NCBI RefSeq assembly: GCF_000003815.2
Contig: NC_049988.1
Span: forward strand, 18,137,210 to 18,201,209
DNA from: Branchiostoma floridae
Lineage: Eukaryota > Chordata > Leptocardii > Amphioxiformes > Branchiostomatidae
Direction: 5' to 3'
Length of the DNA stretch: 64,000 nt
A program made the translations under genes and the position numbers. Positions 1 to 64,000 of this stretch are shown piece after piece (position 1 is the first letter of the stretch; the number at the start of each line of letters is the position of its first letter). The notes under the pieces are model-generated. The model was not told the DNA's origin, ran no database searches, and worked only from the letters and a program-made list of their open reading frames with translations.

Positions 1-13
1 TTTCTGCCCTCAG

Positions 14-196
14 GGTTGTCTGTATCTGTGGAACATCCTTCGTGGAGAGCACCTCAGAACAGTTCTCCTCGGAGACAACGACCAATCACAGTTCGTACGC
101 CAAGTCCAGGTCATCTACGCATCGTCCGTCATCTGTAACTATGGCAACCAACTACAAGTCGTACACTTTCCCTCTGTCCTGGAAAAGGCTGAATGA
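14..196 (+). CDS. SCAP: SCAP, last coding exon (C-terminal WD40 blade)
   Basis: This is the 3' terminal coding exon of SREBP cleavage-activating protein. SCAP is the ER/Golgi membrane chaperone that senses sterol and escorts SREBP to the Golgi; its cytosolic WD40 domain binds SREBP. A clean acceptor (pyrimidine tract then CAG at 11-13) opens a phase-0 exon of 60 codons ending in TGA at 194-196. The translation begins GCLYLWNILRGEHLRTVLLG and ends PSVLEKAE. From memory of the vertebrate protein, this matches the final WD repeat (a GC-x3-W-x-L start, an LG-N/D stretch, an RQ, ICN-G and a PSVLEK ending). Only this exon is in the window; the sterol-sensing and membrane part lies to the left. An overlapping ATG-less frame over 42-257 is a shadow. 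The identification is firm, the rest of the gene unseen. Confidence 0.9.
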   Translation, partial: GCLYLWNILRGEHLRTVLLGDNDQSQFVRQVQVIYASSVICNYGNQLQVVHFPSVLEKAE

Positions 197-1380
197 ACGG
201 GAGAGTAGTTGCAAAGGTTTTGGACTACTTCAACTCCCAAAATTCAAGACCATCTAAAGAATGTCTTGAACACCTGAATATCTTAAGTGTTCATACCTTG
301 GGGATTACTTACGATGCATAAGTAGATCTTTAAATTTACTGTGTTTTGTTTGAATTTGGTTTAAGAAACCTGATGGAATTACAAGGGTAGACTTATCGTT
401 GAAGAGGTTCATCAGTCACAAGTCATATGAATACAGTTACTACAAAGTTTCTTCCAACAGTGAGTTTTTTAAAGACAAGGTACATACCTCCAAATTTTCA
501 ATGTCTGACTTAAGACAAGGGTAGACTTAACACTTACTTTTTCCATGCAATTGTAGAAGGGAAGTAACAGTATGTGACAGAAACAAATCTAAAAAAAAAC
601 ATTCCTGCTTGGACTCTGCGCTGTTTTTAAGACTATTCATCCATGTATGTGCCATTGATCTGGATCTTGTATCCAAGCTAAGGTAACTTCATAAGTAAGA
701 TGGTTGGTTGAGTGCTCATATTAATCTCCAAGCAGATGTTGGATCTTTGTGGTCCCTTATTTTTATAATGAATGGCCTTCCTGGGGGAGAGTAAAAAGTC
801 ATGATTTTGCCAACATCTGCTTAGAAATTACCTGCTTCGAGATTACCCTCTCATGTATCAAACTTCAGTGTGCAAAATATGATGTGCAATTTTCTGTGCA
901 CAACAAGGTATTCACTACAAATTAGTTGTGCATCCATTGTGTTTTTTGTGGTGCAATTCAGACTGATTATATACAGGTGTTTTTGTCATGGTAATTATGA
1001 ATTTGAAGACTTATCTTTCTTAACAGGAATTTCTTAAGTATCAATTCAACCATCAGTACACACCAACCAAACCCATCGAGTATGATTACATTAGAAATTA
1101 TTGTAGATCAAATTCAAGGAATTGTTGTTAACATTATTAGATTATTTCTATACTTACAGTATATGTCAATCAAATTGCTAACAGAGATTTAAGTGTTTTT
1201 TTTTCTACTCTGGACTTTGTGAATAAGTGCTAAGACAATCATGATTATTTTGTTCCTTAAGTTATTTTTCCACTTTTTTAATGACAAAGATACCTTTTTG
1301 ATATGTCTTTGTATAATTATTGCCAAGAAAGAATGTAAAATTGTACATAATCTTTGTATTCAATAAATTATGATTGTGTA
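197..1380 (+). other. SCAP: SCAP 3' untranslated region with poly(A) signal
   Basis: After the SCAP stop there is about 1.2 kb of AT-rich sequence with no convincing coding frame. A canonical AATAAA at 1362-1367, followed by a GT-rich stretch, is the likely cleavage signal. A second AATAAA lies at 1641-1646 and could serve as a distal site. The UTR extent is inferred from the signal alone. Confidence 0.6.
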
Positions 1381-2045
1381 AGGCTTGTACAGTTAATTGC
1401 TATTACATGTTGATTAAGCAATGAAATTTTATGATTATTTCATTGCCTGTTAAAGGTACAGTGTGTATATACAATCTTATTGATATGTTCACTCAGAAGA
1501 ATTATGAAGTTATCATGATCTTTTCTACAGTTCATTCTTTTAATTCACTGTCAAAAAATTGTAGTTGTTGGTTTAGTAAAAATTGCAGCTTGGTATTTGT
1601 GTTGTTCTATGTGATACAGCGAAACATCTGTATCTCAGAAAATAAACCGAGGTGGCTAAGAATGAACTTGTTCTTGTCATAATTTGACGTTAACATTATT
1701 TTATTATACTAACTTTTGTGTAGATTTTATGTATCATGTTAAATTCCACTAAAACTCATACCATCCCAGCCAGTGCATGTTTGTGTGTGTACGTGTGTGT
1801 GTTTGTGTGCGCGTGCGTGTCTATGTTAATGCATGTCTGTGTGTTAGTGCGTGTCTGTGCCTGTTCTCTTGTGTATATACATACATGTACATGCTTGTGT
1901 GTGTACACGTATGTATGTACGTGTGTGCAGGTATACATGACAATTGTGACCAAGGCATCAGCAAAACATCAGTTTCATTTTTATAAGTAATTCTTAAAAT
2001 ATCCAAGGCCAATCAGCTCATAGATCATTGGTTGAATATTGGCTA
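1381..2045. other. Tail-to-tail intergenic spacer with (GT)n microsatellite and minus-strand poly(A) signal
   Basis: This is the short spacer between the SCAP 3' end and the polycystin stop codon. It holds an imperfect GT/AC-rich run at about 1777-1935. On the minus strand there is an AATAAA at 1700-1705 that could end the polycystin transcript. The open frames in the GT run are low-complexity artefacts. No gene is seen. Confidence 0.55.
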
Positions 2046-2836
2046 CTAAATTTTACCAGCAAGTTCTTCAAACACATTTGAAAACTTTCTGCTATTGTCC
2101 ATATCCGGGGTTCCAACCTGGGCTGTTTTTGTGACGTTTCTATTCCCAACGGTTGACAAAGTACGGTTTGCTTTCTCAGCGGCCTCTGAAGTGGTTTCTC
2201 TGATAAAAGCTACCATCTTTAAATCATCAGTGTTCGGATCCTGACTTTCCTCTGCGTACACATCCATGAGGATAGCCATGAACATGCTCAGTAATATGAA
2301 CTGCATCATGACCTGGTAGGAAAAGAACATCAAAGGACCGAGAATATAGTGTCCATCCACCAGAGCATCGAAATCAAAAACACCCAACATCATGGTACAC
2401 AGGCTGGTCAGACTGGTCAGGATGTTCTTGTAATCCTGAAGTTTGATTCCGAACAGAAGATTTCCCATCTGAGTGAAGGCCATGAGAATGATGCCAGCGA
2501 TGATGGTAAATAGTAGAACGGGTCTGGCGGACTTTCTGATGGTCATGGTGAGGGCGTAAACGTGTGAGTTGAACCGCAGGAGCCGAATGAACTTCAACGT
2601 GCCACAACAGATGAGAAACGCGAGCAGGTAGGTGTAAACCTGAAACCAGTTGACTGCGCTTTTGTAGAGATCCAGAACGGAGCTTGAAGATGCCCGCTGT
2701 TCGGCAGCTTTGTCAATGATGCTCTGAGCGTTGAAGTAGACACCGAGAGTCGCGATGCCGATGGCGATTACAAGAAGTTCCACCCAGCTCCAGAAATCCT
2801 TCAGGTATTCCATCGGACGGGAGAAAAGCCTTTCGG
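2046..2836 (-). CDS. Polycystin-like exon 35: channel helices 8-11 and C-terminal tail
   Basis: The last coding exon (263 codons plus stop) holds four helices. They are [59 protein letters not shown] and [18 protein letters not shown], with the pore-region loop [20 protein letters not shown] between the last two. This is the PKD-channel family pattern, including RLLRFN after the second helix. The cytoplasmic tail is short (about 65 residues), acidic then polar, and lacks an obvious coiled coil of the kind human polycystin-1 uses to bind polycystin-2. The acceptor at 2837 (TCGTTTCAG) fits phase 1 from exon 34. Confidence 0.88.
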
Positions 2837-5800
2837 CTGAAACGACATGGATGTCTATGTCTTAGGGCCACACATTGAACACATTTGCAATGTTGGTACA
2901 AATTTCCCCATCCATAGACGTCCTATATTCCGGAAACATTTAGTTTTATTTTCTCCATTTGTGTCATCGTCATTCCAGTGACCTAAAAGGTCACGCTACA
3001 CACCCATACAATGACATGGTTTGTGAAGCACACATTGTATTTAATAAGTTAGAAAAGGTGGCAAGTTAGTGGTTCGAAAATTCGATGGCCAATTTTGTGT
3101 TTGAAGAAATTTTTATCACTGTAAAACCCTTACCTTCTTTAATAACAAATACAAGAATGAAGACTGCCAAGACAGCTCGCAAAGCCAAGAGTAAGATGGC
3201 CTCTTGTTGCATCAGCCTCAAAGTTACCACCTCTCCTCCCCTGTAGGCAGCTCCCAGGTTGGTAAACTCCACCACTAGCGTCACCATGGAGAACAGGTTG
3301 GCGTGTGGGTTGTACAGAATCAGCTCCACGATCACGGCACGCGTTCTCTCATCCAGCCAGCCGCGCTGCTGTAGGAATGTCGCCAACCGCAGACCCGAGG
3401 CACGAGTCTTTCCCAGCGGAACGTTGTAACCACCTGCGCGATATGTGCCGTGCTGGCCGAAATACGGGAAGCCTGGATAGACAACAGTATCTTTGAACAT
3501 AACGGTATATTGAACTTCAGGAGGCAACGGTCTCTCTCTGTGTCTCTCTCTGTCTTTGTCTCTATCTCTCTGTCTCTTCCTGTTCGTCTGTCTGTCTGTC
3601 TGTCTGTCTCTCCCTCTTTCAGTCTTTGTCTTTCTCTCTGTCTCCCTCTTTGTATCTCTCCCTCTCTCTGCCTGTGTCTCTCTCTCTGTCTCTCTCTCTC
3701 TCTGTCTCTGTCTCTCTCTCAGTCTCTCTTTCTCTCTCTGTCTCTCTCTCCCTGAATAGCGACAATGGATTGCCAATCCTGAAGTAACGGTATTGATAAT
3801 GAATCCAGACTTACTGTTAATAAGAGAAGCATCATGATTGTACTTCCAGGGCGTTTCCAATTCCTCTGCTGTCAGTAGACTGCTCACACAGTCCGCTCCT
3901 GTGACCGTGTCCATTGTACTGGTAGGGGTGGGGGGTGTCGGCGTGCCCACTGTACTGGTAGGGGTGGGGGATGTGGGCGTGCATAGTACCGGGTCTGTAG
4001 TGTCGAAGGTCTCGTTTTCACGAATCCAGCCCTATAGTTTAGAACCCATTGATTAATCAAATAGTGTTAAAAACATGACGGAAGGTAAAAACGTAAAGAA
4101 AGTTGCAGTAATCAAAACCTAACACGTCTGAAAGTACGCGTTGTAAATTCTCGTTACGTGATACTCGACAGCAAAACGTGCGGATTATTAGAACAATAAA
4201 AAGGAAAGATGAAATTGCCGCGGAAGCTAAACAGGACAATACGTCGGGCATTTGTTTAGCATAAAACCCGGTAGGAAGCAGGCTCTAGCCACAGTGTGTT
4301 TCTTGTTGCTAATAATGATGTATCTATATATTTACCTGGGTGTAATCGTCAATATCTTCCGTTAGTTTTGAAAAGCCCACGGTACAAAGTGGTGTTATAT
4401 GCTGCAGTCTCTTTGCTGTTTCGCAGAGTTGCCCTAAACAAGATACCCATAACACATATTAGTCATAGATACATAAGGCATGGAGTGGAAAGCAAGTAAC
4501 ACTCGTTTTATTATTTATTTATTAATCTTCAGACAGGTGGGTGACTCGTTCACTTTTTTGCGTGTGTGTGTGTGGGGGGGGGGGACCTAAACCACCTTTT
4601 GTCTTAAAACTGAGGGCAGTTATGGATATCAAATCGGTAGACGGTGGTTTCAAACTGTAATACTTTGAAAATATTGCAGTTTGGAACCACCGTCTGTTGA
4701 CTTGATATCCCTTAAGACTCTGTTCTTAAATCACGAACATAGGTTACCCCTCGGATAAAGATGATCTAGTGTTATCAAAACCGTAACATGAATTCACACA
4801 TTCATTGAAATGTATAGATAAGCCAGCATTTTGCCGTCCTACCCTGTTTGAGCCGCAGCTGCCTCAGCTGTACCGAGTCCAGTGGATGAGTTAACATGTC
4901 CTGCAGTACCGTGTCTGCCGCCAGGGTGCGCCCGTTGTACCACTCTGCTGAACGTGTTGTCGGAATCAGCTCATCTTCAAGCCAACTCCAGAAGGATTCG
5001 ATGTCGTTGACCTTGAAATGAGCAGAACAGATCATATTGCTGTAGAGCATGTTATCATTTTCAATGTATTTTTCTTGGGCCATGCTGTTTGGATTATATG
5101 GCTGACATCATCTGAGAACCCCCAAACTGATGCGAGCGTGCGAAAAAAAGGTTTGGCAAACAATTGCAAGTTGCCTTCGTTGTGAAATTTAAGTGGTCAG
5201 AGGTTGATCAAATAACAGTTAACTTAACAAACAGAGTATGATGTACCGAACAATAAATTCTTTGACCTTGGAATTGACGTTGGCATTCTATACGCTTTCC
5301 GATATTATGTTTGCAATCTACGGCACAACGCTCATTTTGCAGCTGCTTTTTACGATTTACAGTTTGGTTGAAACGTCTTTTTTAAGCGCGCATATATCAT
5401 CCATGTAGTCGTGTTGCCTGTTACCCACAGACGAAATACATATACAGTCTATCAGAAACCCTGGGGTCTTAGGTGACATAAATCATTTACCTATTTTTGT
5501 AGTACTTACATCAGAGAACCCTTCTCCCATGATCTGTTCCTTGACGTTCTGTGTCATGTAGAAGGCCAGCGGGCTCTGTTCCTGGTACGCCGTGAGCATG
5601 ATCACCGTCACGAACAGGCCGAACACGAGCACCTCCAGCACAGCCGCACGGCGTTTGCGTTTCTCTGCGCTCCTGGCTCTGGCTTCGGCCAAAACGTCTT
5701 CATCTGGTGGTGATGTGGACCTAACCTCAACTGGAAACTAATTTTATAACAAGTAAGTAACTAAAAGAACTTGATGTTCAAAACCAAAACAGCATTCGAT

Positions 5801-8800
5801 AAAGAAAAAGCTTTTTGAAGTTTAACAACCTTACGTCAATAGTCCTAGTAGCCTACATTTTAAAACAGTGTTTATAGAGCTACATTTGTATATGTGGCAA
5901 GTAGAATATTCGTGCCTTGCAGTACGTCGGTAGGTCGTGAGTTATATTCCTGGCCGAGTCATACTAAAGGCTTTAAAATGGTACGTGCTGCTTTTTCTGC
6001 TTAGCGCTCAGCGTTTGGGAAAAAGGATGGTTATTGAACAAGGCACTGCCACCAGCAAACTAGCCCCCTGCTGTAGTGATGGCACAAAGTTGTGTGGCCC
6101 AAGGGCTACAGAGATGAAGATGAACTATTTGGTGCGGGCAGGACTAACTAATATGAGTCGGGGTGTTTTACCTGGTAGGTTGCCACTCTACATCTTGTTG
6201 ATCATTGCCTCAGCATGTTGCAATAAGCAAATGTTTCTGATATAACATAACTGAAACTATGGGTCTACCTTTGGGTTGGTTCCATAGTCAGCCGCACGGT
6301 TAATGGTAAAATACCGTACCCAGCTGGTGGCACTGGTTCCTGACTTTTCCTTTGTAGGTGAGTTATTCTGTGGGATAACAAATAATAATTAGTGGCCCTG
6401 GGTTCAAACCCTGCAATGTCTGATCTTGTGCCCTTGGGAAAGGCACTTTACGCGACCTTCCTCACTCCAGGTGTAAAAATGGGTACCTGACTTCTGTCGG
6501 GGATGATAAATACTACCTTTAACTTCTGTCTGTACCGTGTATGTGGCACTGTTAAAATCAGTTACTAACTTGAGTGCAGTACCACATTGTCCTCGTCTAT
6601 CTCAAAGCATTTTTGTTAAATCACAAGCTGAAATGGAGTCGGATAAAAGCTACTATGAAACAGGTCATTACCTCATTGTATATGACGTATTCCTCATCAT
6701 TTCCTGTTGGCGTGGGAGGTGGATCCTTATCCTCCACAGGTTTCTATATTTTAAAGAAAAAACTTTATGTATTACACATAGTTTTACACACGTGGCACTG
6801 CCGCAAGTCTTAAGCCCCTATCTCACTGAGCGGAGGTACTATTGAGGTACGTTGGAGTTCGACAGCGTACCTTCAACGGACGTCACGGTGCCTCCGACGA
6901 ACTCCAACGTGCATTTTGCAACTTTAGGCGCTGTGGTTTTGACATTTAAAAAAAATAACGCAAGTTGCTTCACAAGTCTTGTACCAGTTGTCTGCCCTCC
7001 ATTCGGTGTTTGTGCGCGTGCAATCATGAAGCCACCACTGTCCGGCATGCCAGGTAGTTAACCATCGATGCATATGTTGTGCATTTGTATCCATACGTAG
7101 AGCCACGTTATGACATTAAACACATACAAATTCATAGCTAGGTCTAACATGGCGGTCGTTATTACGTATGGTGCATACACTATAGACCTTAACCCACATT
7201 TTCTCTTCAGCTAACATGCATTTTGTTGGAAATACATATATGTGCGTATACGATTACTTGAGATGTGCTTTGGCATGATTTTGGAGAACTGTACCTTGGT
7301 GTATAACGCAAAGATTACCGCCACCAGAACCAGCTTGACGGGCTGCACCAGGAACAGGTCAGTGACGAATGACGTCACGAAGGTGCAGGCCCAGGCCTCC
7401 GCCTTCGCTTTCCCGAAACTCAAGGTGTACAGAACTGTGAAGAAGGCGGCCACGAAACTAGCGGACCACACAAGCAACCAGCCTGGGGGTGTACACCATT
7501 GGTAACTTAGATATCGGTATTTTGAACAGTGTTGTACTTAATGTTAACAGTGTTTTACTTAATTCTATGCTACCATATGTCCCGTACAGTGTTGTACTTG
7601 ATTTCTAACAGTGCTGTACTTGATTCTATGCTAGCATATGCCATGGTCTTGTGTTTGGCAGCTGCTATGTTAGATGATGGTATAAAGACAGATAAGAGAA
7701 ATTATGTTTTGCATCGTAGACATGTTTACACTTTTTGTAGAACAATTTACGGATGAGTTGAAGTCAAAAACTGCAAAATGAATTAAGAGAAAAAGTGCAG
7801 CTTAAGTTAACTTTTGCGATAGATCTTTCAATCATTCTTGAGAAGTAGTTTTCAAGCGCCTTCTCGATAGATACCAGAAGACATCAATCCGCCGCAGTGA
7901 AAGACTGGGAACACTGTAACAGCCATATTCAAAAAGGAGGGTAGTGAATCTTCTACAACTCACCTATAAACACACCCCACCAGGGTAGAGACGACTTCTG
8001 TCCATGAGCAGCGTTGTCATGCGTCTTGCAACTTTCTTTAACATCAACATCCAATGAGGACTGTACCACTCTGAGCTTCTGGATGGGGACGGGTCGGCCT
8101 CTTGCAATTGGGTACCAAACCGACGGCGTGTCTGGGTTGTCAGAGATAAACGTTTCTTCTTTCTTAGGTCCCCTGTGTCTGCCTGGCTCCGACTTGGCTG
8201 GCTGGACTCCGCTGCCTGGCTTTAACTTCTTTCTGATGCTCTTTTTTTGTGCTCCAGACCGCGAATTGCGGAAGAGGAAGGCGATGAGGAGGTTGACTGG
8301 AAGGATGATGGCTGCACTCTGTATGCCGATCATCAGCTGAGAGAATAGAGTGAGAGGCACTAAAAACATCAAAACGTCACTAAGGGCATTCATACACCTT
8401 TTGCCCTACCCGTGATGTCATGCTTCCCTTTTGTAATACGATGAAGTTTTGGATTAAAATGGTTTATAAACATCAAAATGCATTTCCTTCTACCTGCGGA
8501 AGTGAAATCGGCGGGTTTATCTTCAGACCAGCGAATCTGATTGGTTCTGGAGGGTAGAAGTCGTCCCCGCGGCCGAAGAACATGATGTTGGTGAGCATCA
8601 TGCTGTAGAGCAGCGTCAGGCAGCAGGACAGGCGCTGGACACGGGTGAACGGGCTCCGGGCAGGGCGGCCGGCAACGGAGAACCACAGGTGGTCATCGTT
8701 CATTTCCCTGATTATTTATCACAATTATTTACTTCTTAAAACAATTTCTGGACAGAAAATGTCATAATTCAAAAAGTTGTGATAGTTCGTACTTGATTCG

Positions 8801-11058
8801 TTATCTGAAATGATGATCTACTCTACTAGTGAAAAGTAGAATATAGGGTGCTATGATCTCATTAAAAATTCAGTTGTATGATAATGCGTAATTATGCATT
8901 GGAAGATATGGGAACTGTGTACAGGAAAATAGGACGTTTTCCCCTTAGGCTAGCATATTGCGTGGGCATAAGATTTGACTGAAGCGTAAGATTCCTGGGG
9001 CTAGTCTAATGACTGCAGTATTTCTCATAGTTAACGAACCCGATATGACAGCGAAAACAAGAGATAGAAAAATGACCCCACTGTTCCAAAGAAACCTGAC
9101 AGAGAGCAAACTTACGTCACTTTTTACTGAATGCAAGAACAAGTCCAGAACACGTATAGTTAGACATTCTGCTGCAATGCAAAGGGCAGTTACCAGGGGG
9201 CTCAAAATGTTATAACTTTATCATAGGTCTAGACGTAACTACACACCAAATTTCGTAACAAGCCATTCACAGCTTCTGGATTTATGCTGCTGAAACCTAA
9301 ACACCGTTACAACGCTTCCAAAAACCAAAACATACTAGTACCCTTCTCGACGCTTGTGATGTAATACTACATTTACAACACTTTCACAGGTTCTATCACA
9401 AAAACATCCATTTACCTCGAGCTTTTTGCAAGAAACAAGTTGTGGAACTTAGTAATATCCTTCTCCACTGATGTCGGGATGATACGGTCTATCTTTCCGT
9501 CACCCTCATCAATAGCGAACCACCTGAATACAAAATACGTCAGATGACTTTGATCATTCACCCGTAATTGTATAGTTGCTTTAAGTTAAATTTTGTTGCA
9601 TGCAGCATCGCTAAAGTGCGTTGAGTTAGAGTGTTAGACTTTAACGATCTAATCAAAGTACACCAATTTCAAAAGGCGTAAAAAATAAATCGTTTCTGCA
9701 TAAAAGCATTTTGGCACGACAGTTTTGTGGCACCTTACAGTAGGCGATGTCCATCATATGTCTAAATTGCCCATGGGATTCTTTTTTTTTTGGAAATTGT
9801 AGAAAATGTATTAGAAGATCTGAGAAACATCTGACTGACCCAAACTAGTAGACTCGTGTACATGAACAATATATACTGTAGCGTAAAGCTTAAAATACCA
9901 ATACCCCTACGCTATGCTCTTAACATACAGGTAATCAGAATACCAAGTCTATAATGTAACTAAATGTAGTTTTGAAACGACCAATGTCTTGACTCTTGAA
10001 TGAAACAGACAGAGTGTGCAACATGTACCATCGGAGCTAAAAAGAAGAATCTGTCCTGATAATCTCTGTCAATAACCAGATCATGACTTGGCAAATCGTT
10101 ATAGCTACATGTATATGAGATTAGTGCCCGTTGTGTTGAAAATCCAAAACATCTTACCTGTTACTTAGGAAATACGTCGTGACTTTCGTTTCCCTGTTGG
10201 CTACAACAATCTGACTCAGGTACCTGTAACAAACGACAGAAGGTCACCTAAACGTCGGTCTTGATATAACACTTGGCAATGAACTTTGAAATCTAATATC
10301 AAAGAGCGGAAGACAGGAATTCTATTATGGTTGTGGAGCTATTCATCTTGTGCGTCGATGTAGGTTAGACATCCAGGTAACAAGATACGTCAAAAAGTTG
10401 TTACTCAAGCAACTGGATATGGTTTTGGAAACGGTCAGACGTTTCAACTAGCATCCAGTACTTGATATATAAACCCTCTCCATCAAGATCTCTTCAGTGT
10501 CACTGACGAACACTATTGGATAGTACTTGAAACGTCTGACCGTTTCCAAAACCATATTCAGTTGCTTGAGTAACAACTATTTTGGCGTATTCATCTTGTG
10601 TATTTCTTTATATCTCGATGTTGTTTACTCACCATGATGGACTAAACCCAGCGTTGTTGTGCCACACCCTCATGTGGGTGAGGACCCCTAGCGGCTCTTC
10701 TGTGGACACCAGGAAAGGAGTCCACGCTCCCTGTCAAAACAAACATCGGGCTGTCGTCCCTCAAGCGTAGGGGAGGGACTCTCGTACTGGCTGCCGTACA
10801 GCACCAACGTGATCTGTGACGACATACAGTTCAGAGGTAATGTTTTTGTTTACATCATAACGACAGAAGTACAACAGTTGTAACCATCAACCAGAATATG
10901 AATCATTGATTAAGTGTATATTATCATACCACACTCAGGGTAACCAGAGAAGGAGTTCTCCATTATTAGAATAACAATTTTCTTTAGCAGGGAACATTTG
11001 TAAAGAGAGAGGGAGGGAGAGAGAGAGGAAGAGGGGACTGTGTGCGTGTGTTTGCGCG

Positions 11059-11100
<42 letters not shown>

Positions 11101-14100
11101 CGTGTGTGTGTGTGTATGTTTGTTTGTGTGTGTGTGACAGTGACGTGTGTGTGTATGTTTGTTTGTGTCTGTGTGAGTGTACGTGTGTCTGTGTGTGTGT
11201 GACATCCGTGCGTGCATGCCTGCGTGCATACGTGCGCGCGTGCGTGTGTGCCTGCATGTGTGTGTGTGTGTGTACGTACCTCAGCGGTAGTTCCTGCGTT
11301 GACCCGGAACCCAGTGTACACGGTGATGAGGTACTGACATTCCTTACGAGGGTTCAGCACGTGACCAGGCAGTAGTCCCACTCCAGCCTGTGATTTGTAC
11401 AGGACAGTAAGGGAAGGAAACTGCCCATCGCTGTGCCGATTTTGAGTATTGATAACCTTTATTTTAAAGCTGTGTATTGCTAGGTTTGTTATACGAATTA
11501 GGTGATGAATATATCTCACGTACGTCAATAAACACTTAATTAAGCCTATACTTAATGAGAGAAGGTAAATTCCCGTTTCCTGTACGGTTTGAAAAGTCCA
11601 ATTATGAAAATATGATTGCATAGTATTTGCATAGTAATACATTTAAAGGGGAAATACATGAATAAGGATATATATAAATAAACATTGGCGAATAAAATAT
11701 CTAATCTAATGCTTTCTTTTGATAAATAAATATATGATAATCTTTATTGCATATTCATGCCCGAGGGATAAATGCACAAAGGGACCACATGTGGTCTTAT
11801 GGATGCAGAGGAAAAACTAAACTTATACAATGATTTTAAACTAAGCTAAATGAAAAGGGAACTAAGACACTATTTGTTACAATCGCTAAACGTTGCATCT
11901 AACATGTTCTTCTCTCTTTTTGAAACACATGGAGACATATTTACATATAAAGGAAACATACACATGATAGCATTATTTGCCTGACCTTAGCGATGTCTTT
12001 TCTGTCGGCTTTCCTGGCCCAGATAACGCCCATGACGTACGAAGTGAACACGGCGAGAACCAGAATGAGGCCAGTCGGATTCTCTAAGATGTTCGCTGAG
12101 AATGCTTCCCGGATGTTGAGTGGATTTGGCGGCACGAAACCAGCAAATTTGGTCAGGTGATCACACCGGCAGTGGATATGGGTTATGTTAGACATCGGAC
12201 CGACCTGTTCGTGTGTGAGGACATGGTAGTTGTGGGATTCATGGGAATCGGTACCAATTCATATTGGCAAAGTAACCACATATGGTTGTAGTGGTTTATT
12301 GGAAACGGGACAAATTCATGCAAAGCCATCCATACTATATCAAAGAAATATCAAACCAATTAAAAGATGCAAGTACAGTTCCATCGCCTTGATGATATCT
12401 GTTTCCTCATGCATACAACCTGCAAGCCTTAACCAGATTTCACCGCTCTTCCCGATCATGATAATTTCCATCATCCATCAACTTAGTTCTGTGCCTAAAA
12501 GTGGTCAAATGGCAGTGAACAAACCCGCTAATTTTCTAAGTAACGCAACTTGTGTACAACTTACTTTACAGCCGTCACTTTGCCACAGGTGGGTTTCGTT
12601 TTCTTGGAAGTAGACACAGGACGTCTCAAAGACGTACAAAGTGAACTCGACAATTTCTCCGCTGGCGCGATCAACTTCGGAGCCGAATCGAAGTCCTGGC
12701 AAGAAAGATGGACTTGAATATCTTATCAAACGAGAGTTTCTACCGAGAGAATAAAGTTTATGATGACAAGTCCAAGGGCAAGTGAAATATTTCAGGCAGA
12801 TATCATTTACACAAATCATCACAAAAGAAGATCATTACTTGTTTAATACATGTACATATACATGGATAATGTTGCTATAAATGCATGAAAATAAATCAAA
12901 CGTCTAACGACATCTCATCTGCATAATACGTATGAAACATTTGAATATTTTGCACTGATTAAATATACAATCAGGTAGAACAACATCGGTTGTTCTACCT
13001 GATGCTGAAATGATTCTTTCACATCTCTGTGGTGTTATATATATTTTGTGCACTTTGAAATCCGTTTCAAGTTTCATCTGCAAACGTTTCAAGAAAGCAA
13101 TGGTCATAATCATTTTGATATTGAGTGATCTTATAACCAGATGTCAGAATTGATAAGCGATACCGATAAAATAGTCTGTCCTGTTGTATATGTCTACATC
13201 CAGGTCTGTGATGGCGATCTCGTCTTCTGGCAGCAGCCACTGGTAAGCGCTGGATGCCAGGGATGATCCGTTCATCCATGGGACGGTGACGAGCTGGTCC
13301 TCCGGAACCGGCAGGGTGGCTGTCCAGTCGTACGTGTCTGGGGTTGGAGGCTTGTGTTTCCTCAGCCACATGGTGACGTCATGAGGGAACAGGGTGCTGC
13401 TGAAATCCAGACTGAAGCTCATCGCCGACATGTTTCTCCTAGCATGAAAATGGAAAGTCTGGCAAAAAATATTATTAGCCTGTTTTACCTCACCATCAGT
13501 TCAGCAACAGGAAAAATGCAGAAAAGTCTCAAGTTTGATCCGATTATCTCTAAACTCTGTATTTATTCTGTAGATTAGTATGGATTTTGGTCTTTTTGAC
13601 CTTTTGTTTATTTGAAGCTGTACTATCGTGGTATACTATTGCAGCATACAAAGATTTAACATTATACCGATATGTCGCCAAGTCGTGAAGACGCAGTAAA
13701 GATGGACATCATCTCATCCAGGCTCTTGTTCTCCCTTCGCGTCAGGATGTCTATCGGCTCGCTCAGGCCAGAGACAGGAAATGTCGAGTTGCCACATTTC
13801 ACCGCCAAGCCGACTACATCTGATTCGACTAACCGCGAATTGTTGGAATATTCGAACGGATTGAAGTTTGATTCCAGAAACTGAAAGTAGAAATAAAATG
13901 GCATTATCAAAAATTGATAAATTTAAATGACTGAACACACAGAGTACGGTATGCAGGACAATAGATTCTTCATTTTGTTCTTTCACGTGTCTTTGGCATT
14001 GGGATTTTCTTTGCTATTCTATTACATTACTGTACGTTTTTTTATGTATTCCCTATATTCATTTGCAATCTACGGCATATATTTGCTCGTTTTGTAACTG

Positions 14101-17100
14101 CTTTCTACAATATGGTTATAAGCCTTTCTTTATGTGTGGAAGTGGCCGATAATGGAAGCTCGCGGATGTCATCTATATAATCAAACCCACATGGCCTTAG
14201 GTGTACTTTGGCGGGACGAAGAGTCGGGGTCCTTCTCGGCGTGAGTGGTTCAAAACCTACTGTCCTTTGCCTTTGGCCACACGAGGCGGAATTGCTGTCG
14301 TATTGATGTCTGTGCCAATTATAAGTATTAACTGAGTAAGCGTCAAATGGCAGCCGCTCCAGACCCTTTCGATTTAGCCCCGCCTATTGTAATTAGCCCC
14401 CGGAGAGGAGATAGGCGCCGCCAGGGGACTAAAAGCCTGTTGAGTCAGTATGACAGTTGTCGTGCTGCCCCTACGGCTGATTAATCAGCCTACGGCTGAT
14501 TAAAAGGCTATGGGACTAACTAACTAACTAACTAATTGTAATTAGCTCCTCGCAATTCAGCCCATGGCTGCGAAGACAGAGTAGTCGGCTCACCCAATAA
14601 ACAATAAACAATAAACAAAGTGGCAGATACCTGTACTCCAGCCGTCTCTCCTCCAAGACAACCGTCCCCAGCCAGCGATGAGAAGGACGGCACGCGGACA
14701 AACGAGTCACTCGCACCCGCCACTGTATACAGCTGCTCGGAGGAGTCAGCGGGGTCTTCCCGCTTAATTCTCACGTGGACCTGTACAAAGATAAATGGTG
14801 GCCTCAATCATCTACATGAATAACATTAATTTCGATTGGACGGCCCTGTCGGCCTGAGTCGCTCTTCCCAGCCTGAGGTCCAACGACCTGTTCTTCTTCA
14901 GCAAATCCATCCGGACAAAAGCGCTTTCTGTTGTTTTGTGAACTTTATTTAATATTGTGTTTCCTTATTTTCATTACCATTATTATTATCATCATTTATT
15001 GTGTGCTAATTTTCTGTTTGTATGTCACTGTACATGTATGTACACTACTTGTTTGATTTCTACTTAGCAAAGCAGTGTCAGTCAGTGAGCTGGGCAACCC
15101 CCGACAAAAATGACAGAAAATAAATAAATTCATAAATATTATCTACTTAATATCCGTGTTGTAGCAATATAACCATAACATCAACATAACATTAACATCC
15201 CTGTCATCAACTACATGTTATTTAAATAAAATTAAGTTGCAAGCCGGTAAGGCTGAAACAGTGCCTAAGAAAATGTAGCAATATTGTCCGTACTGTGTAA
15301 CGTTTTCCCCAAAAAGTATTAATAATGAGATAAAAGAAAGACTTTTATAAAGAAGCCATTCAGACAGATTTAAATGTAAATCCTTTAAACAGAATCGTAC
15401 CTTGGATGTAAAGATATCTGCGAAAAGATCACCGTCATCGTAGGCTGGCATCATGTTGATGAGATAGATGTCGTCAAGCACGTCTAAGGCTTGGAAGGTT
15501 GTTGTCGTGGCCTCTCTGTTCTATACAGTCAAAAGACAAACAAAAGACTTCGTCGATGAAAATTAGACATCCGGGTAATAAGATACGCCAAACAGCAATA
15601 ACTCGTGCAACTGGATATGACTCTTGTTAGGATAGAAAAACCAGTTCACCAACAATATCATTTTTGCATATTAATTCGTAGTTAGTATATATAAACCTGC
15701 TCTGCAACGAGATCTCCTTAGTGTCATTGACGAAATGTATTGGATTCTGCCTGCAATGTCCGACCGTTTTCAAAATCATATCCAGTTGCTTGGGTAATTG
15801 CTATCTGGCATACACAATGCTTTCTCTTGTTAACACATGTAATGGAAATGGTCATATCCAATTCTTATTTCGTTACCCGATGAGACGCTCAAATATCGAC
15901 TTTCTGTGAACGGATTGCCATGGTATCATGAAACTGCATTTTATCACGATTGTCCGACATGAATTGGCTATAGAGTTAATAGTTGATATATAAGTATGAA
16001 TACGGGAGGGAGATACAGTTAAAAAGTTAAACCATTCCCGCGCCAAGGGCGGTGCCCATTTCTGGCGCATAGGGCGGTGCCCATCTCTGTTTCATTAGCC
16101 CTGGGCCACACACAACGCAATCACTACAGCAGGGGGCTAGTCCACTGGTAGTGGTGTGTGTTCAAACTTCCATACTCTTTCCCGAATGCTGAGTGCTAAG
16201 CAGAGAAAGCAGCATGTACCATTTTTAAAGTCTTTGGTATGACTCGGCCGGAGATCGAACTCACGATCTTCCGAATGCAAGGCGAACACTCTACCCACTA
16301 GGCCATTGCACCGGCTACTCATTTTCACCTGAGTATAGTGAGGAAAGCCGTGTAAAGTGCCTTTCCCAAGGGCACAAGATCGGTGACACGCAGTCGGATT
16401 CGAACCCGCAACCTCTCGGTCACGAGGCACAAATGCCGCCGCTACGCCACGCGATCTCACTGGGAGATACAACTATGCTGTTGATTTTGTGTGACCTAAC
16501 AAACAAACAAAAAATTTTCAATAAATGTATAAAATGTGGCGCATATCCTGAGTATATTCAAGCATTTTGAGGGAAATTGCATGGAATACCTGTGCGAGGT
16601 TTAGACATGCGCAAAGAAACCTGTTTCGTTGCCAGTCGGTCAAGAAGAGATTGGTTTAAACTTGTGCAAATGTTGTGGGTTTCTTACTTGCCTACCTTTT
16701 CTAACATGTCGGAGAAGCCCACCCCATCCTCTTGCTCCCACAAAGCCTTGACCTCAGAAGCTTTGAACACATGGGCAGCGCCTAGAATAGATCCAAAGGA
16801 CATGTTCATATCTTTAGCGCAAAACTATCACCTAGCAGGAAGCTTTTATGCATAGCAGAGATCTCCATACACGAAAATGGGAAAGCGCCAGTTTCCATAA
16901 TTAGATATAAGAATAGGAAAAGTTTGCTATTGATGCATACCTGTAAATATGTATGCCGTCGCTATGTTCACCTCTTCCACAGTCAAGTTGTAGTTTACTG
17001 ACAACTCTCTTAACTTCCCGAACGCATGCTTCAGAGATATAGAACCATTGACCTGCGTTAAAGCAAATATAAGTTATAACTCAGTAATCTCTGTTTTTAT

Positions 17101-20100
17101 CATTGTTTTGTGACTTCCATGAAAAACTCAGTAATCTCTGTTTTAATCATTGTTTTGTGACTTCCATGAAAAATGGAGGTATTGTTTTTGTTTGTTTTGT
17201 TCTGTCCGTCTGTCTGTCTGTCTGTCCGTCTGTGTTTATTTGTGGTCAGCGTGACTTTAGAACCTCTGGATGGATTATCAAGTATAATGATATTAAGGTG
17301 GGGTCACACATGCGTATATATTCAAGTCCGTTTTAGCTTCGTATGAAGCTCTTAGTCTCTACCAGGCTCCACAGGTCGCGGGGAAAATAGTACAAATTGG
17401 ACAAATATAGATACATAACATGCCAGATGAGTTAGCTGACCGAGAAGTATGGTTAGCGACCAAGCTAACTCGTCTGACTTGTTACCTGTTTACGTTAATC
17501 CAATTTCTATTATTTTTCCAACGACCTGTGGGGCCTGGTGGAGGTAAATACTCCCATGTGCGCCTCATACGGACTTAGATATATACGCAGGTGTGACCCC
17601 ACCTTTAGGTAAGTGGATACGGGTTGGAAAGAAGAAGGTCATTTTGAGCCCCTGGTGTGTGACTTGTTACTTGTTGATGTTTCTGGCCTTCTGCCAGATT
17701 TATCATCAGACATTCTGATAGTTTTGTTTTTTTTCAAATCACATGAAATCAGATTTGCAAGTATGGTGAAAATATAAATAACAGTTATGAAAGTCAGGTT
17801 TTTGCATACCGTAGCTCTGTAGTTTATCTATATGCCATCTTTTTCTATCAGTCGTGAGGATGATAGAAAACACGGCATATAAGGAAAAGGTCACGATTTT
17901 CCCCACCAACCTCTGCTTGGAGAGTAGTTAAGGTGCCATTACTTACTTGTGCATTACCGGAGACGTACTCGGGAAATGCGGTGACCATCATGATGGTGGT
18001 TGCCAGTCCTGTGATTCCGTCGTAGTCCTGGAGCTCCACGTTTGCCATGTTCTCAGTCACAATGTCGGTAGCCTATAAGATACGGCAACAATCTTTATTT
18101 TCTATATGCTTTTGGACAGAGGAGGACAATGTTGCACTGCACTCAAGGTTTTTTTTGTAACTTATATTAACAGTGCCGTATACACGGTACAGACAGAAGG
18201 TAAAGGTTGTCTTTTACCTCCCCGACCGAAGTCAGGTACCCATTTTTACACCTGGGTGAAGTGAGGAAGGTCGTGTAAAGTGCCTTTCCCAAGGGCACAA
18301 CGTCGGGGGGGGGGGGGGGCACGACGGGGATCGAACTCAGAACCTCTAGATTCCGAGCTGAACGCTCTACCAGTTACGCCACGACCGACGCCAAGATACG
18401 GCAACAATTTGTGATGTACCACAAACTTAGGGCTGAGTACAGGTCCGGTTTTTCTTATTGGACAGGTCCAGAAAAATCGGACCTGAAAAGATTCGGTGGA
18501 CCGAATGTTGGACCGATTGGTAAATGAACAGATTATATGATCAGGCATTCACGCGTTTTCGGGCTTACCGGTCGAAGAAAATAACAAGTGCGAAATAGAC
18601 TAGAGTCTATTATATAATAGTTATTTCTACAAAGTTTACAATCAATCGTACAGAGGCAGTTAGACTTGTAGGATTCTATAACGCCAGTGGGAGTCCAATA
18701 CTCCACAAAACAGATTTCTTTGTTGCGAAATGGACCATTGTTTTGAGTATCGTCTATTCACAAGTTTTCACATACTGAATCAGGTTCAGGTCCAGACCTG
18801 GACCTGATCCTCTGGACCTGAACCGGACCTGAACCGGACCTGGACCTGAATCTTCTCTACCGGTACCCACCCCTACCAGAAACATGTTCCAATGAGAAAG
18901 ACTGGACCATACCTACAGTGTAATATTATGTAAAATGCCGTTAAATTCATGATAATTCTTACGATTTAGAAACAAACGGAACTGGCGAGTGGCATCGTGT
19001 GGCGCAATCGGTAAATGTGCTTGGCCCATTTAACCCCTGAGGTCCCGGGTTCGAATCCATTGATGTGCCACCGGTCTTGTGCCCTTGGGAAAGGCACTTG
19101 ACACGAATTTCCTCACTTCACTCAGGTGAAAATGAGTACCTAGCTTCAGTATAATAGCGCCGTCCCTTGGATAGGACGATAACTGGGGGTCCCGTGTTTG
19201 GAAGAGCACACCTCGAAAAGAGTTGAGGTCCTTTCCGGTGTGAGTGGATCAAACCTTACAGTCTAACTGACATCTTGAAAAGGTGAAAGTCAATGTTATG
19301 TCAACCCTTCCACAAATTTCGTAAAACTTAATAAACAAATACTGCTGAAGACCAACATGACCATGTACCTCAGTAATGTCGTCTCCATTGTTGGCCAGGT
19401 TAACTATAACACTTGCAGCTGCCACTGCACCACTGAACGTTTCCGCCGAAGACCTCGTGGACAGTAGTTTGTAGAAAGGTCCTACTTGACTGTCGAAGAA
19501 CTCTTCCGTGTATGCGATCAAATCCTCTATGGCAGGGTTTGCGATCTAAAAGTGATTTAGATCAGCACAAAATAATAAATCCACACTGGTTGGTCAACTA
19601 AAGTGATCCAATTGACTTTCCTTTCTGTTGTACTCATTCACTGTGAATAGCTGACGATGTCAATGTTTTAACGGTTAAACAATGTTACATAACGTTACAG
19701 CCTTCCTTCGTTTAGTATCTATTTACTGTATATAAGTGACACTGAAGAGCTAGAAAGTAACACCAAATTATTGATAGCAAGTATGATGATCATCATAATC
19801 ACCCACTGGCACTTACAAAAAACCGTTCTAGTTGAATGGTAGTGTGACGACCGTCGGCACTGGATATCACCACCTCTATTGTGATGTTGCCTGGGGCGAT
19901 GTTCAGCATATACGTGTAGAAAACCTAATTTAAATGGAAGAAATACGTATTGAAATTTCTTAGTGTTGGAGTAAACCCGAATAGTTCACCCTATTCCTGA
20001 AAGCGTGGAAAATATTTCGATTTTATGCAGTTTGTAATGATCGGTTCATAACATTTCTAAACTCTGTTGCTTTCATGGACCAATGCATTCACAGAATCAG

Positions 20101-20345
20101 ATGGAAACAACAGAATGCAAAACAAAATATCAATCCATGTTCCCAACTAAATCACGACTAAATATATGGCCTCCAGCGATTGATATCAGCCCTACAGCGT
20201 CGGCTATGGCTAAACAGTCCTGCACGAGAATTACTGTCTAATGTGTAAGTGTGACATTACCATATGGCACATCAATAGAATGGTATTTGTCGAAGACACG
20301 GCTATAGTGCATATATTTTTTGCTTATACATATAGATAATGCTGA

Positions 20346-20382
<37 letters not shown>

Positions 20383-21105
20383 GCTCTCTCTATATACATA
20401 ATTATACATATACGTATACATATAGATATGGGCTGTTCTGTTCTGTTTCATTGCAAACATTTCGTCGACTCATCGCAGCATTGATACATCAACTAAAGTA
20501 AAGTAAAGTATGGACATTGCTCAAGAGCGAAAAGGGTACGAACGACAAACTGCAGAGAACAAGTATGCAGAAACCTTACCCAACCAGAAAACACGTTGAG
20601 AACGATGTCGGTGGGGGCAGCTTGCCTCTCTCCGGGAAACCTGACTTTTGCCGCTTCGACGCCTCCCGGTTCGACCTTGTACTTCACATCCATTTTCAGC
20701 GGGCCAACCTCATCATAAAAGTCTGCAAAAATGAAACGAAATGCAAATAGGTACTTATATTCAAAGGATGGCATCAAGATACATTATCATATTTGCACAT
20801 TCTTCGAACAATTGCATTGCATTTTTATCATATCATTGGGAGGCATCACCTGTGACGCTTTACAATGATATCATATCCAATTTTTCTGATATGAAAGTAC
20901 TTTCAAAGTGTCCTACTCGTAAGATGCGTACGAGGGCTACCAGGACCGAAGGAAGAGCTGAAATTTTCCTTGATCATCTGTCTGTTGTTTCTTTTATTGA
21001 TCTCTTAGCTGTCTAATGATGCATTATAGCATTGATAAAGTAAAAACAGAACATGGATGATCAAGGGACTTTTTAGCCCTTCCTTCGGTTCTGGTAGCCC
21101 TGGTA

Positions 21106-21170
<65 letters not shown>

Positions 21171-24100
21171 GGACTAAAGTAGAATTCGTTCCGGGTACCA
21201 ATGGAAATGGAGATACATACGTAGCAACAATATAGTTTGATCCTTACATTTTTTTCCATTTTACGTACGCATCGATGTTTTTGAAGTTAAAAAAAAATAT
21301 ACCACTTTGACCACCTGTTAGAATCAAGAGGGCAACCGATACTTTTAAACGGTTTTCTGTAGACTATTTCAGTGAGCATCGATCAGGGTACCTTCGCAGA
21401 CGATGCAGAACTTGTCCACCAATGATACCCCTCCTGCAGGGCGGACAGAGCACACGTCTGGTGGGATTTCTGCGGAGTTGTCCTGGAGAAGCCTCAGTGG
21501 TACCGGATTCCTAATCACGAGAAATCTATATTCTCCAATCCTTGGGAAGTTTACATCAAAGTAGTTGGTAGCTCTGATCGTGTAGTATCCGGGGACCTGT
21601 GAGATACAGAAAGGGGGAGGCAAAAGAATGCTTTATCTTGTTTAACACAAAGATAAATGCCACGATTAGGGTGTTTCTCTTCTCTGGGATTTTTAACGAT
21701 TGAACAGTTGTAGAAATAGGCAAACTATGAATCTATCATCGTCACCATTATCTTCATTGACATGTACGTGAACAATTGAAGTAACAAGCAACAAAAAGAT
21801 ACGTAATTTCTATGATATTCGAAGGACTTACTGTAAAAACGTTGGGACGAACTTGTAGGGTATCGTCATTGACCAGTAAGGTGTCGTTTGTCCAGTCGAT
21901 GCCAGGAAAGTCCGCTGGGGCCTCCACTAGAGTCCACAAGTTAAGACCGGAATTCGGTGAGGCCGGAACATACGGTGGTATGATGAGATGTAGTATCTCG
22001 TGGGCGAGTAGGTCTCCGGGGTTGCAGTTTTGTAAACATCTACAAAAATAAATGATAACAAGTAGCGAGGTTGTGTGTCAGGGCTGTGTACCTAAACATG
22101 TACCTGTACTTGTAAAATCTTATAAACTTTCACAGGTCCGGACCTGAACGAAGAATTGCGACTTGTCGATTTTTCAGGTCAAAGGTAAGACGAGAGACGG
22201 GGGTTGGTAGAGAATTCCAACTACCTTGGACCGTTAATGGCGCAAAACTTCCAGCTAGTAACATGTATGATTAGGGCTATCAGTTGACCATAGAACTGGT
22301 CGAAAATTAGGTGTGTCGAATTTGCGGGGTTGGAAAAAAATGTACTTAGCGCATACCTCTTAATTGTTCTGTTACGAAAGAAAGCGTTAAAGAAACAACA
22401 GTCAACTGAAGAGGCGTTACAGATCATATGAAGATTGTATCTATGGGAAGAAAATAAAATACATACACTATATTGTACCCTCCGAGGCTGATGTCTCCGG
22501 TGGTGTGTACGTCGACGTATGTATGTCCCGGTTGATGCCCCTCAGCGGCGATGGTCACGCGCACTTTGACAACCGAACCCAGTGGGACAGGGACAGTGTT
22601 CATGTCGAAGTGCAAGAATCCTCCATCTGGATCCGAATCAGCCTCTAGGGGTCCAAGAAGAGCTTCACAGGCCGGTATTCCACCGCTGGTAATAACTGAG
22701 AACAGTTTGTCACAGATTGAATCGTAGGCATTACGATCTGTAGCACTTTGTAGATTTTTTTTTGCTTTAACACAGAAGAGGACAATGTGGCACTGCACTC
22801 AAGTTAGTTACATACTTCAACAGTGCCTCAAACATCTACAAACGGCAGGCAGAAGGTAAAGGTCTTTCAATAGCATTTTGAGGTCGTAAGAGCACTGGGT
22901 TGTTATCCACTGTATGCTAATATTGTGACCAAGGCACAGCTTAATGTTTTTCACTGGAAAACATGTAATATATATATACCTGGTGGGTTCGGATAACTGA
23001 CTGCTTCACAGGTCCAGTTGTAGCTTAGCTGGTCGTTGGGGACCTGACAACGAGAGTCGTGAGACAGAAAGGCAGTAACACGAAGATGCCCCACCGCTTG
23101 GGATCTTGTGGTACCGGTAAAGCCGGTAAATGCCACAATGGGGAACGGCAGTACCTCCAGCCACGTCTGCGCCACACCGATGCTGGTGTGTCCGACCTCG
23201 GGTACTTCCATGGTCACTGTAACCTGAAAGAGCCAAAAGTACAAACAAGTCAGCTGTTATTCTGCGGTCACTTTCGTCATCCTGCTTAGTTTACCTGCAC
23301 TCCCATACTATCACCTGACTAGCAGGAGCGTGCGAAAGAAAAGGTTGGGCCAAAGAAAAAAGTTACCTTCATTATGAAATGTAAGTGGTCAGGGAGGTTG
23401 AAGAAATGACCAAACATACGGAGTATCGAATACCCACCCCGAACAATAGATTCTTCTTCTTCTTTGACCTTGGAATTGACGTTTCCATTCCGTGACATTA
23501 GTATGTCTTCACATACATGTTTTTTTCTAATCCACGACATATATTTGCTCTGATTTTGCATCTCCTTTGTATGATTTATCCATATAACGAAACTCCACAT
23601 GGCCTAATTAAATATGCTAAGTTCGTTCCTGCCCACCTGCACCATAAACAGCCCGGCAGGTAAGGTGTTCGGCGGCAGGTCGAGCCGCAACTTGTCGGCG
23701 ATGACGTCATCCGGCAGGACCTCCATACTCAACACCTGCGTGTCGTTTTGCCTCACAGTCCACCGTACCGACGCCTTCATGCAGATATATTGTTATTGCA
23801 TAGAGTCCAAGTCACCATGAGGGTTTTTAGGTGATATTTGTAATAAGTCTGAATTATTTTGAAGAAAAGAATATCTAAGCCACAATAATTAGAAAATACT
23901 TATCTATTTGAATTCCTTTGAATATTTTTGAAACATTTTGAAAGTAACTGTACAAAAATATCTTTATTTAGAATAATTGTGAAACCTCTGTGTGATTTTT
24001 TTCACATTTACAAATATTTACAAATATTTGTAAACTTTGCCAAGTGGTAAAATTAGTTTATTGCCCCTATAAAAGTAAGCCCTATTGTTGCCTCTGTATA

Positions 24101-27100
24101 TTTTTAGCTTTCACTGCTGGGCACTGGTGGATCCTTTGTGGTGGGCTATTGTTGCATGGCACCCAACCATACTTTGCAAGGATGTGTGAATTGCTATCTT
24201 CCCAGCCCACTGGAGAATTTACAAAAAATGGTAGAAAATGGTAAATAATGGTAGAATGCTGTTATCATTATTTAGAAACCATTAGAAGTATCCAATTTCG
24301 CACCATGAATATTTCCAAAGTTTTACAGGACCAGGGAAATATTTATAATGTTGAAACAGTGTTAAAATATTTCTGAAGTATCAAATGTCCAAGACATGTA
24401 ATTACAAAACTTTAAAATCAATTCTAAACAATGGCAACAAACATCCACACGGTGACTTGGAATGGACTAATTCAGTATCATTATCATCATTGTACTTTCA
24501 TACATGTATTTTTGCAATTAGCCTGCGGGCATGACTTTGCAATAAAGATATATATATATATATATATATATTGATTGATCTCTATTTGCATGTTCCTGCC
24601 CATATGGGCTAAATGCTGCAATTCGATTGTGTTACGTAGGATACTAAAGGCTAAGTAGTGTTACAATTGGATAAAGAGTACACTTGGAGCTATGCTATCA
24701 ATATATGATGGTGTATATATTATTATATTTCAGCCATACCATAGGTATGGTGAAATATATTGTATTCGTAATGTTTCTTTCTTTCTTTCTTTCTCCTGTC
24801 AAATCTTCAAATCGAATCAACTCCGCCATTTTTTAACCGATTGACTTGAAATTTGGCACAAAGGTAGAGTAAGCCAATACCCTCAGGTGTTTTTTTCATT
24901 TTTTTCATATCTGCCTTTGAAATGATTTTATTGAGGTTTTTGTCAATTTTTATGTATATTTTGGGCTCCTGTACCCTGGTATTACAGCCGAATGACATGA
25001 AATTTGGTACAGAGGTGCCTTGATCATATGCTCACCTAGATTCAATTACAGTTTTGGCATACGGTACAACAAAATGCTTAATTTTGCGATTTTTGGCCAT
25101 TTTTTGACCAAAAAAGAACATTTGTGGCTCCTGTAGCCTCGTTTTACAACCAAATGATCTGAAATTTGGTATAAAAGTGCCCTTCAATTATGTGCACATA
25201 AATTCAATAAAAGTTTTCCCATACGGTACAACAAAATGCTTAATTTTGCGATTTTTGGCCATTTTTTGACCAAAAAAAGGACATTTTTGGCTCCTGTAGC
25301 CTCGTTTTACAACCAAATGATCTGAAATTTGGCATAAAAGTGCCCTTTAATTATGTGCACATAAATTCAACTAGAAAGGCCGACATTTGCTTGGGTGCAA
25401 ATACAGCATATTTCAGCCATACCCATTTCCACGCAACATTGGACTGTTCCAAGTCACCCCTGCGCAAAAATTGAACATTTTAACAGGAAGTTATTCTCGC
25501 CACTGTCAAACTTACGTATCAAAACTAAACGCAAACTGGCCAATTTCCTCGCGTTTTCCGCCAAATATCATTTTCTCGATTGTCTCAACTAACCCTACCA
25601 AAGTAAAATCTGCCGAAAATGATTCATATTCAATTGCCATGCGGAGTGTTGGTAAATTCAATGACAAAGACTTGCATTCTAACGTTCAATGCACGCGTAC
25701 CGTCCGCTACCGCTCAAATGACCCTGTCTGAACTCCAAATCCTCGCAAACTACAATTTTAAACCGGGCACAGGGTGACACATCACTTTGAAAATTTGACA
25801 GGAGAAAGAAGATACATTACGAACACAATATATTTCATCATGCTACGTATTGCCAACATATAAATAATGCACATATTGTCTTCCTATATTCTTTGCAGTA
25901 CCTTTTATTGAGTAACATAAATTTCAAAATCCTCCCAAATATGCATGGTTGCGTCTACATACACACGTGACAATGTTAGCCAATCAGCTTCAGTTTTGGA
26001 AAATCGCGCTTTGTTTGGCAAGTGTTGTGTCACTAGTTGTTTTAATACCAATTGGCGACGAAGTGTTCCTTCCTCTTCGCTGATTGGCTGGCGGCGCAAT
26101 TCAATTAATTAGCAGACTGACAGCTGCCACCTGTCGCCCAGGGCGGGAGTTATTGCTTTGTTTGCCATATATGGAACGCACTGAACGCCAAGAATTTCCA
26201 AAACAAGTCCCGTAAATTGGAGAATGACAAAAAATCCCCAAATATATCATTTTGAAGATGTTTATGCCAAAAATTATATATGTGTCATTTGAATAAGTAT
26301 CTAGTGCACCCTTTTACCCAAATTTAGTTCATTTGGTTTTAAAACCAGGGTACAGGGGCCAAAGGTGTACGTTTTTGGTCATAAAATGGCCAAATAATCG
26401 CAAAATTAAGTATTTTGTTGTACTGTATGCTTAAAGTGTTGATGAATCCATGTGCGCATATGTGTATGGCACTCCTATACTAAATTTCAGATCATTTGGT
26501 TTTAAAACCAGCTGCAGGGTACAGGAGCCAAAAGTGTCCTTTTTTGGAAAAGAAATGGCCAAAAATATGGGGGGATTATCAAGGCACATTTGTGTCAAAT
26601 TTCAGCTCATTCGGTTGTAATACCAAGGTACAGGAGCCAAAAGTGTCCTTTTTTGGTCAAAAATTGGGGAAAAAATCGCAAAAATAAGCATTTTGTTGTA
26701 CTGTACACCAAAAGTGTTATTGAATTTATATGGGGGCATTATCAAGGCACATCTGTGTCAAATTTCAGCTCATTCGGTTGTAATACCAAGGTACAGGAGT
26801 CAAAAGTGTCCTTCTTTGGTCAAAAAATGATTTTAAAAAAATCGCAAAAAATAAGCATTTTGTTGCAATGTACACCAAAAGTGTTATTGAACTTATATGG
26901 GGGGATTATCAAGGCACATCTGTGTCAAATTGCAGCTCATTCGGTTGTAATACCAAGGTACAGGAGCCAAAAATGTCCTTTTTTGGTCAAAAATTGGCCA
27001 AAAAAACGCAAAAATAAGCCTTTTGTTGTACTGTACACCAAAAGTATTATTGAATTTATATGGGGGCATTATCAAGGCACATCTGTGTCAAATTTCAGCT

Positions 27101-30100
27101 CATTTGGTTGTAATACCAGGGTGCAGGGGCCAAAATTTACAGTTTTGGTCTAAAATTGACCAAAAAACCTTAATAAAACCTCTTAAGAGACAGATATGAA
27201 AAAATTGGAAAAAACACCCGAGGGTATTAGCCCACTCTACCATTGTGCCAAATTTCAGGTCATTCGGTTTACGAACGACGGAGATGATTCACTTTGAAAA
27301 TTTGACAGGAGAAAGAAAGAAAGAAAGAAACATTACGAATACAATATATTTCACCATACTATGTATGGCTGAAATATAATAAAAGTTTTCCCATACGGTA
27401 CAACAAAATACTTAATTTTGCGATTTTTGGCCATTTTTTTACCAAAAAAGGACATTTTTGGCTCCTGTAGCCTCGTTTTACAACCAAATGATCTGAAAGT
27501 TGGTATAAAAGTGCCCTTCAATTATGTGCACATAAATTCAATAAAAGTTTTCCCATACGGTACAACAAAATGCTTAATTTTGCGATTTTATGGCAATTTT
27601 TTGACAAAATTTGGACATTTTTGGCTCCTGTTCCCTCGATTTACAACCTAATGACCCGTAAATTGGTAAAGGGGTGCTCTAGATATCTATTCAAATGACC
27701 CATGTATAATTTTTGGCATGGACTACTTTAAAATGATATATTTGGGATTTTTTTGGTCATTTTCCAATGGCCAAAGGGGTCAACGACCTCAAGGCCTATT
27801 GTTTCATGAGGGAGATGGCTGAAATATGCTGTATTTGCTCTCAAGCAAATGTCGGCCTTTCTAGTATAATATATATGTATATATATATATGTATATATAT
27901 ATATATAGAGAGAGAGAGGGGGAGAGAGATCAATATTGTAGACATACATATATATTTATAGAATATATATTTATATAGAGAGAGAGACAGGGATAAAGAG
28001 AGAGAAGGAGAGCGAGAAAGAAAGTTTTTTTTCTTTCTTCTAGTATTAATTTTGATCTTACAACCACCACTAACGCCACATTTTCTCCCTAACGCAAAAT
28101 CTAGTCACCAAGAATATTTCTTCTTTTACAGTGTCATCAAAATCCAGCGACAAGTTCTCGAGTTATACTGTTCACAAACACCCAGACCCGAAAATATAAT
28201 CTTCTTGGTACGTCTATGAACGTTAGACATGCAGGTAATAAGATATGCCAAAATAGCAGTTACTCAAGCAACTGGATATGATCTTTCCAAATTGGCCATT
28301 TGGCGTATAATCTTCTTGGCTACTGTAAAAGTCGAGGTATGGGCCATTATCATGATTTATTAATGAGTGTTGGTACATTAGGAAGATTAAGTTTTTTACT
28401 CCGCTAGAGTATTATTCATTATTAATGAGAAAATATCTATTCAGTCAAACCTGTAAGTTAGCACCCTTTTTACCTCTCTAAGATGGATACGTCATAATTA
28501 TAAATGTTCCATCATGCTAAAATTATGGTACTTCCTCATTCATTAAGCGAATTATTAAGCTAATTTGCATAGATCGGATCTCATTACGTATATCAGTCGT
28601 CATCTCTGTCAAAAATCGTAAAAATCTATCAATATCTTCTTGAGCTTCCCTCTTCCAAAGCCTCCAACAAATACACTCCTGCAGTTCCGATGAAAGCTGC
28701 TAAGCTTCCCAAAATGACCACAGATCTTACGAAAACAGGAGACAAAAGGGGATTCCTGCCGCAGTACTTTGGAAAGTACTTTTATTATTTGAAATGCAAA
28801 CCTTGGAAACCCACTACGATTATTCCGACCACCCACCCATAAACCAACGAATGAAACTCCTTGCATTAATTGGAATAAGGATCGGAAATCTTAAAAAGAA
28901 AACCGCTCGTAAGTAGGGCTGGGTACCGGTACAGAAAATTCAGGTCCAGGTCCGGTTCAGGTCCAGAAGATCAGGTCGAGGTCCGGACCTGAACCTGGAC
29001 CTGATTCAGTATGTGAAAACAAGTGAATGGACGATAATCAAAACAATGGTCCATTTCGCCAAAAAGAAATCTATTCGACTCCCACTGGCGTTTTAAAATC
29101 CTACAAGGCTAACTGCCTTGTACGATTGGCAGTAAAACTTGGTAGAAACAACTATAGACTCTACTGTTGTTCGCTCTTGTTATTTTCTTCAACAGGTAAG
29201 CCCTAAAACCTGTGAATTCTTGATCAAATAATCTGTTCATTTTCCAATCGGTCCAACATCCGATTTTTTTCAGGTCCGGTTTTTCCGGACCGGTCCAATA
29301 AGAAAAACCGGTTTTGTACCGGTACAGCGTACCGGTACCCAGCCCTACTCGTAAGATATTGAAACGCCGAAGCTTACTTTGTAGGCGTGGTCACACTGGA
29401 ATGACACTAAAGTATTGATGATGATGTTCCCACATTGATGTACTTGCAGAGGATTGTCGATACTGAAAAAACAAAGCAGATATAAACAATGGGATTAAAC
29501 ATCCGTTATACTATGTATGTTAACGAAACATGGCATGGCTTATTAAACGCTCTCTCATTATGATTTTTGATGGCATTTTGCTACTTTTCCAGACTGAAAA
29601 AAATTGTGATCTTTTTCTCGTGTGTTTGTTCTACACATCTCTACACAACGACAGGAATTATCCCTTCAAAAGGACATTTTAAAATGTTTTGGGCCATTTT
29701 CACCCAACAAATGTGTACTTTTTGCTCCTGTGACATGATGTGCTATGACTAAGTGACCTGTCATTTGGGACTTACTTACTTACTTACTTATCCTCTATGT
29801 CCCTGTAGATATTTAAAGCCATAACTTTTTCCTTAGCAATTTGGTATGGTTGTCTTAACCTTTGACCTTATACCACAATGCATCACGACTGCACGTGCGC
29901 ACTCGAAACTATGGAATGGCTTATATACTAATTTGATTTTGATTGTGCGTTTTTCTGACTGTCCCACATGTAGGCTAAGTATGGGTTGATTATGATTTAT
30001 TTGTAAATTTACGTTCATATCATTGTTATTCATTTGTTATGTACGTCGGTATGCTAAATAGAGATGCATGGTCGGACATCGTTAATGGCTCGTTCTCATT

Positions 30101-33100
30101 GAAATGTCGAAAATGCTGTCGCCTGACTTTACGACTTGAACCAGGTACCAATATATAGTTGCAAATATACTTTGTCATCATTCTATAGAGTCATAGCCGC
30201 CATGCTAAATAGACATGCATGGTCGGACATCGTTAATGGCACCTCATATGAGGATGAACTGAACTGAACTGATGTATGTCGGGCTTTATTGAAAATCAGT
30301 CAACCTGTCACTGACGAGACTACCCAGCCGTGACCAGCCGTGCCCAGCCGTGCCAAGAGGACTAAATCATTTTCTAACGGGACTGTTCAAAGCAAGGTCA
30401 TTAGACCACTCCAGGGCAATGAACTAAGATGTTGAAAATGATTATGATAGGAGACAGCGGTGAACATTTGTTTTGAAGGCTGATATGTTGTAAACAGGAG
30501 GGAAACAGTTGTTATTGAGAGTGTTCCACAGTTGGAAAGAAACTGTTGTACACAAGAATTCGTCTTTCGGAAGGGACGTAAAACGGGGGTGCCTCAAGCA
30601 CGTAATTCAGCCTCATTACTAAAAAAATATCAATACTAGAAAGGTAATATTTGCAAGCAAATACAGAATGTTACCTTCACATGTCTAACACTGGCAACTG
30701 TTTTGTTCATTCTTATTTGAACACATTTCTAAATGTAGTGACCCGAGGCCCTCTAGATCTGACATGTGCTACATTATGTAACCGAACACCACATGGTGCC
30801 TGCTACTTTACCGGTTACCATGGTGACAGCCGTCTGGTCCAGGTCGTTGACCTTATTTGCGCGGAAAAGAAGAAGAAACAAAGCAAAAACAGACACGTTC
30901 CCTTCTGTGAAGGTAACATAACAATCCATGCAGTACAGGCGTTCTTGAGTTATGGTGGTCCACACACACACGCGCGCGCTACCGAAAACATAACCTTCTT
31001 GCCGAAGGTAAAAATGGGTACCTTCTGGCTGCAAGTAATAAGTCAGATGTATTATCATAATTATTATTATTATCATTAACGAATATATATATAAATGTCC
31101 GTACCTGCGAATCCCCTCGTGAATGTCGAGTGTGACGTTGCAGGGTTGGTTCCCGGGCGGCCCGTACCCTGGCGATGTGGCGAGGCAGTTCGCGGCGTGT
31201 ACCGTCTCACATGGCGCCGTCAAGTCATCTGAGACGGGAAAATCTGCATCTGTATCTGTATCTGTATAGCCGATACAGCCGCCCTTCGGCGTAACACACC
31301 TGCTTCTGTATCTGCATCTATATAGCCAGTATAACCGCCCTACGGCGTATTAAGCATACTAGCTTCTGTATCTGTACCTATATAGCCAGTATAACCGCCC
31401 TTCGACGTAACACCAGCTTCTGTATCTGTACCTATATAGCCGGTATAACCGCCCTACGGCGTCGACTTCTGTATCTGTATCTATATAGCCAGTATAACCG
31501 CCCTTCGACGTAACACCAGCTTCTGTATCTGTACCTATATAGCCAGTATAACCGCCCTTCGACGTAACACCAGCTTCTGTATCTGTACCTATATAGCCGG
31601 TATAACCGCCCTACGTCGTCGGCTTCTGTATCTGTATCTATATAGCCGGTATAACCGCCCTACGGCGTAACGCACTAGCTTTCCCATTTCTATCAACCGT
31701 TTGCCCACACATGTCATTAGCGTAATCACTACAGCAGGGAGCTAAAGGTGGGTTTACACCTGCGTATATTTTCATGCCGCATGAGTTCCGTTTTGACATT
31801 TTTCGACATTTTGACTAATTTCTTCAATACGCGGCCGCACGCACAAGTCGCACCTCTATCGCATCTGAATCGTCTTTAGAAAGTTTCACGTACGCAGGCA
31901 AACGAAAATATACGCCCAGTTCGTCTGATAGTTTTGGACATGCTCAAAACTATCATTCGTACGCAGTTTGGTGCCCAAAACGTTATGGATGCGCAATACA
32001 GTGGTCCCACGTCGGTCGATTGCGCTATGAAGACGCTACATGTTTGCGCTTTATACGCAGTAATACGCGGATATCGCGGTATTGCGAGTACATAGCGTTC
32101 TTACAGCGCAGACACAACGCACCATGAGCGACCGTATAACGAATGCACACATAGATCACGATTTAGTACCGTGCGTTCTGCGATCGCTTTGCGCATACTA
32201 CGCGTACTGATAGCGTGATCGACGCACACTCCAGATTTGGAATAAATACGAAGGTGCATCTGAGTCCAGACAAAAAAAATCATCTCAAGATGTCAGATCC
32301 AGGCCAGGACTGACGAATTTGTACCGGGGGCATGGAGAGATGGTCACAACTTGCAGGACACCATGAATGTAACTGGTCCCAACAGAGCCTCCAGGGACGG
32401 GAAGATGTAGAGGAACCTGCTCAAGCACTGGGTCAACTTGTGTGACACACATGCCATTTTGTGTAAGAGATATTTTGTGTAACGTAATTTGCTGATAATG
32501 GCACTTTTTTGTGTGTAAAATCACATGATATAAAGGTGCAATATACGAGGGTGAGTCAGAAAGTAATGCAAGTGGTTTCATAACAGACTCGTTCTTTGAT
32601 CGAATGAGTTCAAATTTGGCACAAAGGTAGAGGCATATGTCCTCTTGAGATTAAAATATCTAAATTTCTTGTTCATTATTTCATGAGTGACTGACCAGCT
32701 TTCACGATGACCATACCCTAGGAATCCTGTCAGAAGAAAAGTGAGGTCCAATTAACGTACAATTAACGATTTCCCTAAACCAATTTTTGCTATTGTAGGA
32801 GACTGAGCCTGCACATGTAATAAGCTGCATTTCTCTATAACCGACGTGCTTATTTTCAACTCTGAAATCCGATCAGTTTGGCTTTTTTCGTTGCTGGAGT
32901 AGAGTGAGGTATACGCGATCGTCTGGGTCATGAGATTTGTGGTGTTATGATTAAAAGTTTCTATAGCCTTCTTTCCCCATTAACAAAGAGGAATAAAACT
33001 TAGCACACTTTTTGGCCTTTAAACAGTTAATAACTGTGTAAAGTTTCGTTTCTTTTGGTTAATGGAAAAGTAGTCTTTTAACCAACAACTCACGAATTCG

Positions 33101-36100
33101 TGTATCAATCCAACAGCTCGATATCACAACTTACTCCATCCTATCAGCTGTAAATGAGGAACCATTGAGAGTTCAGAAATGAAAATCGGTATGCATCATA
33201 TAGACACATTTGATATCATATATGTGTAATTTTAACCTCCTACAGTGATTTTCAGTGGGTCACATTTAGAGGAATTCATAGTCTGACAAGGTACCAAGGG
33301 TGTGTTCATCTTGAAATCAACTCAGTTGCTCATAAAATGATAAAGACCAAATTTGAAAAAAATTAATCTCAAGAGGACATTTGCCCCTCCGTTTGTGCAA
33401 AATTTCAACTCAATTGATTAAAAAACGAGTCTGTTATGAAACCACTTGCATTACTTTCTGACTCACCCTCGTAGAGCCATATTACAACTTTGAAAGAGGG
33501 CGTAAGGTTTCATAATTGTTTAATTTACGTGTTTGATAAAGATCTTGAATACGTTTTGTGGTGTGTATGAGTGTGATTTTTATAGTAGTTGAAATACTAA
33601 GATGATAGGGAAAATCATTAAGGACAAAGTGAAAACAAACACAATCTTAACAGTGCACATTATTTCTTAAGGTAAATGATGGCCCACATTACTGTAAAAG
33701 CACAGTATCACTGCTTCACTGCTTCGCAAATGAATAAAAAAACCTCTTCACTGTTTACTTGTCAATGTTCTACTTGCACTGCCTGTAAACAAAAGCATAC
33801 ATAGTACAAAGTGTTCCTCTAACAAAAATACTCTATTGGCAATGCTCGCAAACAAAAGTATATGTAACAGAAACTGTTCCTCTGACACACCTGAAATGCG
33901 TTTGTAATGCAGTTAGCACCAGGTGCGTCAGGCATGCGGTCGGTAGACGTTGTGTGCGTCCGGATTACGCCCAACATACGTACCCCATACGAATCTATTC
34001 GCAGTACTGAAAATTCTGTTGCGCATTTCAGTTGCAATCATACGCATCTCATGCGAAATGAAAACGCTGAAGTCGTCATTCAAACGCCAGATGGGCTCGA
34101 CGTACAATTTAATTTATTCCAAAAAAATTCCAAATGTTGGGCGTTAGGCCGCGTATTGACAAAATTCCATGCGGAACTCACGCGCACTTGAAATTATACG
34201 CAGGTGTAAACCCACCTTAATCTGCTGGTAGTACTGCGTATACTTTTTCTCGTAAGTGCTAAGGGCATCATTTACGTGTCAAAATTTCGTATTGAAAAAG
34301 GTACCTTAAAGAAGCGAAAATAGACGTAAATATGTCTATGATGCTTGGAACATCGCTTTGATTGCTTGATTTATCGAACTATCAGCAAGCCTTCTGACAC
34401 ACAAGGTCTGCAGTCTGACCTCGATACGCTAACAGAATGGCAAAATCGTTGGCTTATGTCGTTCAACCCCTCTAAATGTCACATCCCCTAAGAAGCACCC
34501 CATCTTAACTCAGTACTCCCTCTGCGGAGAAGCCCTCATCGGTGTTAAGTCCCACCCCTATCTTGGAGTGTTAACTGAACTGTCCGACGATTTCCGGTGG
34601 GACACCCATATCAACCACGCCACTAGCAAAGTCGGTAAGGTCCTAGGAGTCATTCGGCACAACTTGACCCATTGTCCATTATTGTATATTAGACAAAAAA
34701 TTAAAGGAATGTTTGCAGACCTTCTCAGGACGCAGGCTTGATAAGTGAATAAGTGAGACCTCTTGGATATAGTTGATCAGTGTAACATTAAAGTGGAGAA
34801 CTTAGCGATCATTGAGCGACCGTTGGGTGACCACTGAGCGCCGACTGCAAAAGCGCTGAGTGACAGGCAAACGTGAAGAATATTTTTAAAGGGTTTCAGT
34901 ATCTGTATCTGTATAGCCCGTATAACCGCCATTCGGCGTAACACACCAGCTTCGCAGGCACGCGGCGCGGCAGCAGCTGGTTATATTACACTGAACGATC
35001 CGTCACACCTAGCTTTTGCAAATCTATCTGCAAGCGTTCTTTAAAACTATCCAGAGAAGATGCCCCTACTGTGCTTGGTGATAACAAATTCCAATCAACG
35101 ATAGTTCTGGGAAAATACGAATTTTTGAGCACATCAATCCTAGCTTGGAAACTCTGGTGTGGCTACCGCTGTGCGACCGACTTAATTCAAATCAATGTTA
35201 CCCTTTAGCAACTATTTACTTTGAACCTTGCTTGTATCCATATTTCTATTTATTTCTATTCTATTTATAAAACAAGACGATTTTTCCCTTACCTCCGTGC
35301 AGGTCCAGCTCTTTGAGCCATGGCTGCCAGCCCGAGTAGGTCCGAGTGATCCGGAACCTCCAATACCGAGCTGTTCCTTGGAAACCGCCGAACTCCTGGC
35401 GCCGGTTCGTCCCTGCCTGCACGGTAGTAACGGTCACGACGTCCTCCCAGTTGTACGGACTCCCAAGTTGTGACTTTTGCAGCGTGAAGGCTGTAGCGTC
35501 ATGGGCTGTGTCTCCGACGTTGGTGACATCGACGCGAGTGATAGTAAATGGCGCTGTGAGGTCCAGGACAATGTACCAGTTGTTGTAGTTCTGACCCAGA
35601 AACCTAGGGTTCCAGTAGGTCCTAGTGTCTCCATCCAAGGCTCTTGCGGCATCTCCGTTTCCGGCGGAGTCCACAACCCATGACGGATCCCGTAGCAGCC
35701 TCACAACTGGAGAAGTATAACGTATGTCCAATATTTCATCACGTTTACAATTTTTAAGGTTTCCATTTTACTTCTTCGTACATTTTAAACCGACTTTTAC
35801 CTGTACCCATTTGATGATATGATCTGAAAATAGTTGATTTTAGTGCAAGTTCCCCGCTGCGTTTTACCTCACAGCAGAACGAAAGGAAATCTAGTGCGTA
35901 AAATAGAAAGAAGTCTCTTCTTTCAGGTGGTATATGGCATAGTATCAATTTCGAGGGCGAAAAAGGCTTAAATTTTAACCTCGGGAGGCCACCTCATTAG
36001 AGGCGTCAGAAAAGGAACGCTTCAGCGCTGGCATCAGGGCCCGTTCCATAGAGCGCACGCCGGACCCACATACTATGGCATCATTTCCGTGTCAAAATTT

Positions 36101-38044
36101 CGTATTGAAAGGGGTACCTTAAACAATCGAAAATAGACGTAAGCACGTCTACGATCTTTGAACAAAACGTCGTTTCGGTAGGCCTTATAATATGATATGC
36201 GATATTGCAGGAAATCGTAGCACGCTATCGTTACGATATCTTAACGTCCCTGTTACAACATCGTACACGTATTTTCGCTTGTTTAAGGTACCCTTTTCCA
36301 AAACGTTATTTTGACACGGAAATTGTAAAGCTGTGCAAAGGGGACGTATGGACATCGTTCAAAAGGCCCCTTCAGACCTACCGAAACGACGTTTTGTTCA
36401 AAGCATCGTAGACGTATTTCCATCTATTTTCGCTTTTTTAAGGTACGTTTTTCAATACGAAATTTTGACACGGAAATGATGCCATACTAAGTGCTCTCCT
36501 GACAGCCCAAGTCGCGTCCCAAATCACAAAACACCTGCAACTTCAACCAGAAGGTTCAGACTAGGAGAGAGCGGAGACACCATCTGGCAGCAGCAGAGCG
36601 AGTTTGCACATGTGAAACCTGCGGACGAGTTGCCCGCATCGGCCTGATAAGCAACCAGAAGCAAGGAATGACGTCGTCATCGAAACCAACGGACAGCACT
36701 GGTCTGTTAAGTTATGCTGGCGTCACAAATCAAGAAATGAGCTCGGCCGTCCTTTCGGCGAGCTCCAAATGGGCGTACGACTGACGTCCTATCGATAATA
36801 CCCTCCTCACATTAGGCGCGATTCGATCGGACGACGAGTCTGCGAGCTCTAAATTACGAGGAGGCATCCGATCGAATCGCGCCTAATGTGAGGGGGGTAT
36901 TACAACGGCTACGGGCGACTTTTAACAGCTCGTCCTTTGAGATTCAAACCTCGTTGTGGTGTCAGTTGTGCATCAAAAAAAGCAGGAAAGACCGGAGTGA
37001 AACACAGAGTCCCGTCTAATTTGTGACAGAGCAGATTTTTTCAATGAAAAATACGGTCGACGCTTGGACGATTTTGAAACTCAACAAGCTCCGACAGATC
37101 TACAAATTGGGTTCGCTTGAATTGTGACGCCGGCTTTACGAAAATGTGCGCAAAGAAATTTGCTCACCCAAGCAATCTCTTGGCTGTCCGTCCGCTGTGC
37201 AGGAACAGAGGGTGCACCGTCCGTTCCCTTCTACGACCCCGTCCTGACATGAACACGACGGGGCGGGGACATCACCACGACACAGGGACGACTCCACTCG
37301 CGGGAGGGACACTGCTGCCACCGACAGGATCGCTGCAGTTTTGTTGTAGATAAAACATTTTATTGTATCTCAAATAAACATTAATGAACATAGAGTCCAT
37401 TCCAAGTCACCATGAGGGTTTTTAGGTGATATTTGTAATTAGTCTGAATTATTTTGAATAAAAGAATATCTGAGCCACAATAATTACATTCTTTTCAAAG
37501 AACTGACTAAGAAAATATTCATCTATTTTAATTCCTTTGAATATTTTAGAAACATTTTGAAAATAACTGTACAAAAATATCTTTTTGTAGAATAATTGTG
37601 AAACCTCTGTGATTATTTCACATTTACAAATATTTACAAAAATAGGCAAATAAAGTTGAAACAGTGTTAAAAATATGTCCTAGACACATAATTACAAAAC
37701 TTTAGAATAAATTGTAAACAATGGCAACAAACATCCGCACGGTGTCTTGGAATGGACTCTATATGAAAGCAGAAATGATTAAATACATTAAAAAAAAATA
37801 GACGAACAAGGGCTGACACAAACGTAAATAGAAACTACAAAGGCCCGTATTTGCTTAAAGAGCAGCAAGTTTCCTTGCTGTTTCAGTAGAAAATTTCTAT
37901 AGGAATGGTTGATAGTCCTTCCCCTTAAATGTCTTTTGCCGTGCCAGGACAATATCTGCTCATGTATGCAAGACATCGAAGAACATTTAGAAATGTATTT
38001 CTACAAGATACATTCTTACCTGTAACCAGCAACAGCTTGTCCAT
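2046..38044 (-). CDS. Polycystin-1-like receptor-channel with F5/8C, REJ, GPS, PLAT and channel domains (35 exons)
   Basis: This is a member of the polycystin-1 family: a large membrane protein with a cleavable GAIN/GPS ectodomain and a C-terminal channel-like region, normally partnered with a PKD2-type TRPP subunit. Coding exons were joined by GT-AG sites and reading phase. They are, from 5' to 3': 38044-38020, 37332-37168, 35706-35293, 31228-31105, 29462-29378, 23774-23637, 23223-22980, 22737-22479, 22039-21832, 21596-21392, 20722-20580, 19924-19817, 19545-19369, 18072-17947, 17052-16941, 16781-16696, 15520-15401, 14780-14631, 13880-13668, 13458-13164, 12695-12565, 12204-11986, 11387-11280, 10813-10633, 10223-10158, 9523-9416, 8707-8494, 8336-7964, 7482-7295, 6743-6672, 5737-5510, 5011-4843, 3994-3815, 3514-3134, 2836-2046. 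Every junction agrees in phase, and the total is about 2268 codons if one base missing near 10730 is restored. There are no LRR, C-type lectin or PKD repeats. Small exons could be missing from the longest introns. The paralogue is not assigned. Confidence 0.85.
3134..5011 (-). CDS. Polycystin-like exons 32-34: TOP (polycystin) extracellular domain and TM7
   Basis: Exons 5011-4843, 3994-3815 and 3514-3134 encode the extracellular TOP domain of the channel unit and the following helix. Recognisable parts are [25 protein letters not shown], a Cys, then [35 protein letters not shown] and [18 protein letters not shown]7 is [19 protein letters not shown]. Exon 33 contains a coding minisatellite (two units of about [10 protein letters not shown]). 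Its acceptor could be at 4031 by strength, but only the site at 3994 keeps phase with exon 32. Exon 34 follows a long purine-rich tract on the coding strand, so its acceptor (CTCCTGAAG) is weak. Confidence 0.75.
3520..3760. repeat. (CT)n/(GA)n tract in polycystin-like intron 33
   Basis: About 215 bp of CTCTGTCT-type pyrimidine sequence on the + strand is a purine tract on the coding strand, immediately upstream of the exon 34 acceptor. It leaves the intron without a normal pyrimidine tract. Apparent RERQRE-type protein frames through it are artefacts. Confidence 0.85.
4624..4710. repeat. Hairpin repeat in polycystin-like intron 32
   Basis: The arms GGATATCAAATCGGTAGACG and the complement around 4690-4710 (CGTCTGTTGACTTGATATCC) pair with few mismatches around a loop of about 20 bases. 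It is probably a short foldback or MITE remnant; no target duplication could be defined. Confidence 0.65.
5110..5430. repeat. Dispersed intronic repeat, copy 1 of 3
   Basis: Shared landmarks with 13925-14135 and 23325-23600 are GAGCGTGCGAAA, AAGTGGTCAG, ACAATA(A/G)ATTCTT, CTTTGACCTTGGAATTGACG, and then TTTGCAATCTACGGCA in two copies. No frame or terminal structure was found. It is an unclassified old interspersed repeat. Confidence 0.6.
5510..8707 (-). CDS. Polycystin-like exons 27-31: membrane helices 2-6 and cytoplasmic loops
   Basis: Exons 8707-8494, 8336-7964, 7482-7295, 6743-6672 and 5737-5510 carry the helices after PLAT. TM2 follows the polycystin signature [24 protein letters not shown]3 is [22 protein letters not shown]4 ([18 protein letters not shown]) and TM5 ([20 protein letters not shown]) share one exon, and TM6 is [20 protein letters not shown] long basic loop ([13 protein letters not shown]) follows TM3. 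The 24-codon exon 6743-6672 encodes an acidic, proline-rich cytoplasmic linker; it was found by its splice signals and restores phase between its neighbours. Introns hold two SINEs and one copy of a dispersed repeat. Confidence 0.8.
5925..6180 (+). mobile_element. SINE fragment, family B
   Basis: It matches the 16040-16316 element in the opposite orientation: GGCCGAGTCATACTAAAGGC, TTTAAAATGGTACGTGCTGC, then CTAGCCCCCTGCTGTAGTGA. The tRNA-like head is partly eroded (only GTCGTGAGTT remains near the start). It lies in intron 30. Confidence 0.65.
6385..6600 (+). mobile_element. tRNA-derived SINE, family A, 5' truncated
   Basis: A B-box-like GGGTTCAAACCC is followed by the family core CTTGTGCCCTTGGGAAAGGC, CTCACTCCAGGTG, GGGTACCTGACTTCTGTCGG and a tail with CTTCTGTCTGTACCGTGTAT. 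The tail matches the reverse copy at 18112-18389. Confidence 0.7.
9416..11387 (-). CDS. Polycystin-like exons 23-26: PLAT/LH2 domain, with apparent one-base frameshift
   Basis: Exons 11387-11280, 10813-10633, 10223-10158 and 9523-9416 encode the cytoplasmic PLAT domain, a lipid- and partner-binding beta sandwich between TM1 and TM2. Landmarks are [30 protein letters not shown], then [44 protein letters not shown] and [11 protein letters not shown]. Within exon 10813-10633 the frame changes at a GGG near 10729-10731. Upstream, codons end VCFDR; downstream, the family-like frame begins GAWTPF. A fourth G would join them. The alternative, a 14-base intron, is implausibly short. Either an assembly deletion or a real lesion is possible. 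An upstream CA-rich run follows the exon 23 donor directly. Confidence 0.8.
10353..10588. mobile_element. Palindromic element with 12-bp target duplication
   Basis: The inverted arms (CAAGCAACTGGATATGGTTT and TTACTCAAGC on the left, their complements at 10545-10580) surround a core of about 60 bp. ATTCATCTTGTG occurs at 10341-10352 and again at 10589-10600, directly flanking the element. A related copy at 28209-28306 shows the same arrangement with a different 13-bp target. It lies in intron 25. Confidence 0.75.
11040..11275. repeat. (GT)n microsatellite in polycystin-like intron 23
   Basis: About 235 bp of GT-rich sequence on the + strand (CA-rich on the coding strand) begins five bases after the exon 23 donor (GTACGTACACACA). 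The long open frames in it are low-complexity artefacts. Confidence 0.9.
11986..13880 (-). CDS. Polycystin-like exons 19-22: GAIN domain, GPS and first membrane helix
   Basis: Exons 13880-13668, 13458-13164, 12695-12565 and 12204-11986 cover the GAIN subdomain B and the G-protein-coupled receptor proteolytic site. The diagnostic stretch crosses an exon junction. It reads [15 protein letters not shown], then [17 protein letters not shown], giving the W-x3-GC, HC-x-C and HLT elements. The HL/T bond is the autoproteolysis site in this fold, and both residues are present, so cleavage is likely. TM1 follows as [18 protein letters not shown], then a basic ARKADRKD start of the cytoplasmic PLAT linker. 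The acceptor chosen at 13458 keeps phase 0; a nearer one at 13437 would not. Confidence 0.85.
12970..13003. repeat. Perfect 15-bp stem, 4-base loop hairpin in intron 20
   Basis: ATCAGGTAGAACAAC, loop ATCG, then GTTGTTCTACCTGAT. The stem is perfect but too short for a canonical microRNA precursor. The flanks do not extend the pairing. Confidence 0.7.
13925..14135. repeat. Dispersed intronic repeat, copy 2 of 3
   Basis: This is a diverged copy of the 5110-5430 repeat (ACAATAGATTCTTC, then TTTGCAATCTACGGCATATA and GTAACTGCTTTCTAC). It lies in intron 18. Confidence 0.5.
14631..19924 (-). CDS. Polycystin-like exons 12-18: REJ C-terminal half and linker to GAIN
   Basis: Seven exons (19924-19817, 19545-19369, 18072-17947, 17052-16941, 16781-16696, 15520-15401, 14780-14631) are mostly symmetrical phase 0 modules of 36 to 59 codons. 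They encode helix-rich sequence such as [35 protein letters not shown] and [20 protein letters not shown]. This is typical of the region between REJ and the GPS, where polycystins carry helical GAIN subdomain A. Several N-x-S/T sites are visible. The introns hold three SINEs, a hAT-like element, a Harbinger-like element and a palindromic element. None interrupts coding sequence. Confidence 0.75.
15551..15811. mobile_element. Palindromic element, second copy of the 10353 family
   Basis: The left start CGTCGATG is followed by TTAGACATCCGGGTAATAAG and CAACTGGATATG. The right arm is ATATCCAGTTGCTTGGGTAA and ends CTGGCAT. The arms are inverted as in the 10353 copy. No clear target duplication remains. 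Confidence 0.7.
16040..16458 (-). mobile_element. Two adjacent tRNA-derived SINEs (families A and B)
   Basis: On the minus strand, 16458-16317 has a tRNA-like head (GCGTGGCGTAGCGGCGGC as A box, GGGTTCGAATCC as B box) and the CTTGTGCCCTTGGGAAAGGC core of family A. It abuts 16316-16040 with another head (TGGCCTAGTGGGTAG, GAGTTCGATCTCC) and the family B body. They are SINE heads, not tRNA genes: neither folds into a complete acceptor stem with a CCA-ready end. They lie in intron 16. Confidence 0.75.
17296..17604. mobile_element. Harbinger-like MITE with TTA target duplication
   Basis: The terminal inverted repeats AGGTGGGGTCACACATGCGT and its complement (ending CCCCACCT at 17604) are flanked by TTA at 17293-17295 and 17605-17607. 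A 3-bp TTA/TAA duplication is typical of the PIF/Harbinger superfamily. The interior is largely self-complementary. A larger relative lies at 31746-34217. Confidence 0.75.
18112..18389 (-). mobile_element. Full-length-looking SINE, family A
   Basis: Read on the minus strand: a tRNA-like head (GGCGTAACTGGTAGAGCG, GAGTTCGATCCCC), a C-rich run (18306-18319 is G on the + strand), the CTTGTGCCCTTGGGAAAGGC core and a tail ending ACATTGTCCTCC. It lies in intron 13, next to a hAT-like element. Confidence 0.75.
18428..18875. mobile_element. hAT-like non-autonomous element, copy 1 (decayed ends)
   Basis: It starts TAGGGCTGAGTACAGGTCCG and ends GGTACCCACCCCTA. It carries many AGGTCCGGACCTG-type units near both ends. 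It is the inverse-orientation relative of 28914-29347. Imperfect flanks (CCACAAAC against CCAGAAAC) may be the remains of an 8-bp duplication. Confidence 0.65.
19000..19260 (+). mobile_element. tRNA-derived SINE, family A variant
   Basis: The head GTGTGGCGCAATCGGTAAAT with B box GGGTTCGAATCC is followed by CTTGTGCCCTTGGGAAAGGC and CTCAGGTGAAAATGAGTACC. A different 3' part (GAAGAGCACACC, GGTGTGAGTGGATCAAACC) resembles 14215-14270. It lies in intron 13, adjacent to exon 13. Confidence 0.7.
20345..20415. repeat. (CT)n microsatellite
   Basis: About 40 bp of pure CT repeat (20351-20392), followed by a short TATA-rich stretch, in intron 11. Confidence 0.9.
20580..23774 (-). CDS. Polycystin-like exons 6-11: REJ region, N-terminal half
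   Basis: Six exons (23774-23637, 23223-22980, 22737-22479, 22039-21832, 21596-21392, 20722-20580) encode the start of the receptor-for-egg-jelly (REJ) region. This is the extracellular fibronectin-like array found in polycystin-1, PKDREJ and sea urchin REJ proteins. Supporting features are an opening [12 protein letters not shown] strand, the repeated beta-strand and loop texture, and paired cysteines ([39 protein letters not shown]). A family-like sequence [12 protein letters not shown] follows the last pair. The exons are phased 0-0-1-2-0-1-0 without exception. The SINE tail fragment at 22775-22860 lies only about 40 bp upstream of the acceptor of the third of these exons. Confidence 0.75.
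21108..21170. repeat. (TA)n microsatellite
   Basis: About 58 bp of uninterrupted TA repeat in intron 10. On either side are short inverted pieces (CTACCAGGACCGAAGGAAG near 20940 and CTTCCTTCGGTTCTGGTAG-like near 21075), so the repeat sits at the edge of a small foldback. Confidence 0.85.
22775..22860 (-). mobile_element. SINE family A tail fragment next to an exon
   Basis: The family A 3' end only (GAAGAGGACAATGTGGCACT, then CAGGCAGAAGGTAAAGG), about 40 bp upstream of the acceptor at 22738. Confidence 0.6.
23325..23600. repeat. Dispersed intronic repeat, copy 3 of 3
   Basis: This copy is close to the 5110-5430 copy (GAGCGTGCGAAAGAAAAGGT, AAATGTAAGTGGTCAGGGAG, CTTTGACCTTGGAATTGACG). It lies in intron 6. 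Confidence 0.6.
23803..24468. mobile_element. TA-flanked MITE, copy with internal insertion
   Basis: Its ends GAGTCCAAGTCACCATGAGG and GGTGACTTGGAATGGAC match the 37393-37759 element. About 300 bp at roughly 24020-24340 are extra. It lies in the 5.6 kb intron 5, close to the exon 6 acceptor. Confidence 0.7.
24711..27872. mobile_element. Large inverted composite element built of a 165-bp satellite in both orientations
   Basis: The outer arms 24715-24860 and 27240-27379 are inverted copies (TTTCAGCCATACCATAGGTA; TTGACAGGAGAAAGAAAGAA). A second inverted pair, CTAGAAAGGCCGACATTTGC at 25372 and its complement ending 27868, overlaps it. Between them about 165-bp units run one way at 25020-25370 (and 27380-27660) and the other way at 26480-27150, sharing TTTTGGTCAAAAATTGG and CAAAATTAAGCATTTTGTTG. 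No transposase frame is visible; the 187-codon frame in the array is a satellite artefact. Confidence 0.6.
27875..28030. repeat. Low-complexity TA and GA tracts
   Basis: ATATATGTATAT-type and GAGAGAGAG-type stretches follow the composite element. No gene. Confidence 0.8.
28209..28306. mobile_element. Short palindromic element with 13-bp target duplication
   Basis: An internally deleted relative of the 10353 element: ACGTCTATG, GTTAGACATGCAGGTAATAA, CAACTGGATATG, ending TTTGGCGT. ATAATCTTCTTGG is found at 28196-28208 and 28307-28319. Confidence 0.75.
28914..29347. mobile_element. hAT-like non-autonomous element with 8-bp target duplication
   Basis: The inverted termini TAGGGCTGGGTACCGGTAC and GTACCGGTACCCAGCCCTA are flanked by CTCGTAAG at 28906-28913 and 29348-29355. 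An 8-bp duplication with TAGGG-type ends is the hAT superfamily signature. Near the left end are overlapping CAGGTCCGGACCTGAACCTG-type units. It lies in intron 5, about 30 bp from the exon 5 donor. Confidence 0.85.
29378..31228 (-). CDS. Polycystin-like exons 4-5: Cys-containing linker between F5/8C and REJ
   Basis: Exon 4 (31228-31105) reads [20 protein letters not shown] and ends EGIR with two bases of the next codon. Exon 5 (29462-29378) continues [13 protein letters not shown] and ends FQCDHAYK in phase 0. Four cysteines lie in the first exon and two in the second, and no named domain is recognised. The acceptors are good (pyrimidine runs ending TCTCAG and TTTTTTCAG). The following intron to 23774 is 5.6 kb, the largest but one, and is filled by transposable elements. 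An undetected exon there is possible, because both sides are in phase 0. Confidence 0.7.
30050..30245. repeat. About 40-bp direct repeat, 150 bp apart
   Basis: GCATGGTCGGACATCGTTAA (inside a longer match beginning ATGCTAAATAGA) occurs near 30066 and again near 30217. The element type is unknown. The interval 30250-31100 holds another CTAGAAAGG-ended piece at 30636 and nothing else recognised. Confidence 0.6.
31240..31690. repeat. Tandem array derived from a LINE 3' end
   Basis: About seven units of 53-64 bp (CTTCTGTATCTGTACCTATA, TAGCCAGTATAACCGCCCTT, CGACGTAACACCAG). The same sequence occurs once at 34900-34955 as the terminus of a minus-strand LINE fragment, so the array probably arose from such a 3' end. 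It begins about 12 bp beyond the exon 4 acceptor. Confidence 0.75.
31746..34217. mobile_element. Harbinger-like element with TAA target duplication, host to a mariner-like insertion
   Basis: The inverted termini AGGTGGGTTTACACCTGCGT and its complement end at 34217, flanked by TAA at 31743-31745 and 34218-34220. The termini match the 309-bp element at 17296. The element, about 1.55 kb without the nested insertion, has scattered CpG-rich cores and no transposase frame. It lies in intron 3. Confidence 0.75.
32546..33470. mobile_element. Mariner-like MITE nested in the Harbinger-like element
   Basis: The inverted repeats of about 110 bp start CGAGGGTGAGTCAGAAAGTA and end with the complement at 33470, flanked by TA (32544-32545 and 33471-33472). 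CGAGGGTGA-type termini with a TA target are characteristic of Tc1/mariner families. No DD(34)D transposase frame remains. Confidence 0.82.
34264..34350. repeat. Fragment of the 36074 foldback family
   Basis: GGGCATCATTTACGTGTCAA, TTTCGTATTGAAAAAGGTAC and TCGAAAATAGACGTAA-like sequence match one arm of the element at 36074-36486. Confidence 0.6.
34385..34680 (+). pseudogene. Reverse transcriptase fragment of a LINE (frameshifted)
   Basis: The translation gives [25 protein letters not shown], then a stop. In the next frame it reads [20 protein letters not shown] and [13 protein letters not shown]. These are the conserved RT positions after the catalytic box (WQ-x-W-x-M-x-FN-x-x-KC, then YLGV and W-x-x-HI). 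At least one frameshift shows that it is dead. It is unrelated in sequence to the intact LINE at 39.5 kb. Confidence 0.75.
34893..35200 (-). pseudogene. LINE 3' end fragment (jockey/CR1-type C-terminus)
   Basis: The minus strand reads [32 protein letters not shown] and a short tail. This is the W-N-x-L...SLDSFK ending common to many jockey/CR1-type reverse transcriptases. It ends in GTATCTGTATCTGT-type microsatellite repeats at 34893-34915. It lies in intron 3. Confidence 0.65.
35293..35706 (-). CDS. Polycystin-like exon 3: F5/8 type C (discoidin) domain
   Basis: A single 414 bp exon encodes a full discoidin-type beta-sandwich of about 138 residues. Visible hallmarks are [18 protein letters not shown] near the start, then [24 protein letters not shown], a central WEDVV strand, and a C-terminal [20 protein letters not shown] followed by DLHG. 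Such domains bind glycans or phospholipids outside the cell. It is flanked in phase (1-1) by the Cys-rich exon and by the exon at 31105-31228, so it belongs to this polycystin gene and is not a separate locus. An F5/8C domain is not part of the vertebrate PKD1 N-terminus that I know. Confidence 0.85.
36074..36486. mobile_element. Foldback element with TGGCATCATTTCCGTGTCAA ends
   Basis: The two arms (36076-36180 and about 36380-36484) are inverted copies, flanked by TA on each side. Shared landmarks are TTTTGACACGGAAATGATGC, GTACCTTAAA, ATAGACGTA and AAAACGTCGTTTCGGTAGG. It lies in intron 2. Confidence 0.7.
36500..36740 (+). pseudogene. LINE C-terminal zinc-finger remnant
   Basis: A frame with [20 protein letters not shown] resembles the C2H2-like finger (C-x2-CGR...IGL-x-S) that ends many invertebrate LINE ORF2 proteins. 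The surrounding frame is broken. Short and uncertain. Confidence 0.45.
36796..36902. repeat. Near-perfect 36-bp inverted repeat
   Basis: TAATACCCTCCTCACATTAG, then GCGCGATTCGATCGGA on the left, and the complement on the right to 36902, around a 35-base centre. It may be a short MITE. Confidence 0.7.
37168..38044 (-). CDS. Polycystin-like exons 1-2: signal peptide and Cys-rich module with RGD
   Basis: The start ATG is at 38044-38042. Eight codons and one base (MDKLLLVT) end at donor 38020, and exon 2 resumes at 37332 with [16 protein letters not shown]. Together they form a textbook signal peptide split by an intron, which is why I chose this start. Residues after it carry a compact Cys-rich stretch (Cys spacing about C-x8-C-x-C-x11-C-x2-C-x-C-x8-C). 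It opens with LCRGD, so an Arg-Gly-Asp follows the predicted cleavage site. The Cys pattern resembles a VWC or EGF-like fragment, but I cannot assign it. Exon 2 ends in phase 1 at 37168, matching the F5/8C exon. Intron 1 (37333-38019) holds the TA-flanked element at 37393-37759. Confidence 0.7.
37393..37759. mobile_element. TA-flanked MITE (367 bp)
   Basis: The inverted ends GAGTCCATTCCAAGTCACC and GGTGTCTTGGAATGGACTC are flanked by TA at 37391-37392 and 37760-37761. The interior is AT-rich. The same family, with an insertion, is at 23803-24468. TA duplication suggests Tc1/mariner mobilisation. It lies in intron 1. Confidence 0.75.
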
Positions 38045-39520
38045 CTTCGTCTTGTTCGTCTTCTTAACGTTGAGTATGTGAACGATCCTGTCTTGGGCAC
38101 ACAAATGGGTTGTTTACAAGTCTATGTACGCTGAATATTAACAGCAGACGTTAGTTGGGCAAGTATTGCCTGAAACCAAACCTTGGTTATTTGATATCAA
38201 ACCGCCAGACAACATGAAAATAGCCCGCGCGCCGAGTGTCTGAGCTCAAACGGACATTTTCGACAAAAATACAGCCGGTGTCGTCTCGACTACTGAGCCG
38301 CCGATGTTCGCAGGTCATGGAGCGCCGTCCAGTGCAACGGTAGATTTTCAGCTGAAAAAAGACGCTCAATGTCCTGGCGATTTTGGAAGTTTGCTACCTA
38401 TTGGCGACCAAAAAAGTCGGCCGAATTGCGAAGTCGTTGACAGTGTGATAATGTCTTTACTAAAATGTCTCGCTCAATATTCTCTAATAGTGGACAAAAG
38501 AACGACCTACCCAAAATGAATGAAGTGTGCAATCAACAACAACAGTCAAATCTTCGTGAAAGATGTATTGAAAGGGCTTTCACTTCCAAGATAAGAAATT
38601 CGTCCAAGCATAACATAAATGTTCAGCAGGCGGTAAGATACTCTTACATGTAGTCAAGATAAATACTATATGTCGTTTCGCCTGATAGATTTTAATCTAT
38701 TTTTGAGTTCAGTATTATACAAGTCACAGGATGGGACCATTGGACTTACTGTAAAACGGGAAATCTTCACTGTGTTTATATGTTCATCGTTTTCGCGGGC
38801 TCAATCTCACAAAAAAATTTATGTATGTTTTCCGTCATTCTACCTCCTTGTTTCCACTGCGAACTTCAGACCACCGCGGATACTCCTCATTTCTCCCTAC
38901 CGCGAACTTAACTTCCCGCAAACATTTCAGCTTTTACAGTTACCCACTATTCGTTTATGACATTGCTTTTGAATACATGTTATTAGTGCGTCGTATGCTA
39001 CACACAAAACCTGTTGTTATCGCAATCTTCGCTCAATTTGCCTGCCGACGTTAGTGGTTTTCATCCTTTGACATGCATGGCGTGATCAGCTATAAGGTGA
39101 TCTTTGTGTGTAGCTAAACAACAATGTATCCATCCTTGTGAAAATCATAGGGGTGGAGTGTGTGTATTTAGTGGTTTTGATTAGAAACCTTTTAGGATAT
39201 TATAGAGGTTTTGCAAAACTAATCCATTGAAGATATTTCCGTGTCAAAAGCTAAAATGCGTTAGATATGTGGTGTAACATATGTAGCAGTACCTAGGTTT
39301 ATAAAAGGTTATGAAATACATGAATATGTTCCATTGTTGGTTTTCCAGCGTTTCCCCCCACCCCCATCAACACGAGGTCTCCGGTTCTGATTCTATATTG
39401 AAGGTGTTAACGCTACAGGAAGTGAGTTATCGGAACTTTATACTAATTCTATATATACATCGCATATTCTGTATATGATTTGGAGATTTTGAAGACTGTT
39501 AGGAGAACTTTAATTGTAAA
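38045..39520. other. 5' flank of the polycystin-like gene up to the retrotransposon ORF1
   Basis: On the minus strand, an open leader upstream of the ATG at 38044 runs to at least 38100 and is probably 5'UTR. No TATA box or CpG-rich core stands out. From about 39060 the sequence may already be the 5'UTR and promoter of the LINE that starts its ORF1 at 39521. The short frames here (38187-39054) show no family features. The border between gene flank and element cannot be placed by eye. Confidence 0.4.
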
Positions 39521-42016
39521 ATGGGTGACCACGCCGAGGACCACGCCAAGACCCACGCCAAGACGCCGAAACGCAAGACCCCGGGTACGAAGTTCTGGAA
39601 TGTCAACCTGAACCAACTTCCCGCGGACGAGTCTCTTGCCTTCGACTACGAAGACAAAGATAAATCCCGTTTCTGCGGGGTTAAACTGCGGTCCAAACAG
39701 CTGGACAAATGGATCACAGCCCACAAGGACGCTTTCAACGAAACATTTGAAAGGACCAAGGAGACAACTGTCACCTGGAAAAGCACACCTGGCATTACAT
39801 GTATGACGGTCCAGACCACCACAGCCACAAGGAAGTCAGGTAAAGGTCTTCTCTCTGTACATTTCTATCACAAGAAACACGGATTGATGGTACAAGGGCA
39901 ATGCACCAAGTGGTGGATGAACATTTTGTATCCTGAACTCTTAGTCAACATAAACGCCCAAGTAGATATGCAGACAAGGTCAACGATCAAAGAAGGCGTC
40001 CTACGCGTCAGGGACGCCATAGACAACTTTCCTACGGTAACACTAGAATCGACTACACCAAAGCAAGTCTTTAATAGCGGTGTCCATGAAACACCAACTT
40101 TACCCAAGTGCGCCAATCCTCGAAACCTACAAGATCTGCAAGCACCCGTAAGTGAAGATATGGAAGAAGAGATACAGATTGTGTTTGATACAAGCACAAA
40201 ACATAGCGGGAACATAGAAGTGCCTGTAAGTAGCGATGCGGAAGATCAAGGGCCGAGTAGGATTGAAAAACGTGCCAAACAGGTCTCTGATACTAAGAAT
40301 GGCGAACAAAGTGAGCTTACAACAAAAGCCGTAGATATGCCAAACTTAGCGCGGTTGACTGCGGTTGAGAAATCCCAGAGAACCAGCGATGCTGCTTTTG
40401 GCGATTTACAGAAACAGTTTGTCGACATGACTCATAATCTTAACGCGCTACGGGATGAGCTGCTTGCAAAAGAACGGGAGAGGGAAGAGTTTCAAACCAA
40501 TATGCTTAAAGAACTGTCCACTAAAGTTGAAGCAGCACAGAAGTCACTAGAGAGCCACATCAAGAAGGTAGTCAACAAATTACAGACCAACATCTGTCAT
40601 GTCCAAAAAGATCTAGTGTCGCAAAGAGAGGAGTTAGCGAAAGAAAAAAACGCGACAGTTCAAGAAATGACAATAGAGCGGAACATCTGGATGGAGAGGA
40701 ATCGTGGCTTGTCCATCAAAGTGGACGCCTTGTCTGCATCGAATGCAGAGTTGCAGCAGGCCATCACAATTCAAGACTCAGAACTTCAGTATCTGTTTGA
40801 TAGGTTAAAACAGATTGAAGAAAACCGTACCTGCCGAGGCTGTACAAAACCAACACACACGGGCATGCAAAACTTGAACAACGTGCATGACAATGACATC
40901 CCTGGCGACAAACAAGATAACAATGCTGCTACCAACCAAACCATTGTCAAGCAGATTGCAAACATGCTTCCCTCTGCCCATGACAATGCAACAATTGCAA
41001 CACAGAGCCGTGAAGTCCCTTCACCAGCCACGAGTGTGAAAGAGTCGGCAACTAACACTAGTACGGGAAGTCAGCATCAAAGGTACGAAGTGAGAATTTT
41101 TGCGGACTCCATCTTCAGAGATGTAGATGTGAAACGTGCTTTCAATGGAAAGTCCACGAGATTGGTCAGAACCAGCACAGTGACAGCAGCCATTGACTGT
41201 ATCAAACAAATCAACGACTCGACAACTCAGCAAGTTATACTTCACATCGGTTCCAACGATCTTGACAATAGCAAGCAGAGAAATGACTCAGTCAGTACAA
41301 CCCTGAACAACACCCGCAGACTACTGGAGGTGACCAAAGCATCGTTCCCTAAAGCGCAGGTAGCAGTCTCACAGGTCCTCCAGAGGGGATTAAATGATAA
41401 CTCCACACTCAATATCAATATCAAAAACTATAACCAAGAGGTTCTGAATCTGTCTAGGAGTGGCAACTTCAAGTACATCAAACACCGCAAACTGACACAG
41501 GACAGGCATCTCTACCTCCCCGACCAGATCCACCTGGATCCTAGTAGCGGCACCAAGATGCTTGTGTCGGACGTCAAGCGAACCTTGTACCCGGCATCCG
41601 GGACCGGGGCCGTGAGACAGTCTCCCGCCTGGACAGATACACAGGCCACCCGTCTTCCTGCCAGTGTCAACCAGCGGACGCCCATGAGGTGGCAAAACGG
41701 ACCTTCTTTTCCGCGCCCTGTTCCAGTTCCAGTCACGAGGTCTAGGAAGCCACCTTACCAGCCGCCCACCGTGAAACAAGCACATAGGAACACAGCGGTT
41801 GGAACAGGACAAGCTGCACCTGGCTTGTCGAAGGGAGCTAACATCGGAGTTCCCGGCCAGCTTGGACCGACGACGAGAAGCGGGGACACGGCCAGCGGTA
41901 CCGGACAAGTCGTTAGGCCCGCCTGGTGGAAAGCTGGCAAGAACGGACATCCCAGCCCACAGTGGAGACAGCTAGGACACCGACTCCGTAAAGTTTGGAA
42001 CATTCTTATATCTTAA
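39521..42016 (+). CDS. LINE ORF1: coiled-coil protein with SGNH-hydrolase-like domain (831 aa)
   Basis: This ORF1 protein of a non-LTR retrotransposon presumably binds the element RNA. The start ATG (39521) is the first in the frame, followed by a basic, low-complexity leader. Residues about 25-155 form a compact domain with Trp and Cys (ending QCTKWWMNILYPEL). Residues about 280-450 are a long heptad-rich coiled coil. Residues about 520-690 look like an SGNH esterase: VRIFADSIFRD (block I, Asp-Ser), LHIGSNDLD (block III, G-x-N-D) and DQIHLDP (block V, Asp-x-x-His). All catalytic-type residues are present. Such esterases are known in ORF1 of CR1-type LINEs. The C-terminal 140 residues are Pro/Arg/Gly-rich. 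There is no frameshift or stop. Confidence 0.85.
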   Translation: MGDHAEDHAKTHAKTPKRKTPGTKFWNVNLNQLPADESLAFDYEDKDKSRFCGVKLRSKQLDKWITAHKDAFNETFERTKETTVTWKSTPGITCMTVQTTTATRKSGKGLLSVHFYHKKHGLMVQGQCTKWWMNILYPELLVNINAQVDMQTRSTIKEGVLRVRDAIDNFPTVTLESTTPKQVFNSGVHETPTLPKCANPRNLQDLQAPVSEDMEEEIQIVFDTSTKHSGNIEVPVSSDAEDQGPSRIEKRAKQVSDTKNGEQSELTTKAVDMPNLARLTAVEKSQRTSDAAFGDLQKQFVDMTHNLNALRDELLAKEREREEFQTNMLKELSTKVEAAQKSLESHIKKVVNKLQTNICHVQKDLVSQREELAKEKNATVQEMTIERNIWMERNRGLSIKVDALSASNAELQQAITIQDSELQYLFDRLKQIEENRTCRGCTKPTHTGMQNLNNVHDNDIPGDKQDNNAATNQTIVKQIANMLPSAHDNATIATQSREVPSPATSVKESATNTSTGSQHQRYEVRIFADSIFRDVDVKRAFNGKSTRLVRTSTVTAAIDCIKQINDSTTQQVILHIGSNDLDNSKQRNDSVSTTLNNTRRLLEVTKASFPKAQVAVSQVLQRGLNDNSTLNINIKNYNQEVLNLSRSGNFKYIKHRKLTQDRHLYLPDQIHLDPSSGTKMLVSDVKRTLYPASGTGAVRQSPAWTDTQATRLPASVNQRTPMRWQNGPSFPRPVPVPVTRSRKPPYQPPTVKQAHRNTAVGTGQAAPGLSKGANIGVPGQLGPTTRSGDTASGTGQVVRPAWWKAGKNGHPSPQWRQLGHRLRKVWNILIS

Positions 42017-42142
42017 TACTCATATGATTCTACACCACCTTCAAGGTAATATCTGAATACTTGTTTACTGATATAATAATATAGTATAAGTCTTACTTCT
42101 TGTAGCTGTATTTACACCTTCAATATCTTTAATTTCAAGGAC

Positions 42143-45100
42143 ATGGAGAAAAAATCTGCGCTAGTTTTTTCAAGTTGGAATATCCAAGGCAGTGTTAAGA
42201 AAAAGTTTAGCGATGTAGAGTTTTGTAATTACTTTAGAAATAGTGATATTGTCTGTATACAGGAAACCTGGGCAGACAATTATGTAGATTTTCAGTTCCC
42301 AGGGTATAGTTTGTTTAGTAGTAATAGATGTAGGAATAAGAGGGCAAAACGTAATTCGGGTGGGGTTGCGACTATTTTCAAAAGTTCGTTCAGAAAGGAG
42401 ATTACAAAATTAGAGAGTAGTTCAGTCGACAGCATTTGGTGCAAACTTGACAAAAAATTCTTTGGACTCGAAAAAGACCTATACCTTTGCAACATTTATA
42501 TCCCTCCCGAATCCTCAAAGTCCATACAAGTCGACCCATTTGATACATTATCCATTGATATCTGCAAATTCTCCAATCTTGGTGACATAATCATCCTAGG
42601 GGATTTCAATGCTAGAACAGGATCTGTTTTGGAAACCTATTTTAGTATTGATTCCCCGGATGACCCCCTGACAAAAGATGTTTTAGATACAAAGAAAAGG
42701 AATAATAGAGATTCTAAAGTAAACAATTACGGTAAACGCCTTATAGAATTGTGCTCGTCGGCTGATTTGACCATATTGAATGGCAGATTCGCGGGGGATC
42801 TAAAAGGTGATTTTACATGTTATCATTATAATGGTTCAAGTGTTGTGGACTACTGCATCACTCAAAGGTCGATGTTAACCGATATACAATATATGAATGT
42901 TAATTCTATATCGCCATTTTCTGATCACTGTCACATCTCTTTCTCATTGTCTGCAAAGCACTCTCCTCTAGTCCTGAAGGAGGATAGCCAATGTTATAAT
43001 CCTAAACCAACACAATTCATTTGGACTGACGAATCAAAACAATTATATTTAGATACTATAAACAACAAAGACACGCATTCAAAACTGAGAGATTTCTGCA
43101 ACAAAACATTCCACTCGTCAGAGGAGGCCGTAACAAGCTTCACTGAAATTTTATTAGATGTTTCCAAAAGTTCTCTTAGAATAAGACGTAAGATACAAAA
43201 CAATAAAAAGACACAAATCAAAAAGAACAAAATTTGGTTTGATCAAAATTGTTGGTCCCTACGTCAAAGAGTAAAAAGATTATCATTAGAACTGAGGAAA
43301 GAACCATGGAAACAAGAAACCAGAACGAAGTATTTCACAGCCTTGAAAGAGTACAAAAAAATTATCAAACATTCTAAACGGAATTATAAAGCCAATCTAT
43401 TACGTGATCTAGAAACATTAAATGAGAAAAACCCCAAAAAATTTTGGTCATTGTTCAATACTCTTGACAAGGAAGTAAACGGCACAAAACATAACGGTAA
43501 CATAGATCCTAATATCACAAGTAAAGAATGGATAGAACACTTTCAAGGATTAAATAATCTGGTAAAAAACAATGAATTTGACAGTTCTTTTGAAAAAAGT
43601 GTCACTGATTCTCTTAAACATTTAGATAAAAACGCCCAAAATTCATTAGATTACCCTTTCACGACACCAGAAATTATGACTGGTTTGAAATCACTACAAT
43701 CTGGAAAAGCATGTGGTATTGACTCTATTTCAAACGAGATGTTAAAATATGGGGCAGAAAAGATATGCGAACCACTGGTCATTCTCTTTAATACAATCCT
43801 TTCCAACAACAAATTTCCATCTAACTGGACCACAAGTATCCTTACACCAATTTTTAAATCTGGCGACAAATCTAACGTAGATAATTATAGAGGAATCGCC
43901 ATCTCAAGCTGTCTGTCCAAATTGTTCACATTCCTTTTAAATACTCGCTTACAGAAATTCGTTGAAAGCAATTGTCTGCTAGCGGACACTCAATTCGGAT
44001 TCAGAAGAAAGTGCCGAACCTCTGACAATGTATTTATCCTGAAAGCTCTTATTGAGAAATATATTAAAAAAAAGAGAGGGAAATTATATGTTTGCTTTGT
44101 TGACATGAAGAAAGCGTTTGACAGTGTATGGCGGGACGGTTTATTCTACAAATTGTTAAATCTTGGTGTTGGTGAGAAATTCTTCAATGTATTGCAATCC
44201 ATGTACCTCAATGTTAACTATACTGTCAGACTACAAAATGGTTTGTCAAGCCCCTTTGTTTCCACATGCGGAGTAAGACAAGGCTGCAATCTCAGTCCAT
44301 TATTATTCAACATTTTTATTAACGACCTACCTCAATGCTTTGCTGATAAATGTGACGCCGCAATTTTGAATTCTAAATCACTCAACTGTTTATCTTGGGC
44401 AGATGACTTAGCCTTGATCTCATTGTCGAAAGAGGGGCTTCAGAATTGTATCAATAACCTGGAATCTTATTGCAACAAATGGAAATTAAGGGTTAATGTA
44501 TCTAAAACGAAAGTACTGGTTTTTACAAAAGGTTCTATTAACAGATTATCAAACAAATTCTATATATATGGCAAAGAAATACTAGTAACCGACAGTTATA
44601 CTTACCTTGGTATTCCCCTGACTTCTTCGGGAAAGTTTAAAGCAGCCAGGAAATATTTAAAGAATAAAGCCATGAGAGCTTTATTCAAACTAAAGTCACT
44701 TTTATTCTCAGAAAAGAACATTCCAATTCACCTAGGAATGAGCCTTTTCAACAAGTTTGTACTGCCTATTTTACTGTACGGAGCCGAACTCACATGTTTT
44801 GACCAAACTTCTAAAGCAATCAAAATTATTGTATCAAAACAAATTCCAGAATCTTCACCCAAAACTGTTTTCTCTTCCTTTTTAAACAAGCTCCATCTAG
44901 AGGGAGGTCTCCCAGCAACTGTTAGGAAGAGTGTGTCTTCGGACCTCACTCATACTTACGTCATCCATTTTAAGAAAAGATCAGACAAGGATAGATTATT
45001 GAGACTGGCATCAGGAATGAAATTAGAAAACGACAACTTCGCAATTGAAAATATACGACTTTCCTCACATACTAGTATCCCAGAATTTGACACCATTGAC

Positions 45101-45880
45101 ATGAGTTTCCAAAAATTTTTACTCGGAGTACATGCGAAATCATCAAATGACGGCATCCGTGGTGAGTTAGGAACCTTTCCCATTTCGATCAATGCTGAGA
45201 TACAATTAATCAAATACTGGCACCGTCTAGCAAACTTACCCGAAGATTCTTTACTACGTGAAGCATATGATGTTGTGCTTTCCGGTGAATACGACTGGAC
45301 AAATCACGTAACTGACATTCTCAACTATAATGGTTTTGGACATGTATGGACAAACCCGAGGTTGTATCATGTTAATATGCTAACCGACCAATTACGACTC
45401 CGTTTACAGGATATATACATACAAGAATGGTATTCTTCTATCCAGAATAACTCAAAACTTTGCATTTATTCTACGCTAAAGGAAAGATACGGACAAAAGA
45501 AGTACCTTTCGAATGTACACAGTTTCGAACTTCGTAGAGCAATTACAAAGATGAGAATCAGTAGTCACAAACTAAATATAGAAGCCGGAAGATATACTAA
45601 AATTCCCCGTGACCAGAGGTTTTGTCCATTTTGCCCAAATGAGATCGAAGACGAACGTCACTTTGTTATGGATTGTTCTCGATACAATGATAAACGCACA
45701 GAGCTGTTCACATTACTTTCCGCTTGTTCTAAAGAATTTGCTACTCTCTGTTCGATAGATAAATTCAACTACATTCTGGGAGGCGATAACCCTCACTGTG
45801 TACAAGTAGGCAAATATATCCACGAATGTTTATACCGTAGAACTAATAGTGTTAATGACATGCTAGACCCTATATGTTGA
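42143..45880 (+). CDS. LINE ORF2: APE endonuclease and reverse transcriptase (1245 aa)
   Basis: This is the replicase of the element. The N-terminal apurinic-type endonuclease nicks target DNA, with SSWNIQG (about residue 10), CIQETW (about 39), LGDFNART (about 153) and FSDHCHISF (about 258). All are intact. The reverse transcriptase spans about 530-800: FVDMKKAFDSVW with the first catalytic Asp, then CGVRQGCNLSPLLFNIFIND, then SWADDLALIS as the active-site box (WADD instead of the usual Y/F-ADD), followed by KTKVLVF. Near the C-terminus, CPFCPNEIEDERHFVMDC is a CCHC-like knuckle. The full length without stops suggests recent activity. The first in-frame ATG gives a start directly before the endonuclease. 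Confidence 0.92.
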   Translation: MEKKSALVFSSWNIQGSVKKKFSDVEFCNYFRNSDIVCIQETWADNYVDFQFPGYSLFSSNRCRNKRAKRNSGGVATIFKSSFRKEITKLESSSVDSIWCKLDKKFFGLEKDLYLCNIYIPPESSKSIQVDPFDTLSIDICKFSNLGDIIILGDFNARTGSVLETYFSIDSPDDPLTKDVLDTKKRNNRDSKVNNYGKRLIELCSSADLTILNGRFAGDLKGDFTCYHYNGSSVVDYCITQRSMLTDIQYMNVNSISPFSDHCHISFSLSAKHSPLVLKEDSQCYNPKPTQFIWTDESKQLYLDTINNKDTHSKLRDFCNKTFHSSEEAVTSFTEILLDVSKSSLRIRRKIQNNKKTQIKKNKIWFDQNCWSLRQRVKRLSLELRKEPWKQETRTKYFTALKEYKKIIKHSKRNYKANLLRDLETLNEKNPKKFWSLFNTLDKEVNGTKHNGNIDPNITSKEWIEHFQGLNNLVKNNEFDSSFEKSVTDSLKHLDKNAQNSLDYPFTTPEIMTGLKSLQSGKACGIDSISNEMLKYGAEKICEPLVILFNTILSNNKFPSNWTTSILTPIFKSGDKSNVDNYRGIAISSCLSKLFTFLLNTRLQKFVESNCLLADTQFGFRRKCRTSDNVFILKALIEKYIKKKRGKLYVCFVDMKKAFDSVWRDGLFYKLLNLGVGEKFFNVLQSMYLNVNYTVRLQNGLSSPFVSTCGVRQGCNLSPLLFNIFINDLPQCFADKCDAAILNSKSLNCLSWADDLALISLSKEGLQNCINNLESYCNKWKLRVNVSKTKVLVFTKGSINRLSNKFYIYGKEILVTDSYTYLGIPLTSSGKFKAARKYLKNKAMRALFKLKSLLFSEKNIPIHLGMSLFNKFVLPILLYGAELTCFDQTSKAIKIIVSKQIPESSPKTVFSSFLNKLHLEGGLPATVRKSVSSDLTHTYVIHFKKRSDKDRLLRLASGMKLENDNFAIENIRLSSHTSIPEFDTIDMSFQKFLLGVHAKSSNDGIRGELGTFPISINAEIQLIKYWHRLANLPEDSLLREAYDVVLSGEYDWTNHVTDILNYNGFGHVWTNPRLYHVNMLTDQLRLRLQDIYIQEWYSSIQNNSKLCIYSTLKERYGQKKYLSNVHSFELRRAITKMRISSHKLNIEAGRYTKIPRDQRFCPFCPNEIEDERHFVMDCSRYNDKRTELFTLLSACSKEFATLCSIDKFNYILGGDNPHCVQVGKYIHECLYRRTNSVNDMLDPIC

Positions 45881-45899
45881 TTTAATCATACCTATAGAT

Positions 45900-46738
45900 A
45901 TCCATATATGTGTGTTTAGTTGTACTGTAAGTAGTTGTTATACATGTAGTCCTTACGAAAGTCGCTGTACTTTTGTCGTGTCAATAAAGATTGTTATTCT
46001 AATGGTTTCACCCCCTCCCCCCACCTCCGACTTGAATTATAAATGCTCTAACACATTTCACATCAGTTTTGATTGTGTGACAGGGACACCAGTCTTGTTG
46101 GCGTGTCATTCAGCACCAGGGACAGGGTACCAGTCTTGTTGGCGTGTCATTCAGCACCAGGGACACCAGTCTTGTTGGTGTGTCATTCAGGGACAGGGGC
46201 GCCAGTCTTGTTGGTGTATCATTCAACACCAGGGACAGGGACACCAGTCTTGTTGGTGTGTCATTCAGCACCAGGGACAGGGGCACCAGTCTTGTTGGTG
46301 TGTCATTCAGCACCAGGGACAGGGCACCAGTCGTGTTGGTGTGTCATTCAGCACCAGGGACAGGGGCACCAGTCGTGTTGGTGTGTCATTCAGCACCAGG
46401 GACAGGGCACCAGTCGTGTTGATGTGTCATTCAGCACCAGGGACAGGGGAACCAGTGTTGTTGGTGTGTCATTCAGCACCAGGGACAGGGGCACCAGTCT
46501 TGTTGGTGTCATTCAGCACCAGGGACAGGGGCACCAGTCTTGTTGGTGTGTCAATCAGCACCAGGGACAGGGGCACCAGTCTTGTTGGTGTCATTCAGCA
46601 CCAGGGACAGGGTATAGTCTTGTTGGTGTGACATTCAGACCAGGGATATCAGCCATTGAACACTGTTGTTGGTGTTGTTCACCATATATAAACAATCATG
46701 ACCCTTAGGGCAGCAAGTTTTCTCGCTGTTTTTGTAGC
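45900..46738. repeat. 42-bp minisatellite downstream of the LINE (about 46077-46650)
   Basis: A unit of about 42 bp (core CCAGTCTTGTTGGTGTGTCA, then TTCAGCACCAGGGACAGGG) is repeated roughly 13 times, with some units shortened by 10-15 bases. Because 42 is divisible by three, two forward frames stay open across the array. They are not evidence of coding. The array begins about 75 bp beyond the LINE 3' end and stops about 90 bp before the first assembly gap. Confidence 0.85.
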
Positions 46739-47107
46739 NNNNNNNNNNNNNNNNNNNNNNNNNNNNNNNNNNNNNNNNNNNNNNNNNNNNNNNNNNNNNN
46801 NNNNNNNNNNNNNNNNNNNNNNNNNNNNNNNNNNNNNNNNNNNNNNNNNNNNNNNNNNNNNNNNNNNNNNNNNNNNNNNNNNNNNNNNNNNNNNNNNNNN
46901 NNNNNNNNNNNNNNNNNNNNNNNNNNNNNNNNNNNNNNNNNNNNNNNNNNNNNNNNNNNNNNNNNNNNNNNNNNNNNNNNNNNNNNNNNNNNNNNNNNNN
47001 NNNNNNNNNNNNNNNNNNNNNNNNNNNNNNNNNNNNNNNNNNNNNNNNNNNNNNNNNNNNNNNNNNNNNNNNNNNNNNNNNNNNNNNNNNNNNNNNNNNN
47101 NNNNNNN
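46739..47107. other. Assembly gap (N run)
   Basis: 369 undetermined bases lie between the 42-bp minisatellite and an AT-rich tandem array. The repeats on both sides explain the failed assembly. Open frames across the N run have no meaning. Confidence 0.99.
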
Positions 47108-48240
47108 AACATTTATTCAGCACAATACAACAGAATGACAATACAAACAAATGTTTAAAATTTGAACAAATACCCAAACATGCTGATAATGCCTAAACCC
47201 AAATATGTGTCATTTATTTAGCACAATGCATCAATGATATGTATTATGATATGATCACTATACTTTGATATAATGTTATGATATGGTAATAATAAAATGA
47301 TAATGAGAATTATGATACAATGTTATGATATGGTGATAATAAAAAGGTGATGAGATTTATGATACAATGTTATGCTATGTTGATAATAAAATGGTGTTAA
47401 GAATAATGATACAATGTTGTGATATGGTGATAATAAAATGATAATGAGAATAATGATACAATGTTATGATATGGTGATAATAGTTGATATGAGATTAATG
47501 ATTATATGATATGACAATAATCAAATTTACCAGTGAATGTGGTTTCTACTGGACTTAAGGGAGGCTCTGCTTGTTCTGTGACTTTTCATAATTTTTCTTT
47601 GCAAAATACATTAAGAAAAGCATGTACCATGGGTTACATTGTGTATTAACATATAATAATGATAGATAAATCAGAAAATATATGCTACATGAAAATGTTT
47701 CATTTTGGCACAGATTTGGTGCAGAATGATATGAGTAAGAAATGATACAAAGAAAATTAAGGAATTGAATTGAATTGGGAATTAGATGGGTATGGAATAA
47801 TTATAGATGGAAAAATAAGAAAGAAGAAAAAGATTCTACATGAAAATGTATGGATTTCTCTCTTAAAAATACTAAAGAAAAACTATTATGGATATGCATT
47901 GTGTATAGATATGTCAGAAAGAAAAGGAAAGAAAAAATAAGAAATAAAAGATAAATCAGAAAAAAAATATGCTACATGTTTCATTTGGCATAGATGGAGC
48001 AGAATGATATGAGTAAGGAATGATACAAAGAAAAATAAGTAATTGGGAATGATATGGGTTGAATTGGGAATGAGATCGGTATGGAATGATTATAGATGGA
48101 AAAATAAGAAAGAAGAAAATAATGCTACATGAAACTGTATGAATTTCTCTGTGAAAAATACTAAGGAAAATCTGAATTATGGATATGCATTATGTATAAA
48201 TATGTAAGGAATAAAAAAAAAGGTAGAATAAGAAAAAAGA
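47108..48240. repeat. AT-rich tandem array (47-bp unit) and about 290-bp direct duplication
   Basis: At about 47269-47485 an AT-rich unit of about 47 bp (core GTTATGATATGGTGATAATA) occurs about five times with drift. Then 47680-47965 and 47970-48235 are a diverged direct duplication; shared landmarks are a TGCTACATG start, AATGATATGAGTAAG and ATTATAGATGGAAAAATAAG. A third partial start lies at 48240. No gene is seen. Confidence 0.75.
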
Positions 48241-49044
48241 TGCTACATGAAAATGCTTCGTCTGGCACAGATGGTGCACATGAGGCAAACCCACTCCAGT
48301 CGGAGAAGACCAGGCAGTACATCTCCACTTAAGCCGGGGTGGTTCCAGTTTGGTACAAGATCTCCCCACACAGACAGCACACACAAGTCCCTGCAGACTA
48401 GTCCTACTTCTCCCACTGCTGCAAGCTAGCCTCCTTCACAGCCTTCCACCAGCGCTGGCGGTTATTGCTGGGGAGAGCGCTGATTCGAGATTTTCAACAC
48501 ATGTGCAAGGTTCTTAAGCCAGGAAGGTGGTGTTTGCACCCACGGGGAATAGGGGTAGGGAATGATGGGAATTGGGGTAGGGAATGATGGGAACGGGGGT
48601 AGGGAAAGATGGGGATAATGGGGTAGGAAAATTGTAGGGTGCAGACATGACCTTCTCGGCAAAAAAACCTAGCCATATGCTGAAAACTGCAAATCATCGC
48701 TCCCCCCAATAATAACTGCCAGCGCTAGTAGAAGGCTGTGAAGGAGGCTAGCTACAAGCAGACATGAATGTGGAGTCCAGCGAGGATGGGGCCCATCACC
48801 CCATTGGTAGATGAGGTGCAGGACAGCCATCGCTCGCTGGAAGACACAGACATATCTGCAAGATGGTGCAGTGGGAGAGGTTGAAGTAGTCTAGGAGGGC
48901 CAAGTGTCTACCGTCTGTGGAGTTGACCCTGACCGCCCCTTCCCCACCCCAGCTGCAGTGAAGAATACTGTGTGGTCTGTTTAACTGGAGTGGGTTTGCC
49001 ATGAGTGCACTATCAATCCATGCCAAACTCCACATTTTCATGTA
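48241..49044. repeat. Nested foldback element with internal GGGGTAGGGAATGATGGGAA minisatellite
   Basis: The outer arms at about 48241-48302 and 48975-49044 are inverted copies (landmark AGGCAAACCCACTCCAGT against ACTGGAGTGGGTTTGCC, plus TACATGAAAATG against CATTTTCATGTA). The inner arms at 48425-48480 and 48700-48752 are also inverted (GCTAGCCTCCTTCACAGCCT against its complement). Between the inner arms are four short G-rich units. No coding region is recognised. Confidence 0.75.
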
Positions 49045-49976
49045 ACATTTGGAAAAGAAACAATACTAAAAAAAAACATGCATGTTTCTGGCTGTACTAT
49101 CTATGGATGTGGACATGTAGAGGTTTTTGGGGAGAGACTTTGGGAAAGAGTTAAAAAAATTTGGCTATGCCAAAAAACAGGGCTCTATCTTTAACATTGA
49201 AAACCTCATGAACATTCTTTTGGGTGAAGCAGTGCCATTAATATTCAATATGATAATACTATTGGAGTATCGTCAGTCTTCGGGTATTTCATAATACTAA
49301 AACATACCTGTTACTAGCTTTACTGTCTTATATGGATGTTGACATGAAAAAGGGTCTTTGGGAGAGCTCGAAAGTCTTTGGGAGAGAGTTCAAAAATGGT
49401 TAAACCAAAAAACAGGGCTCTATGTTTAACATTGAAAATCTCATGAACATTCCTTTGGGTGAAGCAGTGCCATTGATATTCAATATGATGATACTATTAG
49501 ATGATAAGGTTTATATTTTCAATTATCTCCAGTCTTCAGGTATTTCATTATATATTATAACTTTCCACTGTCAATAATTCTATTAGTCTATGGAATGAAA
49601 TCTTGCACAAAAACAAAACGATTTGTCCAGTCACTACAGAAAATGGGAGATCTTGCAAATGCATTCACTTAGTAACAAACATGTCACTATTAATTCAGCT
49701 CATATGTCATAGTGTTGTCGTTGTTGAATAAAGAGTTGATAAAAATAAAATAAAAAATGTTATAACAGCACGTTTGGGTAACATACTGTATACAAAAATA
49801 TGTACTTAAGAACAATTTGTACTGTAAAACATAAAGGATAAGTATCAGGGCTCAGCTTGTTTGGAAAAAATTTGGCAGTACTTCAGAATCTGCACTTCGC
49901 AAAACCGAAACATGCTATACACACACACATGCACACCTTAGACATGTACTCACACATACAATATCGCACACACATT
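49045..49976. repeat. About 220-bp direct duplication, then featureless AT-rich sequence
   Basis: The blocks 49078-49295 and 49300-49555 are diverged direct repeats. Both contain AAAAAACAGGGCTCTAT, AACATTGAAAA, TCATGAACATTC and TTGGGTGAAGCAGTGCCATT. 49560-49976 is AT-rich with nothing recognisable except an ACAC-rich start to the next array. Confidence 0.75.
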
Positions 49977-50373
49977 GACATGCATGTTTTGGTCTCCTGT
50001 CCGGAAGGGGCCATTCCGGGCAGGAGACCAAAACATGCCAAACACACCACCCAACCACCCACACATGCACAAACATTTACACACATTTACACACACATTT
50101 ACATTAATTTGATGACATGCATGTTTTGGTCTCCTGTCCGGAAGGGGCCATTCCGGGCAGGAGACCAAAACATGCCACACACACCATCCAAGCACCCACA
50201 CATGCACAAACATTTACACACATTTACACACACATGTACATTAATTCGATGACATGCATGTCTTGGTCTCCTGTCCGGAAGGGGCCATTCCGGGCACACA
50301 CCTACCCACACACACCCTAAAGGGAAAACCCCTAAAGGGAAACCCTACTCTGTCGGGACTTGGACATTAAGTC
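49977..50373. repeat. 137-bp tandem repeat carrying a large perfect-type palindrome
   Basis: Three units start at 49977, 50114 and 50251, exactly 137 bp apart. Each opens with a hairpin of about 55 bp: CATGTTTTGGTCTCCTG on one arm, CAGGAGACCAAAACATG on the other, with CCGGAA, GGGGCC and TTCCGG at the centre. The rest of the unit is ACAC-rich. The third unit is broken after the centre and runs into a short AAGGGAAA-type repeat before the second gap. Confidence 0.9.
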
Positions 50374-50667
50374 NNNNNNNNNNNNNNNNNNNNNNNNNNN
50401 NNNNNNNNNNNNNNNNNNNNNNNNNNNNNNNNNNNNNNNNNNNNNNNNNNNNNNNNNNNNNNNNNNNNNNNNNNNNNNNNNNNNNNNNNNNNNNNNNNNN
50501 NNNNNNNNNNNNNNNNNNNNNNNNNNNNNNNNNNNNNNNNNNNNNNNNNNNNNNNNNNNNNNNNNNNNNNNNNNNNNNNNNNNNNNNNNNNNNNNNNNNN
50601 NNNNNNNNNNNNNNNNNNNNNNNNNNNNNNNNNNNNNNNNNNNNNNNNNNNNNNNNNNNNNNNNNNN
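50374..50667. other. Assembly gap (N run)
   Basis: 294 undetermined bases follow directly after the palindromic tandem repeat. Any reading frame across this run is an artefact. Confidence 0.99.
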
Positions 50668-51066
50668 TTTCTCTAGATTGTACCATGGACATTCCTCTAG
50701 CCAGATTTGGCCCTGATACATCTCTCATGTGCAGGTTTGTGGTGTTTGGTTCCCCCCTTTTCTTACTGACCTCAAAAACTTAACATGCACCGCAATGGAA
50801 CAGGTTTTGTTGTAACTTTACACCTTAAATGTTCATAAGTGGGGAGTTGTTTTATAAAATGATATAGATTTACATTTCAAACTGGAAAAATGTCTAGTAA
50901 AATTGTTTTTTAACATGGACATGTACATATTGTGCAAACCATTTTAAGGCTGAGCTTAGTTTTGATCCAAGGGGAATGAGTTTTTCAAGGGGTTTCTATC
51001 TGTGAGTTAAACAGTGTTTATGAACGACCATATACACTATGAGGGATGTCAGGGCGACCTGAGGAC
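50668..51066. other. Spacer and probable 3'UTR of the minus-strand four-exon gene
   Basis: About 400 bp lie between the gap and the stop codon at 51067. No canonical minus-strand AATAAA is obvious. No coding frame is convincing. Confidence 0.4.
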
Positions 51067-52652
51067 TTAGTGTTTGCTGCGCACGGGGCCGCTGGGACTC
51101 TCACAGCGCCGCTTCAGGGCCCGGCTGTCTCTCGTCCTGCGGTGGGATGCTCGCTTCTTGGTCTGCAGATTCTCTGCTGCCATGGCGTTGTCAGATTTTG
51201 CGGCAACCGGAGGCTTTGGGCCCTTCAGCTGGTGGTGGCAAAAAGTGATTGTTAATATTTAAACAGCTAAATGACGAATTTGTTTTTCTGTGATAATAAA
51301 CCTTGAAACATTTACCTTAATAAGAATTATTCATGATAGATCAACTACAAGAGTGTGACTTCTTTATACTGAAATCTGGTGACAAAAGTGTTAACTGTAA
51401 ATTTCAAAAAGATCATTCAACTAAAACTTACTGAGGGAAGGTCAGAGATGGTGCTGCCTGCTGCAGTTCTCTTTCCAGTCAGACTGTGGTGCTGTGGAGT
51501 CAGGGAAGGCAGCTTGGTGGCTACAGAGTATAAAACATAGAAGCATTTGTTGATATGTAGTATAGTTTTGAGAAAAGGACAACACCTTTTTAGATGTCAA
51601 CAAGCTCTGGGTATCACCCTTTTTTTTCTGTCTGAAAGAGGATAAAGTGAAGGTAGAAAAAAGCTAGTCTGACAACATTCTGACCCTTGATATTTTGTCT
51701 GCTTGCATATAATAGAAAAATAACAATGCATTAATGAGGGTTGGAAGTTGGCAGTTTTTTTCATTAACCTGGTCAAAGCTATGCCTTAAGGCTGAAAACT
51801 AGAGTACCGATTATTCGATGTTTTCTCTATATTTAAAGACAAAGTTTGAAAACTCTTACTAGTCTTCTCCGAGTCCTTGGATGCTGCTTGCTTCCGTCTG
51901 TGAGGGCGGCGCTCTTCCAGCGTTACGTAGACGGTCTCTTCATCTTTGTCAGGATACATCCGGCACCGCATCCTCTCCTCTCCCACCATCCCCTCTGAGG
52001 TCTGTACTCCAACCAGGCTAGGCTGTGCGGGCATCCTACAGGTTGAGGCCTTCTTAGATAAGTCCTCACCAAACATAGCCGTGGTGCGGGCCATTCGGAC
52101 CTGCTGGTGATCTTCGTTGAAGGGTACGGCGTTGTGGCGCTCCTGCTCGAGTTGGTGCAGCTTCTCCTGTGCTCGTACTTTCTTACCTCGCTTCTTGGGC
52201 GGCAGCTTGGAGGCGCTGAGGTCCTCCCCAAACATCTGGGTCTTCAGTTTGTGGTGGTACAGTCTCTCTGCGTGCTGGTCCAAGGCTCTATACCGCTCCT
52301 CTTTTGTTGGGGATGATCTTGCGTACCTAAGATGCATGTCAAGAAGTGTGTGATATTTTGTTGAGAAATTACAGAGTGCTATAAAAGATGTCAAAAATAA
52401 CCCAGACAGTCATAAGATATAAAGCTGCACACCTGTTCTTGTTGTTAACAGGAGGTCTCTGAGGTCTGTGGCGCCCGACTTCTTGGTCCTGACTTGCCTG
52501 CTGCTGAAGGCTGCATGTTTGTCGCTCCAGAGCCAGTAGTGCCTGATCGACTGTGTCAGCGTTGGGGGGAGGGGTGGGGGCGCGGTATGACTGATGGGAC
52601 TCCTGAAGTTCAAGTAATCTTCTGTATGCCATGGTGATTAAGTTGGGGTCTG
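51067..52652 (-). CDS. Unrecognised basic 305-aa protein with duplicated MFGEDLS motif (4 exons)
   Basis: The coding exons 52632-52433, 52326-51860, 51520-51432 and 51228-51067 join in perfect phase (200+467+89+162 = 918 nt) from ATG 52632 to TAA 51069-51067. An acceptor (CTTTCCAG) at 52653 shows that at least one upstream noncoding exon exists. I do not recognise the protein. It starts MAYRRLLELQESHQSYRAP and has a Gln-rich helix (residues 29-50). It has a helical charged block, then MFGEDLS at 98-104 and again at 151-157, separated by a very basic stretch (KKRGKKVRAQEK). The tail is Arg/Lys-rich (HRRTRDSRALKRRC). There is no signal peptide, membrane helix or catalytic motif. A nuclear or cytoskeletal scaffold role is only a guess. 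Confidence 0.8.
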
Positions 52653-53880
52653 GAAAGATGAAAAAAAAGTAACCTTACACCATAAGTTCTGAAAAAAATT
52701 TGTTGCAAAACACAACTTTGGTTCCTGTCTCTTAAGTCTGACTTGTTAAGTCTGAATTGTTGATAATGCCTATTGCCATCTTATGGACTTCAAATAATCA
52801 AATAAAGTCCTTGAAGCAGAGAACATTTTCCAACCTAGACTTTTTCCCTTCAAACTTTTCTTCACATAAACAACAGGACAAAACTTACAGGCACAAATTC
52901 AATGTCACATTTTCATGACAAGTTGAAAAGGACAAAAAAACATCTTAATATAGTTCCTCTCGATAATCATTGAAGTGAAAGGAATATCGAAAGACAAAAA
53001 AAGACACCACTTTTTGCTCCACCCCTATGGCATTGCCGATAAATCTAACTCAGAGAAACAAAAAAGTCAAGGAATGTATTTTAACTTTTGAAAATTAAGC
53101 ATCATCTGTAGGTGACACCCCTTCCTAACATAATTATCAACTTCAAATCTTTACCTTTTGCAAAAATCAGAGGGCCAGAGCCTACCATGGCATGGAAAGT
53201 AGGATACAATTTTAGCCAGAAAAACAACATGTTGTAAGTGAATCTAAATGTTTTTTTCCGCAATATCTTAAATTTAACCGCCTCCTCAGATTTTGTCAAA
53301 TGTGTCTGTGGTTACAAAGAAAAATGTTTCTACAGGTATTTAAGGAGTATGTAATGAGTAAAATAAACACATTACATCTTGTTCTTACTTGACATCACAC
53401 CACAGAGGCGATATGTTGTAGAAAGTACAAGTTTGTAGATCATGACGAGCGTAAAACAAACTGTAGTATATCACATCTAACTAAAGTTTACCCCTCAACA
53501 CCTTACTTTTGTACTTGTACATCATACAAAATGTTATCTTTTCCTTGTTTCACCACACCCAATTAGATCTCTTTCTTTGTAGAGTGAACAAAACGGACCT
53601 GTTGGCTATTCTGCAACTTTTGCGGCAACATCCAATAATAAAAACTGCTTACCATAAATTTAACCAGAAACTGCTGAGCTGTAGAAGGATGTATGGTGTG
53701 TTCCCAAGTCTCTGTCGTGCTGAAATCTTCTTAAGTTCAGTCTGTCATCACTGTTAAGGCTTGTTTCTGTCTGTCGACTATCCAGTGTGTCAACAGCTGC
53801 AGTTTCAATATGGCGGCTCCTCAGACAGAAGCTCTCACGTCAAAGGTCGTCCTTTTGACGCCGATAACTCGGATTCTTAC
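52653..53880 (-). other. Intron 1 of the 305-aa gene (inferred)
   Basis: This is AT-rich sequence with no conserved frame. Other donor-like sites on the minus strand (near 53391, 53498 and 53652) could serve alternative first exons. No mobile element is recognised. Confidence 0.4.
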
Positions 53881-54075
53881 CAACCTAACCCGGTCCCATG
53901 TTTGTGGTAGTTACAACAATGTCTAAACAATATTTGAGGCGCTTTTTGACGGTTAACACGCAGTCTGACTGCTGAAATACTGAGTTTTAGCACGAGCACG
54001 ACTGGAACACGGCCTCACCCCTTGCTGAGCTATCCTGGTATCCTAGTCGTGACGTCACGATTGTTCGAACAATCA
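53881..54075 (-). promoter_or_regulatory. Probable promoter and noncoding first exon of the 305-aa gene
   Basis: On the minus strand a strong donor (GGTTG then GTAAGAATCC) lies at 53881/53880, a good end for the noncoding first exon implied by the acceptor at 52653. About 170 bp upstream stand a perfect TGACGTCA (54050-54057), the palindromic CREB/ATF site, and a palindrome ATTGTTCGAACAAT (54060-54073). The block is richer in G+C than its surroundings. There is no TATA box. The assignment is by inference only. Confidence 0.4.
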
Positions 54076-55160
54076 GGTTGCCTGGTAACGGGCTCATGTT
54101 ACGGCAGGATGTAACCAATAAACAACTAAGATGGCAATAAAGCAAACAAAATTACACATGACATAACTTGAAATTATATAAAAGAAAAGTATTGTAGCTT
54201 TTGTAATGTGTTATCATGGTAATGGTAATACTTGGGGTATCTACTGGCTGGCAAAATACACCAGATGATTATATGTCGTTTTAGATATCATTACGGAACC
54301 TAGATAAGCAAGGCAACTGGGTGGAAATGAAAACTAGTAACACGCACACAATTAACAGCGATTCTGTTTATCAGCTCACTCGTCCTACACCAGCAACAGA
54401 GTTGTTGTACTTGTCATCAACAGCTAGTCTAGCTCCCCAGGCACGGGACCAGGCCAAAGAGTTATGAATCAGAGTTTCACTTCGATTGAAACTTGATTCA
54501 GCTACGGTTCAGCAATAACGGCTAGATACTTTTAAATTTTCTATGCTAATTGGGGTGGCATGAAAAAAACACAAACCCATACCGCCCCACCACCACCACG
54601 CGCCGTACATTTGCCTCTACTTTTTCAATCCGACTATGAAATGTGAAATTACAATTTATGCATAACGTGTTAACCCTCCAGCCACAATTTCCGTTCCCAG
54701 AACGTTAATAGAAATATGACTAGCATCCATCGGTGTCAAGCAGATGAAACTTAATTATTCTGCAAAATGCAGTTACTTAAGCAATCGGATGTGATTTGGG
54801 AAACTTATTCGACGTAATTCTCCTCATCGTTGGTCCAGTGGATATCACTGCATAGTCGTTTCTCTCCGCTAGGTGGCGCAGCTGTCACAGGTTCCACTTG
54901 CAGCTGGCATTCGGTCCCTCGTAAAAATAAATCTGTTCGCTGACTTCAATGTCAATGTTTATCTTTTGTGTTTCTGCTCTGCAAGAAAACATCATGTTGC
55001 AAAGAAATGAGGAAGCATCCTACGTTTGTGAATGCTATGTTCTGTGTTGCGAATGCTAACAGTGATTTGGTGTGATTTCAGGAACACAGACATATAGAAA
55101 AATCAAAATCAGTACTGTGCTACAATAACAAGACACCAGTTTTGTGAGTGAGCTTTCTTT
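54076..55160. other. Intergenic sequence, nothing recognised
   Basis: No coding region, repeat array or inverted structure stands out. The last six bases before 55161 (TTCTTT) form the left target duplication of the next element. Confidence 0.5.
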
Positions 55161-58100
55161 TACGAAGGACCATTGGGACAAAACCTGTTTTAGCGGAGGA
55201 GCTGTGTGCTCACAGCGAAGGGTCTGTGTGCTCAGCGAAGTACCTGTGTGCTCACAGCGAAAGAGCTGTGTGCTCACAGCAAAGGGGCTGCGTGCTCGAC
55301 GAAGGACCTGTGTGATCACAGCAAAGGGCTGTGTGCACCAGGCTGAAGTTGGCCGCCGATTGGTAGCCTAAGATCCAGCCGCCGATTCGTCATTAGACAA
55401 AACATAGGATCCCATTCAGACGCCCATTCGAAGAAACTAAAAATTCCTAATTCCCTAGGGTATTGTCTAGGGGATTGGTGCAAAAATTGCTCAAATTATG
55501 GTAAAAGCATGAAACTTGGCATATGTGTTCAGTACAAAAATGGAAACAAGTCTAGGGGTGGAGCCAAAAGAAACCAGCTAGCTTTTACATGGCAACTGTT
55601 GCTAGGCTTTTATGAAAAACTTGTTGTATTTTACAGCATAATGAGTGGAACTGATTTTAGGAAAACAAAACAGACTTTATATACCTTTGATGCAGTGTGC
55701 ACTGGATCTATAATGTGGTACTTCTCTCCACCTTTAGTGCAAAAACTTCCCCTATACCAAATCACCCAAATTACTACATGTAATTTATTCGTCTGTCACA
55801 TGTCTGAAATTAAGAATCAGTTCATACTATTTTAAAGTAGAAAAAGGTTAAAGTCAGCATTCCGATTCGAAAATGAACAAATTATACTGACAGGCGGCCA
55901 CACGTTTGGGGCTTACTCGTAGTGGTTACTCGGCAAGGGTGCTACAAACGGACAGAACAGTCCACTTTTGACTTTGACAGTGCCTGGCGTGATCAACTGT
56001 TACTGATCTAACCGTATTTACTCTCTGAATACATAGTACAGACAGTACAACTTTCCTACCATGGTGTTATACACGGAGAAATTAATAATTACGAACCCCA
56101 AAAATGTGTCTTTTTAAGTTTCATGTGTATTCACAGCACATGAGCAGAAAAAAGTATGTATTATAGAATCTTGTTATCAAGTCACAATTTTATACAACAT
56201 AAGTTGACACTACAGTAACACTAAACATTGATGTTCACGTCGTATGAAAACGACTTTGTTTTGCCGTGGGAATGTTTTAAATATAAACTAGTCCCACAAC
56301 CACTTGACTTGTCAGCCATATTTGTCCAAATGGGAATTTGTCGGGTATCACATATTTTCACGGCTTGCTATTGTATACTGATGGTGGAAATGTGGAAAAA
56401 AGTAACGCAACAAGTTGCAAATTCAATCTGAATGAATTTTTTAAATACAAAATATTTACAGCCATCTGAATTCCGACAATACGCCTCAGATTACGTTTAA
56501 ACACCCCTGTAACCAAATGGGTAACACCAGAATATACAGCTGACATAACTCTAAATGAACACATCACACAGTCTCTTTTGACCTCTGTATTCAGAGGAAG
56601 AAGGTACGACAAGTAAACTCTCAGGTAAGGACTCAGCGATGTGTAGTGTACATTCGACACTGATGCTGAGGTTTCAACTAAGATGAATTAACTGTGATTT
56701 TGTGTGCATTTTTTAACAACATGCTCACAAAAATAGTATGCTTAGAAATCCAGTAAGGTGTCCGAACTCAATATTTGATAACTTCCTGGATCGACTATGA
56801 CATAGTCTTCATTTTATACGCTTGTGGTTTATAGAACAAAGTTTGATAGAAGCACAAACCGATAGAAAATGATCAGGCGTTGACCTATGTGGATGGAACA
56901 CAAGAACATTTAAGACCAGCAAATCATACATGTTAAAAGAACAGAGCAGGTATGGTACACGTATCTGTAAGTCTCGTGACGATCACCAGATGTGGGGGTG
57001 TCGTGAGAATATTCAAATTAGATACACACTGTATTGTCAACACTATATTGTATATTGTCACCAAAACTTATTTTCTTCAAAGAGACGTCAACAATGACTA
57101 TATTGTTTGCCAAACCAAAGAAAAAGTCTTACATGTTACTTGTCAAGGGTGCTACAAACGGTCAGAACAGTCCACTTTTGACTTTGACAGTGCATGGCGT
57201 GATCAACTGTGACAGTCACTGATCTAACCATATCTACCCTCTGATATACAGTCATACTAGTACAGTGATACTTGAAGTTGTATACCATGGTGTTATACAG
57301 TAGGTGTTATGTAGTCTGATGTAACGTCCTTGGTAGAAATGAATGAATGAATGCGAACTAAATTTCACCATACTTTGACAATGTAACGTTATACTACATA
57401 CATGTTGTGAGAAGGGAGTGCCATAGACGGCACGGACAGAAGACAGAAGGGAAATGTTTGCGGTGGTTTTGAGTTCGCTATGAAGAGGCCACCGCGAAAA
57501 CCGCGAATATAAAACCACCACGAAAGAGTCTGCATTTACAGTATATACAGTCAAACTTGATCTAAAACAGAGGCAGTTAGTGCTGCTTACATTAAAACGC
57601 AAGCGAAAGTTTTTAGTATAATACGTTCCCCTCTAGTTTATCAATTAAATCCGACCCTTAAGATTTGATATCTGAATTCGTATTAAAAGTTCACGGGAGA
57701 GGTTTAAATAAGTAGCAGAGTGCTCTACAAGCCATATGGCAGCCGATTTTAGCATCCCCTTTGCTTGGGTATTTCCTATCATTAATTAAATTCGGCCCGT
57801 AAGATTTGATACTTGTTTTGAATACGTTAGGGTATGCAGTATCTAAATTCGTCTTGAAAATTCACAGGCCACGTTTAGATAAGTAGCAGTTTGCTCTACA
57901 AGCCGTATGGCAGCCGATTTTAGACCAGGCTGAAGTTGGCCGTCCATTGGGCCTACTATTTGTGCTTAATCGTTGATATCATACTTTCTGTTATCATTTA
58001 TGTTTATATATACATATATCGGGCGGTAACAGACAATATCTAGCAGTTATTGATATCCATTTAAGCTTTTAAAGGAATTTTTTGTTTCTTCGAATGGGCG

Positions 58101-58614
58101 TCTGAATGGGATGCTATGTTTTGTCTAATGACGAATCGGCGGCTGGATCGGCGGCTACCAATCGGCGGCCAACTAGTACTTAAGCCTGGTGTAACAGCCC
58201 CTTTGCTGTGAGCACACAGCTCTTTCGCTGTGAGCACACAGGTACTTCGCCGAGCACTCAGCCCCTTCGCTGTGAGCACACAGCTCGTTCCCCAAGCACG
58301 CAGCCCCTTTGGTGTGAGCACACAGCTCTTTCGCTGTGAGCATCGTTCCCCGAGCACGCAGCCCCTTTGGTGTGAGCACACAGCTCTTTCGCTGTGAGCA
58401 CACAGGTACTTCGCCGAGCACTCAGCCCCCTCGCTGTGAGCACACAGCTCCTTCGCCGAGCACGCAGCCCATTCGTTGTGAGCACACAGCTCCTTCGCCG
58501 AGCACGCAGTCCCTTCGCTGTGAGCACACAGCTCCTTCGCCGAGCACGCAGTCCCTTCGCTGTGAGCACACAGCTCCTTCGCTAAAACAGGTTTTGTCCC
58601 AATGGTCCTTCGTA
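55161..58614. mobile_element. Long-TIR element whose inverted arms contain a 21/42-bp minisatellite, copy 1
   Basis: The element begins TACGAAGGACCATTGGGACA and ends with its complement at 58595-58614, flanked by TTCTTT at 55155-55160 and 58615-58620. Each arm continues with a minisatellite of half-units such as GAAGGAGCTGTGTGCTCACA, then an inverted block of about 110 bp (55340-55450 and 58070-58185; landmark GACGAATCGGCGGCTGGATC). The right array is longer (about 400 bp) than the left (about 140 bp). The 2.6 kb core holds AT-rich sequence, an internal direct duplication (GTCCACTTTTGACTTTGACA near 55960 and 57170) and a small foldback near 57430-57530. No transposase or recombinase frame was found, so it is probably non-autonomous. 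Confidence 0.75.
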
Positions 58615-60425
58615 TTCTTTGTGCCTGTTATGTTTGTTTGGACCACTGGAAGAGTAGCTACAATATACTTGCATGTTGCCAAGCTAATAATGGATCTGAA
58701 TCTAAAGCCAAGCTCGGGAAAAGTTAAGGTGTGGTTTGCAAATACCTGAATCATTATTGAGCTAATTAAACTAAGCTAGTTAACCTGTGAGGCGTATTTA
58801 CCGCCACTCCCGTGGCAAAACGGTGAAAGGTGAAACATTGACACGTCTCATCATACAGGTTCGACCACATTGTAGTTATGCAGATTCTGAAGTGATTCCG
58901 CGGTAAATCAGCACTCAATGTTGTCGTTGAGCAATCAAGTGCACTGTGCATTAAGCAGCCCCACAGTGAAGCAGTCCTGAATTTAGGCGTTTATTAGGAA
59001 TTTATTAGGAGTTTGCTCAGGTAAGTTAAGGTGCGGTTATCATCGCATTGCACTATCTGTGACTCATAGGCAAGCTGTGATGCGTATTTGCTGGCCACTC
59101 CCATAGCAAACTTGTGGGTTCAACTGTTTTACGAGCTTGACCTCATTAAGTCATGCAGAAGTGACTCCGCGGTGGATCAGCACTGACATATCACTGTAGC
59201 CAGATCTGTGCTGGTGGGAACAGGTGGGAATATATCCATTGTACAAATTCTGGGTCTGGGTGAAGTTTTGCGGAGAAAGTTAATACACATACTGGTAGGT
59301 TTTATTTGGGGTTGTTTTGGGGGGGGTTTGAGCCAAAAAGCATTGTGTGCTACCATGGCTACCAACTCAGGCTATTTGAAAAGACTTCGATAGCTTTCTA
59401 CGCTTTCAATAGTGATAGGCGTTTTCCTTCGGTTCATTTCGTCTGGTTTTCAACTAACGTTACAAAGAGTTACGATTGAATGTTACTGAAATTTCGGTAT
59501 CTAAGTGCAAATATTCATAAATGTGTCAAGTGGGGTAATTAATGTGGCAAGAAATGGAGGTGACCAGTGACCAGATTAACAACTACGATCGGTGCATTTT
59601 GTTCTGCTCATGAACAACATAATCTTAACGTTACCTACGCCTGACGCCATGTGAGGCACAGAAATGCCAGTCATTGTGTCCTTCAAAAGACAATGTAGTC
59701 CTTGGGTGAACATAAACGTGTCATGTAGGTCCCTCTACTACGTCTATTATCAGCAGGGTTTGTATGAAAAGAATACAACTGTTTTCTGTGTTTTTATCGT
59801 ATGCTTCTTCTGGTCTTCAACTGCAACTGGTACGCTAAAACGTTGTCCAGAAAGTAGTTTATTTCATTGGAAAAATACAATAAGGTAGGGTAATTGCTGG
59901 GTGGCAATCGTATTATTAATTACAGTCACTGAACGTGTTGCGTTCATTCGGGTAAATAACATAAATATAGTAGTACCTGTTCCTGCGCATTTGGGATGCA
60001 AACGCAGGGAAATGTCACACACAGACATATCGTCTTTTAAAAAATATTGTCATTGAGAGAGCTATATTGAGATAGGTAGATCTATTGATTTCGAGATTCC
60101 ATAGTGTTTTGGAGTTTTTTTTTTCATTCAGACGGTAGCGACCCAATATAAATATTTCGTGAATGATCGTATGAATAGATCGTTTTCATGTGACGTCACA
60201 GTCACGTTCGAACGTTCGAACGGCCATGTTGGATGATAAGCTGCTCGATCTCCACGCGGCTGTGTGTTGCACGTGGTGGGCCCGTACATGGAAAGACGTT
60301 TTTTTGTGGTTATTATTTACAAACGGGCTGGTTGTTCGATGTGCTAACTGCGAGTTCCATGAACACAGGATACACTGTAACAGCGTACTCGCCGTTTCTA
60401 TCTAACAACACAATTATCCCTTTTT
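58615..60425. other. Unique spacer between the two long-TIR copies
   Basis: About 1.8 kb lies between the copies. Short conserved-looking pieces at 58785-58950 and 59030-59190 resemble each other loosely (GTTGACC/GTTCGACC and ATTCCGCGGT/ACTCCGCGGT landmarks), suggesting an old duplication. At 60191-60198 there is a TGACGTCA, followed at 60205-60222 by an 18-bp perfect palindrome (CGTTCGAACGTTCGAACG). No gene is recognised. Confidence 0.45.
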
Positions 60426-63400
60426 TACGAAGGACCATTGGGGCAAAACCTGTTTTAGCGAAGGAGCTATGTGCTCACAGCGAAGGGGCTGCATGCTCGG
60501 CGAATGAGCTGTGTGCTCACAGCGAATGGGCTGCGTGCTCGGCGAATGAGCTGTGTGCTCACAGCGAATGGGCTGCGTGCTCGGCGAAGGAGCTGTGTGC
60601 TGACAGCAAATGGGATGTGTGCTCGGGGAAGGAGCTGTGTTCTCACAGCGAATGGGCTGTGTGCTCAGCGAAGTACCTGTGTGCTCATAGCGAAAGAGCT
60701 GTGTGCTCACAGCAAAGGGGCTGCATGCTCGGCGAAGGATCTGTGTTGGCTGAAGTTGGCCGCCGATTGGTAGCCTAAGATCCAGCCGCCGATTCGTCAT
60801 TAGACAAAACATAGGATCCCATTCAGACGCCCATTCGAAGAAACTAAAAATTCCTAATTTCATAGGGAATTGTCTAGGGGATTGGTGCAAAAATTGCTCA
60901 AATTATGGTTAAAGCATGAAACTTGGCATATGTGTTCAGTACAAAAATGGAAACAAGTCTAGGGGTGGAGCCAAAAGAAGCCAGATCTAGATTTTACATG
61001 GCAACTGTTGCATTTATGAAAAACCTGTTGTATTTTACAGCATATTGAGGGGAACTGATTTTAGGAAAACAAAACAGACTTTATGTACCTTTGATGCAGT
61101 GTACACTGGATCTATAATGTGGTACTTCTCTCCACATTTTGTGCAAAAACTTCCCCTATACCAAATCACCCAAATTACTACATGTAATTTATTCGTCTGT
61201 CACATAATGAAATTAAGAAGTTCATACTATTTTAAGGTAGAAAAAAGGTTCAAGTCAGCATCATAACAAAGTACACCGTGAAAGAGGTTTCAAGAGTCCA
61301 AAATTTGAGTTCACATTTCTCATATTCTGCTGCAACACGACAATAGATATTAGCATTGCTGAAAAGGTTGTGCAGTGAAGTATAACTATACTGATTTTTC
61401 TTGTTGGACCTGTCCGGTAAAACCGGACGTAAAACAGTGGACCTGATGTTGTACCGATTCGAAAATGAACTAATTATACTGACAGGCGTCCACATGTTTG
61501 GGGCTTACATGTCGACGCAAATAACAAGAGCGTAGAGAGTTTATAGTCATTTTTACCGAGTACTGTAAATGCATTTACGTTTGCGGGGATTTAAATTTAG
61601 CGGTAGAGGGAAAATGGAGTATTCGCGGTGGTTCTGAGTTCGCGGGTGAACCATCCATGCATGTGAGTACTGCACTGTAATGGAAAACCCGGCACATTTA
61701 CCAACCGCCAGTCGGAAGCCACAAATAGTGGTTACTCGGCAAAGGTGCTACAAACGGACAGAACAGTCCACTTTTGACTTTGACAGTGCTGGCGTGATCA
61801 ACTGTTACTGATCCGTAACTACTCTCTTAATACATAGTACAGACAGTACAAATTTCCTACCATGGTGTTATACACGGTGAAATGAATAATTACGAACCCC
61901 AAAAAAAGTATTCATGTGTATTCACAGCACCTGAGCAGAAAAAAAGTATGTATTATAGAATCTTGTCATCAAGTCACAATTTTATACAACATAAGTTGAC
62001 ACTACAGTAACACTAAACAGTGATGTTCACGGCGTATGAAAACGACTTTGTTTTGCCGTGGGAATGTTTTAAATATAAACTAGTCCCACAACCACTTGAC
62101 TTGTCAGCCATATTTGTCCAAATGGGAATTGGTCGCGATCGGCTATCACATATTTTCACGGCTTGCTATTGTATACTGATGGTGAAAATGTGGAAAAAAA
62201 GTAACGCAACAAGTTGCAAATTCAACCTGAATGAATTTTTTTAAATACAAAATATTTACAGCCATCTGAATTCCGACAATACGCCTCAGATTACGTTTAA
62301 ACACCCCTGTAACTAAATGGGTAACACCTGAATATACAGCTGACATAACTCTAAATGAACACATCACACGGTCTCTTTTGACTTCTGTATTCAGAGGAAG
62401 AAGGCACGACAAGTAAACTCTCAGGTAAGGACTCAGCGATGTGTAGTGTACATTCGACACTGATGCTGCGGTTTCCACTAAGATGAATTAACTATGATTT
62501 TGTGTGCATTTTTGGACGAAGTTTTAACAACATGCTCACAAAAATGGTATGCTTAGAAATCCAGTAAGGTGTCCGAACTCAATATTTGATAACTTCCTGG
62601 ATCGACTATGACATAGTTTTCATTTTATACGCTTGTGGTTTATAGAATAAAGTTTGATAGAAGCACAAACCGATAGAAAATGATCAGGTGTTGACCCATG
62701 TTGATGGGACACAAGAACATTTAAGACCAGCAAATCATATATGTGCAAAAGAAAAGAGCAGGTATGGTACACGTATTTGTAAGTCTCGTGACGATCACGA
62801 GATGTGGGGGTGTCGTGAGAATATTCAAATTAGATACGCACTGTATTGTCAACACTATATTGTATATTGTCACCAAAACTTATTTTCTTCAAAGATAAAT
62901 TCTTAAAAGAGACGTACGTCAACAATGACTATATTGTTTGCCAAACCAAAGAAAAAGTCTTACATGTTACTCGTCAAGGGCGCTACAAACGACCAGAACA
63001 GTCCACTTTTGACTTTGACAGTGCTGGCGTGATCAACTGTGGCAGTCACTGATCTAACCATATCTACCCTCTGATTACTAGTACAGTAATACTTGTAGTT
63101 GTATACCATGGTGTTATACAGTAGGTCATGTAGAAATGAATGAATGCCAACTAAATGTCATCATACTTTGACAATGTAACGTTACACTACATTCATGTTG
63201 TGAGAAGGGAGTGCCGTAGACGGCACGGACAGAACACAGAAGGGAAATGTTTGCGGTGGTTTTGAGTTCGCTATGAAGAGGCCACCGCGAAAACCGCGAA
63301 TATAACGCCACCGCGAAAGAGTCTGCATTTACAGTATATACAGTCAAACTTGATCTAAACAGGCAGTTAATGATGCTTACATTAAAACGCCAGCGAAAGT

Positions 63401-64000
63401 TTTTAGTATAATACGTTCCCCTCTAGTTTATCAATTAAATCCGGCCCTTAAGATTTGATACTTGTATTGAATACGTTGGTGTATATGCAATCTAAATGCG
63501 TATTAAAAGTTCACGGGAGAGGTTTAGATAAGTAGCAGAGTGCTCTACAAGCCATATGGCAGCCGATTTTAGCATCCCCTTTGCTTGGGTATTTCCTATT
63601 AATTAATTCCCCTCTAGCCTCCATAGCAGGCTCTCTATGGCCTTTTTTTGGCACTTTTGCTGTCCATTTCACTTTGTCCTGCGCCCGACAATATCTACCA
63701 GTTATTGATATCCATTTATGCCTTTAAAGGAAATTAGGAATTTTTTGTTTCTTCGAATGGGCGTCTGAATGGGATGCTATATTTTGTCTAATGACGAATC
63801 GGCGGCTGGATCGGCGGCTACCAATCTGCGGCCAACTTCAGCCTGGAGCACACAGCCCTTTGCTGTGAGCACACCGATCCTTTGCCGAGCATGCAGCCCC
63901 TTTGCTGTGAGCACACAGGTACGTCGCTAAGCACACATGTCCATTTGCTGTCAGCACACAGCTCCTTCGTCGAGCATGCAGCCCCTTCGCTGTGAGCACA
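60426..64000. mobile_element. Long-TIR minisatellite element, copy 2 (cut by the window end)
   Basis: The left terminus TACGAAGGACCATTGGGGCA, a minisatellite array (60465-60745) and the GCCGATTCGTCATTAG block match copy 1 in order. The core matches over almost its full length. This copy keeps segments absent from copy 1 (about 61262-61436 and 61505-61725), so copy 1 has internal deletions. One kept segment includes a diverged piece of the hAT-like family seen at 18428. The right arm starts at about 63730, and its minisatellite runs to the last base of the window. Confidence 0.75.

What the first reader, a model, noticed from the sequence alone, without database searches (positions are those of the whole stretch)
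2046..38044. Polycystin-1-type gene with a discoidin domain and signal-peptide-proximal RGD instead of LRR/lectin/PKD repeats
Seen: 35 exons joined with every phase consistent, giving signal peptide, Cys-rich module with LCRGD, F5/8C, REJ, GPS with HLT, PLAT, TOP and channel. Known: vertebrate polycystin-1 family N-termini use LRR, WSC, C-type lectin, SUEL or PKD repeats. Inference: this lineage has a polycystin tuned to glycan, lipid or integrin ligands.
Basis: partly seen in the sequence, partly recalled or inferred. Interest (0 to 1): 0.7.

Follow-up and report, generated by a model that had tools for sequence, protein, structure and literature searches.

The report
Polycystin-1-like receptor-channel with sugar-binding-type domain
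This stretch holds one large animal gene of the polycystin-1 family (cell-surface receptor fused to an ion channel) whose outer tip appears to carry a sugar-binding-type module, although one reading-frame break and the lack of transcript data leave it unproven.

Summary
The gene is real. A gene-finding score of 418, against 6.9 +/- 2.1 in 25 shuffles and 34.7 on the opposite strand, excludes chance for the gene as a whole. Two corrections. First, an intact PLAT needs a one-base frame break in exon 24 near 10731; a clean frame exists only if 83 bases are skipped (PLAT 57.4 versus 41.5 bits). Second, F5/8C is not discoidin-like: no cysteine, and its weak nearest solved matches are glycosidase modules and lectins. 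A glycan ligand is the best guess; lipid and integrin readings lack support. The domain order after the tip is that of fish Pkd1l2a, which has C-type and galactose lectins there. I read this as an N-terminal module swap in a PKD1-family protein: a new variant of a known kind. Splicing of F5/8C to REJ is likely but unproven; linking exons vary between runs.

The parts
38020..38044 (-). exon 1: start ATG, first half of signal peptide (MDKLLLVT)
   Evidence: strong donor CAG|gtaaga; the ATG was imposed on the gene finder
37168..37332 (-). exon 2: rest of signal peptide and 7-Cys stretch with LCRGD
   Evidence: skipped in one half-trained run; no Pfam match for the Cys stretch up to E=10
35293..35706 (-). 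exon 3: complete F5/8C domain, 414 nt, symmetrical phase 1-1 exon
   Evidence: Pfam PF22633 and PF00754 1.5e-11 each; glycosidase-module and lectin matches, weak; held in 5 of 5 chains
31105..31228 (-). exon 4: Cys-containing linker between F5/8C and REJ; start 31228 or 31261
   Evidence: the three main runs start it at 31261, one half-trained run at 31228, one lacks it; only a RING-type chance match below cut-off in Pfam
29378..29462 (-). exon 5: start of the REJ region
   Evidence: same in 3 of 5 chains
20580..23774 (-). exons 6-11: REJ region (23774-23637, 23223-22980, 22737-22467, 22039-21832, 21596-21392, 20722-20580)
   Evidence: Pfam REJ 1.8e-9, best stretch aa 262-399; a later stretch 0.0018, below cut-off, about aa 606-637
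12565..19924 (-). exons 12-21: region up to the GPS, presumed GAIN-like (not matched by Pfam)
   Evidence: only GPS matched in this stretch
11986..12204 (-). exon 22: GPS motif with HL|T, stalk with FVPP, TM1
   Evidence: Pfam GPS 1.1e-8; FVPP shared with polycystin-1 6a70 in a weak alignment, E 0.21
11280..11387 (-). exon 23: start of PLAT
10633..10813 (-). exon 24: core of PLAT with one-base frame break near 10731
   Evidence: Pfam PLAT 3e-15 (57.4 bits) with both frames, 2.5e-10 (41.5 bits) if 83 nt are skipped
6269..10223 (-). exons 25-31: end of PLAT, TM2-TM5, cytoplasmic loops
   Evidence: 109-bit stretch with polycystin-1 6a70 covering PLAT to TM3; hydropathy
3134..5737 (-). exons 32-36: S1, TOP (Polycystin_dom), S2
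   Evidence: Pfam Polycystin_dom 9.8e-30
2046..2836 (-). exon 37: polycystin channel S3-S6, pore LGVFD, C-terminal tail, stop
   Evidence: Pfam PKD_channel 1e-35; PKD2L1 159 bits, PKD1L3 134 bits

Best explanation
One gene encodes a polycystin-1-family receptor-channel. An N-terminal signal peptide sends the ectodomain outside, where it exposes a CBM32-like F5/8C domain followed by a REJ/GAIN-type region. The protein is probably self-cleaved at the GPS between HL and T, so that the ectodomain stays as a non-covalent cap on an 11-helix fragment. Binding of a surface or matrix glycan by the F5/8C tip (or pull on it) would loosen the cap, free the stalk, and act through the TOP domain on the pore. 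The channel half most likely works as the minority subunit of a heterotetramer with a PKD2-type partner, letting in cations. Shown: gene model, domain order, GPS motif, lectin-type kinship of F5/8C (weak by sequence), channel kinship, replacement of the acidic filter residue by V. Inferred: cleavage, glycan ligand, partner, gating, and the splicing of F5/8C onto REJ.
For: Chain score 418 vs 6.9+/-2.1 in 25 shuffles and 34.7 on the opposite strand, the real first exon being kept in front of each control. F5/8C exon held in 5 of 5 chains: three penalties and two half-trainings, one of which did not see it. Exons 1-2 give a signal peptide in the same frame. Pfam domain set. F5/8C: 10 solved chains listed at E up to 10, best 7.9e-4, glycosidase modules, lectins and one uncharacterised protein. 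Channel: PKD2L1 159 bits, PKD1L3 134, PKD2 133; PC1 channel stretch 44 bits, PC1 PLAT-to-TM3 stretch 109 bits. 1:3 PKD1L3/PKD2L1 with Lys/Asp filter (PMC8357825, abstract and passages); HL|T and stalk-TOP-pore model (PMC9672506, passages). Order as zebrafish Pkd1l2a; GPS end to PLAT start 73 aa there, 71 here.
Against: No transcript. The gene finder was forced to start at 38044, so it could not test a separate gene. The links between exon 3 and exon 6 are unstable: the lax run adds several exons, and the 3'-trained run skips exons 2, 4 and 5 and uses 31024-30819; the 5'-trained run misses the true last exon. Exon 24 needs a frame break for an intact PLAT, so this copy may be a broken allele, a pseudogene or a sequencing error. 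Exon 3 is symmetrical (phase 1-1), so skipping it would also keep frame. AATAAA lies at 35254, just past the stop reached by reading through exon 3, and 8 leader-like ATG-donor combinations (5 ATGs) lie between exons 3 and 6, against 1 on the plus strand; one is in phase for exon 5, three for exon 6. No binding residue was tested; the F5/8C model was too poor (pLDDT 42.6) to compare folds.
Confidence: 0.65

Rival explanations
1. Two transcripts or two genes: a short secreted protein (signal peptide, Cys stretch, F5/8C, stop 35261) and a separate polycystin whose first exon lies downstream of exon 3.
For: Read-through of exon 3 meets a stop at 35261 and AATAAA at 35254; one leader-like exon at 30919-30819 ends in phase 2, as exon 5 requires, and three others end in phase 0, as exon 6 requires. 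Links between exons 3 and 6 vary between runs.
Against: Exon 3 has a strong donor (7.4) and exon 4 a fitting acceptor in the same phase; AATAAA/ATTAAA occurs 35 times in 36 kb of this strand, so one nearby is weak evidence.
Confidence: 0.22
2. The locus is a decaying or null copy: a once working F5/8C polycystin truncated in PLAT by a one-base loss.
For: The two halves of exon 24 lie in different frames and together match PLAT better than the second half alone.
Against: No stop codon in the other 36 exons when phases are followed, apart from the last; a one-base loss in a run of G is a common assembly error (general knowledge).
Confidence: 0.15
3. The F5/8C domain is only a structural spacer or protein-protein adhesion module and binds no glycan (not exclusive of the gene model above).
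For: Many F5/8C-fold domains bind proteins or lipids (general knowledge); no binding residue was tested here.
Against: Nearest solved matches are glycosidase modules and lectins, though weak; lectin modules occur in the ectodomains of PKD1, PKD1L2 and SpREJ1-3.
Confidence: 0.3

Closest known systems
PKD1L2 / zebrafish Pkd1l2a (PMC5318412, passages)
   Same: No PKD repeats; sugar-binding-type module(s) at the N-terminus, then REJ, GPS, PLAT, channel; similar length (2485 vs about 2336 aa) and nearly equal GPS-PLAT spacing
   Different: Pkd1l2a has a C-type lectin and a galactose-binding lectin; here Pfam listed neither, and an F5/8C domain instead. REJ starts at 648 there, 262 here. Orthology not tested by a tree
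Sea urchin SpREJ1-10 (PMC1934368, abstract and parts 1-2 of 4 read)
   Same: REJ, GPS, PLAT and, in SpREJ3-6, 11 TM with channel homology
   Different: Listed N-terminal modules are C-type lectin, EGF, SUEL, PKD repeats, WSC, Ser-rich; no F5/8C in the parts read
Polycystin-1 (6a70 and others)
   Same: GPS with HLT, stalk FVPP, PLAT, TM2-5, TOP, channel
   Different: No LRR, WSC or PKD repeats listed here; channel stretch scores nearer to PKD2L1 and PKD1L3 than to PC1
PKD1L3 in PKD1L3/PKD2L1 (7d7e; PMC8357825)
   Same: TOP plus channel; acidic filter residue of PKD2L1 (D523) not kept
   Different: PKD1L3 has K2069 near this place; here the aligned segment reads LGVFD
CBM32 / NedA-like F5/8C domains (the name CBM32 is recalled, not printed)
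   Same: Domain family by Pfam, weak phmmer matches
   Different: The matched ones are glycosidase modules and lectins, not receptor-channels

Membership tests
PKD1 (polycystin-1/REJ) family | REJ domain | tested here: met
   Pfam REJ 1.8e-9, 37.1 bits over cut-off 25, but the best stretch covers only 3-133 of 452 profile positions; a later part weak
PKD1 (polycystin-1/REJ) family | GPS motif before TM1, with HL|T | tested here: met
   Pfam GPS 1.1e-8 at 1162-1201, HLT at 1196-1198
PKD1 (polycystin-1/REJ) family | PLAT after TM1 | tested here: met
   Second half alone 2e-8; full 3e-15 only with both frames of exon 24 joined
PKD1 (polycystin-1/REJ) family | 11 transmembrane segments, the last six channel-like, with TOP domain | tested here: met
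   11 hydrophobic segments after the signal peptide when overlapping windows are merged by eye; Polycystin_dom and PKD_channel
PKD1 (polycystin-1/REJ) family | Self-cleavage at GPS; assembly with a PKD2-type partner | not testable with these tools
   needs expression
PKD1L2 subfamily | C-type lectin and SUEL/galactose-binding lectin at the N-terminus | tested here: not met
   Pfam lists neither on the joined protein at E up to 0.1
PKD1L2 subfamily | Groups with PKD1L2 in a tree | not tested
   no animal PKD1L2 sequences at hand
F5/8C (CBM32/NedA-like) | Profile match above curated cut-off | tested here: met
   PF22633 45.2 bits (cut-off 27.8), PF00754 44.9 (28.2)
Discoidin/coagulation-factor-type F5/8C | Flanking disulphide-bonded cysteines (recalled as typical) | tested here: not met
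   0 Cys in aa 64-202; no coagulation-factor, neuropilin or DDR chain among the 10 hits at E up to 10
Integrin ligand by RGD | Exposed RGD beyond chance | tested here: inconclusive
   2 RGD, 0.42 expected; exposure unknown

The most novel reading that the evidence does not exclude
A glycan-gated receptor-channel: in this lineage a PKD1L2-type polycystin exchanged its C-type/galactose lectins for a CBM32-like F5/8C domain by insertion of a single symmetrical phase 1-1 exon, so that a foreign or matrix glycan (for example chitin- or galactose-type) is read directly into cation entry.
Probability: 0.25. Interest if true: 0.5.

Novelty: new variant of a known kind. Interest (0 to 1): 0.3.

Why it matters
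Ligands of polycystin ectodomains are poorly known (general knowledge), and the family varies mainly in its N-terminal modules. A member whose tip is one compact, expressible carbohydrate-binding-type domain would make the question 'what does the ectodomain sense' testable with a glycan array. It would also suggest that the receptor half is a swappable sensor on a fixed GPS-PLAT-channel chassis.

Tried and rejected
Discoidin/coagulation lipid-binding reading: not favoured, for lack of Cys and of such hits. Integrin/RGD reading: not supported. Bacterial origin or contamination of the F5/8C exon: a genome-contig scan, which reaches close relatives only, confirmed none of 70 pattern matches; tblastn in plasmids found none. 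Rfam families at gathering score and ARAGORN tRNAs in the window: none. First gene-finder runs with too low an intron penalty gave 120 to 139 exons over four rounds, many of them a few bases long, and were discarded. Identity of the 7-Cys stretch: no Pfam match; a resemblance to VWC modules is my impression only. Structure of the F5/8C exon: predicted without relatives, mean pLDDT 42.6, so no fold search was made. Literature: ten searches in open-licence PMC; I saw listings only, capped at 20 of 163 papers, 20 of 41 and 20 of 22, and none of the listed titles or abstract starts describes F5/8C in a polycystin. The library lacks most subscription papers and no animal protein database could be searched, so prior annotation of this gene is not excluded. 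Amphioxus does carry an annotated pkd1l2 (PMC10199209, passages). The source organism is unknown to me; a non-vertebrate deuterostome is a guess.

Full report
What was claimed.

The gene exists. I wrote a dynamic-programming exon chain with generic splice weights and a small coding model trained on 18 hand-picked pieces of this locus. It was made to start at the ATG at 38044 and to end within 38100-1900. At intron penalties of 10, 14 and 18 it gave 43, 30 and 26 exons; all three end at 2046 and hold the F5/8C exon, and 25, 24 and 22 of my 37 curated exons are identical. At penalty 14 the score was 417.6; 25 dinucleotide shuffles gave mean 6.9, s.d. 2.1, maximum 11.7, and the opposite strand gave 34.7, with the real first exon kept in front of each control. 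The curated chain has 37 exons and 36 of 36 consistent junctions; this count is partly by construction, since phase guided my choice.

How firm the 5' part is. Trained on the ten 5' pieces, the chain recovered 16 of 37 exons exactly, with exons 1-6 as curated, but ended at 2306 instead of 2046. Trained on the eight 3' pieces, which exclude F5/8C, it recovered 15 of 37 exactly (19 with at least 90% overlap), kept exon 3, but skipped exons 2, 4 and 5 and used 31024-30819 in their place. The lax run added two exons between 2 and 3 and three between 3 and 4, put in 30978-30812 and shortened exon 5. So exon 3 is coding, but its links to exon 6 are less sure than the rest. As the start was imposed, these runs cannot test whether F5/8C belongs to a separate gene. 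Weakest splice sites: donors of exons 19 (0.6) and 20 (1.0), acceptors of exons 32 (1.2) and 6 (1.8).

The frame break. Exon 24 (10813-10633) begins in frame 0 with ITLVLYGSQ... and continues as [10 protein letters not shown]... in another frame, with the change near 10731. The two frames joined with X give PLAT 57.4 bits over profile 1-105, while skipping 83 bases through an acceptor at 10730 gives 41.5 bits over 44-105. A weak alignment to polycystin-1 also runs into the first half (E 0.21). So either this assembly or allele carries a one-base loss, or PLAT is shortened by splicing. The statement that every phase is consistent does not hold for an intact protein.

Domains. On the joined protein Pfam gives F5/8C 3.8e-10 and 8.1e-10 (within aa 78-190), REJ 1.8e-9 (best stretch aa 262-399), GPS 1.1e-8 (aa 1162-1201), PLAT, Polycystin_dom 9.8e-30 (about aa 1796-2047) and PKD_channel 1.2e-36 (about aa 2054-2269) (positions of the second half shifted by 1317). 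No LRR, WSC, C-type lectin, SUEL or PKD repeat was listed at E up to 0.1. Hydropathy shows a signal peptide and eleven further segments once overlapping windows are merged by eye. The stretch between signal peptide and F5/8C has 7 Cys and no Pfam match.

Which F5/8C. The domain has no cysteine. At E up to 10 the ten listed solved chains are three glucanase/chitosanase modules (best 7.9e-4), two putative chitobiases, an uncharacterised protein, a lectin, two hyaluronidase modules and FBP32; three have E of about 0.001 or less, the rest run up to 0.73. No coagulation factor, neuropilin or DDR chain was among them. With the whole ectodomain as query the same matches are weaker (0.038 and up). The label CBM32 for these modules is recalled. 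This favours glycan binding, modestly. The RGD count (2 found, 0.42 expected) does not support an integrin role.

Which polycystin. The PLAT-to-TM3 part matches polycystin-1 (109 bits). The TOP-channel part is nearest PKD2L1 (159 bits), then PKD1L3 (134) and PKD2 (133), with the PC1 channel stretch at 44 bits. The filter Asp523 of PKD2L1 aligns with Val here (LGVFD). PKD1L3, with Lys2069 at the filter, forms a 1:3 heteromer with PKD2L1 (PMC8357825, abstract and passages). I infer a similar use here. The plan, one or two sugar-binding-type modules followed by REJ, GPS, PLAT and channel without PKD repeats, is that of zebrafish Pkd1l2a (PMC5318412, passages): GPS-to-PLAT gaps are 73 aa there and 71 aa here, though REJ starts at 648 there and 262 here. 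I do not file it as PKD1L2, because the lectins are absent and no tree could be made.

Is F5/8C on the same transcript? For: same frame, a strong exon-3 donor (7.4), a fitting exon-4 acceptor, and a signal peptide only needed once. Against: exon 3 is a symmetrical 1-1 exon that could be skipped; a read-through stop at 35261 followed by AATAAA at 35254; 8 leader-like combinations from 5 ATGs between exons 3 and 6 on this strand, against 1 on the other, one in phase for exon 5 and three for exon 6 (the same scan did not detect the two-exon leader of exons 1-2, as it looks for single exons); and the unstable links above. I put the join at about 0.75 (0.80).

Literature. In the papers seen, listed N-terminal modules are: sea urchin SpREJ - C-type lectin, EGF, SUEL, PKD, WSC (PMC1934368, abstract and parts 1-2 of 4); zebrafish - LRR, WSC, C-type and galactose lectin, PKD (PMC5318412, passages); Nematostella - WSC, PKD, REJ (PMC8846589, passages); Acropora - WSC, PKD, REJ, GPS, PLAT (PMC4890752, passages); planarian - terms discoidin, 'F5 8' and lectin absent from the main text (PMC11448475, term counts and passages). 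None of these passages names F5/8C. Ten searches listed no paper that I saw to join the two, but three listings were capped, the library is partial and gene-model databases were out of reach. N-terminal modules already vary widely across these papers.

Verdict. A sound observation of a real gene, over-stated on phase, slightly mis-labelled on domain type. It is best seen as an N-terminal module variant within the PKD1 family, with a testable glycan hypothesis and a frame break that must be resolved first.

Noticed in passing
39503-42016 and 42080-45880 (+): Two long uninterrupted ORFs (837 and 1266 aa): the first with a GDSL/SGNH hydrolase match at its cut-off, the second with endonuclease and reverse transcriptase; looks like a nearly full, recently active LINE starting about 1.5 kb upstream of the polycystin start codon, in opposite orientation.
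   Followed up: partly
10633-10813 (-): One-base frame change inside the PLAT exon of an otherwise open 37-exon gene.
   Followed up: partly
3906-3982 (-): A 36-bp tandem repeat (2.1 copies) lies inside coding exon 35 and encodes a Thr/Pro-rich insertion within the TOP domain.
   Followed up: no
35249-35254 (-): AATAAA a few bases after the stop reached by reading through the F5/8C exon; a short secreted isoform is conceivable.
   Followed up: partly
55192-55336, 58195-58582, 60457-60746, 63846-64000: Arrays of related 42-bp or 22-bp repeats with TGTGAGCACACAG-like units, in both orientations, over about 9 kb.
   Followed up: no
24958-25370 and 26565-27167: Tandem arrays of about 162-163 bp in the long intron 5.
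   Followed up: no
51786-52409 (-): Open frame of 207 aa without Pfam match at E up to 0.1; possible exon of a neighbouring gene.
   Followed up: no
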